NCBI GenBank assembly: GCA_011037195.1
Contig: JAAEAF010002610.1
Span: 1-64,000 of the forward strand
Source: Triatoma infestans
Taxonomy: Eukaryota > Arthropoda > Insecta > Hemiptera > Reduviidae
Reading direction: 5' to 3'
Length of the DNA: 64,000 nucleotides
Made by a program: the position numbers and the translations under genes. The notes beneath the pieces were generated by a model that was not told where the DNA came from, searched no databases, and saw nothing but the letters and a program-made list of their open reading frames with translations. Numbering within the stretch: position 1 is the stretch's first letter; each line of letters opens with the position of its first letter. Below are positions 1 to 64,000 of this stretch, one piece after another.

Positions 1-308
1 TAGTTTGTTTAATTGGTACTGTGATGATAGAAAATTTGTCGAAATACAGACGCTTAGAATTAATGATGTCCTTATCAATTCGCCTAACTTCACCGATTTT
101 CCAAAACAGCGGCTAAAAGTTTTGTATTAATATCTCTACTAATATTAGTGTAAGAATTATTTATTGTCTTCTTTAATCAAACTTCTTGATGGAGAATTAA
201 CCATTATTTACTCACGCTAGAAAGTTTGCAAGACCATAAACTTTTAGGTGTTTTTATTGAAGACAAAAATGTGTATATAAAGTAATCTGAGGAAGTGGGA
301 TTAGTTCT

Positions 309-519
309 GTAATAGTGGCGTACTGGACTGAAGTGAGGAGATCCCAAGAAAACGAGTCCAGGCCATACTGCCATTAGATTTTCTCGTCCTAAGTGCTTCT
401 AATTTAAATTCACTAACCGGTGATCGGCAGTATTACCTTTAACGAAACAACACTGTTTGGACAAGGCTTCGGGTGCCAGTGCCAATGAACACAGATTTTG
501 ACGCGCCTTAAAAAATAAG
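309..519 (+). mobile_element. Diverged tRNA-derived SINE, family A copy 1
   Basis: The segment aligns by eye with the better preserved copy near 9261-9480. It shares GTGGCGTACTGGACT at the head, AACCGGTGATCGGCAGT in the middle and GACGCGCCTTA before a short A-rich tail. The promoter boxes are damaged: the A-box region is partly kept, and the B-box region reads AACGAGTCC instead of GTTCGAGTCC. SINEs of this type are non-coding and depend on a LINE for movement. The damage suggests an old copy. Confidence 0.6.
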
Positions 520-1987
520 AAACTACACTTCGGGTGCAAGTAGCTGGTCGGGTGTGAAGCAGGATCTGCCTATTCTATTTCTTCAATTTTCCTAGGTCTT
601 GTTTTTGATTAAAATCGATTCTTCATGTTATTTTCAGTTTTTCAAAATAAACAATAAACTGATGAAGAGAACAAGAATTAAAAAAAAATGCGTCACAACT
701 AAATTTTAGATCGATCTTTACTGTACTTTTTGGTATAAAACGAATCCAATGGATTAATAATCCAATAATTCTATAGATAATATCTTTCAGATGCATTGAA
801 AAACCCCAAACCAATGAACCCAGTCAAAATGACAGTTATAAAATCATTCCATTCCAGAATTTATTTATAAAAATGATTCCAGCCTATCCGTGCAAACAGA
901 AGACGGATTGAAGTTTAATTGATTTTTAATCAAAACAAAGATGTCAGTACCTCAGCCTAAAATACATTATATTACATAAACATCCCGAAAGAGCAAATAT
1001 CGCGAGTTGAAATTTTCATAATATAGTTATCAATTGTTTTAAGAAGTTTTAATATGAAAATTACGTTGATAAAAGAACAAAAACCAATGTATTTAATCGT
1101 GGTGTTAAAAATAATGGAATTGAAAATGGCTCATGGAACTTAAGTAGTGATTTTTTTCTGTGTCACATTTTTTTCTAAACTAGATAAACTTTAAATTAAT
1201 GACCGAACCTCTACATCTATTTTACAACATTTAAATTACTCTTTTATCTATATATAAATATAAATAAATAAAATCAAACAAGTATTTATCTATATCTTTT
1301 CTCTGCGATTGACGGAATTCCCTGGTTGGTTGGTGACGGTCAATCAGTGCAATTCATGTTAATCGATAGGAAAACTTTAATTGAAGAAAATATTTACCAT
1401 TAAATAATTATGTTCGAAACATTTTTGATTCCACTGATGAAGGTTTACACATCATTAGAGTAGACACTCTTGATGTTAGGTTGGGAATATCTTTGATGTT
1501 TAGTGAGTTGATTAATGGGTCACGGGGGGCGGGGGCAGGGGCAGTGATTATACGGCCAGCATGTCTGATCAACACGATGATTGGATAATAGTTCAAAGCC
1601 AGAATTCTGTTCAATTAATAATTCAATATAACGGCACAATATTCATTGTAATTAATCTTTATTTTTATTATTGTTGAATAAATAATGTAAATTTTAATAG
1701 AACAAAATTTTGTTCCATAATACCTGTATTTAGTATATTTAAATCCTAGACAGAGCAATATTACAGACAAACAGACGTACATTTACAGTTCAGCTGTGTA
1801 GAACTAAACAGGTGTGACTAAAGAAAAAACAAGCGCCTATTAAAATAACAATTTGTTTAAGTAACACAAATACTTTATAAATAATTCATGATCATAAATA
1901 TTAATGGGAGCTCCTATACTTGTTACTTCTTAAAATAGTAAATTTACTTTAAAAACATTTATCACATGTTTCCAAAATATTAATTAA
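520..1987. other. AT-rich interval, no gene recognised
   Basis: No coding pattern, RNA gene or clear repeat was recognised. The only notable composition is a short G-rich run at about 1523-1545 (runs of six, five and four G), unusual in this AT-rich context and possibly able to form a quadruplex. Short open frames here look random. Confidence 0.5.
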
Positions 1988-2458
1988 AAAAATCTGGTGT
2001 GAAACACTCACACAAGTTACTCTTACTCCAGTTCTCAAAATTATAATTGACAAATTTTATAGTTTGTGTACCAAATTTAATGAAATTCGTCGAAAACTGA
2101 AAAAAATGTTCAGTAAAAGCGCACTTCCGGTTTACTAATTTTCTTGAAACTGGAAATTTAGGCCATCTATTTATTTCTAATCAATTTTTTTTTTTTACGA
2201 TAGATTGTATAATCAACTATGATAGCATTTTAGAGAAAAACATAACCCCACCCCTCTCTGAATTTTCTCAGAGAAATGTTTTAAATAAAAAATTGTAGAA
2301 CTTTGTATGATTAGTTTATATATGAAGTTTCAAGAAAATCGTCGGAGCCATTTTTGAGAAAATCGCGAAAAAGTGAAAAAAAATTTAGTCGTGTGCTCAC
2401 TACTTCCGGTCATCTGATTTTTTCAAACTCGGAATTTCAACAACATATTTAATTGTTT
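1988..2458 (-). repeat. Family K copy, right-end part, minus strand
   Basis: Read on the minus strand this ends with the family K right terminus (AGAGTAACTTGTGTGAGTG, then TTTCACACCAGA). Before it lie two internal units with CCGGAAGTGCGC and the conserved AAAATCGTCGGAGCC type segment seen here on the plus strand. It is the inverted partner of 2920-3421, so the two could fold on each other. An HH element interrupts it at about 2459. No protein is encoded. Confidence 0.65.
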
Positions 2459-2667
2459 TCAGACAGTGTGACAACACAGATTTGCACAGAACAAAGTTAG
2501 TTTACACACTCCAGAGTCTGAAAAGTCTGTGTTGTCACACTGTCTGATAAACGCATCCTGAAGATGGGCGAACTCCCGAAACCGGTCGATGACCACAAAA
2601 TGAAGCAGGCTACCACGGAAAATATCTTTGATGCTTTCCAGCTCTGTGGAACCAACCACCACAACTA
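2459..2667 (+). mobile_element. HH element copy 1 (hammerhead-like, part fold-back)
   Basis: The segment lies inside family K sequence. It opens with CAGACAGTGTGACAACACAG and has the inverse, CTGTGTTGTCACACTGTCTG, at 2526-2545, so the left part can fold back. The right part carries the shared HH core and a tail ending GGAACCAACCACCACAAC. The open frame across it is not thought to be a gene, because the same sequence recurs in damaged form elsewhere. Confidence 0.6.
2553..2592 (+). ncRNA. Hammerhead-ribozyme-like motif (HH copy 1)
   Basis: In order: GCATC, CTGAAGA (2558-2564), a GGG/CCC hairpin (2566-2577), GAAA, CCGGTC and GATG. CATC and GATG can pair as stem I. ACCGGT is self-complementary and could give a very short stem III, with GUC as the cleavage triplet. 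One extra U lies between CTGAAGA and stem II, and the fourth stem II pair is broken by a T. The order follows the known hammerhead core; activity is inference. Confidence 0.45.
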
Positions 2668-2676
2668 CCACTTTAC

Positions 2677-3421
2677 AAGATTTTGGTTTTACTTTTTTGC
2701 AATTTTCTCAAAAAAGGCTCAGACGATTTTCTTCAAACTTGGTATATTAACTGCATATACAAAGAGCTACAACTTTTATTTGAAACATTTCTCCGGGAAA
2801 ATTCATTTAAGGGCACTTTGTGGGGAGAGGTAGGGTCAGGTTTTCATCTAAAATTCTATTTCAGTTTATTAGACAATTGTGTCATCAAATAATATCAATT
2901 ACAATTAAATATGTTGTTGAAATTCCGAGTTTGAAAAAAATCAGATGACCGGAAGTAGTGAGCTAAATTTTTTTTCACTTTTTCGCGATTTTCTCAAAAA
3001 TGGCTCCGACGATTTTCTTGAAACTTCATATATAAACTAATCATACAAAGTTCTACAATTTTTTATTTAAAACATTTCTCTGGGAAAATCCATTTGAGGT
3101 TACTTTTAGGGGAGGGGTGGGGGTTATGTGTTTCTCTAAAGTACTATCATAGTTGATTATACAATTCTATCATAAAAAAAAAAATTGATTAGAATAAATA
3201 TAAATATTTATTGATAATAAATGGCCTAAATTTCCAGTTTCAAGAAAATTAGTAAACCGGAAGTGCGCTTTTACTCAACATTTTTTTCAGTTTTCGAAGA
3301 ATTTCATTAAATTTGGAACATGAACTATAAAATTTATCAATTATAATTTTGAGAACTGAAGTAAGAGAAAATTGTGTGAGTGTTTCACACCAGATTTTTT
3401 TAATTAGTATTTTGGAAACAT
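2677..3421 (+). repeat. Family K copy, plus strand, two internal units and right end
   Basis: It contains two consecutive internal units. Each has AATTTTCTCAAAAA or similar, then AAACATTTCTC, a G-rich tract (GGGGAGAGGTAGGG at 2822-2835; GGGGAGGGGTGGGGG at 3109-3123) and TATTTCAGT or TATCATAGTTGATTA. Units are separated by GGAAGT motifs. It ends with GAAGTAAGAGAAAATTGTGTG and GTTTCACACCAGA, the family right terminus. The second half is the inverse of 1988-2458. Confidence 0.7.
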
Positions 3422-3570
3422 TCAGACTCTGGAGTGTGTAAACTAACTTTGCTCTGTGCAAATCTGTGTTGTCACACTGTCTGAAAAACGCATCCTGAAG
3501 ATGGGCGAACGCCCGAAACCGATCGATGACCACAAAATGAGGGCAGGCTACCACGGAAAATGTCTCTGAT
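3422..3570 (+). mobile_element. HH element copy 2, single arm
   Basis: It begins CAGACTCTGGAGTGTGTAAA, carries CTGTGTTGTCACACTGTCTG and the hammerhead-like core, and ends at TGTCTCTGAT. Only one arm of the fold-back is present. It separates a K right end (up to 3421) from an inverted K left-half fragment (from 3571). Confidence 0.6.
3490..3530 (+). ncRNA. Hammerhead-ribozyme-like motif (HH copy 2)
   Basis: CATC is followed by CTGAAGA (3495-3501), GGGC-GAAC-GCCC, GAAAC, CGATC and GATG. Stem II is a perfect 4-bp hairpin, and stem I CATC/GATG is intact. Stem III is weakened because ACCGAT replaces the self-complementary ACCGGT. The extra U after CTGAAGA is present, as in all copies. Confidence 0.45.
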
Positions 3571-3711
3571 AGTAAAGTGTACTTGCGGTTGAGGAATTTT
3601 GACGGATCCCATAGTGATTCCTAAACGGAATATCAAGTTTCGACTTTCAACGGTTTTTTATTTTTGAGCTATGCTGTTCACACATACACACACACAGACA
3701 CACACAACAGA

Positions 3712-3760
<49 letters not shown>

Positions 3761-3885
3761 CATTTGCTAAAAACCGTTTTTTTGGACTCAGGGGACCTCA
3801 AAACGGATTTTTCCGGTGAAAACTCGATATCGAAAATTTACACGATAACAATGCTTCCTCTTTACTAGGAGTAAGAGAAAATAAA
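3571..3885 (-). repeat. Family K left-half fragment with CA/GA microsatellite
   Basis: Read on the minus strand it starts TTTTCTCTTACTCC, then AGAGGAAGC, ATCGTGTAAATTTTCGAT, GAGTTTTCACCGG, a microsatellite, GAACAGCATAGCTC and CTCAACCGCAAGT. This is the family K left terminus and head. The microsatellite (3672-3760 on the plus strand: CA then GA repeats) sits where other K copies have GT repeats, so it is part of the element. The open frame over the repeats is not a gene. Confidence 0.65.
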
Positions 3886-3899
3886 AAACTGTTATGTGA

Positions 3900-4569
3900 A
3901 ACACACATACGACTTTCTCTTACTTAGCCATTTGCACAGTTTTCATTCATTAATTCTCTTGAAACACGGAACACTTACTAATTGTTTAGTTGTGTTCAAT
4001 CACACGAGGAAACCTTAACCATTCATTCCTCCCTCAAAACCTTCCTTAAATGAATTTCTGGGGAAAAGTGATAGGTCTCTGCGTATGTATAGTTAGTATA
4101 CCAAGTTTAATGAAACTTGTTGGTGATTTTATGGAGAAAATCGCATAAAATTTAAAAAAAAAAATTTGGTGAGTATAGTCGCACTTCCGGTCAACCCATT
4201 TTCCTTCAAACACGTAATTTTGGCAACATATTTAATTCTTGTTAATATTATATAGATGGTGATAGAATCGCATTTTAAATTAACAACTAGCACTTTATAG
4301 AAACGCATAACTTCACACTTTCCCAAACAAACCCACTTATATGAATTTTCCCGGCGAAATGTTTTAAATATAGTTTTAGCTCTTTATATGTGCAGTGGAT
4401 TATACCAAGTTTATAGAAAATCTTTGGAGTCATTATCGAGAAAATCGCAAAAAACTCAAAGACCTATCATTCAGTAAAGTCACACTTCCGGTTAACGAAT
4501 TTTCTTCAAACTTGATATATTGGCAACGTATTTGATTCTATTTAATGTTATTTAGATGACACAATTGTA
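3900..4569 (-). repeat. Family K copy, minus strand, left of the TA-flanked element
   Basis: Minus-strand K sequence with two unit boundaries (CGCACTTCCGG near 4182 and CACACTTCCGG near 4481 on the plus strand) and the K right-end CTTTCTCTTACTT at about 3911. It is cut at TA 4568-4569 by the 964-bp element and resumes at 5534 with AAATTGAAATAGCACTTTA, as in uninterrupted K copies. The element therefore inserted into K. Confidence 0.6.
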
Positions 4570-5533
4570 TGGGTGGGTCAGAATGATAGTAAATCAAGTC
4601 CCAAAGTTGACATTTTGATAAAATTGGAGTAATATATACTATTGTAATGAATATGGATAACATCGTCGATATAGGTAACTACTAGATTCTGTTGGCGTTA
4701 TATTTAACTAAGGACTTAAGGATCCTCCACACCGACGCGAAACATTCGCTGCCGCGGCAGATGCGAACTTTCCTTTGCAGAAAATTTCCTGGCGTCGCGG
4801 CAGCGGAACATGTTTGCCCACACCGACGCGGCAGCGAAACCAATATCTTTCCATATTGGATTTCCTTAGTGATTGTTTCGACATTCTACCAAAAATTATT
4901 TTAATGCATTCCAAGACCTACCTAGAGATCCACGACGTGCCATTTCCTTAGCATTTGAAACACGTGAAAAGTTCGTCAGTTGTTTTTAATAACTACATCC
5001 ACCTACTATATTTAAGTACCAGGTATATTTTCATTTCATTTATTTATATAATATAGGAAAAGTCAAAAAGTCCCAAAAATATATGTAAAAATATAATAAA
5101 CTTCCTCCCAAATCCTCTTTCTCCTAAATCTAACCCTATACTGTCCTAAATTTTGTCCTTTTTCTTACATTTTTATATTCTTCTTGGGAAAGATCATAAA
5201 TTAAAGGATAGTTTTTCACTGTTTCGATCAGCTTCTCCGTGGAAAACACCATTTTTAACAATTCCAAACCGGCGATACAATAGCGGCAGCGGAAAAACTC
5301 TGCATGCAGCGTTGGAGCGAAACGACGATGTACTACCGCGGACGTTGCGGAATTCGCATCACCCAGTGTGAATACATGCATAGACCGCCGTGTCTATTGT
5401 TCCGCTACGGTTTCGTTTCCGCCGCAGCAGCGAATGTTTCGCGTCAATATATACATGAAAACGGAGTATGAAAGACTTTTACAATTTTTTTCGTGCAAAA
5501 TGGACTTGGTCCACTATCATTCTGTCCCACTCA
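4570..5533. mobile_element. 964-bp non-autonomous inverted-repeat element, TA target site
   Basis: The ends are imperfect inverted repeats: TGGGTGGGTCAGAATGATAG at the left, and TGAGTGGGACAGAATGATAG as the inverse of the right end. TA flanks both sides (4568-4569 and 5534-5535), and the flanking K sequence joins when the element is removed. A second, inner inverted pair is GC-rich: GACGCGAAACATTCGCTGC (about 4735-4753) faces GCAGCGAATGTTTCGCGTC (about 5426-5446). No transposase frame is visible. The TA target fits the Tc1/mariner superfamily, but the family is not recognised. Confidence 0.6.
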
Positions 5534-5583
5534 TATATAAATTGAAATAGCACTTTAATTTTCTTTATACTTTATGTTTCAAC
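5534..5583. repeat. Family K remnant between two insertions
   Basis: The first part continues the minus-strand K copy interrupted at 4569. The second part resembles the plus-strand segment that normally precedes ACACATACAAAGAGC. The switch of orientation suggests an older inverted join between K copies. Confidence 0.4.
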
Positions 5584-5599
5584 AACACATACAAAGAGC
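5584..5599 (+). repeat. Target-site duplication, left copy (16 bp)
   Basis: AACACATACAAAGAGC occurs here and again at 5898-5913, directly bordering the HH fold-back element. The sequence is a normal internal part of family K, so it is the duplicated insertion target. Confidence 0.7.
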
Positions 5600-5640
5600 A
5601 TCAGAGACATTTTCCGTGGTAGCCTGCTTCATTTTGTGGT

Positions 5641-5680
5641 CATCGACCGGTTTCGGGCGTTCGCCCATCTTCTGGATGCG
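5641..5680 (-). ncRNA. Hammerhead-like motif, damaged (left arm of HH copy 3)
   Basis: On the minus strand: GCATC, CAGAAGA (core T changed to A), GGGCGAACGCCC, GAAAC, CGGTC, GATG. Stems I and II are intact, but the CTGANGA box has lost an essential base, so this copy should be inactive. Confidence 0.4.
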
Positions 5681-5787
5681 TTTTTTAGACAGTGTGACAA
5701 CACAGACTCGCACAGAGAAAACTTGGTTTCACACTAACTCAGTAAGTTTGCTCTGTGCGAGTCTGTGTTTCACACTGTCTAAAAAAC

Positions 5788-5827
5788 GCATCCTGAAGAT
5801 GGGCGAACGCCCGAAACCGGTCGATGA
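5788..5827 (+). ncRNA. Hammerhead-ribozyme-like motif (right arm of HH copy 3)
   Basis: GCATC, CTGAAGA (5793-5799), GGGC-GAAC-GCCC, GAAAC, CGGTC, GATG. All proposed core positions are present, with one extra U before stem II. The downstream GGTC-GAT-GACC could form a competing small hairpin. Confidence 0.5.
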
Positions 5828-5897
5828 CCACAAAATGAAGCAGGCTACCACGGAAAATGTCTCTGATGCTTTCCAGCTCTGCGGAACCAACCACCAC

Positions 5898-6035
5898 AAC
5901 ACATACAAAGAGCTACTACAGCTTTTATTTGAAACATTTATCCGGAAAAATTTATTTAAGGGCACTTTTGGGGGAGGGGTGGGGTTAGGTTTTCATCTAA
6001 GTCTAAAGTGCTATCATAGTTGATTTATTTAATTC
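5898..6035 (+). repeat. Family K fragment after HH copy 3
   Basis: It contains the second target-site copy and the K unit segment CTTTTATTTGAAACATTTAT, CATTTAAGGGCAC-like sequence, GGGGGAGGGGTGGGG and AAGTGCTATCATAGTTGAT. It stops in unrelated AT-rich DNA. Confidence 0.6.
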
Positions 6036-8063
6036 TACCATCTCAACCTCTGAACTGACTAAATTATGACCAAATTCTTTTAATTTAAAGACAATAACTA
6101 TTAATACTAAGATTACAAAATTACTGTTTGTGATAATGAGGGGAGAGGTCTCTAATCCCAGTTTCTCACTAAACTTTCATATTTAAATCTTCATAACTCA
6201 CCTAACAAAAAAATCTTAATTTCATCCCAAGATTTTTATCTTAAATGAAAAAATTAGAATAAATACAAATCAAAATAAATTCACTCATCCTTATTGTATA
6301 ACCGTGACTGCTGGCACAATATTATTAGTCAGCATTCAATCAATTTAACTAAATCTACACTTCCGTAAATATATAAAATAAAGAACTGAGAATCAATTTT
6401 AAAACTCATTTAGAAAAAAAATTAACCCACAAAAATATATATGTACAATCAATAAAAAGCGAATTTAGTAAGCCAGAATCAAACTTTAATAAGAAGAACC
6501 CAAACTCCGGTACATTATCAATGTATACCCCCTCCTCCTAGCCTCGTCCACCCGGAGGTGCGACATCCAAGATTGTTATACAAGTAACTATATATTAGAT
6601 ACTAACAGATTATTAAATATTTTGTATGATTAAATCATCAGATAACTGCAACTAATTGCCATAGTCCATTACAATACAACTACCACTAGCGATCGATATC
6701 GGTTAGAATTTACGTTCAGATGTAACATCCCCCTCATTTCTACGTCTGGCTCTGCCGTATGCTAAAGCATACATGTACCATAATCATCTATCAATAAGTC
6801 TCCCGATAGGAAAATATTTACATACCTATTCGTGGATCCTCTCCCATAGAACTCTCTACTTCCTATATATTATATGTACTACATATTACATATATACTAT
6901 CTAAAGTGACATATGATGTGTCGTATTAAGCTCTCATATATATATATATACGTACTTCATACGCAAAGTCTGTAACTTCTTTTGCGACATTTTTCCGTGA
7001 ATATTGATTCAAAAGGAGGGAGGGAAGTTGGTTGAGGCAACTTCCTTAACTGTAATGAGAGAAAGTTATAGTTGGAGAGAGAGAAATTAGTGTGTTTACA
7101 CTAACTCACACGAGTTAGTGTTTCACACACAGATTATAAAATAAATTATAAATTTGACCAATCATATTTTAACGTGGCAAAATGATAAGTTCCTTATTTG
7201 CTGCTAAATCATGGTGAAATGATATTTACAATGGCAAGTATTATAAATAAATACGTGACTGTTTGTTCATGCGTAAATATTCTGTTATTTTTAATAGTCC
7301 ATGATTACGTGGTTTTCTATTTATTTTTTTGGTTAATGAACCGTAATATTTTTATAGTTTTTTTTGTTGTTTTTGTTTCAGAACAAAATGTCATAATAGT
7401 GATAATAAAAGCTGGAAAAATTGTCTATAAAATTTTTATATTTTATATTTTTAAAACTCTGTTTTTTGTTTTGTTTTTTTCTTTTTTACAAACATTCCAT
7501 TAAGCTGAGTATGTTATATATATATAATATGCAGTGAATGCAGTCGTAATGTTTACAGAGAGAAGGGGAAGGTTATTTAGTGACATTATCAGAGCCAACA
7601 TGTCCGACCCCCAGGTGAAAGTGGTATTTATATGACTCATAACACAACCAAACAGCAACACCGCGTTTGTACGGCGTTCCTGTCACAAACTATATAATGT
7701 ATGTAACATTTTCTGTTGGCCAGTCCAGAGGACTACTACTTTTTGAGTGACTCATTCTTTAGATTTGCATATTATATATCTATATCAGTTTGTGTGTGAG
7801 TTTTAACACAAATTAACTATATCACTAGACTTTATTTTTTTTTTTTTGGCACTATTCTTAAACTTCTTATTTCTTCCCACTCAGTTTTTCTACTATCTTC
7901 CGTCGTGTGCCACACATCCCACGTATTCACATCTCATACAATATTTCATTGACCATTTCCTATATATATATATATATATACGAATAACTGTTTTTCTCCT
8001 TCAGGAAACAATGACTCATTCTTATTCTCTCTACTTCCTTTGAATCCGCGCACCCCCCCCCCC
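6036..8063. other. AT-rich interval with short microsatellites, no gene recognised
   Basis: There are (TA)n runs near 6938-6953 and 7958-7980, a short palindromic stretch near 7088-7130 (TTAGTGTGTTTACACTAACT), and a run of C at 8052-8063. Open frames here are low-complexity, rich in Phe, Ile and Val, and are not judged to be genes. Confidence 0.45.
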
Positions 8064-8168
8064 ACTATATAAATATCCACTTTATCCTATTAATTCTTAG
8101 CAAACTTCTTTTATCTAACTATGTGTTTCCACTTGTTTATTACATTTATTCAGTTAACATAGTAATTT
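8064..8168 (+). repeat. 105-bp segment duplicated at 9930-10031
   Basis: It starts ACTATATAAATATCCACT and ends AACATAGTAATTT. The second copy lacks three bases and has few substitutions. It lies beside a Jockey-like 3' end there but not here, which suggests a local duplication or a capture during insertion. Confidence 0.7.
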
Positions 8169-9260
8169 GTTAAATATTAGGAAATCTTGTCATGCGCAGT
8201 AGTAATTATTATTATTATTTTTTTATTTTTTATTTTATATAAATTGTTTATAAAAACTTTCTATAAATATAATGAAACATTCCACATATTTAACAAACTA
8301 TAAAAAATATTTCTTTTAACCTGAATGAAAACTACTGATGTGAATATTTGAAAACAATACGAAAATGGAAAAATGCACCCACTATGAATAATTAGATGAA
8401 ACAATGCGAACATTTTTACAAAAAAAAAAAAAGAAAAAATAAGTTTTTTTACAGTAAGAAAGTTTTTATGACGTTTGTATTGATTGTGATTGGCTAACTT
8501 AACTGTCTCTGCTGTGGACCAACCGGACACTATTTGCTTACAAAATAACGGTTTAGTTTATTTGTATCCGTATTTTTTTTTTTTTTTGCAAAGCTGTAAA
8601 TGGAACTTTTACGATCTTATGTAATATTTTCAAAGTTGACTTTTTCACTCATTTTTTTTGAGTTTCCAAGAGTGAAAAAATGCTGAGCGAATGGTCTCTC
8701 ATGCTCTTTGTCTGAGAGTGCAGTAAGAGAATGCAGGAGAATTCGTAATTATGTTTTTCTATATTGAGAGATATTTTCTCCCGAAAAAAGTAAGTAGGTG
8801 TAAAACTATATCGCAGTAAAAATATAATTTGACAATGAAAACAGGTCCTTAGGGGAAAGTGGGCTGGCCACTTTTTTTGGGATCTTGACAACCCGAACAA
8901 CACTTATACACTGAAATCTTTCAACACAAATGGGGCCCTGCATCGGAAGTTGAAATAGCTACAGAATTGAAATACATTTGTGTTTGGCACAAACACTAGT
9001 CCACCACTACACACACACACACACACACACACAAACTAACAATAATTACATATTGTACACTTTACTGATGACTACATACTGTGTACAAGCAATGCTGCTT
9101 AATGGAGTCACAAACAGATCATCACATTGGATGAATTTCGCTTTGTATCACTTCCTCTTTAAACATCCAATACGGGTACATCTATGCAAGTATAGAAGAT
9201 TGGTTCTAGACCTTTGGAAAAAAAAAAAAGACTCTGCGTAAATAATACAATAAACTGCAG
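8169..9260. other. AT-rich interval with (CA)n, no gene recognised
   Basis: It holds T and A homopolymers (8407-8421, 8572-8587) and a (CA)n run at about 9009-9034. No coding or RNA feature was recognised. Confidence 0.45.
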
Positions 9261-9480
9261 GCATGGGAATAGCGTAGTGGTTAGCGTACTGGACTCTCAC
9301 GCGGAGGACCCGGGTTCGAGTCCAGCTGAGCTACCCTTAAATTTTTTCTTCCTAGGAGCCTCTAACTGTCCGGTGATGGACAGTGTTGACTGTAACGAGA
9401 GAACACTGTCCGGAGGCCAGCAGTACACTGAGAAGGTTGCGGGCGCCAATAACCATAGATGTTGAATTGCGCGCCTTAAT
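9261..9480 (+). mobile_element. tRNA-derived SINE, family A copy 2 (best preserved)
   Basis: The head matches a tRNA-like pol III promoter: TAGCGTAGTGGTTAGCG for box A and GGTTCGAGTCC for box B at about 9313-9323. The body has CCGGTGATGGACAGTG and AACACTGTCCGG, which can pair, and it ends GCGCGCCTTAATTAA. It abuts the poly-T of an inverted Jockey-like 3' end at 9481. Copies in this window: 309-519, 36380-36548 and, inverted, 42914-43063. Confidence 0.8.
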
Positions 9481-9929
9481 TAATTTTTTTTTTTTTTTTA
9501 TTATTGATATTTACACCTGTTATAAGCTTAACAATTGTAAATTTGTTAATTGTGGACAATTCATAGAAACAGGAGCGGAGAAGTCACTCAGTAGTAAAAC
9601 TCCGAGTTATTCAGTAAGTAGATCACGAGGCCACTCACGTTTTAGTCTTCTTGTTGAATTTATAGGGTTAGTTAGGAATGCAAGTACACGGACGAGAGGA
9701 TTGACACGAGATGATAAACTGTTGTGAAATTTGTTGTAACGGAATAGGATTTCTAGACGGACGTGTGGTATATTTAAGTCTGTGTGGATTATATGATTGG
9801 AGACAAAGAAAAGAGCTGAAACGATTTTGCGGAGGATTTTGGATTGGAGTGTTTGGATATGATTATAATTAGATCGTTTGGTTGAACCCCACAGTTCGGC
9901 GCCGTAAGTCCAAATAGGTTTAAGTATGA
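9481..9929 (-). pseudogene. Jockey-like LINE, 3' end with reverse transcriptase C-terminus
   Basis: On the minus strand the translation has PIWTYGAELWGSTKRSN, then LQSKILRKIV, VSNHIIHTDLNIPHVR and finally RRLKREWPRDLLTE. This is the region after the reverse transcriptase thumb typical of Jockey-clade ORF2. It is followed by about 125 nt of 3' UTR and a poly-A tail (poly-T at 9484-9499). The copy is 5' truncated within the codons for ILKPIWTYG, as is usual after target-primed reverse transcription. It cannot be functional. Confidence 0.8.
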
Positions 9930-10031
9930 CTATATAAATATCCACTTTATCCTATTAATTCTTAGCAAACTTCTTTTATCTAATGTGTTTCCCCTTGTTT
10001 ATTACATTTATTCAGTTAACATAGTAATTTA
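9930..10031 (+). repeat. Second copy of the 105-bp segment
   Basis: Near-identical to 8064-8168. It sits exactly between the truncated 5' end of one Jockey-like copy and the 3' end of the next. Confidence 0.7.
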
Positions 10032-10051
10032 ACACAACTGAATTTTGTGTT

Positions 10052-10440
10052 AAATTAATTTTTTTTTTTTTTTTATTATTGATATTTACACCTGTTATAA
10101 GCTTAACAATTGTAAATTTGTTAATTGTGGACAATTCATAGAAACAGGAGCGGAGAAGTCACTCAGTAGTAAAACTCCGAGTTATTCAGTAAGTAGATCA
10201 CGAGGCCACTCACGTTTTAGTCTTCTTTTTACGTAGCAAGAATGGCGGTATCATCAGCGAATGTGTAGAGAGTGGAGGTATGTGGCATAGTTGGCATATC
10301 AGCTGTATAAATGGAGTAAAGGACGGGTCCAAGTATACTTCCTTGAGGAACACCAGCAGAAATAGGCAGGAAATTGGAGAAGGATGATCTATAGGTGACC
10401 CTGAAGTAGCTGTCTGTCAAGTAGGATTTTAGCACTCCTG
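10052..10440 (-). pseudogene. Jockey-like LINE fragment: reverse transcriptase palm joined to 3' UTR
   Basis: On the minus strand the palm segment LKSYLTDSYFRV, ISAGVPQGSILGPVLYSIY and TFADDTAILAT is read, with the FADD catalytic motif intact. It then runs directly into a 3' UTR and poly-A nearly identical to that at 9481-9655. The thumb and C-terminal part are missing, so this is an internally deleted copy. Confidence 0.75.
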
Positions 10441-11225
10441 AGTAGGAATAGCTCTTAGCTATCTGCTAAGAATTGTAGATAAGAAGTTTGTTAGTAAGTG
10501 TTAGATTAGATCGTTTGTCAAGTAATCGTATTTTGTAACGTTGAAGTAGTGCCTGTCGTTTGAGTCTGGTATGTGGATTCCAGGTGAGGCGTCGGTCCAA
10601 GTATAGTCCTAAGTAGCGAACTTTTTGTACTGAGGGTAAGGCGACATTGTCATAATAAACTGGAGCAGAAGTGAGTCGTCTGAGAGTGAAGGAAATGGTT
10701 TGGCTCTTTTCAGCACTAATTTTGATACCCCATTTGTTGAACCATTTTTGGAGTGAATTCAGGTGCGCCTATAGATTGCGAGTTGCTATTACGGGATCTT
10801 TATATGTAGCAAGAATGGCGGTATCATCAGCGAATGTGTAGAGAGTGGAGGTATGTGGCATAGTTGGATATCAGCTGTATAAATGGAGTAAAGGATGGTT
10901 CCAAGTACACTTCCTTGGGGAACACCAGCAGATATAGGAAGGAAATTGGAAAAGGATGATCTATATCTGACCCTGAAGTAGCGGTCAGTCAGGTAGGATT
11001 TTAGCACTAAGTAATAAGCTTGTGGTAGGAAACCTCTCAGCTTCCACATCAAGCCCGGATGCCAGACACGATTGAATGCTTGTGCGACATCCAAGAAGGC
11101 CGCGCAATATTTCTTCTGCTCAAGAGACGAAGAGATGACGTCTACAATACGATGGCACTGCTGAGTGGTAGAGTGTGTAGCTCTAAATCCGAATTGATGA
11201 TCCTGGAATGATGTTATGTGATTGA
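10441..11225 (-). pseudogene. Jockey-like LINE fragment: reverse transcriptase fingers, palm and thumb
   Basis: The minus strand reads QFGFRATHSTTQQCHRIVD, FLDVAQAFNRVWH (first catalytic Asp region), ISAGVPQGSVLG and, after a frameshift near 10865, the FADD region. It continues with LNSLQKWFNKWGIKISAEKS, VRYLGLYLDRRLTWNPH and LTNKLLIYNS. The order matches ORF2 of Jockey-clade LINEs. The copy is 5' truncated near 11225. The palm coding segment is repeated at 10226-10440, giving a duplicated palm. Confidence 0.8.
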
Positions 11226-11286
11226 AGAATAGGATATAAATAAAAAAAAATACAAATAAAAAAATAATAAACAGTATTTTTATGCA

Positions 11287-11580
11287 CATGTTTACTTTCT
11301 CTTACTCCTTCTATTAAGAGGAAGTTTTTGAAATCGTGTCAAATTTTCTATATCTAGTATTCACCGGATATATACGTTTTGATAAAATGATTTTTAGAAA
11401 TACGGTTTGTGTGTATGCGTGTGGTCAGTATAACCAAAAAAAAAAAACTTTTTTCCCGGAAAATGTTTCAATAGTATACAAAAATTTAAAAAGAAAATCG
11501 TTGGAGCCATTTTAGAGAAAATCACGAAAAACTGCAAAAAAAAAAAAAAAAAAAAGAAAAGTTCAGTAAAGTTGATCCGA
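11287..11580 (+). repeat. Family K remnants: left end (+) joined to an inverted unit
   Basis: 11287-11445 has the K left terminus (TACTTTCTCTTACTCC, AAGAGGAAG, ATCGTGTCAAATTTTC, CACCGGA) and a degraded GT tract. From about 11448 the sequence is minus-strand K (TTCCCGGAAAATGTTTCA, AAAATCGTTGGAGCCATTTT), followed by a long A tract. The join suggests rearranged copies. Confidence 0.55.
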
Positions 11581-11665
11581 AACCGGTCAGGAACCAAATG
11601 AATATGCATGCTACGACGGATAAAATACCCGTTATTATACAGCATTGCGGACCCATCCACATATT
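11575..11665 (+). mobile_element. Highly decayed HH element tail
   Basis: GATCCGAAACCGGTC, then ATGCTACGACGGATAAAAT and ATTGCGGACCCATCCAC, resemble the HH order CCCGAAACCGGTC, GGCTACCACGGAAAAT, CTCTGCGGAACCAACCAC. The CTGANGA box and stem II are lost. Confidence 0.35.
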
Positions 11666-12100
11666 CAAAATTATTATCACGGTTGACCTTCACTTATGGT
11701 CATTCCTCATGATTGTATGCGTGCGAAAATAGAATAGTGATCGATTTATTTTCGAATTTGACCGTTTTTTTTTTTTTTTTGGTCAACGGGTGGTACGGAT
11801 GGCGGAGTGGCGGAGCCCCCTGTAAAAGAGATTACTGAATGCTTTAAGGCAATAATAAGGAATGTAAGGTTACTTTTAGAAGGGTAGAGCACATATTTTA
11901 TACAGTAGATATCATTAGGGCTGGTAGAGCGTACCCATACCGGCACCGAATATTCGCACTTCTCTCCAAGCAGTTTTGTATAAACTTGGAATTTTAGTAA
12001 CACATTTAATAATAATATCAATAGTCACACTTGTAGCTATATAATTATACAATATAATGGAATAGTATGTAGAAGAAGACTAAAGTGATGAAACCCTCAG
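11666..12100. other. Unassigned interval with a repeat related to 28095-28195
   Basis: After a T tract at 11766-11780, GGCGGAGTGGCGGAGCCCCC and the following ~120 nt resemble 28095-28195 (ATAAAGAG/AAAAGAG, TTTTATACAGTAGAT/TTCTATACAATAGAT). The family is not recognised and no coding pattern is seen. Confidence 0.3.
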
Positions 12101-12400
12101 AGGGCCTCACTACAAAACATTTCTTTCAAAACAATGTTTGGAAATAAAAGCCATAGATTTACATTTTTGTAGAAATTTAATGAAATGTTGGAGCCGCCAT
12201 TTTCCAGAAAATGACAACAACAACAAAAAAATCCATTGATGATTAAAATGGTGATTGACTGGAAAATGACTAAACATCTTCCTGGCGGATTTATTATCAT
12301 GTTTGAGTTTCTTGCAATTTCTGATTTTTGAGATGCTGGTCACGTATATAATAGAGAAAACACTTTTTCTAACTCATTGGACCTCAAAACATTCACTTCC
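12101..12400 (-). repeat. Strongly diverged family K copy
   Basis: Minus-strand K landmarks remain in weak form: a segment like AAATTTAATGAAATGTTGGAGCC with ATTTTCCAGAAAATG, a CTTGCAATTTCTGATTTTTGAG head segment, and TTGGACCTCAAAACA. No coding content is proposed. Confidence 0.4.
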
Positions 12401-12626
12401 CTTTGACAAATAAATTCCCTAAAATTTTAGGCTATTGCAATACTTTCTTTTACAACAATAAGAGCAACAGTTTATAAATTCATAGATTAGGTAAAATACT
12501 TCTCAGTTATAAACGCATTATGTTTGCATAAGCCTGCAATAACACCATTGCTATCATTGGATATATCTTGGTTGCCTTAATGAGTGCTGTTTCTTTTCCC
12601 ACGTTTCTCTTTCTAATCACTTTCTT

Positions 12627-12654
12627 TCTCTCTCTCTCTCTCTCTCTCTTCTCA
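12627..12654 (+). repeat. (CT)n microsatellite
   Basis: About 28 bases of CT repeats in otherwise unassigned AT-rich sequence (12400-12840), where nothing else was recognised. Confidence 0.9.
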
Positions 12655-12844
12655 CTCCGCTTAACACAATTATATCTTTTAATTTTCTTGTTAATTAATC
12701 TTCTTTCGTCTTGAATGACAACTCTATTCCACAGATAACACAGATATTATATAATTAATAGAAATTTCCCACAAATGGAAATTGGAAAATCTTACAATTG
12801 TGAGGTTAGGGTTGTTAGCAAAGGAATTTTTTTTGTCTTACTCC

Positions 12845-12995
12845 TGAGTGTTTCAGCTGAATTTGCTTTGTGCAAAGCTATGTTATCACACAACGTCCAA
12901 TGTATCCTGATGATGGGCGAACGCCCGAAACTGGTCGATGACCACAAAAAGAAGCATCTCTGATGCTTTCCAGCTTTGCGGAACCAACCACAACA
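12845..12995 (+). mobile_element. HH element copy 5, single arm
   Basis: The right arm and tail are present: TTTGCTTTGTGCAAAGC, TGTTATCACACAACG, the hammerhead-like core, then a deletion removing part of the segment between GAAGC and ATCTCTGATG. It ends GCGGAACCAACCACAAC. No left arm was found. Confidence 0.6.
12902..12940 (+). ncRNA. Hammerhead-ribozyme-like motif (HH copy 5)
   Basis: GTATC, CTGATGA (12907-12913, the canonical box), GGGC-GAAC-GCCC, GAAAC, TGGTC, GATG. Stem I pairs as TATC/GATG with one G-U wobble. TGGTC-GAT-GACCA downstream could form a 5-bp competing hairpin. The single extra U before stem II remains. Confidence 0.5.
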
Positions 12996-13059
12996 TCTAT
13001 AGAATTTTATCTTTGCAGTCAGCATTAAAGCCTATTTTATAAAATCGTTACCGTTTCCT

Positions 13060-13250
13060 CTCAGAAAACAACTTAATTTTCCCATGAAAATATTTCAAAT
13101 AAAATTACAAGGTAGGTATTTGTATATATGATAGTTACGAAGTTGAATGAAAATCGTTGAAGCTGTTATCGAGAAAATCACGATAAAATGAAAAAAAAAA
13201 TCCATTCAATTAAGTGGTATTTCCGGTTTTGACCGGTTTTTTCCCAAAAC
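13060..13250 (-). repeat. Family K fragment, minus strand
   Basis: Contains TTTTCCCATGAAAATATTTC, GAATGAAAATCGTTGAAGC, ATCGAGAAAATCACGA and GGTATTTCCGGTTTTGACC, all K unit landmarks in reverse. The following 300 bp could not be assigned. Confidence 0.5.
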
Positions 13251-13559
13251 CATATTGTCAAGTCCCTTAGAAAAACTACTTAAACAAAGTATCAACTTTC
13301 AATTTTCTCCTCCTATGTCATCAAAGTTGAAGTTGAGTTTCCTGGAGCGCAGGAAGAAATTTTTGACTCCAAACGGAAGGAATGGTATCAGCGAGGTATC
13401 CAACTGAAAAACGGTTTACAACAGTCAGTCACAGTGAGCTATTTTTTGAACATCAGATGATTTTCTTTGTGTGCCGTTAGTTGTAATGTGAAAACAAGAA
13501 TTTGTTGGCTTATCGACCAATTCAAGCTAAAAAACAAAAAAAGTAATTTTGTAATTGTT

Positions 13560-13618
13560 TTTTAATAATTAACAAGATCGACGTTTCGACAAACTTTGTT
13601 TTCCTTCTTCAGAAACAA
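13560..13618 (-). ncRNA. Second, different hammerhead-like core
   Basis: The minus strand reads TTTCTGAAGAAGG, then AAAACAAAGTTTGTC, GAAACGTCGATC. It has CTGAAGA, a weak stem II (ACAA/TTGT) and GAAAC followed by GUC, with ACGT as a minimal stem III. Stem I pairing is poor. It lies just before a Penelope-like endonuclease fragment, in inverted orientation to it. Only the core order supports this call. Confidence 0.25.
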
Positions 13619-13624
13619 TACAAA

Positions 13625-13857
13625 AAACCACACAAAATACAGATAGTACAGCACTTTCCAAGCACGCTCTATCCTTGAACCATACTTTTGATTTCCATAA
13701 TCCTTCTTTCCTCGCTATCCAGCCCAATTACACCAAGCGACACCTTACGGAGTCCATACACATACATCTCCAACCTAACTCCGTTAATCATAAAAAAGAC
13801 AAAGATCTAATTTCTTTCTATTACAATTATATCCTCTGCTCCCTTAAAAAATCCTGA
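13625..13857 (+). pseudogene. Penelope-like element, C-terminal GIY-YIG endonuclease fragment
   Basis: The frame reads ALSKHALSLNHTFDF, HNPSFLAIQPNYTKRHLTES, IHIHLQPNSVNH, a Lys/Asp-rich stretch and a stop at 13855-13857. The series H-x-FDF, N-Y-x-KR-x-(x)-ES-I-H-I, N-x-(V/I)-N, D recalls the C-terminal half of the GIY-YIG endonuclease that follows the reverse transcriptase in Penelope-like elements. The reverse transcriptase and the GIY-YIG signature itself are absent, so the copy is 5' truncated. A bacterial-type or viral GIY-YIG homologue is less likely given the context. Confidence 0.6.
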
Positions 13858-13924
13858 AGGAAAAAAAAAATGTAATTTCTACCCGCACTCCATACATAAC
13901 TTTCTCCACACATAACGGTACATA

Positions 13925-14554
13925 CATAACGATCCCCCCTTCTCCTGGCTTACGGGGACATACAGGGATTGAGGGTAATGAGACAGCTGATCAACTTGGC
14001 CAGGAACGGGGCGAATACTCAGCCGGTCCTGGGGATAACTGGCGGAGCGATTTGTGCAGCGATTAGCGAGTGATATCGCAGTAAGCACGAAGAGCTCTGG
14101 AGGGGGAGCCCGGGTGTCATACACAATAAAAGGATGATGCCAGGACTGTGTAAACGAAGGACCCAAATGACTCTTAGTCTGAGTAGGAGCCAGATTTCTC
14201 TGGTGACAGGACTGTTTACCAGGTCATGGTAGGTTCAGGAAACATCTGTACAAGGTAGGGCTCATAAGAGCGGAACCCTTGTGCAGATTATGTCAGGAGG
14301 AGGAGGAAACGGCCCTCCACCTGTTGTTTGATTGTGTAGCAATAATTAAATTGAGGTATGAGACCTTTGGTACGTTGCGACCTGAGAAGATAGTACCTCA
14401 AAATGACCTGGTGGTTAAAACCCTCAAAGTTCTTAAGGAGGGAGGGTTTGTCTACTAGGAACTATCGGGGGTGGCACAATAAGCCTCTGTTGGCTGCAGT
14501 GCCGGGATGTAGCCCACCCGAGGTTGGCAATAATAATAATAATAATAATAATTG
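13925..14554 (+). pseudogene. LINE ORF2 fragment: RNase H domain and C-terminus, with (AAT)n tail
   Basis: RGHTGIEGNETADQLGQERG is a clear RNase H segment of the kind found near the ORF2 C-terminus of I/R1/LOA-type LINEs. After a stop and frameshifts, GHGRFRKHLYKVGLIRAE, PLCRLCQEEEETALHLLFDC and LKVLKEGGF follow, which is the usual Cys-rich tail. A short 3' UTR (GGTGGCACAATAAGCCTC) ends in AAT repeats at 14528-14554. Similar 3' UTR words occur at 49886-49925. The copy is 5' truncated and broken. Confidence 0.8.
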
Positions 14555-15950
14555 GGAATACTGGGGCTGCATTCAGAAAAATTAAATATTTTCTCATTTG
14601 TGTGGTCTCCAAGTTATATGGCATAGTAAAGTTACTTTATTTCCAAAATCTGGAACAGCATAATTTAGGCATTCGATAATCCAGCATTTCAAACAAATAT
14701 TGCCACCAGTTCAATATCCGTTTGAAATTAAATCTTATGCAATGCCTGTCAGTTTCTAGAGTCAGGCGTGCATCTAGATTAAAGTTTGTAAAAATAGAAT
14801 TAGGTATATATTATTTGAATGTTATGGAATGCTGAACAGGTTTTTTTTTTTTTAAATTGTAGCACAATCTAATGGAAGTATCCTAAAGTAATTTTTTTTT
14901 TCATTACTTCTTTTATTCAAGACTGGATTTTATGAGAAGATAAATAAAAAGTGAAAATATTGCATAATATTAGTTTTGTCATCATTATTATCATTATAAT
15001 AGAAATATATTTGGTCATCTAATGACTTTTCTGCTGTATGACATCATTTTTTTTTTTTTTTTACTATAAAGAAAAAACTGTTTAGTAATCCCCATACATT
15101 ATTTGTTGTTTTTTCATGCACTTAGTGTGAGGTCTGTTTACTGACTGACTGGGCATGTTAGAAGCACTACGCGTGGTCTAAAACCATATATACCACCCCC
15201 TCTTTTTTATCTATTTCATATTAACATCACATGTGTTGATGGTGGTATACATATGAATATTATATTTCGTACACCACTAACATACACATACATACACACA
15301 ATACCTTCATATGGTAAACATCAATATGCATTCTTTTTTTATCTTCACAGCCAATTGCAATTAGACGTCCTGTTGAATATTTAAACAACTTTTAAAAATT
15401 ATAAATCTAATGAAGGAATATATTTTTTTGTATTTTTACTTGGAAATGTAGTATTCAGAATATTATGCCAAAAAAAAAACACGTTATTATGATCTTTTAT
15501 TTGTAATATATTCTTTAATAATTAACATTTCTTTAAATAAAACCAGTCAAAGTGCACTTCCTTTCCAAGACAGATTGGAAAGCGTAATGTGGTAGTTTTC
15601 TTGGAACCCGCTTGAATTGTAAAATACTTATATTACCTTTCACTAATTGTACTTTACATAGTTATTATTAATTACGTATTTCCTTCAAGTGTTGAAATTT
15701 TTACTAAAATTAAGTGGCTTCAATATTATAAGTTTTATAGCTTGGAGAAGCTGAACTAAAAACGAGACTTTAGGGAAGCATGAACTTTGCAGCTCCCCTA
15801 GAATCTCCTTCCCTCTAAAATCTACTCATTCTAGAAAATGATAGTATGTTTTATGAATGTGAATATTTTGCTTATAAAAATTACCAACTTTAAAGAATAA
15901 CTGGAAAATTGTTTATTTGATATCATTAATAAAAAAACCAACAATTGATT
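14555..15950. other. AT-rich interval, no gene recognised
   Basis: T tracts (14841-14853, 15049-15062) and scattered short repeats occur. No coding pattern or recognised element was seen. Confidence 0.45.
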
Positions 15951-16270
15951 GGCCTTGACCTTCTCAATATAAATCGCGGAAAATTGAACAAAAACGTTCA
16001 GTAAAGTCGTACTTCCGGTCAACCAAATTTTCTTCAAACTCGGAATTTTTTGGCAATATAATATTTACTCTTATAATTGTTACTCAATTAATTACTTCAA
16101 TCAATTACTTCAATATAATTTTTACTCATATTAAATAGCTGATAGAATCGTAATAATTTGAAATGGCACTTTAGAGGAAAGCCTAACATCGTTCTTTCCC
16201 AAAATCAAAGAAAATCGCAAAAAAAAAAAATACAATCTATTCAGTAAATGGTACTTCCGGTTGACTGAAT
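15951..16270 (-). repeat. Family K fragment, minus strand
   Basis: Unit boundaries CGTACTTCCGGTCAACC (about 16007-16023) and GGTACTTCCGGTTGAC (about 16250-16265) and the segment TGGCACTTTAGAGGAAAGCC are present in reverse orientation. It directly abuts the plus-strand copy from 16271, giving a head-to-head pair. Confidence 0.6.
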
Positions 16271-16333
16271 TTTCACTGGAAGTACACGTTTTGAGGTCCG
16301 ATGAGCCCAAAAAAGTGTTTTTTGGCAATTCTC

Positions 16334-16378
<45 letters not shown>

Positions 16379-16915
16379 ATGTATGTATGTATGTATGTAT
16401 GTATTTGAACACACAGCTCAAAAACGAAAAATCGTAGGAAGTTCAAACGTTTAGCTATCACCATGAGATCCGACACAGTAGGTTATCTATCAAAATTCCT
16501 CAACCAAGAAGTACCACTTTACTGAATTTTTTTTTTTTTTTTTTTTTACCTTTTTTACGATTTTCTCAAAAATGGCTCTATCGATTTTCTTGAAACTTGA
16601 TATACCAATTACACATACAAAGAGCTACAACTTTTATTTGAAACATTTCTCCGAGAAAATTCATCGAAGGATACTTTTGGGGGGACGGGTGGGGTTTCGT
16701 GTTCTCTAAAGTGCTATTTCAGTTTATTACACAATTCTATCATCTAAATAATGTGAATTAAAATTGAAAATGTTGTTGAAATTTCGAATTTGAAAAAATC
16801 GAATGACCGGAAGTGCGTTTTTACTGAAAAGTTTTTTTCAATTTTTTGCGATTTCCTCCATAAAAACACCGACGAATTGGAGTAAGAGAAAGTTGTGTGA
16901 GTGTATCACACCAGT
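16271..16915 (+). repeat. Family K copy, plus strand, with GT/GTAT microsatellite and right end
   Basis: It opens within the head (TTTTCACTGGAAGTACACG), then (GT)n at about 16337-16361 and (GTAT)n to about 16404, AACACACAGCTCAAAAACG and CTCAACCAAGAAGTACC. One full unit follows with GGGGGGACGGGTGGGG, then GACCGGAAGTGCG and the right end GGAGTAAGAGAAAGTTGTG with TATCACACCAG. Short frames across the repeats are artefacts. Confidence 0.7.
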
Positions 16916-18199
16916 TTTTTTTTTTTTTAAATAATTTGTAATTGTTTGTAAGTTATCAAGTGGACATTTATTTATATAGTTTTAATATTTTTTTGTACTT
17001 ATTGTTTTGTTAGTATATTATTCTTTACATTGATAAGCATTTTTATCCTCTTCTTTCTTGACTCTTCTATTCTACCTGCGTGAAACATATGCCATAGTGC
17101 TCCTCCGTAAGTTTTTCAAAATTTATAATCCCATCTATATGATCCTCATCGAGTACCACTTTAAGATAGTTTTCTTAATCCATCTGTCGCCCTAACTAGG
17201 GTCGCTCATTTCCATTTTCTGTACAACACAATTTGTCCAATGTCTTCTAGCCGTGGCCTTATTATTTAATCCATAATTTTTGTTTTCCCATCTTTCCTGG
17301 TATTGCTACCATCAATATTCGGCCTTTAGCTATTTTTTTACGCTTCATTATATATTTTGACGGGTAAAAATTGTGTTTCAAAATCTAACCCAAGTTCTGG
17401 AAGTAGATGGAAATACTAAAAATAATTGCTTAACCGATTGACACCTGGAAGTTGATTCAAAAATTGATAATTTTAATAATATTTAATCACTGTTTGTAAT
17501 AATTATTTATGACAAAGTATGGTTGTATAGTGCAACTTTGTTTGGGATTTTGCTAATATACCATCATCATCCAGTATATACCTAACATTAAAAGAATTAA
17601 TTGTTTAATTAGAAAACTTTGTAATTTCCTCTCCATTGGTCTCTAAAAATGTTGTTAGTGATCATTTGTGAAAGCTCGCCTTAAACAGTTTCTCTTATAT
17701 TTAATATTAGCACAGCATATCTATCACTCTATTTACAATAACTGTGTATTGCAAGCGATTTTTTTTTTTTAATCTATAATAAATGCACTCCTTTGCAGTA
17801 TATTATATTTGTTTATATAGTGGTTTGTGCTGGTATGTTATATTTAAAGGCTTGTGTTTAATAAACACGGCTGGCTAATGGCCAAGCCATTCCTCTCTAC
17901 CAACCAGCTTCTACTAAGACATTACTTTCATCGCATTACTCATCTTATATACAATAAAATATATTACTTTATTGTTCTTGTTTTCGTCTTATTATCTTTA
18001 TAGTAATGTTTTGTCTATGTTGGTTATTGTACAATTATTTGTCATTTTTCTTTTATTATTATTATTACCTTCACAATTATTATTGCTATTTTTATTTCTG
18101 TTAATGTGATTATTACCTAGAGAAAGTCATGTTCATGAATATGTACTTACTTGTCTCATTTTGGGGACGATAACTTGAATTATATTCCTATTGGCATCA
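16916..18199. other. AT-rich interval, no gene recognised
   Basis: Starts with the T tract that follows many K right ends. No coding or RNA feature was seen. Confidence 0.45.
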
Positions 18200-18201
18200 T
18201 A

Positions 18202-19595
18202 CACTGGTCAAAAAAAGTTTTGCATTTTTCAAGATTTTTATTTCTGAACCAAAGATAATTTATAACGTTGTTTATCTTATAATATTGTACTGTACAAACC
18301 AACAAAAAACACTTTATCTTAGAGATAGCCGATGAGCCAATGTGAAAAAAAAGAAAATTTCGTCATACATAAATGTAAACAAAAACTCACGTAATCCTTA
18401 AACCACAAAAGTCAATTTTCTGTGTAATCAGTAATGTGTGTGGCCTCAATGAGCCCTGCGAAAGGCTTGGAGGCGGTGTGGCATGCTCAATACCAGGGTA
18501 TCCAGTACATCTTGCGGAAGATTGTCTCACTCCTATGTGGCAGTAGGGATAAATAAGGTCTTGTAGAGCTCTTGGTGGTTGGGGACGGTTGGAAATTGTT
18601 GTTTTCAGCAATCTCCATACATGTTCCACGCAATTCAAATCAGCAGACGATGGTGGCCAGATCAACCTTTGAATACCATGCTTTCCAAGAACCTATTCAC
18701 AGACTATGCGCGGTGGGCACGAGCATTGTCGTCCATTAAAGTGAAATCTGCTCCAGCGTTAGTTCTAAATCCACGAACAGTGGGTTCAAGGACGTTGTTC
18801 TCCTATTTTTGTGACGACATATTGCCCTGGATGTGGACTAGTGGAGTGTGGCGTCCCATCACATCGTTGACCATTTGCCCTCCAGACATAATACTTTTGT
18901 CATGGATGCAACGAAATGCGTATTTCATCTGTAAATAACCTCTGGGCCCATTGTTCCCTTGTCCAGTTTTCATATCTTCTTACCCATTGTACACGCTGTA
19001 GTCTGTGGCGATATTCGAGGCGTGGTACCCTGAATGGCCTTCGAGAACGTAGTCTTACCTTGTGGAGTCGATTTCGAACAGTTGTATAGATACATTGACT
19101 CCTGTAGCCGTTCGAAGCTCCCTCCGTAAAGTGGTTGCTGTGCTCCTAGGTTGTCTCATAGCGGAAATACAGATCTATCGGTCTTGAGCAGCGGTTATTT
19201 TGCATGGTCGTCCTATTCTAGGCTTAACAGCTATGGTTTGTATGTTGGAATTTCCGCCAAAGTCTAGAAATGTCACTTTGATTGCATCAACCACCTGAGT
19301 TACTTGGGCTTGTGTCATTTGACCATGTTGCATTAAAGTCATTATTCGAACTCTGCCTGCTGCTGAAATCGTGCCGTGGCATTGCTGTTTGAATTCACGG
19401 TAAAATCACTTCCTTTTCAACAAAAAATTTTTCAACTGCACGCAACTGATCAAAATCTCTAACAAGTAGTGAATGAATGAGCACATTGTCAGGAAAATAA
19501 ATGTAACCCGTTTCAAAGCTCATACAAAACATAATTTACCGGACAAAGTTCAGAAATACATAATCTTCAATATGCAAAACTTTTTTTGACCAGTG
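18202..19595 (-). mobile_element. Complete Tc1/mariner-type transposon, 1394 bp
   Basis: Both ends carry the same exact 24-bp inverted repeat, beginning CACTGGTCAAAAAAAGTT. Imperfect pairing continues for about 25 bp more, to TATTTCTGAAC. TA flanks each side (18200-18201 and 19596-19597), the Tc1/mariner target site. The interior encodes a broken Tc1-type transposase on the minus strand. The identical terminal repeats suggest fairly recent movement, although the transposase is dead. Confidence 0.9.
18387..19400 (-). pseudogene. Tc1-type transposase, inactivated by stops and frameshifts
   Basis: Reading the minus strand across frames: an N-terminal helix-turn-helix region (TLMQHGQMTQAQVTQVVD), RRELRTATGVNVSIQT, NRLHKVRLRSRRPF, RYENWTREQWAQ and FTDEIRI (first catalytic Asp). 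These are followed by TLMDDNARAHRA (second Asp) and WPPSSADLNCVEHVWRLL (final Glu). This is the DD34E arrangement of Tc1 transposases. At least one stop follows ARAHRA and several frameshifts lie before it. The C-terminal 90 residues are in one frame. Normal length would be about 340 residues. Confidence 0.85.
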
Positions 19596-19597
19596 TA

Positions 19598-19700
19598 TAT
19601 TGCTTTTTATTTTCTCTTATTTCCTCATAAGAGGAAGCATTGCGATTGTATGAAATTTTCGAAATTGGGTATATCTCGTACTAGTAATAATTATTGAAGT
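19598..19700 (+). repeat. Family K left-end fragment
   Basis: TATTTTCTCTTATTTCC, ATAAGAGGAAGCATTGCGAT and TGAAATTTTCGAAATTGG match the K head. It lies immediately beside the Tc1 element. Confidence 0.55.
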
Positions 19701-19859
19701 TCCCTGAGTACTGAGTATCTGCGTAGGTTGACCTAACTTATTATAATGGCGCAGGGAGTAAATATTGGTTAGCACAGATTCCATTAAACACCGGAATCTG
19801 ATTACATTGTACCCCCAGACTTATAGTGCTTATTCAAGCTGAAATCTAACGTTCCAAAG

Positions 19860-20430
19860 ATTGCCTGGAATCTCCAACAAAATCACTGGGAAAATGTTTC
19901 CAGGTGGAACTGTTAAGATTTATATCCTTACAATTAGTATTCCAAGTTTAAAAATATAATCTTTCTAATTGCTCCGAGAAAATTAAAAAAAAAAAATTCA
20001 GAAACCTACTTTACACTTAAAGGATTTTCTAAAGTTGTGCTTTGAAAGTTGTGCACACAGCCCCTCCAACTAAAATAACAGATTTTCCTAGAATAATGTC
20101 TCAAATAAAAGTGATAAGCATTTATGTGTATAGATAGATAGTATGCAATGTTTAAAAACAACGATTTGTGAGAAAATCACGGACAATTGATCAGTAAAGT
20201 TGCTCTTTCATTGGATGGATTTTGATCGAATTCTTCGTAACCGATACAAAATGGAATATCAAGTTTCATGAACTTCCTGCGATTTTTTTGTTCAATTACA
20301 CTTACATACACTCAGTTATTATTTGCTAAAAAAAACATTTCTTACACAGGAGACCACAAAGTATATTCTTAAAATCAAATTCGAATATTTAACAAGATGA
20401 TAATACTTTCTCTTAATGAGAAAATAATAA
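19860..20430 (-). repeat. Family K copy, minus strand, diverged
   Basis: In reverse: ACTGGGAAAATGTTTCCAGG, CACAGCCCCTCCAACTAAAA (the complement of the G-rich tract), GAGAAAATCACGG, ATGGAATATCAAGTTTCATG, then the left-end words GAGACC and TACTTTCTCTTAATGAG at about 20406-20425. No microsatellite remains. Confidence 0.5.
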
Positions 20431-20959
20431 AAGAGAAATTAGCTGCCATTAGGAGACAGCACAAAGGTGTAAGGATGTTGAAAGTTATTTATAAACGCCT
20501 ATATCTTCATACATCTTCTTAGCCTGGATATTTGATTTTTTAATACTCAATTAAAATAAAGAGGTTAATCAGCATAGAATAATTAGTGAGCAATTAGAAT
20601 TCTGAGGCCAATTTTTACGCTTATTTCAGTTAAAAAGTAAAATTTTCTACTTCTATAAGATTTCTATTAAGAATTCAATACACTAATTAATTGGCTTAAT
20701 AATGCATGGTTAATTTTTAATTGCTTGTTAAAGGTGTAAAAAGTAAATAAATTTCCAAAGCTTAATTATTATATTGTAGTTTTTTTTATTGATAATATTA
20801 ATTAAATAAAAAATTATTGTAGTTATATAAATTTGTTAAAATTTGCTTTCTTTCACCACTTTATCATTGTCCAATAATTGCCAACACCATATGTTGTTTA
20901 CTTTAACTAATTCTAATTTTATGAAACAGTCAAATATATTTATATTAGTAAAAAAAAAA

Positions 20960-21013
<54 letters not shown>

Positions 21014-21686
21014 GATTTGTTAAATTAGTAGTCTGTTTAGGAAATAATACTGTTAGAAAACTATGACTTTTGAGAAGTATGACATATGTTAATCGGCTCC
21101 ATATTTAGGTATGAATATTTAATTAAAGTTATTAATAAGATTTATTTGTCTGGTTGAGAATTAAAATACTGTTACTCTAATTTCTTTTAACTTTATTTAA
21201 GAATCTTGATTATTAATAATATATATATATATATTTTTTTTTAAATCCACTTTGCATCAATATGAACCGTTAACAAAAAAATATGTTAATAATAATTGCA
21301 TATTGTTTATGTGATTTTTTTTTTTTTTTTTCTTGTAATGAGAATATTAATACTACTGATAAGAGAAAGACGTAATATATAGGATAGAAAAAAAAATTAT
21401 AATTATGAAGGTGTATAGAGGTAATAATGAGAATAAGAAAACCAAGATGGTAAAAGGGGCTCTGTTATCATGACCATTAAAATTAAGTAACCTAAATAGT
21501 GGCCGCATAAGAAAGGTGTCCAGGATATTTACATCGTAAATTTTATACATATAATCGAAGTTTTTGGGAAATTGTAGCGAGAGTTTAGCTTAAGTTATAC
21601 GAATTTAGCCGAGAATCTTATTAAAAGGTAAAGTTATTCTAAACCATGTTGACGCTTACTAAGATAATTAAATCTTTAATTTTTTT
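20431..21686. other. AT-rich interval with long (ATT)n, no gene recognised
   Basis: A pure (ATT)n run occupies about 20957-21013. (AT)n is at about 21220-21234. LINE tails of the (AAT)n type are known in this window, but no LINE sequence is visible beside this run. Confidence 0.5.
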
Positions 21687-21790
21687 TCTTTACTTTTTCT
21701 TACTGATGTAAGTGGAAGCATTATACAAACATGAGTTTTCACCGGAAATTTATGTAAAGTGCTCTGAGCATTGAAAACTTATCATGGAAG
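21687..21790 (+). repeat. Family K left-end fragment
   Basis: TTACTTTTTCTTACTGATG, AAGTGGAAGCATTATAC and GAGTTTTCACCGGAAATT identify the K head. It ends after AGTGCTCTGAGCATTG, a segment similar to that at 22868-22886. Confidence 0.5.
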
Positions 21791-22917
21791 AAATAATTTG
21801 CCTATAGATTTTTATAGGTTGCGTAAAAATTTGAGGCTTTAAATAAAATAAAATAAAAAAAAAAAAAAAAAAATAAGAGAAAGTAATACTAATAAAAATA
21901 AAATGAAAATACATTAAGATACTAACCTTTCCTATATTACGTGCTAACAGTTTTAATAAAGTAGATCCCATTTAGGTGTTTATGTTAAAGTAAAGGTAGT
22001 TATTTTTAGATAGTATATAGGTAGGATGCAAGGTCATTTATTATAGCTATTTTGTTTTACGATAAGTATTACAGATCTCTCTCTCCACTATTGTGTTAAT
22101 AAAAAAAAAAAAAACAAAAAAAAAACACTAGTCGGTTGGTTTAATTATAACGTTAGTATGAATATATTATTATTTTAGTGGAGTGTTAAATTATAGTATT
22201 CAACCTCCTACACAAATTATTAGAAGATTGTGTCAAAAAATTATCTTTTGTAGGTGTATTTTGATGGCTCTTTCTTGATTAAAGTTTTCTATTTATGGCA
22301 AAGTCCCTTCTCTTCTTTTTATTTTATCTTTTTAAATCAAGGTTTCCTTTCATCAGAGATAATTGTATTAATGTTTTTGTATGCGTGTTTGTATTATATA
22401 TGTTATGTTTATATAAACAACTTGCTCGCCAAATTGATTGACTCCATTAAAAATTTAAAAAAAAAAAAAAACCGAAGAGTGGTAAAATGAAATGAAAACA
22501 AAAAAAGAAAAGTAATAAAATTATATATTATATTGTTTTTTAAAATTCTCTGTAATATATAAATTCAAATAAAAATATTATAGAAAGTGTAGAAAGGCTT
22601 GGTGTTTATCTAAAGATATTGCTAAGATAAGTACGATCCTGAGCGCAGTCGTTATTATCATTATTATCATCATTATATTCGCATGACTGGAATTAATCGA
22701 TTTGGTAAGTAATATAAAAAAGAAAATATAACCATTAATTCATCTTTCAAAATATTACTATAATAAACCATTAATAACTTTCTTTACTTTCTCTTACCGT
22801 TGTAAGAGGAGAGTATTTGCGTTTGGGTCAAAATTAAAAATTGACTTTTCACAGGAAATTCTTATTTAAATTGCTTTGAGCGCTGAAAAAGAACTGATTT
22901 TTAATAAATTGTTTTGT

Positions 22918-23940
22918 CAACATCATCATCATGAATGGCGCTACAACCCACTAGTGAGCCTTAGCCTCCTCGATACTCTCGCCATTTGTCCTGATTCATT
23001 ACAGCAACCTTCCATTTCCGGATGCCAAGTACAGTTCTGGCATCCTCCGTCACGCCATCCACCCTCTCAGCCTTGGCCGATCCTCTCTTCTAGTGCGGTC
23101 CAACCTTGCCTCCAAAATCTTTTTTGAGACCTCAGTACAATCCATCCTGTGAATATGTCCTGCCCATCTTAACCTGCCCAGCTTTATTGTTTGCACAACA
23201 TCTGACTCACGATAGAACCGAATCACCTCCTGATGTGAGCGCCTTCGCCAGGTTGTACCTTCTTTCACTAGGCCATAAATTCTGCGAAGAATTTTCTTCT
23301 CGAAGGTTACCAGAGCTTTTTCATCCGATTTTGTGACGATCCACGTCTCGGAGCCATAGATAAGGACAAGACGGAGAAGTGTGTTGTAGAGGAGTAGCTT
23401 TGTAGCCCTCGCTACTAGTTTGCTCCTCATAAGATTATTGAGCCCAAAATAGCACCTATTAGCCAGCAACAACCTTCTTTTAATTTCTAAACTGACTTCA
23501 TTATCTCTAGAAACAAGAGACCCTAACTAGATAAACGTGTCTACCCTCTCAAACTTGTATCCCTCCATCGACACGTAACTTCCGCGCACAGTGTTTCCCT
23601 CCGCATGCATATACATATTTTGTTTTTTTCTCATTTACCACAAGTCTCAACATCTTGGCAGCTCTGTTTAGATTTAAAAATACGTTTTTTATATCGTCAA
23701 AGGTCCTACTACGATATCCACATCATCAGCGTAGGCCAAGATCTGTACGGACTTATGAAAAATTATGCCGCTTACCTGGATGTTTGCGTCTCGCACTACC
23801 TTTTCTAGGGCTAAATTGAAGAGCAAGCATGATAATGCGTCTCCTTGTCTTAACCCTTTATTCACATGAAATTCAGGCTTCAGTCCTTCCTTGTATACGT
23901 ACGCAACAATGCGAGCCTCTCATTGTCATTTGGCTTTTGT
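22918..23940 (-). pseudogene. RTE-like LINE ORF2, reverse transcriptase C-terminal half
   Basis: The minus strand gives GLKPEFHVNKGLRQGDALSC, LLFNLALEKVVRDANIQVSG and ILAYADDVDIV (catalytic YADD), with frameshifts after it. Then come FERVDTFI-LGSLVS, LLANRCYFGLNNLMRSKLV, IYGSETWIVTKSDEKAL, FEKKILRRIYG and LGRLRWAGHIHRMD. These are the standard late segments of an endonuclease-reverse transcriptase of RTE or a related clade. The 3' end (22922-22990) has a short ATG/GATG repeat tail and AATGGCGCTACAACCC on the plus strand. The copy is 5' truncated inside the palm. Confidence 0.8.
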
Positions 23941-24329
23941 CAATACATAATTCAAAAAATGGAAAATCGTAGAAAATTCAAACTGTTTAGATGACCAGTA
24001 ACCAGAAGATCTAACAATAAAATTTCGGTCGAAATAGGTCACATTGGAACTACCACCGCTTTACTGTGAATGGATTTTTTTATATGGAGGGGGTATTTTC
24101 TCGAAAAAGGCTTCAACGATTTTCTTTAAACTTTTGTACAGACACGATCTGAATGTATCCGTTTTCTTTGAAACATTTTTGTGGGAAAAACTACTTTTAG
24201 ATGATGGTCCTAGGAGAGTTGGGAAATCTAGTTTCTCTAAAAAATATCATTACTTTACGATGGTTTATTTCTTGGGTTCTCTCACTTTTATAATGTTGAA
24301 ACTAACTAAATATTTACAAAAAAAAAAAA

Positions 24330-24545
24330 GGGCGGTTGTTGGTGTAGTGGTTAGGAGCATGGACTTGTAAGTGGGAAGACATCAGTTCGAGTCCGGCGTA
24401 TAGCTGCTAAATTTTATATTTGTTTAAAAATTGTTACTAGTAAAAAAGGTGCTTCCGCCCCCGTCCACGACACCTAATTTGGTAGTTGTACATTAAGCCC
24501 GCCTGAATAAATAGGCGTTACTTTACTTTACAAAAAAAAAAAAAA
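24330..24545 (+). mobile_element. tRNA-derived SINE, family B copy 1
   Basis: Box A is TGGTGTAGTGGTTAGGAGC and box B is AGTTCGAGTCC. The tRNA-like head is followed by a body with TTGTTACTAGTAAAAAAGG and CGTCCACGACACC, and a poly-A tail. TTAC plus A-run occurs on both sides (24314-24328 and after 24526), an A-rich target duplication typical of LINE-driven insertion. It sits inside family K. Confidence 0.8.
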
Positions 24546-24724
24546 GTCCATGATTGAAGAAAAATTAACTCAGCTGTAAGTGAATAAATACATTGTAGTA
24601 AGAGAAAGTCGAGTTGGTATTTCTTAGCAGAGTTTTCTTTTTTTAAATAGAGAATCCAAAAGTACCAGGCCTTATTCCGTAATAATGTCCCTTATTGTTT
24701 ACTTAGGCAGTATGATATTGAAAA

Positions 24725-25052
24725 AGTAAGTCTCGCGGCCACAGGCATTTCAGTCGGCTGGAAGGACTACCTGGAATGTACGCAGAGGTCAATTGCAGGT
24801 CGAAAAGGTTAGGATGAATGAGGAGAGAGATTCATGGAATTTTTTGTAACGGGAAGATATCATTTCTGTGATGAAAGGGATTTTTAGGTCGTTTTGTGAG
24901 ATCAGGTTGGATACGTAATATAGAGCTTGGGTGATTTTGCGGAAGATTTTGGATTGGAGGGACTGGATTCTTTTTGAATTGGTTCGCTTGGTTGAGCCCC
25001 AGACTTCAACTCCGTAAGTCCAAATTGATCGTGAAATTGTTTATTATATAAG
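24725..25052 (-). pseudogene. Jockey-like LINE 3' portion, downstream of the solo LTR
   Basis: The minus strand reads SIWTYGVEVWGSTKRTNSKR, IQSLQSKIFRKITQALYYVS, LISQNDLKIPFI and, after a frameshift, SRLKCLWPRDLL, the ORF2 C-terminus. It is the same clade as 9481-9929 but a different, diverged copy. Together with 25710-26440 it forms one element cut by the LTR insertion. Confidence 0.8.
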
Positions 25053-25057
25053 TACTT
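25053..25057 (-). repeat. 5-bp target duplication (TACTT), low-coordinate copy
   Basis: TACTT here and at 25705-25709 borders the solo LTR exactly. Confidence 0.8.
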
Positions 25058-25704
25058 TGTTTAATCTCCTGACGCCTTTTTGTCTCCCAATGTATACCTT
25101 TTGCAACACATGTGTCACTTTCGGCCGTTGTCGTAATTACGATAACTTCCGATTGCACATTGTCCGGTTTCACCTCGAACCTGTTACTAGTGGTATTTCT
25201 GTTCGAAAACTGTTGTACTATACGCTCGTACACGCACGGAAGTGCTCTATATTTTCCACGGTGCTACCCGCATGTTAAGTGCATTTCGTTTTCTCTCTGT
25301 TAGTTTACCGCAAAGTATACGGGCGTGTCGTTTCTCGCCTCTTTCGTTACACCGCATTTTCACGGGTACGCAGTTTTCCGTTGCACCGCATGTTCCCCGC
25401 TTAAGTACGGTACATTATACAAAGGAACATACTTATGCCTACTTGGCCTTCAATCAGCTCGCCTTTTAGACTGGAGGACACCATCTACGTTCACAAGGTA
25501 TCTGAGGCCAGGGGGAGGGGGGAGTCGACTCTCTTTTCCTTTTGGGATCCCTTTCCTTGGGGCGCTGTTAAGCCAGTGTCCACATGCAAGGTAAGCGTTC
25601 TATTATTCATGCTTATTTGAATTAGTATTCTCTGTTTCCCCGCATTAAGAACTACACCCTATCAAATACAGTCCACTTACCGCTTTGTTTGACAAGATCA
25701 GACA
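25058..25704 (-). mobile_element. Solo LTR, copy 1 (647 bp)
   Basis: On the minus strand it starts TGTCTGATCTTGTCAAAC and ends GGAGATTAAACA, the TG...CA ends of an LTR. 5-bp direct repeats (TACTT) flank it. A homologous 664-bp copy with a different 5-bp duplication is at 57025-57688, so the ends are defined independently by two insertions. No gag or pol is present beside either copy; they most likely arose by recombination between the two LTRs. The 5-bp duplication fits Gypsy, BEL/Pao or Copia elements; the family cannot be told. Frames inside it are not considered genes. Confidence 0.85.
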
Positions 25705-25709
25705 TACTT

Positions 25710-26440
25710 TGTTGTCTAATGAGAGTTTGGAGCGTTTGTCTAGTAGTCTAAGAAGAAGTCGGTATCGAGCGTTTAGCTCTTCTCATTTTGGTCTAGTATA
25801 TGAGTTCTTCATGAGTCTTTTATCCAAGTACATACCTAGGTATTTCGCGGTATCTTCAACAGGGATCGGAGTGTTATTATAATACAGCGAAGGACAAGTT
25901 CCTCGGCGGAGTGTAAACGTTACATTGGTGCTTTCATTGTTTCACCATACATGTTCCATTGTTTGCACCATAGTTCTACTTTCTTTAAGTGATTTTGGAT
26001 GTTGTGGGTGACGGATTGTGGATCTGGATCGGAAGAAAGGAAACCTGTGCCATCTGCAAATGAGGCGGTGATTGTGTGTGAGGATTGCGGAATATCGGAT
26101 GTGTAGAAGGTGTAAAGCAAGGAGGCCTAGAATACTTCCTTGCGGTACTCCGACCCTCGCGAGGAAACTGGAGGAGAACTTAAAACCATGTCCGACCCGG
26201 AAGTATCGTTCAGTAAGTTAGGATTTTAGGATCAAGTAATATGTGGTGGGAAAAATTTCCTTGAGCTCAAAGAGCAAGCCCAAGTGCCAGAATCGAATTC
26301 CTGGAGACATCGAGAAGACGGCCGAGCAGTACTCTCCCTGCTTAAGGCTGCAGGGTATGGTATCTACAATGCGGTGAGCCTGCTGAATGGAGCTGTGGTG
26401 ACCTTCAATAAATTCAGATTTGGAATTTATCACAATGGGC
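25710..26440 (-). pseudogene. Jockey-like LINE, reverse transcriptase fingers to thumb, upstream of the solo LTR
   Basis: The minus strand reads SEFIEGHHSSIQQAHRIVD, then after frameshifts ERYFRVGHGFKFSS, VGVPQGSILG and LYTFYTSDIPQSSHT. FADGTGFLSS follows, in which the second Asp of the FADD motif is Gly, then NIQNHLKKVELWCKQWN and RSKLSLDNKVCLI. The next codons lie beyond the LTR at 25052 and below, so the two parts form one element. It is 5' truncated near 26440. Confidence 0.8.
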
Positions 26441-28080
26441 TTCTGAAAGTAATTCGGAAAAAAAGAAATTTTGTTATATGTTATTTGTAAGCCTAATTAT
26501 TACAGATATTTGTTTGGAATATAAAAAGGTTAAGTGTCAATCAGTGTCAGTGTTGGCACTGAAATTAATAAACAAGCAACAAACTTCAAACAATGGAATT
26601 AATTTGGCATTAGTATGGCGGCTCATATATTATGAAAGCTTTGACTTTAAAAAGAATTGCACTATTGAGGAGGCAAATATTAAAAGGAAAATTGTTTATT
26701 AAAGAATATCCATTAGTACATTTTAAATATGAAACACCTATGTACAAATATGTTAAAAATTATACCTTTATTACCTTTAGTAATTCAGGGTTCCGATAAT
26801 GAATATTAAATTAAATATGAGAAAGCTTTTATAACGTTCCATCAAAACCTCAAACTGATTGGGAACAATTTTTTATAACTTATTATTTTGGGATTGTGTA
26901 GCTTAAATTGCATCATATTTGCATTGATTCTGCAAGTCCAAGCAGAATTCATAAATATTGTGATAAATAGAATCAGTGTTTTAATAGATAGCGGGGGTCT
27001 TGCTCTGTTTAACTAAATCCAGACAGTTCGTGTCTATATCTAATAAATAAACTTCAGAGGTGGTCACATAGTATTTTCCAATAATAATGGTCTATTCACC
27101 TAGTTAATTCATCCATCTAATTAGACTAACATAATGTAGTATTAGTTTGTAAACTATAACTTGCAGCTGAATATATTTCGACGACATTGTTAAATTAAAT
27201 ATGTATGTTGTTTAAATTAAATATGTATGTTGTTACTCTCACCTGTAACTGTCTATCTTTGATAAATTTAATTACAAACTGTTGTGATTATCGTCCCATA
27301 TTTAATGATTAAAGCTTTCACAAACTCGAAACTCAAGTTAAATTCCCCGTCGATTAATTACATTTCCTTAACTTACTTAATAACTTCCATCCATAACTTT
27401 ACCTACTTAATCCACATCTTATCTCATTATAAGGTAGCACAGTTTTAAGCCGAACCATTACACATTTGTTTCATTTCCCTATATCACATTAACCCATTTT
27501 GTTGATCTCGGATTTTCTACAGATTTTCTCTTCCTGCTTGCTCTAAGAATAAGTAAAAAAAAAAACGGTTTTACCTACCTAATGATTGTCTGTATATAGT
27601 TAAAGAAAATATTTCAAAACAGAATTTTCTTTCGAAAACCCAGCAATCTCGTACTTGATGTTCCGATTAGCTAAGACTCAGGCATCAGAAACCAAGGTTT
27701 CAGTCGATATCCTTCAACCTTCGCAGATACGACTTCGCTGTTTCTTTTCTTGCAAATTTTGTTAATATGGCTCTGACAAGTTTCCCTAAACTTCGCAAAT
27801 AATTGGGTGTATAAAAAAAAAATGACCGTTTTTCTAAGTAAAGAAGTTCCAAAGACTTTAAAACCTATCCACATAAGTCTGATGTTTACAGACACGATTA
27901 TATCAATATTCAGAATCTGTTCTACAGAGATTCACATTATGTCCCTTTCAAATAGTTCATTTGTGAGCTTTTTCTAAAAAACCGTGATTGTATCTTACGA
28001 TATATTAGTAATTTTACGTCACTACTGGAAGAAACAGTGTATAAGCTGTAGAAGCTACGCATGCTCTATGTGAAATGTCC
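26441..28080. other. AT-rich interval, no gene recognised
   Basis: No element or coding pattern was recognised. A short imperfect direct repeat (AAATTAAATATGTATGTTGTT) occurs twice at about 27190-27232. Part of 27600-27850 may be a very old K remnant (AATATGGCTCTGACAAGTTT), but this is uncertain. Confidence 0.4.
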
Positions 28081-28094
28081 AGCTACGAATTTGG

Positions 28095-28195
28095 GGCCGT
28101 GGACGGTGGCGGAGCCCAACCTATAAAGAGTTCATTATAAATAGTTAAGACACTAATTATTTCTATACAATAGATTCTATGATATCAAGCAGACT
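28095..28195 (+). repeat. Repeat related to 11785-11920
   Basis: GGACGGTGGCGGAGCCCAA and the following A/T-rich segment resemble the earlier copy. The family is unknown. Confidence 0.3.
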
Positions 28196-28299
28196 ATAAT
28201 ATCAAAGTATGAGCGGAACAACTGGGTCTAAATTGGAAATCTTTTGTTGAGAAGTCTGGTGGCTAGTGTTCCTTTTGTAATGGAAAGGAAGTGAAGGAT

Positions 28300-28640
28300 G
28301 TACACTATTGATGATAATAGACATGTCCGATCCTTAAAAATTTCAGCTAGTGGCTTTTAACAAAGATACATTACTAACAGAAGTGTAATTAGTCTTCCAT
28401 TGCCATAATCAGCTTCAAAGGAAACGTCAAGCTTATTTAGTAATATTCTTCCTTCAAGAGAATGCATCTCAAGCGGATAACTGTATACTTGGAATGCACC
28501 AAATTTTGTCTGGATTCACTTTCAGTGAATTTTAAAGAGTCTGCATTTTTTCGATCCTCTTTATAACTTAAATAACATTGTCATCAGCAAATTCAAGAAT
28601 TGACCTGACACGGCAGAGTAAGCACCTATTCACATTTGAT
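28300..28640 (-). pseudogene. Decayed non-LTR reverse transcriptase remnant
   Basis: The minus strand reads ILEFADDNVI, stop, VIKRIEKMQTL, stop, NSLKVNPDKIWCIPS. The FADD motif followed by a helix and LKVNPDK is the usual palm order of LINE reverse transcriptases. Several in-frame stops occur. No family can be given. Confidence 0.5.
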
Positions 28641-28842
28641 GACCTTAAAGTCTTTTCAGTGACTTCTTTAGAGTATTGCTGATACTTGTGACTTACTAGC
28701 CCGTTTACAAACATTTACTCTGACAATTCCAACACTTACACAGGATATACTGAAAAGTCCTGCAATTGATTACTTGATTTCGCGTAGCTTACTAACCACA
28801 GACAAGTTCAAAAACAGTAATGGTTATTTCTCAATAAACCTA

Positions 28843-28853
28843 ACTGCTTAAAG
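28843..28853 (+). repeat. 11-bp target duplication, left copy
   Basis: ACTGCTTAAAG here and at 28993-29003 flanks the single-arm HH element. Confidence 0.7.
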
Positions 28854-28992
28854 TGTGTAAACTGAATTTGCTCTGTGCAAGACTGTGTTATCACACTGTG
28901 TGACAGACGCATCCTGAATATGGGTGAACGCCCGAAACCGGTCGATGACCACAAAATGAAGCAGGCTATCACGGAAAATGTCTCTGATGCTC
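28854..28992 (+). mobile_element. HH element copy 6, single arm with target duplication
   Basis: It begins TGTGTAAACTGAATTTGCTC, contains CTGTGTTATCACACTGTGTG and the hammerhead-like core, and ends TGTCTCTGATGCTC. It is bounded by 11-bp direct repeats. No inverted arm exists, so the fold-back is not needed for insertion. Confidence 0.7.
28909..28947 (+). ncRNA. Hammerhead-like motif, core damaged (HH copy 6)
   Basis: GCATC, CTGAATA (conserved G changed to T), GGGT-GAAC-GCCC with a U-G closing pair, GAAAC, CGGTC, GATG. Stem pairing is kept although the core box is broken. Confidence 0.4.
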
Positions 28993-29004
28993 ACTGCTTA
29001 AAGG

Positions 29005-29819
29005 TTGGTTGGATCCGAATGTGGTCGTTTTTGGGTGTTCACCTATCTTCAAGTATGTCATGTCAAGACGCCAATGAGTTGGGAATATAACACTGTCATT
29101 ATTCCCGAAATTGGCCAGTGACCACAAATGAAGGCGATATTACAGAAAAAAAAATCTCTTATAAGTAGTGATAATTCTTCATTAATTCCAAAGTTTAAAA
29201 TTAACTAAAACAATTAATAACTAAAAATTTATAATAAGCTACAATTTCTCCACACAAGCCAGCATGTAGATATGGCTTCTGGAGAATTCAGCTCGGGTTA
29301 ACAAATAATGTACATATTATTTAGTTGTTAGGAAAGTTACTTATTAAAAACAAAAACCTTTTTTTGTGATATTGATAATGGTGCCGTAGTTTAGGTATTT
29401 CATGCCGTAGTCTAACTGCATTTCTCTGCACCAACCATGGTGCACTTTTCTTTATGCTACTAATATTATTTAGGCTGGAATCTTACTATCTTAGTGATCA
29501 ACTTGTATTCTGAGGAGGGACCTATTTATTCGAATGGTGTTTCTCCACTTTTATACTCAACCATGGTTTATAGATGCGTTTGAGAGAGTTCATTTTTTAA
29601 TAAATTCATTACATTATTTTTTTTTTTTTAATTAGAAGTGAGGAGGATCGTAGACTTATTATGATGAGTAATTAACTTTTAACTGATCTAATATGTAAAT
29701 TAATTGTTCTCATTAATTATATCTTTCACTTTGATTTTACTTTTTACTTTTTTTTTTATATTCATAAAGGAAGTTAAAAATTACGGAGATAAAAAATATT
29801 TCCTGCGGATTTAATAATG
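29005..29819. other. AT-rich interval, no gene recognised
   Basis: 29028-29145 contains words like GGTGTTCACCTATCTTCAAG and CCCGAAATTGGCCAGTGACC that recall the HH sequence, possibly a much older inverted and direct remnant. Nothing else was recognised. Confidence 0.35.
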
Positions 29820-29960
29820 TTGAAACACTCATACGGACTTCCTTCCGTTCCAACCCAAAATTATAATGGACAATATTTTCTTCTAACTTGGTAGTTTTAC
29901 TGCCAAAATAATGTTAACAAGTTTGTAAAATAAGGGGAAAAAATTTAGAATAATTCTACA
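29820..29960 (-). repeat. Possible family K right-end remnant
   Basis: TTGAAACACTCATACGGACT and TTCCGTTCCAACCCAAAATT followed by ATAATGGACAATATTTTC resemble the reversed K right end. Weak similarity only. Confidence 0.3.
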
Positions 29961-31755
29961 GGTTAGCAAATTTGAATTTTTACTTCTTTTTCTTATAATG
30001 GTTTATTAAAAATTTTAAAGTGCTGCAAATATAATACGTTTATAACAAGAAAATTTAATGTAGCAATTTTTGATTTAATATAGCGAAAAACCTAAATTTT
30101 TCATAAGTCAACTGTTATTCATTAATAAAGCGGAGCTAATGCGAGAGTATATATCGGGGGGGAGAACTATTGACACGTTATAATCTTGAGTGCAACAACC
30201 TTCAGTGGAGGGCCACCTCCCCAGGACATTGGAATGGGTTTGTAACAAATGGCGGCTCTCGGTACCAACAAGAAAAATAATAAGTAAAGAAGAAATTGCG
30301 TTCAACTGAACTTAAAATAAATACAAGTTATAAAAATATTAACAGCTATGAGTTGTTGGTATGGTAGCACTGTTACAGGGAACTTTACATGGAAGGTACA
30401 TGGAAGGTTTTTTTCCAAAAAAAAACATAAATGTCACCAGTATAAAGAAATATCTATTATTTTGTTGTAAATAGAAAATAATTGAATTTCAAAAAAATAT
30501 ATAAATATAGGAACTGTAATAAACGTTATTTTAAAGAGCAATTACTGATTACACTTATTTTGCTAATTCCGATTGTCATTTTTTTTCTTCGAAAGAATTT
30601 ACGAGAGTTATTCAATAATATATAAAGAGATAAAGAGCTGTAATTAAAAAAATATCTGTAAGTACATAAAAATAACTATTATACATATAGAGTCAGATGT
30701 TGGCATTCCATTATTATAACAGCTCTTCCAATACTTATCTTTTATTACTCATTCAACGATGGCAAGTGTTTTAGAACATTCTTGGCACAATAACGTTCAG
30801 TGATTGATTACACCTTTTTGGTTATGTCTCTTTAATCTTTACACAATGAAAGCTTTCCATACATACGCTGGGGAAGTGGAAATAGGGTGTATTGAGTTAT
30901 ATTGTTTCGAACCAAGGTCATTGAATTAGGAGGTGGTGGGTTCAGGTGGTATAAAATAATAATAATTTGAATCCGTGGAGACTATGGATCTATTAGATAT
31001 AAAGTAGTAGTTCTTATGACAAACTATCAAGTATGATTCGTTATAACTTCTAATTAGAAGTTTCAAAACTAAAATCTTAAAATGCCTATTAATATAGTAA
31101 TGTTGTGATAAAACTGCAGCAGTCTTCTTTTTTTTAATAAAAAAAAACATTTTATCAACAATAAGATGAGAAAAACGCTAAATGTTTTTTTAGTAAATTT
31201 TGCTCAGTTAACAATTTGATGTTGAAAAATTACTGAAGCTAACCGGGTGTACCACTATTGATTGATTAACTGAAATTGAGATAACACAATTCAGTGGGAT
31301 GTTACTCCCGGTGGATTTAGTCTGCTTAGGGGAGAAATGTGACTGAATCCCTAGTGTACTCATTTTTATAAAATACGCATGCGTTGAGTTATATATAAAT
31401 TCTATACTATTAAACTAGTAAAACCATAAAAACGAAACGTCGTACTGTAAAGACAAGTTATTATAAAGCAGACAGACATACTTAAATAGCTTCACCCTCT
31501 TCTGATGAATATAATAATGTGATAAGTTGTTTTTTATTTATGTTTGAATGAAAGCTTGCGGGCTGGATAAGACGTTTCCATCTTGAAAAACTCTCACGCT
31601 AGGATACATTCACATTTAAAATAATTTTTCAACTCTTCTTTATTCTCATTCAATCTAAGTTATTTAATTTATATTTTAATTGTTTGCTGATATTCTAATG
31701 AGAAAGAAATCTTCTTTTAGGATTCGCAGTAATTTTTTGTACTTGCCAGATCTTA
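29961..31755. other. AT-rich interval, no gene recognised
   Basis: A frame at 30108-30305 on the minus strand was considered, but no family is recognised. At 31431-31441 CGAAACGTCG occurs without an upstream CTGANGA. Confidence 0.4.
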
Positions 31756-31759
31756 TTCT

Positions 31760-31933
31760 TCTTCAGGGCACTACAATCCTTGGCGCAGTATCCTTATCAC
31801 CTATCCGGGTCTGGATTTTTGATCTAGACCCGGTTTTTTGTTTTCCTTTGGGGTTGCTTTAAGGGCCCAATGGAGCATTGGTTAGCCTAGGATTTGGTCA
31901 CTGCCCACAGATGAATAATAATAATAATAATCC
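31760..31933 (+). repeat. Possible LINE or SINE 3' end with (AAT)n tail
   Basis: TATCCGGGTCTGGATTTTTG and ATCTAGACCCGG form a palindrome at about 31802-31832. The segment ends CACTGCCCACAG and an (AAT)n run at about 31914-31932, as LINE 3' ends do elsewhere in this window. No coding sequence is attached. Confidence 0.4.
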
Positions 31934-31989
31934 TTACCACCTTGTATTATCCTTCATGGCAAAGCCCCAAGGTTTTTTTCCATCATCAT

Positions 31990-32930
31990 TACATGTCCCC
32001 TGTATAACTTTCTTTACTATGCCGTCAGAACAGTTTCAGATACCTCGTAGTTCGTTCTTCTCCTTCGAACAGCCCCCCCCCTTTCTTTAAAGGATCAAAA
32101 ATCCGTGGGAGAATTTTTCGATCAGAACAAAGAGAAGATAATTCTCATCAGCCAAGAGGATGCTCTAGTTTTGGAAGGCATATTTAAATTAACCCGATCA
32201 ATTCTGGTAACTCACCAATTCCTCTTGGCTGGGCAAGAAGCACCGTTGTGTGAAAGGTGTGGCGAACTCCTTACTGTTCATCATTTACTGTGCGTCTGCA
32301 GAGAATTGAATGATACGCGACAACTGTATAGCTTGTCAAATAACCTTAATGAGAATCTTGTGGAACGTGATAAGATAGGAGGAGTAATTTGTTTTTTAAA
32401 GGCTTTGGGGTTGTTTAGGAAAATATAATAATTTCGTAAGTTGTAAATAGATTTATCAAATTGTATCTACATTGTGTATATATATATTTCTATTGTATAT
32501 GTGTATAAATAATGTAAATAAGAGTGATTGTATTGGTATGAAAGTAATTTATTTGGTTGAAAGAGAATGAGTGTTTATGTAGGTTAGATAGATCGGGATT
32601 GTAGGAATATCGAGTACTACAATCCCAGTAGTAGTTAAGTTATAGTATTAGATTTTAATTTTTATAGGAATGAAAGATTTGTGTGAATGAGTGTGGGTGG
32701 CCAATATCAGCCAGGGGTGGCAACTTTTGGTCGTTTAGGAAGCCTTTTCTGCACTTTGTTTCTATTTGGGAGCCACTGATTCTTGAGGGGAGGGTCTGAG
32801 CCGGGATTGGCAACCCCGGCACCTGTGTGAGTGTGAGAGTGTTTGATGTATAGATTAGCCGATAATAGGCAAAACCTTCTCTAGAAAAGAGGTCGCCTTG
32901 GCATATTTAGCCGGTGCTTACTAGCAAAGT
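31990..32930 (+). pseudogene. LINE ORF2 C-terminal fragment and 3' UTR
   Basis: In the 32105-32428 frame, FKLTRSILVTHQFLLAGQEA, PLCERCGELLTVHHLLCVCR and GVICFLKALGLFRKI match the Cys/His tail after RNase H in insect LINEs (typical form LTRLRIGHT...CxxC...LTVxHxLxxC). The stop is at 32426-32428. The following 500 bp includes GATTGGCAACCCCGGCACC and GAAAAGAGGTCGCCTTGGC and probably belongs to the 3' UTR. RNase H itself is not visible upstream. It is a different family from 13925-14554. Confidence 0.65.
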
Positions 32931-34329
32931 TTGGGAGCTGCAATTTTGCTGATTCTGCTTAATTGTCAAATTCTGCCATGACAAAATTTCATCAAAATCT
33001 TATCTAACAAATTTTTAGTTTTCAGTAAAAAAATCTTATACAAGAATAACGTTTAATCTGATTCGGATTCTGAACTGCTCAATCTTCTTTGAGAAAATAG
33101 ATCGCCGAAACCCAGAACCATTTTATTCTTCTACCCTCTATTACTTCCTCAGTTGAAAATTAAAAGTTAATATAATTAAAATTAACCTCTCAGCTTTTGT
33201 TATGTAATTTTGTATATGTGTGGTGAATTAGTTAAATTAAGTTGGCCGACCAATATTCTGACAGTATGTGACAGTTAAATGATACATGAAGATAGTGTTA
33301 ATTAAAACAATTATTCCAACACATCCCTTCATCATATCTTACTTCCCCTTCTCTTATCTTTGAAGGGAATGTGGATTCCCTAAATTTACCCTCCTTTATT
33401 TGTCTAAATGTACATTTCGTGTTATGTACCCTTTTGTTTATATATCCTTCCCTTCTCTTATTTCCCTATTTCTCTATTTCCTTTGTTGTGATGTTTCTAA
33501 TTCAATTGTTGTTGTTAATTCATTGTTTTTTACTAGTTGTTACCACTTCTGCGTATCAATAATAGCGGTCAGGTCTGTATTTCTTATTAGTAAGTTTTTT
33601 CTTTTAATGATGATTCTTAATTTGATTTTGTCAATCTTTAATCTATAATGTTGCTGAGTAAAGCAAATTTTAGGGCGGGGGAATTCATTCGAGTCGTATC
33701 AAATCTTATTTGATATCCATTTCGCCACTATAATTTGATTTAGTGATTCATCGGAGTCAAAATTTATATTAAGTATTCAAGAGAATTTAGAAATTAAAAA
33801 AAGGTATTTCTAAACTGATAATTAAAAACCAAGATTCTAGACTTCATTAATGAGCTGTAATTTGACTCGTATATAATTTGCACCATCTTACTAAAGTCTT
33901 CTTCGTAGGAGATAGCCTACTTTGTACAAGGTAAGCTCTTGATAATAATGGAGGGGTCTTGGTAAACGGAGATAAGGAGAGTTTTTTATTTCAAAAGAAA
34001 GTCAAGGAAATAACGAGGGATTGATAACTAGTCCAAAGGTGACTTCGAGCATTTAAAAGTGATAATATTGAAAAAAAAAAAAAGAAATCTGCTGTGCAAC
34101 TTTTCACAATTCAGATAAACAGATTTCTTAAAAAGATGGAAATTGTTCTGAATTTCCCATTAATTATACCGAAATGGCAATATTAGGCCACCTAAGAATC
34201 GCTATTCATAAAAGTGATAGTCTTCTATATAAATAGTAAAGTATACCAAGTTTAAGAAAAATGTTTTGTAGCCGTTTTCGAGAAAATTACAAAAAGTGGA
34301 AAAGTCCAATCTAAAGAATGCCTCACTGA
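32931..34329. other. AT-rich interval, no gene recognised
   Basis: No recognised element apart from a possible short minus-strand K fragment near 34195-34310 (TACCAAGTTTAAGAAAAATG, TTCGAGAAAATTAC). Confidence 0.4.
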
Positions 34330-34448
34330 TTAATCTTTTTACTTTCTCCCACTCCTAGTAAGAGGAAGTATTGTAATCGTGTCAAATTTTCGATATTGAG
34401 TTTTCACCGGAAATATCCGTTTTGAAATGGTTTTTAGCAAATGGTCTG

Positions 34449-34488
<40 letters not shown>

Positions 34489-35325
34489 AACAGCATAGAT
34501 CAAAAACGAAAAATCGTAGAAAATTCAAATTTGATATTCCGTTTAGGTACCACCATGGGATCCGACAGAGGGTCATCTGTCAAAATTCCTCAACCGGAAG
34601 TACCACTTTACTAGTTGGGTTTTTAAGTTTTTGCGATTTTCTCAAAAATGCCTCCAAGGATTTTCTTTAAACTTGGTATATCAACTGTACATACTAACAG
34701 CTACAACTTTTATTTGAAACATTTCTCTGGGAAAATTCATTTAAGGGCACTTATGGGGGAGGGATGGAGTTAGGTTTTCATCTAAAGTGCTATTTCAGTT
34801 TAATAGACAATTCTGTCATCTAAATAATGTTAATTAAAATTAAATATGTTGTTGAAATTCCGAGTTTTAAAAAATCGGATAACCGGAAGTGCGTTTACTT
34901 TACCACTTTACTAAATGATTTTTTCACTTTTTCGCGATTTTCTCAAAAATGATTCCGACGATTTTCTTGAAACAACGTATATAAACTAAACATACAAAAA
35001 TCTATAACTTTTATTTAAAACATTTCTCTGGAAAAATTCATTTAAGGGCACTTTTAGGGGAGGGGCGGGGTTACAGCTTCCTCTAAAGTGGTATCATAGT
35101 TGATTATACAATTCTATTATCCAAATAAAATTAATTAGAAATAAATAGATGGCCTAAATTCCAAGTTTTAAGAAATTTTTAAGCCGGAAGTGCGCTTTTA
35201 CTGAACAGTTTTTTCAGTTTTCGACGAATTTCGTTATGTTTGGTACACAAACTATAACCTTTGTCAATTATAATTTTGAGTACAGGAGTAAGAGAAAGTT
35301 GTGTGAGTGTTTCACACCAGATTTT
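34330..35325 (+). repeat. Family K, most complete copy (about 1 kb)
   Basis: The left end is TACTTTCTCCCACTCC followed by TAAGAGGAAGTATTG; the right end is GGAGTAAGAGAAAGTTGTGT and GTTTCACACC. The terminal 15 bases are inverted repeats. In order: head with TTTTCGATATTGAGTTTTCA, (GT)n at about 34445-34472, GAACAGCATAGATC, ATGGGATCCGACAG and CTCAACCGGAAGTACCACTT. Two full units and a partial third follow, each opening with CCGGAAG and containing a G-rich tract (34755-34768, 35056-35071). No open frame of note, so it is non-autonomous. The superfamily is not recognised and no clear target duplication was found. Confidence 0.75.
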
Positions 35326-35329
35326 TTCT

Positions 35330-35520
35330 TCAAATGTGATTGATACTTATTAAATATATTAAATACTCTGCTCAATTATATTGTGGGATGGCGTTACGCA
35401 ATGGCACTTGAAAGGGAAGCCGGATGTCATCACTCCACTTTTTCTAAGAAAAGTAAGCTTACCAAAACAATTTTTCTTTAAAAAAAGTGATAATTATATA
35501 TTGTAAAAAAAGTTACTGAA
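35330..35520 (-). repeat. Family K fragment, minus strand
   Basis: AATGGCACTTGAAAGGGAAG and CATCACTCCACTTTTTC match the reversed segment GAACGATG..CTTTCCTCTAAAGTGCCATT seen at 16165-16200. Weakly supported boundaries. Confidence 0.4.
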
Positions 35521-35705
35521 CGAAAAATTAAAGAAACTTTTGCTACAAATTACTACAAATTATTCTATGGTGGTTTTTCGATTTTTTTCGTTTTGAAATA
35601 GAAAATTCATTACTGAAAATTTGACCCGATCGCTTTCTTCTTATGGTAGTAAGATTACTTATTACCTTAATAAATATTTATTAAATTAAAATACATTTCT
35701 TTAAA

Positions 35706-36294
35706 AACAGCAGGCGTATTTAAACGGGCCACTTTTGAAATAACTGTATGAGTTATTATAATTTGGTTTATTAAATGAATGAATAGGAAATATTTTTTTT
35801 ATGGATTTTTGTAAATAAACTGGAAAATTGTTTTGTTTTTTTAATGATGTTTTATCTGATTTTTAAGTCTTTTATGGTTTCAAAATAAGTTTTAAGTTTT
35901 ATCAGCAATTGAACTCTCTTAGTTATACGAAATTAATAAGAAAATCCGCTTTTAATTTTAGTTTATGAAACAGAAAAGAAGAAAAAAAACTACCAAAATT
36001 TAATTTTTATGGTAGAATATCTCGGCAACGGTTTGAAATATTGAAGTGAAATTAACGGCATTTTTCTTCATTTTTTTTTTAGTTTTCAAAGCACTAGTAA
36101 AAAAGTGGGGATCAAAAGGAAATCGCCACTTTGTACCACCGATTTAATATGTAAGGCAGCAATAAAATCAAGAAACATGAACACTGTCATAAACTAAAGC
36201 GAAAATACTTTAACAAACTTTATGTTCACTTTTTAGATATCCTGCTTCGTTTAAGAGTTATTGCAAAATAGCCCGTTTAGATGGGGCACCCTGT
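35706..36294. mobile_element. Non-autonomous inverted-repeat element, about 590 bp
   Basis: The right end, read inward on the minus strand, is ACAGGGTGCCCCATCTAAAC then GGGCTATTTTGCAATAACT. The left end is ACAGCAGGCGTATTTAAAC then GGGCCACTTTTGAAATAACT. The ends are imperfect inverted repeats of about 40 bp, flanked by TA on the right. Ends with ACAGGGTG are common in insect DNA transposons. No transposase is encoded. Confidence 0.5.
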
Positions 36295-36379
36295 ATATTC
36301 CTGTTCTCAAAATCTTCCTCCCAGGGTGAGTAAGGGAAGTGCTAAACAGAAGCAGAGAGAACTTCTTCAGTGTTTATTT

Positions 36380-36548
36380 GATTCTAGCGAGATGGAAGTC
36401 CCGGGTTTGAGTGCCCATAGTGGTCTGCCCTTAGTTTTCTCTTCCGAGGAGCATCTACATCTCACTGTCCGGTGATGGGCAGTGCATTCACAATGCCTCA
36501 GGGGGCAAATAGATCCTTCAGGTCGCACTGCAATAACCCCTATAAAAA
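36380..36548 (+). mobile_element. SINE family A copy 3, 5' part damaged
   Basis: GGGTTTGAGTGCC stands for box B, then TTCCGAGGAGCATCTA, TCACTGTCCGGTGATGGGC and AGTGCATTCACAATGCC align with the family A body. It ends in T-rich sequence. Box A is not recognisable. Confidence 0.6.
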
Positions 36549-39500
36549 TCTATTTAATTAATCTTTTTTTTTTTTTTTGTATTACAAATATATTATTCTT
36601 GTCATTCACACGTGTCCAGTAATTTCTAAACACTTAAAATGTTGACAGTTGCCAAAACTATCTATATGTTTAGTATGTTGTATAGTATAAAAAGTTTTTC
36701 TACCTCCAGTCCGCCGGCTCTATGGTCTTTCCTTTAGCCTATACCAGGAACGTGATTTCCCTGTCTCTTTACTCATACAGAATACTAATATCTTTTTTAA
36801 AATATATATATATATATATATAACTGAAGCGGATCCCCTTTTTATTACTTCATTTGGCAATCTTTTTTTTTGTACGCAACCAATCTTTCAGACAGACTTC
36901 TGACTACTTCGCTATAAATAGTAAATTCAAGTTATAATTGCCCTTCATTCATTCACCTTTATTAAAAAAAAAAGAGAAAAACTCAGTTATTAAAGCCACT
37001 ATATGTAAATTTAATTGTTACTAATTATTTCCCAAGATCACTAATTATCACCTTTTAAAATATACTTCGTGCCGATTAACTCTATAATCCTGTGAAAGTT
37101 ATGTGATCACGCTATTAACAGAGTATGACTTGGAATACTTTCTGCCATCTCTTCTTCTAAATTAAATTTATTTATTTTCTTTTCATTGATTTTTTTGTTT
37201 GTTTTAATAATTGAATGGAAAAAAAAAACATTTTGTCTTTTGAAATTTCACAAATCAAAAAAGATTAAAGTTATGGGTTAAGATGTATTATTTTTATAAA
37301 AAATGTTGTGATAAAAGTAAATTTGCTAAATTTGGACTAGAATTATGTTTTTCCAGAATTTTTGATTGAAGAGATTGACAACTTTGATCAATGTAGGATT
37401 TTTATTTCATTTTTTCATAGAGATAATATAATAGCAAACCGTGGCTGATAGCGTTCAATATTCCGCCAGTACCATACCAAAGTAAGTTTTTCTCTTTGTA
37501 CAGAAAATACTCTGTGACGTTTATCAGGCTTCCATTGAAAAAAGATTCATAATTCCTTCTCTCCTAGGAAAAATTTGAATGCATTGCAATTTGTCCATTC
37601 CACAGACCTACAACGATATCTTCTTTGATTCACGGTAGCAGTTCAACGATCATTGCCAGTGAAGTATATTTTTATTGAACCGATCCTGTCTCTTCTTCGT
37701 TATTTCAATAATTCCAAAATTCTGCCTCCAACTGGTCCTGCAATAATAGTAGTCTGTAGGATGAATTGGTTTAGGACTAAAACACTGTTTATTAATTTTA
37801 TTAAGTGCGAATGCTTCGTTACCAGGATAATTAACGAGTGTAAAAAGTAATTGTTTTCCTTCTTTTTTTTTTTTTTCAAGTAATTATAATATTTCCAATT
37901 AAAGGAATGTTTGTGATGTGTTATATGTAACTTCTTTAGTACATCAAGCGTATTGATTTCAATAGTTAACAATCTCTCTTTATTACATTTACACAAGCTG
38001 ATAGATTTCAGTCAAGCAAGATCCAGTATACTAAATGTAGCTGCAATCCTGCTTGATGATATATTATCTTTCACTCTATCATACATGCTATTTATTGGTT
38101 GCTCTTTGAAATAGTGCAATCTGATTTAAGTTATCACCGGTATTTTAATCACATACATCAAGTACTTCAGGAAGTATATTGCCAACCTTTTTATTATTAT
38201 GAATATTATAAATTTATTACCTCTTTGTGGTGGATATAATAGGCATTATGATGTCAGAGCAGATGATTTTTAATTGATGACTGAATATTGTAATATATCT
38301 GTATGAAAATGTCATATTATTTCCGGTACCTTGCTGGTTAGTTTTGACAGTCTCTCTCTTATCTATATATCTTTTTCAGTTAGTGTGTGTGCGAACGTAC
38401 GTGAAAAAAACTATATGAGCGCATTGGTACAAGCTTTAGCCAACTAAATAAAGTTGTTCTGTAGGTGAGGCAAGAGATGTAGGAAGCGCCATAGGCTGTA
38501 ATATAGAATATCCATGGATTATTTGATGGTATTAGTTAGTTGTTAGGATTACTGGCCGGCTTTTATATATATCATGACTGTTATTACACTGTCAATCAGA
38601 ACATATATCATCAAATGCATGGTATAAAATGATTATTATTATTTTCATTTCTTAAATTCATTTTTATTTTTAGCAAAGTAATTGTAATAATTTTTTTTAA
38701 TTTATGTATATACTATAATTGCCACATAAAATTTGTCTGTTTTTTTCTAAAAATAAATAACTTTTTATTACTTTTTATAAATAAATTGTTTTGAATTGCT
38801 AACTTATTATGTAAGTATAATTAACTTGTTTTGAACGATTTTATTGATTTACCACTTGTTTGATCTAATAATGAGTTTAATTGCTGACTGATGTTTTTGT
38901 TAAAGACAAAATGATTGTCTCCGTATTTTTTCTGTATTTTCTACTAATGCCACAATGATCTAAAATTGGGGAATTTTTTAAAGATTTTTTTCCAAAAATT
39001 TTTAACAATAGAATATAACCAAATTTTCATGATAGCAGCCCACCTGCTTCATTTTGTGCGTTTCGGACAAACTGACTAATTTCTGGCGTTCGCGATTTGT
39101 TCGTATCGTAGTATCAGTTTTCAACATAGGAAAAATAAATTATTTTAAATAAAAATTGACTAATTGACGCTAATTTAGTTTTATTTCGCTTACAAAAAAA
39201 TATAAAGGGCTTGTCACCTGCATATACATATTGTAATAAGCAAAGATATATAATATACTAACAATTAACAATAAAACTTATGTATGTATGTATATACGTA
39301 GGCAGACTGAGTAGATGTATGTCAATTTGTGTTTGTGTATCTGTATCAAACGATAACCAATCGATATTGGGGCCAACTTCTTTGATCCTTCGCCATCTTG
39401 GTGCCTTCGCTATTTTGTTGGTCTACCAAATGTTGGACAACCAATGTTTCCCGTGTACATGGCTCAGATGGATTCTGTGAATGGAACATTTTAAAGAAAC

Positions 39501-41424
39501 TACCAATCTTAATGCGGATTAATAGCTGGAGGATATTGGTGTGTATTATTAATATGAATGGTCATTTCAAAAAATAATTTTAACTTATTTTCATAAAATT
39601 TATAAAATCCATTTCCGCCTTATTCGGTCATTCAGCCCTGCTCCCTGACTTTTCCCCTTTTCTAAAAATTTTCTTTCTCTCTACCCCTGTTTCTTTTGAT
39701 TCTTTTTTTTGCTGTGATCCACAAGAAACAACTGTTCTAGCAGCAATTTCGATCTTTCAACAACTAAACTTTATCCCTAACGTCAGGCAATTGTTTCTCT
39801 TGATTAGCAAACCTTAAACAATTTTCTGCTGATTGTTGCTGTTGCTTGGCGAATATTATCACTCGTTCATGAGGAGAGACCAAAGCCTGTGTCTTCCAAA
39901 GCTATCCCGCCCCCGATCCAGTTCATCTAAGGTCATAGCGATACGAATAACCGAACAACAATATTAAGACATAGCCCAATCTCTTCACAAACATCCTGTT
40001 CCGACGACAGGTCCTTAACTTTAAACTCCTCATAACGCAAGCAGTTTGTCTAACCATAAAAGGATGATTCCTCCTATGTCTCACAAATTCTTACACAAGT
40101 CCTATTTTTCTAGGGAAATCTCAAATCACAATTTACTGCAAGGTGTCCAGATAAATAGCTGAGAGAAGTCCTTGAATGACCTAATATCCATATTCAGTTG
40201 ATATTCACTATCTTCCATATTTCGAATGCTGTGAAGCTGTCCATATCTGGAAGCTAGACATGTTTCCAAATGATATGCCACTAGCAGGCTTGCAATCAGT
40301 TACTTTAATTTGAAAGACACAACCTGACTAGCTGAATAGATATAGATCTATAAAAACGTGATCCCCCTTACAAAATTTGAATCATTGTCCGCTGTTCTGA
40401 GGAGAAAATAGTATATACTTCAACTTGTATTATATACTAAGGTATCGCATATTAATTTTCTAATAAAAACAGTTACACTAAATTTACTTATGGATGACAT
40501 TTTAATTATCGTCACATTATTGCTGACATTTTTTTTAATAAAATTGTTAATGAAAACTTTAATGAATCATAAAGTTACTTATTAATCGTAGTAGTAATAT
40601 TATTTTAACTGGGTCACACCACCCTTCCAGGAGGAAGGATTTATATATATATATATCATATCCGTGTTCGTCCCTGTATTCTGTGCATTGAAATTATTTC
40701 TAATCATCCATTTATTTAACAAGTTGACACATGGAAATCGTACTTGTAAGTGGGGTGGACTATAACTATCGAACATTAGACTGAAGATATCGATCTCCTA
40801 TATTGAGTTGTTATAAGCGTCATCTCATAACACTCCACTCGTGAACATTGTAGAGATGCTATTAGAATATTAAGCCACTTGTTTATTATAATCAATAAAT
40901 CATGATGTCGAAATGGGTCCCCCCACAGTACGTACTATGTATATATGATATTATTATATATGTATAGAGACATTTATAATTACTCAGTAAGAAACGTTGG
41001 CTTCTGTTGTAACCCCTTCATCATATTAATGTCCCTTCTTCACTAGCCTATAAATCTTTTCCTTGAATATTTAATGAACCCACTTAATCATGGTAAATGT
41101 AGTTTTACCATTGAAATGAACAATTTTATCATTATAACAGTCATTACCATAAATACCTTCTATTTATGTATGTAAGAGAGGCTTTTCAATGCAAATGTAT
41201 GTCAATATGACACCTGTTTTTGTACATTATTTTAATATATTATTAGTCATAATTAATAACGGTAATAATAAAAATTAAGAACTTTTAGGTGATTCTTTAA
41301 TAATTAAATTGTCTTTGAAAGTAAATATTTTAAACAAAAAAAATATGAAAAAAGAAATCTGATATGAAACACTCTTACTTGTTTATAAGATTTAAGTGAC
41401 AGAATGTTTCTACAAATGTTGCTT
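36549..41424. other. Long AT-rich interval, no gene recognised
   Basis: Contents seen: T and A tracts, (AT)n at 36801-36822, and an imperfect hairpin near 38010-38050. A stretch at 39028-39095 recalls a decayed inverted HH element (CACCTGCTTCATTTTGTGCG, CTGGCGTTCGCGATTTG). 39860-40330 is less AT-rich but gives no recognised protein in any frame. Confidence 0.4.
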
Positions 41425-41426
41425 AT

Positions 41427-42275
41427 TATTTTATGAGATTACTTTCTCTTATTGCTGATAAGAGGAAATATTACGCGATCTTGTCAAATTTTCGATATAG
41501 AATTTTCACCGGAAATATATGTTTTAAGGTCCCCAGAGTTCGAAAAAGTGTTTTTTTAGAAATTGGTCCATACTCATGTGTGGTCAGCATAAATCAGAAA
41601 TGGAAAATTGCAGAAATTTAAAACTTAATATTTAATTGAAGTGCTAAGTACTAGAGACCTGATAATAATATTTTGAAGAAAATCCATCAACCGGAAATAC
41701 CACTTTATTGATTAGATTTTTTAGTTTTTGTGATTTTCTTGAAGATGACTGCAACGATTTTCTTTAAACTTGGAATATTAACTACACATGATAAAGGATA
41801 CATTTCTCATTTCTCAATTTTATTTGAAACGTTTCTCCAACAAAATTCATTTAAGTAGTGCTTTTAGAGAAGAGTGGGGGTTATGCTTTCTTCTATAGGG
41901 GGGCTGTTTTAATTTATTACACAATTGTGTATTCCAAGTTTGAAGAAAATTGGACCGGAAATGAGACCTTACCGAACAGTTTTATCAGTTTTCTGCGATT
42001 TCGTTTATAAACATATCGTCTGGTCTCATTAACACGGTATATACAGACGCCTATCACTTTTGTTGGCAATTTTTTCCGAAAAAATTTATTTAAGTGGGGG
42101 TATCGGTGGAGCGGACTTATGTTTACCTCAAAGAAGTCGTTTAGTCACATTCATGCAAATTGAAGGCGGCAACTGAGCATCTAGTAAGAATTATATTTTT
42201 TTAAGAGAATTAGTCAATTATAGCTGTATAAATCGCCGTAAGAGAGAGCCGTGTGGGTGTTCACACCGTTTTTTT
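41427..42275 (+). repeat. Family K copy, full span, diverged
   Basis: Left end TTACTTTCTCTTATTGC and GATAAGAGGAAATATTACG; right end GCCGTAAGAGAGAGCCGTGT and GTTCACACC before a T tract. The head, CATCAACCGGAAATACCAC and two units are visible, with the second unit boundary GGACCGGAAATGAGACC. The GT microsatellite is reduced to TCATGTGTGGTC. No coding content. Confidence 0.65.
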
Positions 42276-42734
42276 TTTTTTTTTTTAAATCGATACGAAC
42301 TCTCAACAGACACAAAATTAAGAAAAATACTGTTTCGTATAATTTCAATAACTTTATTGAATAAATAATAATATATCAATCGCCGCTTAAATCAAAGAAT
42401 AAATTGGTAAAGGTCTCGAAATTAAGTTGCTGATTTTTTTTTTACATGTTTAGAACTTAAGTGATTGCCTGGCGCCAAGTCTTTCATTGATAGACAACTG
42501 TGATCAATGAAGGAGTGATCCTAATGGAGTAAATCTAATTAATTTCCTGCTGAACCAGGAAGTTTTAGCCCCGCCCAATCAATCTTCCTCGAATACCATT
42601 CAATACGAAGTTACTTTTTTTTTGAATTGCCAACCACACCTTATTTGAGATCATATTATGTTCTATAGCTAATATTTTATGGATTCTTAATTGATGCAAA
42701 TGTACATATAAATTAAATATACAAAATTATTCTT
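42276..42734. other. AT-rich interval between two K copies
   Basis: No gene or recognised element. It begins with the T tract common after K right ends. Confidence 0.5.
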
Positions 42735-43982
42735 TATATATTTTTACTTACTCTAACTGCTGGTCCGAGGAAGTATTGCGATCGTGCCAGATTTTCTAAA
42801 TTGAGTTTTCACCGGAAATACACGTTTGCGGTTCCCTGAGTCCAAAAAAAATGTTTTTTTGAAGGTGGTCTATGTGTGTGTGTGTGTTTATGTTTCTTTT
42901 TGTTTATATAATTAGACAACACTGTCCATCACCGGACAATGAGCTGTAGAGGCTCCTAGGAAGAAAAACTCTAAGGGCAGCACAGCTAGGCTCGAACCAG
43001 AGACATCCGCGTGGGAGTCTAGTACGCTTACCCCTTGCTACTCCTTGCTAATCCCTTCCCTTGGGTGGATGTGTGTGAAAAGAATATCTCAAAAACGAAA
43101 AGTTGCAAGAAGGTCAAACTTGGTTTTCCGTTTTCTGTATTACAGTCGCATCAGCCATGAAGATTCATCAACCGGAAGTGCCACTTTAACGAATGATTTT
43201 TTTTCAATTTTTTTATTTTCTCGAAAACGGCTCCATCGATTTTCTTTTAACTTTTCATAGTATCAACTATGCTATAGTACCAACTTTCATAGTATCAACT
43301 TTTCACAGTATCAAGCTTTTCATAATATCAACTACATAATACAAGAAGTTACAACGTTTATTTGAAAAATTTCTCCGGGAAAATTCATTTAAAGGCACTT
43401 TTGGGGGAAAGGTGGGGGTTATGGTTCCCTTCAAAGTGCTATTTCAGTTTATTACACAATTGTATCATTTAATAACATTAATTAGAATTAAATGTGTGGT
43501 CGAATTCCCGAATTTGAAGAAAATCGGATGACTGGAAGTGCTCTTTACTGAAAGTAATTTTCAGTGTTCTGCTATTTTCTTTAAAAAGTTTCCAACGATT
43601 TTCTTTAACCTTGATATACCAACTACACATACAAAGGGCTACAACTTTTATTTGAAACATTTCTCCGGGAAAATTCGTTTTTGGCTACTTTTAAGGGAGA
43701 GGTGAGGTTATGGTTTCCTCTAAAGTGCTATTTTAGTTCAACAATGTACTATACAATTCTGTCAACTAAATAATATTAATTAGAATGATATAAGTTGCCA
43801 AAATTCCCAGTTTGAAGAAAATCGGTTGTGCGGAAGTGCGACTTTACTGAATAGGTTTTTCATTGTTTGTGATTTTCTCTGTTAAAATACCGACGGTTTT
43901 AAACAATAATAAGAATTGTAAGTGTGAAGAAAATTTGCCATTTCCATAACAGAAAGTCGTGTGAATGTTTCACACCAGACTT
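42735..43982 (+). repeat. Family K copy with three units, split by a SINE
   Basis: The head (CTGGTCCGAGGAAGTATTGC, GAGTTTTCACCGGAAATACA, (GT)n at about 42871-42887) is interrupted by an inverted SINE and resumes at about 43066 with GTGTGTGAAAAGAATATCTC. Units begin at CAACCGGAAGTGCC (43168), GACTGGAAGTGC (43528) and GTGCGGAAGTGCG (43828). The right end is AGAAAGTCGTGTGAATG, TTTCACACCAGAC. A small local expansion repeats TTTCATAGTATCAACT four times at 43249-43335. Confidence 0.7.
42914..43063 (-). mobile_element. SINE family A copy 4, inverted, inside family K
   Basis: On the minus strand: GGGATTAGCAAGGAGTAGC with AAGGGGTAAGCGTACTAGAC for the head, GGTTCGAGCCTAGC for box B, then AGGAGCCTCTACAGCTC and TTGTCCGGTGATGGACAG. 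It lies in the microsatellite zone of the K copy. Confidence 0.7.
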
Positions 43983-44123
43983 TTTTTAAATAAAATTGTT
44001 TTTCAACAAAACGTAAATGAAATGTACCAACTCATTGCAGAAAGGTATTATTTAGAACAGTACTGTTTAACTGAAGAATTTAATTTACTATTCAAACCAA
44101 TATATTAACTTGATTTGGCTATG
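43983..44123. other. AT-rich spacer
   Basis: No feature recognised between the K right end and the HH fold-back. Confidence 0.5.
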
Positions 44124-44136
44124 CACCTACAGAAAG
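44124..44136 (+). repeat. 13-bp target duplication, left copy
   Basis: CACCTACAGAAAG here and at 44983-44995 precisely flanks the fold-back element. Confidence 0.8.
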
Positions 44137-44213
44137 TTTGTTGTGGTGGTTGGTTCCGCAGAGCTGGAAAGCATCAGAGACATTTTCCGTGGTAGCCTGC
44201 TTCATTTTGTGGT

Positions 44214-44252
44214 CATCGACCGGATTCGGGCGTTCGCCCATCTTCAGGATGC
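44214..44252 (-). ncRNA. Hammerhead-ribozyme-like motif (left arm of HH copy 7)
   Basis: Minus strand: GCATC, CTGAAGA, GGGCGAACGCCC, GAATC (one change from GAAAC), CGGTC, GATG. The A to T change in the GAAA box should reduce or abolish activity. Confidence 0.45.
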
Positions 44253-44903
44253 GCTTTTCAGACAGTGTGCCAACACAGACTCGTACAGAGACTTAGTTTC
44301 ACACTAACTGAGGTGTATGTTTAAAATACTAAACTCTTAAACTTGGTAAAGGGATGTGGCCAGATGGGTGGGAAGTATGTGAGTGATGATGTGACATGGT
44401 TTGTGGGGTTTGTGGGATGCATAATAAAAAACTTAATTATATAAGAAAACATAATTAGGTATACATGCTTGCGAGCATGTGAGGGTTGCGTGAAAAAGAG
44501 AAAGAATGACTGGAATTTCTTAATTCTTTGGAACTGGAAAACTTAACTTAATTATATAAAAAATCGTTCAGTTTTAAACGAATGAATGAATTTTAAAATG
44601 TTAGTTTAATCGTTGTTATTTAGATTTATTTTGTGTATCTTATTTTTATTTTTTGTATATTCTTAATATTTTGGTTAGTTAATTGTAAAGTAAGTCTCCC
44701 TCCAACAACAGAGTTTAAACATTAGACCCCCGCGTCCACTGTAAGAAAAGAATTTGCCCTTTAACAACCCAAACACGTGTTTTCCCACCCATCTGGCCAC
44801 ATCCCTTTACCTAGTTTAAGAGTTTAGTATTTTAAACATACACCTCAGTTAGTGTGAAACTAAGTCTCTGTACGAGTCTGTGTTGGCACACTGTCTGAAA
44901 AGC

Positions 44904-44944
44904 GTATCCTGAAGATGGGCAAACGCCCGAAACCGGTCGATGAC
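44904..44944 (+). ncRNA. Hammerhead-ribozyme-like motif (right arm of HH copy 7)
   Basis: GTATC, CTGAAGA (44909-44915), GGGC-AAAC-GCCC, GAAAC, CGGTC, GATG. Core boxes are intact; stem I has one G-U pair. The stem II loop differs from the left arm, so the two arms are no longer identical. Confidence 0.5.
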
Positions 44945-44995
44945 CACAAAATGAAGCAGGCTTCCACGGAAAATGTCTCTGACACCTACAGAAAG

Positions 44996-45319
44996 CTTTT
45001 ACACGAACAATCGTTTTCTATTACAATTAATTTTTTTCTCAACAGTTTGCTTAGCAAACATTTTTATAATAGAATTTATATTTAAGAAATAAATATATGA
45101 ATGCAAAAATGTGTTTTCAGTTTCTACTAAACCGTAATCCGAGCGATAATATTTGAATGAAACACCTTAGTTTTTTTTTTTTAGTATCAACTTACTGCTT
45201 TCAAATTATTTTGAGCGTTTTTTGACCTGATTTGGTATTAACCGAAACATGGACAAAAATAAAAACGACTATATTCTTTTAAACATATTCACGCTTTTTT
45301 CTCAAGTTAACTTTCTCAA
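44996..45319. other. AT-rich interval, no gene recognised
   Basis: Nothing beyond a T tract at 45172-45182. Confidence 0.5.
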
Positions 45320-45510
45320 TTCTAGATGTCACTGTCTATCAAACTTGGAATATTACTAATTGGAATTTTAGGATCTTCTAAAATTAATATTCTAGGAAAA
45401 ATGCTTGAAAAATATGATAGACCAATTATTAGTTGATAAATATAGTATAAAGGCTTAAAAAAAAAATCACTGGAGATTGTTTTGAGAAAATTGCGAAAAA
45501 AGAATCCAGG
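45320..45510 (-). repeat. Possible family K fragment
   Basis: ATCAAACTTGGAATATTACT, AAAAATGCTTGAAAAATATG and GAGATTGTTTTGAGAAAATT with GCGAAAAAAG follow the reversed K unit order. Diverged. Confidence 0.35.
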
Positions 45511-45935
45511 TGGATTGATAGAGAGAGAGATAAAGTTTGAAAATGAGAGCACATTAAGTTAAACATTTATTGCATTTTAATCACTATTAAATGATAAATG
45601 AAATGATGATAGACTAAATGATAAATGAAAATACGAATTAAATGATATTAAATGATTAAAAGTGATTTTTAATTTATAGTGATTCATAGAAATGACAATG
45701 TAGCCCCAGATTTCGATTAAATAAATTTTAAGGTTTGGATGAAATTGGTAAAATATATTGGATAATATTAAAGTAAAGTAAATGTTCCTAAATTAAAGAA
45801 GAACAATAAAAATAAATGTCAGAAAACATAATATAATTTTGCCTGAATTGGTTTTTAAATCGTCGAGAACGAGATTGAACACGTTTTCAATCTAACGTTC
45901 ATTCCTCTCCTATCCTAAAAAGCTTCTGAAGAAGG
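45511..45935. other. AT-rich, locally repeated sequence
   Basis: 45590-45665 contains imperfect repeats of AAATGATA and AAATGATT. No gene recognised. Confidence 0.45.
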
Positions 45936-45938
45936 GCA

Positions 45939-46292
45939 CTGTAACAGGAACCAATAAGAGATCAGCAACCAAAGACAGTAAGAGAAGTGAAACAAATCCA
46001 AGCACTCTCTCGAATTGGAATGGGAGAAATTGTATAAATATAGCGACGGACAGTCCATGAAAACACAGTTCGATACAGTTAAGTGACAGTTCAATACATC
46101 CAATCACTACGTGTCATTACCTATTTACCACTCTACCTTAAAATTTCTCTATTGTAAAGTCCAGGCAGTCTGTGTCTCTTAATTAATATATTGGTTAACC
46201 ACTGTTAATAAAGTCAATCTCATTTCATCAACCAGACCAAATTCTCTCCATCTAACACATCCATTATAGGCACCAATGGTGCCCGAAACGTA
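45939..46292 (+). mobile_element. LTR-like segment, unconfirmed
   Basis: It starts TGTAACAGGAACC, has a TATA-like GTATAAATATAGCG at about 46032, AATAAAG at about 46207, and ends GGCACCA. TGGTGCCCGAAACGTAGGG follows, which resembles an LTR retrotransposon primer-binding site. No second copy, direct repeats or gag were found. Alternatively GGCACC-AAT-GGTGCC-CGAAACGTA is the stem II and GAAAC part of a decayed hammerhead, with CATTATA in place of CTGATGA. Confidence 0.3.
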
Positions 46293-47164
46293 GGGTAAGA
46301 ATTCTTTTTTTTTTGTAAAACTTCTCTGGTCATTGCCGTATAATCATCTTGTTATAATTTTGCTTAAATTTAACCTTTCAAAAACTTATATATTTGAAAT
46401 ATATAACTGTATCTGTCTGTGTATTTTATTGTTGGTGTTTAGCAATATATATATATTTTAGCATCTTATGTGTTTTTTGTTTACACCTAGCCATAAGCGA
46501 ATTCTTTTTGTAATAATATACTACTTAACACCCAGTCTTGTTTAATTAAAATAGTTGAACACTTCATCTTCACAGGTGTTTGTCGCATTTTAATCAGTAG
46601 GGAAGTAATTAGTTGATAGAAAAGCAGAGAGAGAGAGAGAGAGAGAGAGAGAATTGCCAGATATAGTGTAAGGTGATTGCAATAAAATGACACCGGAGAT
46701 GAGATCAGCCTGAGGCAGTGTGTAATCCTGAAGCCCAGCCAGCTATGAGAGGTACGGCCGAGTGAAGTGTAATTATATATCCTGGACGAATTGGCCATCT
46801 CTTTTCACTTCCTATTGGTCTTCTACATTTTCACATCTCTGACATATTTCATCCTATCTGTATAGTAGTGAATTGCATGTTGACTAATTTACAGTACAGT
46901 GTTGTCCTTTCCCCTTCCATACCTTTTCATATTGATAATCCTCTGTTTGCTGTATTTTCACTTCTATTTCCTTTCTCACTCTTTCTCATTTATCAACATA
47001 TACTTCTTCTCTGCCTTTGATTTTTTGTTTTTATTTTTTTAGAAGTTTACTAGGGATTAGTATTGCCCGTTATTTTTGGTTATAAAAACAACCAGTATTT
47101 CTTGGGCTGAAGAAAAGTTAGCAAAAAAGGCATTCCTTAATAAATTGTCAGTGGCTATCTTAAA
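46293..47164. other. AT-rich interval with (GA)n, no gene recognised
   Basis: A (GA)n run lies at about 46625-46652. Nothing else was recognised. Confidence 0.45.
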
Positions 47165-47305
47165 AAAAATAAATAAATCTGATGTGAACGTAATTCACGC
47201 CCTTCCGGTTATGCGATTTTCTTCAAACAACTTAACATATTTAATTCTAATTAATATTATTTACATTATAGAATAAACTGGAATAGCATTTTACAGAGGG
47301 CAGGT
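47165..47305 (-). repeat. Family K fragment, minus strand
   Basis: AATCTGATGTGAACG, CACGCCCTTCCGGTTATGCG, TTTTCTTCAAACAACTTAAC and GAATAAACTGGAATAGCATT match the reversed right part of a unit. Confidence 0.5.
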
Positions 47306-49260
47306 CATGTGAGACCCATGCGATGCATGTCTTTTTGGAGTCTCCAATGGCTGGCCATTAAATAGGCCTACAACCATATTGATGCCCCCCCTACAGTTCT
47401 GCTGGAGGCAGGCGATTAGGGTGGTAGATTAGATTAGATCTTGCCAATAGGATCCCAAGAGATCTATTGTGGCACAGAATTGGATAATGTTTGGGTACGT
47501 TTCTGAGTAACTCGAGTTTAAATATAGTCGAAAAGTTAAATACAAAAATACTTCTTGAGTATAATTGGTATAAAAGATAATAACAAAAACTACTGGAACT
47601 ACTACAAAATTTTCTCAAAAAAAGTTAACGTATAAAATGTATTTAAAAGAGTCCAGCAGAAAGATTGGAAGTTTTCTGACATAATTTCATTTTCCTAAAT
47701 CTTTATATAGTAAAGGAAAAAATACGGACTATATTACGTATGTACACATACATAAGGACTATATTACACATACACAGTGCAAGTAAAAAGAAAAAGACGT
47801 TTGGGGGGGGGAGGTTCAGAAAAAGAAGCGAGAACAGTTTATCCAAAGGCAAAATATTATCGAATAAAAGTAATTAATGGAGCAAATTATATTTTTATCT
47901 CAGAAAATGATAAATTTATCATTTTGTTCATCTGCTGATAGCATAATTATTACAAACATTTAATCGATTTATAATGAGATCTGCTGTAAAGAAGTGTATA
48001 AAATGTTAAACAAAATGTGCACACTTTTCACCAACGAATGGATGGTGAGGGGCATTAAAAAAAGATTTAATGTCATTTATAGTTAACACTGTTCGAATCA
48101 TTTTGGAGCAGCCATAAACAGATAACATACCCGCACAGTGTCTTATCTATTTATCTTTATTAAAAAGGTAGTTAAAAAGAGATTATATTATAATGAGCTA
48201 AATTTGCTAATTTACTCAAGGAAATAATAAACTCAAAATGGTATTATAATTGTCTATTATTCTATTTAAAATCTACTATTTAAATAGATTTCACTTTTAT
48301 ACAAATACTTTATTTAAAGGTTAGTGTAGGTAAATGTTTATGGCTTTTACTGGCGGTCTATACTGCTATATACAATTATCATTTATAACACGGTTACTTC
48401 AATAATATTTGTTATATTATTGTATAATTACTGTGGAAGATTGGATACAAAGAAATTGTTATTTTTTCTTCTGAACACCGGCTTGGAATGAACAAAATAA
48501 TATGAAAAAAATAAAAAATCCTTAGTACAGACTAAATTGAAATTTAAAAAAATTACCAAGTACAATCATTTTATACGCAAAACTTCTAAATAATAATTCA
48601 TGTAATCATAATTCAAGTTAAAAAAAAAAAAATTGCGAGCAGTACTCAATAGTATTTCAGATATAAACTTGTTCGATCTGTCTCTGCCGTAGGATAGCAA
48701 ACTATCAGTTGTGCCCCCGTATTCTCGGATAAAGCAAAAAACGATTCAGTGACGGTTCTTTAAGGTTTTTCAAGGCGATCTTTATGTCCTGATTGGTCAG
48801 AGAAATAAAAACAAAATAAGGACAATCTTTAGATATCTACTGTGAAAAATAAGGGGAGAATGGCAAGTTTCAAATGTGAAAGTTGAGTTGCAACTGTGGC
48901 GCCATATATAAGAAGTTGTGTGTACACGCATACATACCCCAGTGTAATCTTTCCATAATCAAATGAATTAAGATAATAATCATAAGAAATTAATTTTATT
49001 TTTGCATTAACCTATATATTACATAAATGTATGTATATATAAAATTATATATTGTTTAATATATATATATATATATATATGATTGTGTACATAAAACAAT
49101 TTCTAATGTATCACTAAAATATATCTAAGCATTAATTTAGAAAAGTCATGATTAAAATCTTAATTATTTTACATTCGTGATTTAAATATAATTTACTTTT
49201 AATATCTGCGCTAAGGACATTATAAGGCAAGGATGGGAGGGTAGGAGTATGGCCCATATA
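47306..49260. other. AT-rich interval, no gene recognised
   Basis: Near 47446-47480 GATCCCAAGAGATCTATTGT faintly recalls a reversed LINE 3' UTR. (AT)n is at about 49058-49081. No coding pattern. Confidence 0.4.
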
Positions 49261-49279
49261 CGCCGATAGTTAGGCAGCC

Positions 49280-49935
49280 TTGAAGACACTGTCTTCACTC
49301 CATACATGCAGCCTCAACAGCCTTGGTGTGGGACTGCCTATCTGTCCTAACCGAGGTGAGTGCTCGAAATAAGTTGACACTCGCCGGGCTGCCGGGGCAT
49401 TCGGGGTTCCTTGATAACGAAAAAGCGGACGCCCTGACGATGGAGGGTTCGAAGGATACCTTTATAGGCCCGGTCCCTTCTGTGGGTTGACCAGAGGCCT
49501 GATTCAAACTTCTATCAGGGATTGAATAGAAAGCCAGTGTCTGCAATGGTGGGAATAAATACCAAGGCAGAGGCAGGCTAAATTCTTTATTAAAAGACAT
49601 TTACTTAAATTTAGCGAGGACCTACTGAGCCATAGCGAAGGGATCTATTAACAGGGCATTAACAGGCTGAATAGGCACAAGCACCAATTATTACTTGCAG
49701 ATAACGCGTTATACAGATTCTACAAGGTTGAGGAGGAAACCCCGATACACATCCTCTGTGAGTGTGCCGGTCTGATGTGGACAAGCAATCCCGAAGCCAC
49801 GAGGTTTATCAATTATCACAAAGCCACTTTCAGCTTTACTAGACCTGGTTAAAAGGGCGAAGCCGAAGGATGTGCTGTAATCTTAGGGGATCCACAATAG
49901 ACCTCTTAATGTAGGTCGCAGTGGAATGAGGCTCG
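49280..49935 (+). pseudogene. LINE ORF2 fragment: RNase H and Cys-rich C-terminus
   Basis: Across frames: LTLAGLPGHSGFLDNEKADAL with TMEGSKDTFIGPVPSVG (RNase H segment), then after stops LTGH and NRHKHQ-like remnants, VEEETPIHILCECAGLMW, and a 3' UTR with GGGGATCCACAATAGACCTC and GTAGGTCGCAGTGG. The GIPGNE-like motif reads GFLDNE. This resembles the 13925-14554 element in layout and 3' UTR words but is a separate, decayed copy. GC content is higher than the surroundings, as expected for a LINE. Confidence 0.75.
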
Positions 49936-50504
49936 CCCTCCCCGTTTTTTAAATCTAATCTACTTTTAATAAGTATTTTATCTCGAATATTTATTGTCAG
50001 GGAATGCCCTCACACATAACTATAGTAACCATTCCTTTTAGCTGATTTATCTCCTTTTTCCCTTCTAAAAAGAAAAAACCCGTCTAAAAAACTGTTTGAA
50101 GATTTCCCAAAGGTTATTCAAGGAAATTCAATTTCGATCTCAAGTGTTTCGTAGAAAGCATTTCCTTTTTTTTTTTTTTAAGGAGAAAATGTTATATCGT
50201 TTTTCTTACAAATTGAATTTTTTATCATTATTCTTAATAATAAAACCATTAGACATAAAACATGTATTATACTTTAAAATTCTTATACGGCCTATCGAAA
50301 ATGGTTCCAATAATATTTCACTCGACTCTATAAACGTACATTTTTATTAAAAACATTTTGCTTGAAAAACCAATTTGGGAAGATCTGGGGGACGGAGCGG
50401 AGAGCTGAGTATTTAGATTTCAAATATTTAACCGGTTTGATGTATGCGCTGTTTTCTGATAATCTACATATGCTTCCTACTGTTATATTTATTTTAGGCC
50501 AAAA
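49936..50504. other. AT-rich interval, no gene recognised
   Basis: No recognised feature. Confidence 0.45.
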
Positions 50505-52395
50505 AAAAAATCTGGTGAGAAATACACACACAACTTTTTCTTACAATGGCAATTTACCATAGTTTACAAAATTTTTATTTAACGGTTAGGTGTCTTTTAA
50601 CCTTTTTTTTGAGGGGGCATATCCTTCTAGCTCATTGGAGGACCTCTTCTAAAATCGATTTTGTCAAAAAAAAAGATTCAAAGAAAAGTGATAGGTCCAC
50701 TGTATGTATGGTTAGTTATACCCAGTTTAATGGAACCCGTTAGTGTCTTTGTAGAGAAAGTCGCAAAAAACAAAACTGAAATAAGTATTCACTTCCGATG
50801 AACCGATTTTCTTCAAACAAGGAAATATGGCATCATATTTAACATTAATTAATATTATAAAGATAATAGAATTGTATGATAAACTAAAATGGCATTTAGA
50901 GGTAAACATAACTCCACCCTTTCCCCAAAACCTCTCTTAAATGAATTTTTCCAGAAAAATAATGTCAAATAAATGTCACAGATATATATGTATGTATTGT
51001 AGATTATATACATACATTATATGTAAATTTAAAGAAAATTGTGGGAGCTATTTTCGAAAAAAATCGCAAAAATTGAAAAAAATCCATTGTGTTATTACCG
51101 GTTTACAGATTTTGATTATAACCTTATTTTAGGGTCTGCGGACAACACTTAAAACTAAGGTCAGTTGCACACACAACGATTTCGATCGTACGGTAAAAAA
51201 AATTTAGTGGCACGAAAGAGATCATGGGAGCTTGCGCACGTTACGATCTCCACACGGTACGGCACGATTGCCATGTTGCTGCCGTCTACTGCCACTACAA
51301 CATACGGTTGCCGTGCCGTGAATACATGGCCTACATAATCATATGCATGCTTGCAGACACCACGATTTTTATTCCTACGGTACCTGTCATAAGTTAACGT
51401 CGGCTTCTGTGCCCACTGATTATTTATCGGTTCTTTGCTAAAATAGTTCTTTAATTTGTGACGTTTATATAGTGTACTATTAACTATTTTAGTGTTATAA
51501 CTTTATATGTTAAGTAATAAGTGTATTGATGTACCCGACTTCTGACACCAATTGTCGTATCTCTATCCTATACTACTAGCTTACTCTACTACAAAATAAC
51601 CAGAGAGAGGGACAGCTTAGGAACACCATATATTCTCTATCTCAAGATATACAATATAACCCTTGGTATCAGTAACAAATACAAAACACAACTCTACTGT
51701 CTTTTATTTTATTTTATTCTTTCTTCTTCAAATTCTTTATCTTCCTCTTGGTCTTCGTCTTCATCAGTTTCTTCAACTGCTCAATTTCTTCATCGTTATT
51801 ATTCCACTTCTTCAGTGACATGTCCCATTTCTTCCAATTTATCTTTTAAAGATTCTTCACTTCACCCAATAACTCTTGTTCTCCAGTTACTTCTAATTTT
51901 ATCGTATCTTCTTCTTCAGATTCTTTATCTTTTTCCTCTTGGCCTTCATCTTCCCAATTTGTTATCATCACCACTGTCTTCTTCACAAAATGTGTAGAAT
52001 GTTCCTGCTTGTTCCCCTTCTCTGGTTAACTGGATGAACCCAGTGAACACTGTTAAGCCAGTTGAGCCTAAGAGACGGTACCGCATAGGCACAACACGTT
52101 TAGGATTTATTACTAAAGAATGAATGAAATATTCTATAGGGAAAAATATCGTAATGAGGGCAAGGAACGTTTTCACGATAAATACCGTACGATATTTTTT
52201 TTACCATACGATCGAAATTGTTGTGTGTGCAACTGGCCTAAGTATCTGATTTGAATTTTCTGCAATTTTATACCTTATACTAACCCTAGCACTAGTGTAC
52301 ATCTAGACTTATATTTCTGGAGAAAACTCGATATCGAATATTTGCCACCATTGCATTATGTACTCTTATAAGCAGTAAGAGAACGTAAATATTAC
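50505..52395 (-). repeat. Family K copy split by a Harbinger-type element
   Basis: In reverse, the right end (AATCTGGTGAGAAATACACA, CAACTTTTTCTTACAATGG) is at about 50510-50550. Units are bounded at ATTCACTTCCGATGAACC (50791) and ATTACCGGTTTACAG (51095). After the inserted element the head resumes at 52241 and finishes with AAAACTCGATATCGAATATT and CTCTTATAAGCAGTAAGAGA at about 52370-52392. Confidence 0.6.
51159..52238. mobile_element. Harbinger/PIF-type element, 1080 bp, TAA target site
   Basis: Left end GGTCAGTTGCACACACAACG then ATTTCGATCGTACGGTA; the right end is the inverse with three changes (GGCCAGTTGCACACACAACA then ATTTCGATCGTATGGTA). TAA flanks both ends (51156-51158, 52239-52241), and the host K copy joins when it is removed. 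A 3-bp TAA target is the mark of PIF/Harbinger elements. No DDE transposase is recognised. On the minus strand 51720-52176 encodes an acidic, Glu/Asp-rich stretch (FCEEDSGDDN and below) that may be a remnant of an accessory protein. Confidence 0.8.
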
Positions 52396-52444
52396 ATAAC
52401 TTGCAGTTTTGATACTATCATACTCATGGCAACTGATGAGTAGA

Positions 52445-52690
52445 TCTGAGTTCTGTAGAGTGGTAATATGAGATCAGAGACATGTAATTGGGCAGGTACC
52501 CAGTTCGAGACCTGGGATTACTGCCAAATTTCTATTTATTTGATAGTAATTTTTGTGCTTCTCCCCCCACATATATGACAAATAATTTAGATGCTAATGC
52601 CTGAAAAAAATAGGCAGAGTTCGTGGTCTTCCAAATAAGGAGAAAACGCTCTTAGGCCACCGATAAGCCTGTTTGTGCTTCCCGTATAGA
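52445..52690 (+). mobile_element. tRNA-derived SINE, family B copy 2 (diverged)
   Basis: Box A-like TAGAGTGGTAATATGAG and box B-like CCAGTTCGAGACCTGGG, followed by CTGCCAAATTTCTATTTATT, TAATTTTTGTGCTTCTCCCC and TGCCTGAAAAAAATAGGC, align with the body of the copy at 24330-24545. The end is unclear; an A tract at about 52757-52768 may be the tail. Confidence 0.6.
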
Positions 52691-52769
52691 ACTTACATCA
52701 AACCTGTAACTAACTAGACTAAGGCATTAGAAATAACCGTTCCCAGATTCGGCACTAAAAAAAAAAAAG

Positions 52770-55700
52770 TAAGCGCGAAATTTTAGGAATCGCTTGCGAT
52801 CACAGTGTTCACACCTACCAAGAAGATGAAACGTTGCTTTATGTTTTTTTTTTTAGGCTTCTATATTTTTTAATGCACTGCTTTTTATTGACGAATAAAG
52901 ATATATATATCGAGAGAGAGAGAGAGAGAGAATGAGAGAATAGATATAAAAATATAAAAGTGCCAATAATAGGAGAGTGCTGGTTGTTATATATATATAG
53001 TGATATAGAGGACAAAAGATGATCGACCAGGAATGTCTAGTTGCGGTCGTGCATGGCGCTGTTTAAAGTGCCAACTCGATCAACAACCTTTTCGTTGTTA
53101 CCAACTCAATATATATATATATATATAAACACGCTATTTGTCCATATAAATACTATTTGTTTATTTTCTATATTATATTAAGTTCTCTTATCCTGTCAAG
53201 AACCTTACAGGTCACGCTCTTTCATCACTTTACTTCTTAAAAAAATCAAGTGTTTTTCTTTCTTATATTTATTTTTCTTTGTATATATGTGTGCTTATTT
53301 ATAGATATAACAGTAATATGTCCTTTTTTTTCGGTATTTAATTTTCTGTTATTTTTAAAAATGTAAATGACATACAGGTGTGGTATGTCAATAATTATAG
53401 AGAGTAACATTTATTTACTTATTTTATAAAACTTTCAAACAATTGAAATGTACAACGATGAAATTGATTAATTGGCAATAATTATGTACTGAATATCACT
53501 AAATTAGTTATTGAGTTAATCAATGATTAGTGAATATTTCACCTAAAAGAGAATGTAGTGATAAGATTTTTTTTAGATAAGAAGCTAGAAATCACGAAAA
53601 ATAGGTTACATTCCTTGGTGATTAAAAGGAAAATAATGTAATCGTAGAGTTTGGCCAAATCGAGGAATTTGAATTTTTTTTTATCGGTTAAGAAAATGTT
53701 TCCCAATTTTCCCGTCTGTTTCATTTATTACAGATGGATAATGGTTAGATGAAATTTGGAATCAGGAATTTTTATTCATCTCAATGCCAACATTTATGGG
53801 AAAAACAAGACTTTTGGATTTCACGGTCATTTTCATGAAAAACACTTGAGTGGCGGGGTTGAGAGCGCGCCAGTGGTTTGTTCAATAAAAATCTAAAAAA
53901 AGTCAACAGTAAAGATCAAAAGGACATTGCGCTTTTCCTCCCTCAGTTGTATTCTGGATAGAAAAATGAAAACATCTTCCATAAAACTATTATCCATACT
54001 TTTAATATGTTCAAAAATGCCCTTCTCCAAATTGCTAACAGAAAAGTGTTTGGTAAGAGTTGTTCGCAACGATCATCGATCATTAGCTTCGATTCCATCG
54101 AATTCTCGCAAGAATCTATTCTACAAACTTCTTGGTGGCCAGAAAAAATAATAACATGATTGGATCAGTAGAGATGCATATAGTGGTCGAGGAGTGAGGA
54201 AGCCGGAACTATCAAGAAGAAATCCCAAAACAAGAGATAGACCGAAATGTGGAGGTCGCTAGCGAGAGAGAGAGGCCAAAGATTAAAGACAATCTTAACG
54301 AGCACTATAGAACTAGGTATATGCTCAGTGCTTAGCCCCCCCCCTCATTCTAAGCCACACCACAAATTTTTAAAAAGGTTTGGTGAAAAAATAGTAATAA
54401 TAATAATATTTATTTACAATGAATCATAGTAAAGTGTAGTTGCCCTCTAACAAAGTAAAATGACTGTTTTCAATTTTATCCCCCCCTTTCACTAATAACC
54501 TCAATAACACTCTGAAAAACTAACTGATGGAAATAGGTAAGCTAAAACTAGGTATTTCCAATGAAAATGATTTAAAAACTCTGCATAGAGGATGTTTTTA
54601 TTTTCATTTGTTAATTCTTTTATAATGTTAATGTTAAATCCTAATCCTAGATTTTTGGGGGGGGGGATTAAGGTATTGGAAAAAAAACTAACTGAATTTT
54701 GAAATTTCCGTTAGAAAAGTTTTTTCGAATAAAAAGAAGCTAAGTTCGAATCTAAGTCGGACCGTTCCTTTTTTTTATATATAAAAAAAATAGGCCTAGA
54801 TTTGAGCAAATACGTAGTAAGCTAAATGTCAGAAATTTACTCCTACTAAAACTACTAATGTATATAAGAATATGAAACAATTGTGTTGTATACAATCTGT
54901 GATGATATTTGATCTGTCACTTTATTAAATACAATTCTAAATTAACTTTGATAATTTGTTTTAAATCATTTGAAGTATTTACAAGTACACAAAACGTAAT
55001 ACATTAAACAATATTGCAAGTTTGATTCGGGTCTTAGGTATATTGCAACTTTACAAGTGATGAATCATAAATAGATGGCAAAGGTGAATTGCTAACAGAT
55101 GAATAATGAATGAGAGTGGAACTTGTTAAGTTTTACTTTTAAATGGCGAATATTTAATCAAATTGTCGAATTATAAATCATTTATAATTGTTTTTGCTTT
55201 GAATTGTTAACTAAATAGGGGTCAGGTTAGCGAAGTTGGGTTGTGGGTGTTGGGTTGGTCTGCCGGCATTGTTGGTAATTTTTAGCCGGCATAAATAGAT
55301 TAATTTTTCCTCGATAGCATACTTCATATTATTATTCTGCTCAACGACCAGTTCCTCAGGTCCTTGATTGGTTTGTAAAAATCGGTTCAAATGATTGACT
55401 GAAATGTTTGGACTGATGTGTTGTTGTATGTTTGTAATGTGGCTCGAACGGTGTAGAAAGGGGCTTGTGCGTAGGGGCTTCTTTAAGATATAAAGAAGAA
55501 AACACCACTGCTAACAATAAATATATTTTCTTAAAATAACAACTACAAGTTATTTCAATGAATATAAAAAGCTTACGAATATACAGAATCAATTATTTTA
55601 GCTAGATTGATTGAAACTAAAATCTTAACACTTATAACTGGCACTGGGAGTTAATAGAGCGACTTCTGCCACAAATGTTAAAATGTTGTAATACGACTGG

Positions 55701-56355
55701 TGAAAGAATGCTTCTCAAAAATGCTGGTAGGTCTGGAGGGAGTTTTCTTCTGACCAAACAGCCGGCCAAGTAGTATTGATTTGCCCTAACGGATTCTTGT
55801 CCCTTTGTCTCTTCAATAGCATTGACCTTAAATTTAATAGTACCTAACTGTTTTCACTGCACTAGAATACACTTAAAATATTGTTGAAAATCCAAAATTA
55901 TTTTGGATTGTTTATTTTCCAAAATTATTTCAATTTTTGCATTTGCTGCTTCTTCCACTACATGACCTTTAAATAAATAGGTGTAATTCTTGTATGTTAA
56001 GTATCTGGTTATTCAATATTCTATTAAATTGCCCACCTATTATTTTCACATCAATATGCTTCTTGAGATTTTTTGTTCTTCAGTTACTCTCGGACAACGT
56101 ACACTACACACATTTCCAATTATTAGATAACCCTGAAGAGATTGAGATTCTATCACCAAGAGGACTGAATTAGTAATGTTCTATTACTTTAAATTTGAAA
56201 CATTTTTCTCCAGGAGTTTTCATATTTTAGATTTCTAGGAGGTGTTGACCTCGCACTTTTTCTTCTCTTTCTAAAATGAGGAAAATATAGTTATTTATTT
56301 GATAAGAGACCAAAGGGCCATTTTTACGCACTCGAATAACTTCAAATGTACTGCT
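52770..56355. other. Long AT-rich interval, no gene recognised
   Basis: (GA)n is at about 52912-52934 and (AT)n at about 53110-53127. A frame at 53927-54151 (plus) was considered, but no family is recognised and flanking codons give no support. A 10-G run is at about 54657-54666. Confidence 0.4.
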
Positions 56356-56357
56356 GT

Positions 56358-56518
56358 TGTGGTTGGGTCCGCACTTGCAGTGTAAAAACTAAATTTACTT
56401 TGTGTAAGTCTATGTTATCACACTGTTTTGAAAAAACATCCTGATGATGGGTGAACGCCTGAAACTGGTCGATGACCACCAAAAGAAGCAGGCTATCACG
56501 AAAAATATCTCTGATGAT
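56358..56518 (+). mobile_element. HH element copy 8, left arm largely deleted
   Basis: The left tail CTGTTGTGGTTGGGTCCGCA is present, then the sequence jumps to the inner arm (AACTAAATTTACTTTGTGTA, TGTTATCACACTG) and the core, ending AATATCTCTGATGATCAAAT. The left arm is therefore deleted between the tail and the loop. Confidence 0.65.
56436..56474 (+). ncRNA. Hammerhead-ribozyme-like motif (HH copy 8)
   Basis: ACATC, CTGATGA (56441-56447), GGGT-GAAC-GCCT, GAAAC, TGGTC, GATG. Stem II has changed at both outer positions (G-U and U-G), yet still pairs, which hints at constraint or chance. Stem I CATC/GATG is perfect. Confidence 0.5.
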
Positions 56519-56524
56519 CAAATC

Positions 56525-56637
56525 TACTGTATCTGGGTTTTGGGATTGGTTTAGATCTTGTTTTCGCGTATTACCGCTAGATGTCGGGCCAATTAGAGTT
56601 GAATAATGTTACTTTTACACGCTAGTGAGAAAAAGTA
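56525..56637 (+). repeat. Left arm of an inverted pair with 58919-59049
   Basis: TACTGTATCTGGG, GATCTTGTTTT, TAGATGTCGGGCC, AATTAGAGTTGAATA and CTAGTGAGAAAAAGT are found in inverse order in the right arm. The pair encloses 2.3 kb that includes a SINE and the second solo LTR. Whether these are terminal repeats of one element or two separate insertions is unknown. Confidence 0.55.
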
Positions 56638-56699
56638 GAACTATAGTTACTGATTTTAGTGGAATAATTGTAATATTCAACGATTGCAGCAAACAAAAA

Positions 56700-56972
56700 T
56701 TTAATAAATAAATAAAAACCTATGGCGCAACAGCCCACGTAGGTCCAAGGCTTGCCAGACGACGATTTCAATAAGGGAGGCGAGTGGTAAACACGTCGCA
56801 GTTCCCACGCCATTTAGTCCCGGCCTCCGCTAACTAAGGCGCTACTAACTGTATCTTCTCACTTTTTATCAGGATGCTGGGTCAACACGATTTTGCCTTC
56901 ACGGGAATCGTGCCCTGAATTCTCGCACGAAAAGCCAGTGCGCTAGCCTCTAAACCAACGCGCGAGGACTTT
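56700..56972 (-). mobile_element. tRNA-derived SINE, family C, with LINE-like 3' end
   Basis: The minus strand starts TCCTCGCGCGTTGGTTTAGA and GGCTAGCGCACTGG (box A), then GGCACGATTCCCG (B-box position), a body, and ends GGGCTGTTGCGCCATAGG plus an A-rich (TTTATT-type on plus) tail. The end word GTTGCGCCAT resembles GTTGTAGCGCCATT at the 3' end of the RTE-like LINE at 22918-23940, suggesting a shared 3' end used for LINE-driven copying. Confidence 0.6.
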
Positions 56973-57019
56973 AATAAATGAAAATCAGTTTCAATTAATA
57001 TTAGCATAACCATATATTA

Positions 57020-57024
57020 GTTCA
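57020..57024 (+). repeat. 5-bp target duplication (GTTCA), left copy
   Basis: GTTCA is repeated at 57689-57693, exactly at the other end of the solo LTR. Confidence 0.85.
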
Positions 57025-57688
57025 TGTCTGATCTTGTCAAACAAAGCGGTAAGTGGACTGATTTGATAGGGTGTAGTTCTTAATGCGGGGAAACAGAGAA
57101 TACTAATTCAAATCAATATGAATAATAGAACGCTTACTTTGTAAGATGTGGACACTGGCTTAACAACGCTCCAAGGAAAGGGATCCCAAAAGGAAAAGAG
57201 AGTCGACTCCCCCACTCCCCCCTGGCCCCAGATACTTTTGTGAACGTAGATGGTGTCCTCCAGTCTAAAAGGCGAACAGATTGAAGGCCAAATAGGCATA
57301 AGTAGATTCCTTTGTATGATGTACTGTACTTAAGCGGAGAACATGCGGTGTAACGAGAATAACGGAAAACTGCGTACCCATGAAAATGCGGTGTAACGAA
57401 AGAGGCGAGAAACGACACGCTCGTATACTTTGCGGTAAACTAACAGAGAGAAAACGAAATGCACTTAATATGCGAGGTAGCACGGTGGAAAGTAGAGAGC
57501 ACTTCCGTGCGTGTACTAGCGTATGGTACAACAGTTTTCGAACAGAACTACTACAGTACTAACAGATTCGAGGTGAAACCGGACAATGTGCAATCGGAAG
57601 TTATCGTAATTACGACAACGGCCGACAGTGATATATGTGTTGCAAAAGGTATACATTGGGAGACAAAAAGGCGTCAGGAGATTAAACA
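57025..57688 (+). mobile_element. Solo LTR, copy 2 (664 bp)
   Basis: Starts TGTCTGATCTTGTCAAAC and ends GGAGATTAAACA; homologous end to end with 25058-25704 (minus). The flanking 5-bp repeat differs from that of copy 1, so each is an independent insertion. Inside, GCGGTGTAACGA occurs twice (about 57346 and 57388). There is no clear TATA box. Small insertions and many substitutions separate the copies. Confidence 0.85.
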
Positions 57689-57693
57689 GTTCA

Positions 57694-58234
57694 TATTATT
57701 GTTCATTACTTTTTACATAGCACTAATAATAGTTTATAGAACTTGCTGCTGTCTTCCATGTCTTGATCAGTCCATCCAGGTAGTTAATGAACATTCTTTA
57801 GTTCTTTTATTTCTTAATCTAGCCATCCGGTTTTTATTATTTAAGATTTTATTAACATCGCTTGATGGAACTCATTGACGATCGATGAACAATTAGCTAA
57901 CTTGGAATTTATTTCTTTAATATGGTAATAAACTATAAGCTCTTTACTTGCTAATATGATTGGTTCATTAGCGACTAAAATGATATTAATTAAAGTCTTT
58001 CTTAATAGATGCTTTATTAGGGTATTTAAAAGCCTTGTGTTATTTATTTATTACTCCCCCGGAACAATTTTATTTTCATTTCTTATGGGCTATTGAACTT
58101 AATGGTTGATTGGATGAGTTAAACTTTCTTTTAAGTGCAGCACAGAGATTCTTATTTTTATAATGTTAAAGTTTTTTATTATAGATATTCCAATGAATAT
58201 TTTTTCGGGTGAATATCAGACAGAATGAGCATTA
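57694..58234. other. AT-rich interval, no gene recognised
   Basis: No recognised feature. Confidence 0.45.
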
Positions 58235-58740
58235 ATTTTTTTTTCAGTTGTCCGAGGAATTAAGAGTGATCGTCGTGAAAAAATTTCGAAATTTGATTTT
58301 GTGAATTTTGAAAATCATGTTTTGTGGTCCCCTGAGTTCGATAAAATGTTTCAGTGAGTTATATATCTTGTATATGTAAAAAATATCTCAAGAACGAAAA
58401 TTGCAGGAAGGGCAACATTATTATTTTTGTTTTCAATTTTTCGCCATTTTTTTTCTAAACTTCATTCTTTAATTTTCTTGTTTATTATCACTTTTATTTG
58501 TAGCATTTTCCAATAAAATTGTTTTTTGTAAATGTCTGGGGGGGGGGGGCAGTGGTACCAAGCTCTCCTATGAATCAGTAAACCATACCGTTTTGGTAAC
58601 TTATACAGTACAGGAAGGAATTAAATAGTTTTAAATATACCAGGTTGGAAGAAACACGTTTACTCGAAAGTGCGACTTAACCTAATAGTTTTATAGGTTT
58701 TGCAATGTCCTCTGGCCTCCAGAAATTTTCCTAACACTAT
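58235..58740 (+). repeat. Family K copy, diverged
   Basis: TGTCCGAGGAATTAAGAGTG, GTGGTCCCCTGAGTTCG, ATATCTCAAGAACGAAAATT, a unit with 11 G (about 58540-58550), and CTCGAAAGTGCGACTTAACC follow the K order. The GT tract is lost. Confidence 0.5.
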
Positions 58741-58918
58741 CCATATATACTACAAGATCGATCCATATATACTCATAACACGAGTACATCGATGGTTGGG
58801 AGATGCCAAAGAAGCAATATTTTTTTCTGCAGTCGTTGAATAATATGACGATTATTTCACTAAGTTTAGTGAAGAAAGTTCAACTTTCACACACAAGTGT
58901 GTTAAACATTTTAAACAC

Positions 58919-59049
58919 TACTTTCTCTCACTAGTGTATAAAAGTAACTAGTGTGTAAAATTAGAATATTCAACTCTAATTAGCCCGACATCTAGCTGCA
59001 ACAAGATATGCAAAAAAACAAGATCAAAACAAATCCCAGATACAGCGTA
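58919..59049 (-). repeat. Right arm of the inverted pair with 56525-56637
   Basis: CTTTCTCTCACTAGTG, TATTCAACTCTAATT, GCCCGACATCTAG, AAACAAGATC and CCCAGATACAGCGTA mirror the left arm. About 15 bp in the middle differ by insertions. Confidence 0.55.
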
Positions 59050-59389
59050 TTTTAGCTTATACCAAACGGAAAGGTTATTGAGAGAGGAGGTATTTAACTT
59101 GAATTAATTTATATTATCAGTATGCACCTTTCATATTTTTTTATGTTCATATAAATTAAAAACATAGTTTTCTATGATTACAGTAAAAAAATCTAATATT
59201 TAACTAATGAGCAAAGTATTTTTTACAACTCTCGTCCAGCTTGACACATGAGCGCTTGAACTTCAGAAAAGTTTATATTACACGTTTCGGACACTTTTGG
59301 TTTTATTTATCAGGAACTGTCAAGGAGTAGGTCCAAGACGGCCAGGAGAGGAGTCAAATTATATTGTAATTGTTATAATTATATTTCAA

Positions 59390-59520
59390 AATTAATTTAC
59401 AGAATTAAACTAATTACTTTTATTTGTAATATTTTTCGGACAAATTCATTTACGAAGATTTTGGGTGAGCTAACAAATTAGGCTTTCCTCTTTGGCGGCC
59501 ATCGGATAATTATGATTCCA
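59390..59520 (+). repeat. Possible family K unit fragment
   Basis: ACTTTTATTTGTAATATTTT, GGACAAATTCATTTACGAAG, TTTTGGGTGAGC and GGCTTTCCTC follow a K unit without the full G tract. Confidence 0.35.
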
Positions 59521-59549
59521 CCAACTGTGGGGAGTTAAGTGAACATTTA

Positions 59550-59875
59550 GTAATAATTCTGAATTTTAAATTTTTTTTTAATCAGTAGTATGAGAAATGC
59601 ATAAATAAAGGTCATCTGAATGAGCGACAACTGGCCGCTCATCCCACAAAAACGTTCAGGCTCCTTAAAGGGAAATGAAGCGTTATTCCTTGCTCGGATG
59701 ACGACCATCTCGTTGTCTCCAAGCCAACCTGCCCTAGCACCCAAAATAGTTCCTGCCCTAGGTAATTGAGTTTGCCGAGGCATTCCCATACCATTTTTTT
59801 GAACTGATGACATATGAGCTCACTGCTTTAATGCAGGCCTGGCTATCATATAGGAGATGACAATCTCCTAATTCC
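59550..59875 (-). pseudogene. LINE RNase H fragment
   Basis: On the minus strand, AGWLGDNEMVVIRARNNASF and PFKEPERFCGMS match the RNase H stretch GHSGIxGNExADxxAR.. FxGPEPFCG. Upstream (59820-59875) a segment equivalent to SDSQAAIKAL is present in decayed form. It is the same kind of element as the next feature and may be a second copy of it. Confidence 0.65.
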
Positions 59876-60099
59876 GAACAGTTCCAGCTGATGTTCGTTT
59901 ATAAGTTTGTAGAATGATAATATTCAGTAACAGACACTTGTCCATCAAACTCAAAATATTCTCAATAATAATTGATATTAATACATTTAGTGAAATACAT
60001 TTTTTTTAATGTTTTAAAGGGTGTTTTTTGCACCGCGCTCACAAAGGTCTACTGTATTTCCCTCTGGTGAATCCTAGAATCTGGGAAGACTCTAGGCGA

Positions 60100-60735
60100 T
60101 ATTTCCCCCTGCCAAACCGGTAGGTACCTAGGTTTCTTAATCTTCTTTAGATGATAGCATCGCAGTCTTAAAGGAGGTCACTTCTATCCCTCCACAGAAT
60201 CTGTAGGTCCTCCATGCCTTCTATGCCCAGCTACTATGGTGCTCAGAGTCTACAATGCCCTGTAAGGGAGCCCGTCATAGGGGCATGAAGTTTGTTTTTG
60301 TGCAGGCCGCAGATCTTTTCTGGTCGTAACTGCCCAAAAAAATCTTTACTTGGATCATTCGTGGGAGGTTTCTCCAGAGCAATGCATCCTCCATGTTTCT
60401 GAACTCTGCCTAAGAAAGGTTGGTCGCTTATCCACAAAAGAAACCAGGCCCAATGAATGTAACCTCCCTTGCACCTTTCCTTGCCAGGGATCGGCCATCT
60501 CATTTCCTTCTGGGCCAACATTCCCAGGCACCCAGAATAGACAACTTCATCAATCATTTGCCCAGGTCATTGAATTTGCGAAGCATTCTCACATTTTCGA
60601 TCTGATGACACAGAACTCAGTGCTTTAATGGCGGCCTGGCTATCAGATAGGATCACAGTTATCTGATTCTGCTATTTCCTAAGTGACACATTTTCCAATT
60701 GTGTGAATTTCTGCCTGGAAGATGCTCTTGAAACG
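60100..60735 (-). pseudogene. LINE RNase H domain and C-terminal remnant
   Basis: Minus-strand pieces in order across frames: ITVILSDSQAAIKALSSVSS (RNase H with the catalytic Asp), FWVPGNVGPEGNEMAD, LARKGAREVTFIGPGFFCG, and near the end LTGHCRL and a decayed EEE-type Cys tail. This is the canonical order of the RNase H domain of I/LOA/R1-type LINEs. At least three frameshifts and several stops make it non-functional. The upstream reverse transcriptase is not recognised up to 60870. Confidence 0.75.
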
Positions 60736-61289
60736 CACCTGTAATAGATTCCAGGTGTTTGATCCTTAGTTCTTTCCCCATTCTTACGCGTAATGAAATT
60801 ATTGATATTTTTAAGGGAACTTTTTACCGCATTGATTGCTGTGACGGTTTTTTTTTTTTTTAAATGAATCACTAAACTATTCTCTAAAGTTGGTCACTAT
60901 CTGAGATTCTTATTAAAAAGAGATCAGCTCTAATTAGTAATAAAGTTAATTAAAAATAAGAAATTGCATTATTTGTAAGGAGATTAAACGGAAATTGGCG
61001 GTAAGACACGCTTGTGAAAGTTTACATTCCCTTGTCTCACTTATATGTCAGAATTCTCCCACAGAGTCACACATTAACAGTCCTATTTTCACATTCTATT
61101 TTCAAACCAAACCCATCTCCTTTAGCATATTTTATTTCTTTTTCCATTGCAAATACAAGGTATATATATATCTAACTTTAAAGCAGTAAAGGGTCATCAA
61201 CCTTTTGCTTGGAAAAAAAAACTGTAGTTCTAAAAAAGAGTGATTATTTCCCCCTTGCATAGAATTCATTTTTATATTTAACAAGTCTA
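60736..61289. other. AT-rich interval, no gene recognised
   Basis: A T tract lies at 60849-60861. 60700-60760 may extend the LINE fragment (EIHTIGKCVT-type sequence). Nothing else was recognised. Confidence 0.4.
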
Positions 61290-61800
61290 TGGAATTTATT
61301 TTATTTTTTCTGCTATAAGGAAATATAGCGATCGTATCAGATGTGTTCTCACTGAAAATATATGAAAATACATGTTTTTAATTGGTCTGTGCATTCTATG
61401 TATGTGAGTGTTTTTAGAATATCTGTTCAATGAAAAATTACAGGAAGTACAACGTCGATATTTCGTTTTATGCACCGTCATCGGGATTCCTCACAAATGG
61501 TCCGATCAAAATTTATGAACTGGTAGTACGCCTTTACAATATTACTTTGGATATCGAAATTCACCGGATATACGCGTCTTGAGTAATCCAGAAAGTGGGT
61601 TTGGGGAAGAAGTGGTGGTCCGAAAAGTGGTGGTAATTGGTGTGTACGTGTTGTGTGTGTGTGTGTGTATGGATCAGCATAACTCAAAAAGTCAAAACAG
61701 CAGAAAGTTCAGACTTGATATTTAGTTTAAATGCTCAAAATGGGATCCGACAATAAGGTCCAAAATCGGTCAGCCGGAAGTAAATTACTTCGATTTTTTT
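61290..61800 (+). repeat. Two family K heads in tandem
   Basis: A first head (CTGCTATAAGGAAATATAGC, CGATCGTATCAGAT) runs to about 61530. A second head starts TTACTTTGGATATCG with CACCGGATATACGCG, then (GT)n at about 61651-61669, ATGGATCAGCATAACTC and GGTCAGCCGGAAGTAAATTA. The right parts are missing. Confidence 0.55.
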
Positions 61801-62689
61801 TTTTTTTATACTGATCAGATTAAAAGTCTTGGAAGTGGATCGACATTTTCTTTTCAAATATCCTATAATCAAAGAACATAATTTATATTGTGCCAGGGTT
61901 GCAATCTGATAAACTATGCCCAGTAGCGGACATTATACTACAGTATTAAATCAATAATGTTTCTCTGTCGACCCATATAATAAATAATAATAATAATATA
62001 TTTAGCTGAGACATGCAGTTAAAAGATTGGTATCATAAAGTGAACAGACTTTCCAGTTACCATGTTGTGCCAAAAATGAAAAAATTATTGTTTTTTTTTT
62101 TTTTTTTTTTTCTTTCTATTTTCTTCTTCTTCTTGATATCTACATTTTCTACTATATTTGTTTGGACAAAATAAAAAAGATAGGATATTTTTTTTTTAAC
62201 AAAAGAAGTATGAAAAGAAGTTGCTGACGTTTGCAAAAAAAAAAAAAACCTGTTATCTTTTTTAGAAGTGATGTGGTGTTGCAGTTTATCATGAACTTAA
62301 AACTATTTATTTATAGCTGTGAAGCAAGATGATGGTCAAGTTATGTCTCTATTGCCTCTGTCTGTCTCTCTTTCAGTGTAATCATGCGCATTGATTATAT
62401 TGTTCAGTTATTAATGCAGTAGAATTGTTTATTGCTGCTAAACTGCAACAATAGTAATGCTGCAACATTGTTGGAAATATTGCTGAGCAGAATATAATAA
62501 ATTATTATATAGGGAAACTGTAATTTACCTTGTCCATACTAGAGAAGCACCTTAGGAGAAAGTCAGTCGTATGGATGATTCATATCAGATTTCTAGTTCC
62601 TCTTTACCGCTTGTTATAGGACACATTGTTTACACTGCCTTTGTTTTCTGTTATTACTTTATATTTGGTTTATCTTTTCTTTATATTTT
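61801..62689. other. AT-rich interval, no gene recognised
   Basis: A short (AAT)n run at 61981-61999 and a long T tract at 62091-62111 are present. No gene recognised. Confidence 0.45.
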
Positions 62690-62944
62690 CCCTCATCTGG
62701 TGGTGATAAGAGGAAGTTTAGTGATTATATCAATTTTACTAAATTGTGTTTTCATCAGCAATATATGTTTTGAAAATGGATATCCAGATTAAGAAAGAAA
62801 AAAAACATTTTTAACGAATATACTTTATGTGAAACAAATATCTCAAAAGTGTTACAATATAGAAAGCTCAAACTTGATATTTTACAATAACACGAAAGTT
62901 TCGGTTAAAAACCACCAACCGGAAGTGCGACTTCAGTGAAATGA

Positions 62945-63136
62945 TTTTTGTTGTTGTTGTTGTTGGTTCTGCAGAGCTGGAAAGCGGTTAGAGAGATTTT
63001 CCGTGATAGCCTGCTTTTTTTGGCGGTCATCGACCAGTTTCGAGCGTTGACACAAATATCCTGATGATGGGCGAACGCCCGAAACCCGGTTGATGGCCAC
63101 CAAAAAGAAGCAGGCTATCACGAAAAATATCACTGA
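62945..63136 (+). mobile_element. HH element copy 9, short fold-back
   Basis: The left tail is a GTT repeat then GGTTCTGCAGAGCTGGAAAG; the left arm runs through GATTTTCCGTGATAGCCTGC to GTTTCGAGCG. The right arm goes back from the core to GCAGGCTATCACGAAAAATA with CACTGAT. The inner loop is almost deleted, leaving arms of about 85 bp next to each other. Confidence 0.7.
63056..63096 (+). ncRNA. Hammerhead-ribozyme-like motif (HH copy 9)
   Basis: ATATC, CTGATGA (63061-63067), GGGC-GAAC-GCCC, GAAAC, CCGGTT, GATGG. Stem II is perfect. An extra C lengthens the ACCGGT element to ACCCGGT, and the cleavage triplet would be GUU instead of GUC. Confidence 0.45.
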
Positions 63137-63310
63137 TCAATTTTTTTTTTTTTAATCTTTCCCGAATTTCTCTTAATTTTTTTTACGATTTTCTTTAAAC
63201 TACATATACTATTTCATAGAAAAATGTCCAACCCTTTTTTATTTCCAACATTTTTCCAGGAAAATTGATTTTTGAGGGGGGGGGGGTTCTGGGGGAATCT
63301 GTGGCTTTAG

Positions 63311-63734
63311 TTTTTAGGTTAATATAAGCAGAATGGCCGTGTAGGAATGCCGTAAAATTATAAAATTGGCAACACTGATTGACGGTTTAAAGAAGTAGTA
63401 GTATTTGTAGAACGGTAAAGGTTATAAGTTGTTTTTAAAGGTCAATTAAGTAAATGTAAGGAATCAAATATACAAGGAATTTGAAATATTATCGTTTATA
63501 TTACACGCTTGTACCTTCCATTTCCGTTCGAGGATTGCCTATAGTCCCCTTTCTTCCCAGTGATGAATTCAGTGCACCATGTTTATCACTTATAATTCAC
63601 CTTGGGTTGCCAAAATAAAGATTGCTGAAGTTCTACCGTAGAAATTACCTCCTCCGAATAAATAGTCTTAGTTGGATATCATAACTGTCTAGATAAAAAA
63701 GCACATGTACATTGTATTTTTGTTAGGGAAGAAA
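63311..63734. other. AT-rich interval, no gene recognised
   Basis: No feature recognised. Confidence 0.45.
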
Positions 63735-64000
63735 ATTTAAATTAATTTATTAATTAAAATAAATTAAAATAATTAACCTTAATAAAATTTATTAAAATTA
63801 AATTATTAATTAAATAATTAAAAAATTAAATTATTAAATTAAATAAGAAAAGTCAAGTATTAATTAATAATTAAAATAAATTAAATTATTAATTAAATAA
63901 TTAATTAAATTAAATTACTTAATAAAATAATAAAATTAACTTAAGTATTAATAAAAAAATAATTGAAACAATTAAATGAAAATTATGAATTAAATAATTA
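63735..64000. repeat. Almost pure A/T tract of AATTAAAT-like repeats
   Basis: Imperfect repeats of TTAATTAAA and AAATTATTAATT run to the window end with very few G or C. The array may continue beyond the window. It is low-complexity, with no coding content. Confidence 0.85.

Follow-up and report, generated by a model that had tools for sequence, protein, structure and literature searches.

Head-to-head repeat arms with a hammerhead-like core at the open reading frame start of an apparent Penelope-like element of Triatoma infestans

The repeats found in this stretch of Triatoma infestans DNA (64,000 nucleotides, hereafter the window) are very probably the ends of a highly abundant, apparently Penelope-like element (PLE), whose hammerhead overlaps the start of its open reading frame (ORF) and which inserts by the two-strand mechanism proposed below. 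The copies bear on how PLEs insert and on what their hammerheads do. With its roughly ten thousand exact core matches, the genome preserves a natural record of PLE insertion, as it shows the RNA ends that were copied. From this record, DNA alone can reveal whether the ribozyme is active in living germ cells.

Copies in the Window and in the Genome

A preliminary description had proposed a dispersed family with a hammerhead core, present at nine or more sites on both strands. Eleven copies lie in the window, eight on the forward and three on the reverse strand (Table 1). All of them were recovered by an nhmmer model built from the same 11 copies (E ≤ 2.2e-34), and the window matches beyond these, starting at E = 2.5e-12, are weaker or partial. 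The CTGAWGA motif occurs 36 times in the window, vs. a mean of 14.85 and a maximum of 23 in 100 shuffles. The arm at 3404 is perhaps the second half of the 2458 insertion, separated by an inversion: TACCACTTTAC is located at 2666-2676 and an imperfect inverted GTAAAGTG at 3572-3579. A repeat at 34601 begins with a sequence similar to these flanks, there unoccupied. A target duplication was looked for around the 62950/63057 pair, and none was found.

Table 1. Repeat arms and target duplications in the window (pLTR, pseudo-LTR).
Feature	Position	Strand	Remarks
pLTR arm with tail	2458..2665	+	core CTGAAGA 2558; start codon A 2564; predicted cut between 2587 and 2588; from nhmmer, self-BLAST and sequence
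Short inverted stretch of the same repeat, beside the 2458 arm	2456-2546
pLTR arm without tail	3404..3570	+	core 3495; stem III broken
pLTR arm without tail, left half of head-to-head pair	5600..5735	-	core at 5651-5674; CTGA mutated to CAGA
pLTR arm with tail, right half of the 5600 pair	5743..5900	+	core 5793; start codon A 5799; predicted cut between 5822 and 5823
Target site duplication of the 5600/5743 pair	5587..5599 (left); 5901-5913 (right)		ACATACAAAGAGC
pLTR arm with tail, single	12840..12999	+	core 12907; no clear target duplication
pLTR arm without tail, single	28854..28992	+	core 28914; G8 mutated (CTGAATA)
Duplication around the single 28854 arm	28843-28853 and 28993-29003		ACTGCTTAAAG
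pLTR arm with tail, left half of pair	44140..44374	-	core 44247; GAAT
pLTR arm without tail, right half of the 44140 pair	44782..44982	+	core 44909
Target site duplication of the 44140/44782 pair	44124..44136 (left); 44983-44995 (right)		CACCTACAGAAAG
pLTR arm without tail, single	56376..56516	+	core 56441; no clear target duplication
pLTR arm with tail, 5'-truncated inside the hammerhead	62950..63048	-	arm start near ORF +8; core lost at arm junction, 63045(-)
pLTR arm without tail, head-to-head partner of the 62950 arm	63057..63137	+	core 63061

In the 941-Mb genome, counted by plain exact sequence patterns, the core 34-mer is found at 9,988 places (5036 + 4952) and a 35-mer 3' of the cut at 4683 + 4608 places; the controls, reversed in the case of the core, gave 0. 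The sampled loci are the first of the listed places, seeded on exact 34- or 35-mers. The flanks of locus L288 resemble those of L290, and the two may represent a single insertion that was duplicated.

Arm Anatomy and Insertion Pattern

A full arm is a pseudo-LTR that reaches from ~62-68 nt upstream of the start codon to ORF nucleotide 68 (short end) or 102 (long end, the tail). These two fixed 3' ends, ~34 nt apart, correspond to the tail of PLEs. Among the 141 of 143 copies that were scored for it, tail scores fall into two groups, 69 at 26 or above and 72 at 16 or below, with only one between 16 and 36. The head-to-head orientation accounts for 43 of the 49 neighbouring pairs within 1 kb, the others being three ++, two +- and one --. 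The pair analysis omits L254, L258 and L272, which repeat their neighbours. Within the 43 head-to-head pairs sampled, exactly one arm carries the tail in all 41 that are readable at both ends. This rule of one long and one short end is a constraint for any model of PLE insertion.

Target duplications of at least 8 bp (10% mismatch, up to 10 nt slack) flank 37 of the 43 pairs; when flanks were mismatched and treated in the same way, 49 of 1806 pairs gave one. They mostly measure 10-14 bp. By eye, many of them are AT-rich. Judged likewise by eye, the arms of one insertion may belong to different subfamilies, most clearly at L250 and at a few positions in L312, L318 and L333. Since a fold-back copy would not give such mixed arms, two RNA templates seem to have been used in at least one pair.

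The comparison with PLEs made in the preliminary description was the right one: inverted pLTR pairs, a tail, target duplications and a hammerhead at the pLTR/ORF start were all found. Its separate "HH element" had to be given up, as the hammerhead lies instead at the pLTR/ORF-start junction of the apparent PLE. The reverse transcriptase (RT) and GIY-YIG pair of PLEs was not found by Pfam in seven window ORFs and three ORFs of loci fetched from the genome. One RVT_1 fragment is present among the seven, presumably of the non-LTR type, by its motifs. The three fetched ORFs gave a weak RVT_1 match below the cut-off and no GIY-YIG; they are those submitted to Pfam among the fetched-locus ORFs of at least 170 aa, the remainder being judged by eye.

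The Hammerhead Motif

The motif is a minimal type I hammerhead laid across the ORF start, with CATC/GATG as stem I, GGGC/GCCC as stem II and, as noted before, the self-complementary ACCGGU as stem III. The earlier claim that the parts follow the order of the hammerhead core holds: a strict descriptor (stem I ≥ 4, an optional single extra base, stem II ≥ 4, GAAA, stem III ≥ 2, UH) is satisfied by five of the 11 copies and gave 0 matches in 60 dinucleotide shuffles of the window. The remaining six are broken, at 5674(-) by CAGA, at 44247(-) by GAAT, at 2558 by a stem II mismatch, at 28914 by CTGAATA, at 3495 in stem III and at 63045(-) by loss of the core at the junction. The extra U already described is present in all 10 aligned copies. 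It belongs to the start codon AUG, whose A and U are hammerhead A9 and the extra base. The AUG stands where stem II begins, and the predicted cut, between GGUC and GAUG, falls after ORF base 24.

In the alignment of 10 of the 11 window copies, 97.3% of cells are paired, vs. 19-42% when the partners are slid. The G-U pairs in stem II that had been pointed out at 56449-56460 and 28922-28933 (copies 56441 and 28914) are indeed there; being one-sided changes, they are not covariation, and no pair changing on both sides was found among these 10 copies. A two-sided change, G-C to A-U in the second pair of stem II, was seen once (L290) among the 25 gapless copies, window copies included, that differ from the seed out of 143; this count was limited to stems I and II. 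Scans with Rfam gave no hammerhead, either across the window (E ≤ 1) or within 5740-5905 (E ≤ 10). Folding of whole arms hardly beats shuffles (z-scores -1.38 to -0.05 for four arms and one typed RNA). In computed monomers, stems I and II fold at -8.5 kcal/mol vs. -11.9 for the best fold, and a competitor at -11.4 kcal/mol with a GGUC/GACC hairpin conceals the cut site. For the dimer, the double hammerhead is computed at -27.3 vs. -31.2 for the best fold.

The same extra U occurs in viral contigs, where 77 of 92 contexts hold complete hammerheads. The exact core of the window family was searched in viral contigs and not found. In eight viral loci, Rfam reported none of the extra-U pattern sites.

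Arms Truncated at the Predicted Cut

Of 163 arms placed, 18 are valid truncated arms beginning in ORF +9..+45, and four of these have +25 as their first base, immediately past the predicted cut. Within the evenly sampled range +9..+33 the proportion is 4/15 (binomial 0.002), or 4/13 with one arm per insertion (binomial 0.001); the second seed begins at +34, which leaves later starts under-sampled. Five further truncated arms begin at +26 to +30. L356 and L335 were left out as internal deletions, L331 (start ~+21) is outside the set of 18, and the forward arm of L380 was read by hand as starting at +25. These truncations, a small and partly hand-checked sample, hint at some cleavage in vivo.

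Proposed Mechanism and Alternative Explanations

For the enzyme, the order of events and the cleavage, we infer the following scheme. The element's enzyme would cut the target in a staggered fashion, and on each strand reverse transcription would begin inside the ORF of an RNA at either of two fixed points, the near one on one strand and the far one on the other. With a single-copy mRNA as a template, copying would run off the RNA 5' end and leave two head-to-head arms flanked by the target duplication. As the cut lies between the RT start points and the RNA 5' end, hammerhead cleavage would shorten the template. Uncut RNA would be the source of most copies, and cut RNA seemingly of a few. The ORF of an intact copy is expected to open with MGERPKPVDDHKMKQATTENVSDAFQLCGTNHHN.

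The orientation of the arms, their unequal ends and the mixing of subfamilies led us to reject the retrozyme, MITE and fold-back models. A retrozyme is non-autonomous and made of tandem repeats, and its hammerheads process multimeric transcripts to give circular RNA. Such an element would fit the minimal type I hammerhead, the short units and the lack of a visible ORF body, and ribozymes of this kind are present in animal retrozymes, according to the excerpt consulted (PMC7229834). It is nevertheless very improbable: the arms lie head to head, with only three ++ and one -- among 49 close pairs, target duplications are present, the ends fall inside an ORF at two fixed points and none of the units seen had a cut site at either end. 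Slighter still is the chance of a foldback DNA transposon or MITE, in which a transposase would mobilise inverted repeats flanked by target duplications. Head-to-head arms with duplications would be expected of it, but the outer ends are unequal in 41/41 readable pairs and lie within an ORF, the arms differ in inner length and, within some pairs, also in subfamily, and the arm at 28854-28992 has a duplication although it stands alone.

The motif may also be only coding sequence and start context kept by the youth of the copies, its hammerhead likeness being a relic without RNA cleavage. This is quite possible, though less likely than not. The missing window covariation, the six broken copies, the competing folds and the silence of Rfam all agree with it; against it, every hammerhead position is kept in the majority sequence, 4/18 truncated arms begin exactly at the cut site and the extra U is found again in 77 complete viral hammerheads. 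A slightly stronger case, not far short of even, can be made for starts near +25 that arose where the reverse transcriptase paused at RNA structure, and not by cleavage: their number is small, five more arms start at +26 to +30, and the 3' strand of stem I occupies +25 to +28. Pausing before stem I would, by reasoning, give a peak at +29/+30 and not at +25, and in two pairs, L380 and L388, both arms start at the cut or close to it. The fullest version of the PLE interpretation is put forward only tentatively. It combines two RNA templates per insertion with obligatorily different RT starts, one per strand; germ-line cleavage with cut RNAs as templates, giving arms that start at the cleavage site; and an extra-U form that constitutes a genuine subclass of hammerheads, frequent also in phage-like contigs, which Rfam fails to detect.

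Comparison with Known Systems

Hammerheads in PLEs are already known, and the present one is not new in kind. From the copies themselves, two points are added: they suggest two RNA templates per insertion and give a hint of RNA self-cutting. Small PLE hammerhead variants that cleave as dimers were reportedly described by Lunse, Weinberg and Breaker in 2017; set beside the present motif by title alone, these are likewise minimal hammerheads in a PLE. PLEs generally keep the hammerhead positions, according to the part of the source consulted (PMC6155905). Animal retrozymes also carry type I hammerheads in non-autonomous retroelements, but their tandem arrangement, as given in the excerpt (PMC7229834), was not seen here.

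The Penelope families of the bdelloid rotifer Adineta vaga are close in structure, as far as the excerpted account goes (PMC3846280). Like the present copies, they have inverted head-to-head pLTRs with a 31-bp tail on one, pLTRs that take in the first ORF codons, target duplications (8-10 bp there, mostly 10-14 bp here), sequences captured between pLTRs, and solo pLTRs. According to the same excerpt, their tail is optional and their copies are few, whereas here the tail is on exactly one arm in 41/41 readable pairs and there are about ten thousand exact core matches.

In PAc, the Poseidon PLE of Anolis carolinensis (PMC11167929), the ORF likewise begins at hammerhead stem II, and the cut falls 26 nt into the ORF vs. 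24 here. The PAc hammerhead is inactive without protein, its mutants are still able to insert, and RNA-seq showed no ends at the cut (PMC11167929). Its protein is characterised, whereas none was found for the present arms among the ORFs examined. The RT start of PAc is internal, in an AC-rich stretch ~100 nt into the ORF, two start points define a 30-40 bp tail, and both strands are cleaved and extended; the present element appears to share these features. In vitro, no strand difference in RT start was observed for PAc (PMC11167929); in the T. infestans genome, in contrast, one of each is found in 41/41 readable head-to-head insertions.

Hammerhead Motif of the Dispersed Repeat

An HMM search of the window revealed a single repeat in 11 copies, in line with the "at least nine sites" of the preliminary description. 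The part common to full copies covers ~60 nt 5' and 68 or 102 nt 3' of the ATG inside the motif (ORF positions are counted from its A), with two end points: after TCTCTGA (ORF base 68) or after GGAACCAACCACCACAAC (ORF base 102). The 34 nt extra of the longer end are called the tail. The majority sequence at the ATG (CATC-CTGAAG-ATG-GGC-GAAC-GCCC-GAAA-CCGGTC-GATG) reads, as proposed, as a hammerhead core in order from stem I to the cut site, and the palindrome noted as stem III is present and self-complementary. With a strict hammerhead descriptor, the kind of search suggested earlier, five copies of the window pass vs. no match in 60 window shuffles. Covariation is absent within the window: in the alignment of 10 window copies, paired cells amount to 97.3%, and two-sided (compensatory) pair changes are absent.

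Features of the repeat and of other sequences in the window
Feature	Position	Description
Hammerhead parts, in order	majority sequence	stem I CATC/GATG; CUGANGA; extra U; stem II GGGC/GCCC; GAAA; stem III ACCGGU; predicted cut after GGUC
Target duplication ACATACAAAGAGC	5587-5599 and 5901-5913	flanks head-to-head pair
Target duplication CACCTACAGAAAG	44124-44136 and 44983-44995	flanks head-to-head pair
Third head-to-head pair	62950-63137	no target duplication seen
Single arm	28854-28992	clear target duplication
Single arms	12840, 56376	no target duplication seen
Another dispersed family	34336-35330	internal unit ~300 bp, tandem in places
Relatives of this family	1966-2456, 2663-3400, 4063-4571, 16267-16924, 41439-41937, 43157-43900, 50671-51082	
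Reverse transcriptase fragment	10792-11301 (-)	RVT_1 (Pfam, E 1.5e-13); presumably a non-LTR remnant
650-base repeat	25058-25705 and 57024-57688	inverted copies, 92% identical, outside PLE arms

Folding energies favor other folds over the hammerhead for the monomer RNA. A two-RNA double hammerhead reaches -27.3 kcal/mol vs. 2 x -11.9 for two monomers, and an alternative dimer fold lies below it, at -31.2 kcal/mol. Around the cut site, ORF bases 21-31 (GGTCGATGACC) form a perfect GGUC/GACC hairpin, a rival to the hammerhead fold, which could be a switch to be opened by protein or dimer formation.

Penelope-Like Anatomy and the Extra U

Three head-to-head pairs of copies, or arms, are found in the window, two of them with a clear target duplication. 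This matches the anatomy of Penelope-like elements (PLEs) described in PMC3846280: inverted pseudo-LTRs that include the first ORF codons, with ~31 bp of extra tail on one. Hammerhead motifs, usually minimal, occur in all available PLE sequences, according to a review (PMC6155905). By this specific anatomy and the ORF start, rather than by a linked PLE protein, the arms look like PLE ends. No such protein was found among the window and genomic-locus ORFs tested against Pfam; the six window ORFs tested besides the RVT_1 fragment gave no match. The ~300-bp-unit family adjoins the arms several times and may be a favored target or captured sequence.

The extra U before stem II, which the preliminary description regarded as a possible obstacle to activity, is present in the majority sequence. 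In the Poseidon PLE of Anolis carolinensis (PAc), the ORF begins at hammerhead stem II, with the cut 26 nt into the ORF (PMC11167929); hence, the extra U of the arms is the U of the ORF's AUG.

A scan of viral contigs found the same core with an extra U at 115 loci. Complete hammerheads (core, stem III of at least 3 bp, UH cut triplet and stem I of at least 5 bp) are formed in 77 of the 92 distinct viral contexts (e.g., L097, L099, L101, L103 and L105), vs. 0.34 on average and two at most in 200 rounds of shuffled flanks. Among the matches listed, the core without an extra base is complete in 80/110 contexts and that with A or C in 2/5, whereas a G in this place could equally be part of a longer stem II. 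Of the 120 stretches listed from an any-base scan, 82 were already in the U scan. The frame from the ATG closes within 60 codons at 106 of 123 viral sites; the U is, thus, mostly no start codon there. These complete hammerheads indicate that the extra U is compatible with the fold and seems to be a recurrent variant, perhaps a hammerhead subclass that lacks a model. In eight viral loci, no extra-U site was recognized by Rfam at E <= 1, and no description of this form was found in the hammerhead literature searched, which includes PMC3088659 as text without figures.

Templates and Possible Cleavage

In the 941-Mb genome, the core 34-mer occurs at 9,988 exact places and the 35-mer just 3' of the cut at 9,291, the reversed patterns at none. 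Two samples were drawn: 95 of the first 100 34-mer places listed, in 90 stretches, and 30 loci plus 20 stretches from the 35-mer places; much of one stretch (L364) is a long run of N, either withheld sequence or an assembly gap. In the first sample (minus three repeat loci) plus the window, 43/49 neighboring arm pairs at most 1 kb apart are head to head, and 37 of these 43 have duplications of at least 8 bp, vs. 49/1806 mismatched flank pairs under identical rules.

Fold-back of a single cDNA would yield initially identical arms and is disfavored by pairs that, by eye, combine different subfamilies (most clearly L250). Inner lengths of paired arms are often unequal, and for only 5/43 pairs was the best-matching arm the own partner. 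Mean identity is 0.91 within pairs vs. 0.887 between them. More likely, each arm was copied from a separate RNA at its own nick; later mutation blurs the signal.

On the RNA, the predicted cut site (after ORF base 24) is located 5' of both start points of reverse transcription; a template cut at the hammerhead would therefore yield an arm starting at ORF base 25. Most placed arms (122/163) extend to -40 or further and derive from uncut RNA. Eighteen arms, after two internal deletions were dropped, start at +9 to +45: four exactly at +25 (L363, L379, L380 and L388) and another five between +26 and +30. In the range +9 to +33, where sampling of start positions is even, +25 accounts for 4/15 starts (binomial 0.002) and +25 to +30 for 9/15 (0.003); the +25 excess persists with one arm counted per insertion (4/13, 0.001) and over +9 to +45 (~0.001). 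In pairs L380 and L388, both arms start at or near the cut. From this small sample, the arm starts are suggestive, but no proof, of RNA cleavage by the hammerhead in vivo. Structure-induced pausing of the reverse transcriptase is a rival explanation. Cleavage of the PAc motif required the protein of the element, and RNA ends at its cut site were not found (PMC11167929).

One Tail per Pair

Arm ends were counted on 143 placeable copies (first sample minus three repeat loci, plus the window): the tail is present in 69 (one with a borderline score), absent in 72 and unreadable in two. Both ends are readable in 41 of the 43 head-to-head pairs, and all 41 carry exactly one tail, on the right arm in 22 and on the left in 19, never on both or neither. 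In PMC3846280, the PLE tail is described as optional; a different start point per nick in every readable pair is a sharper rule, and it was not found in the PLE literature searched, whose coverage is incomplete.

In PAc, an AC-rich stem loop 111-118 nt into the ORF is where reverse transcription begins, the tail being what separates two start points (PMC11167929). In vitro, no difference in its start point was seen from one strand to the other (PMC11167929), whereas the arms described here use both starts in 41/41 readable pairs. By this comparison, the one-tail rule may depend on the complete reaction or on a dimer.
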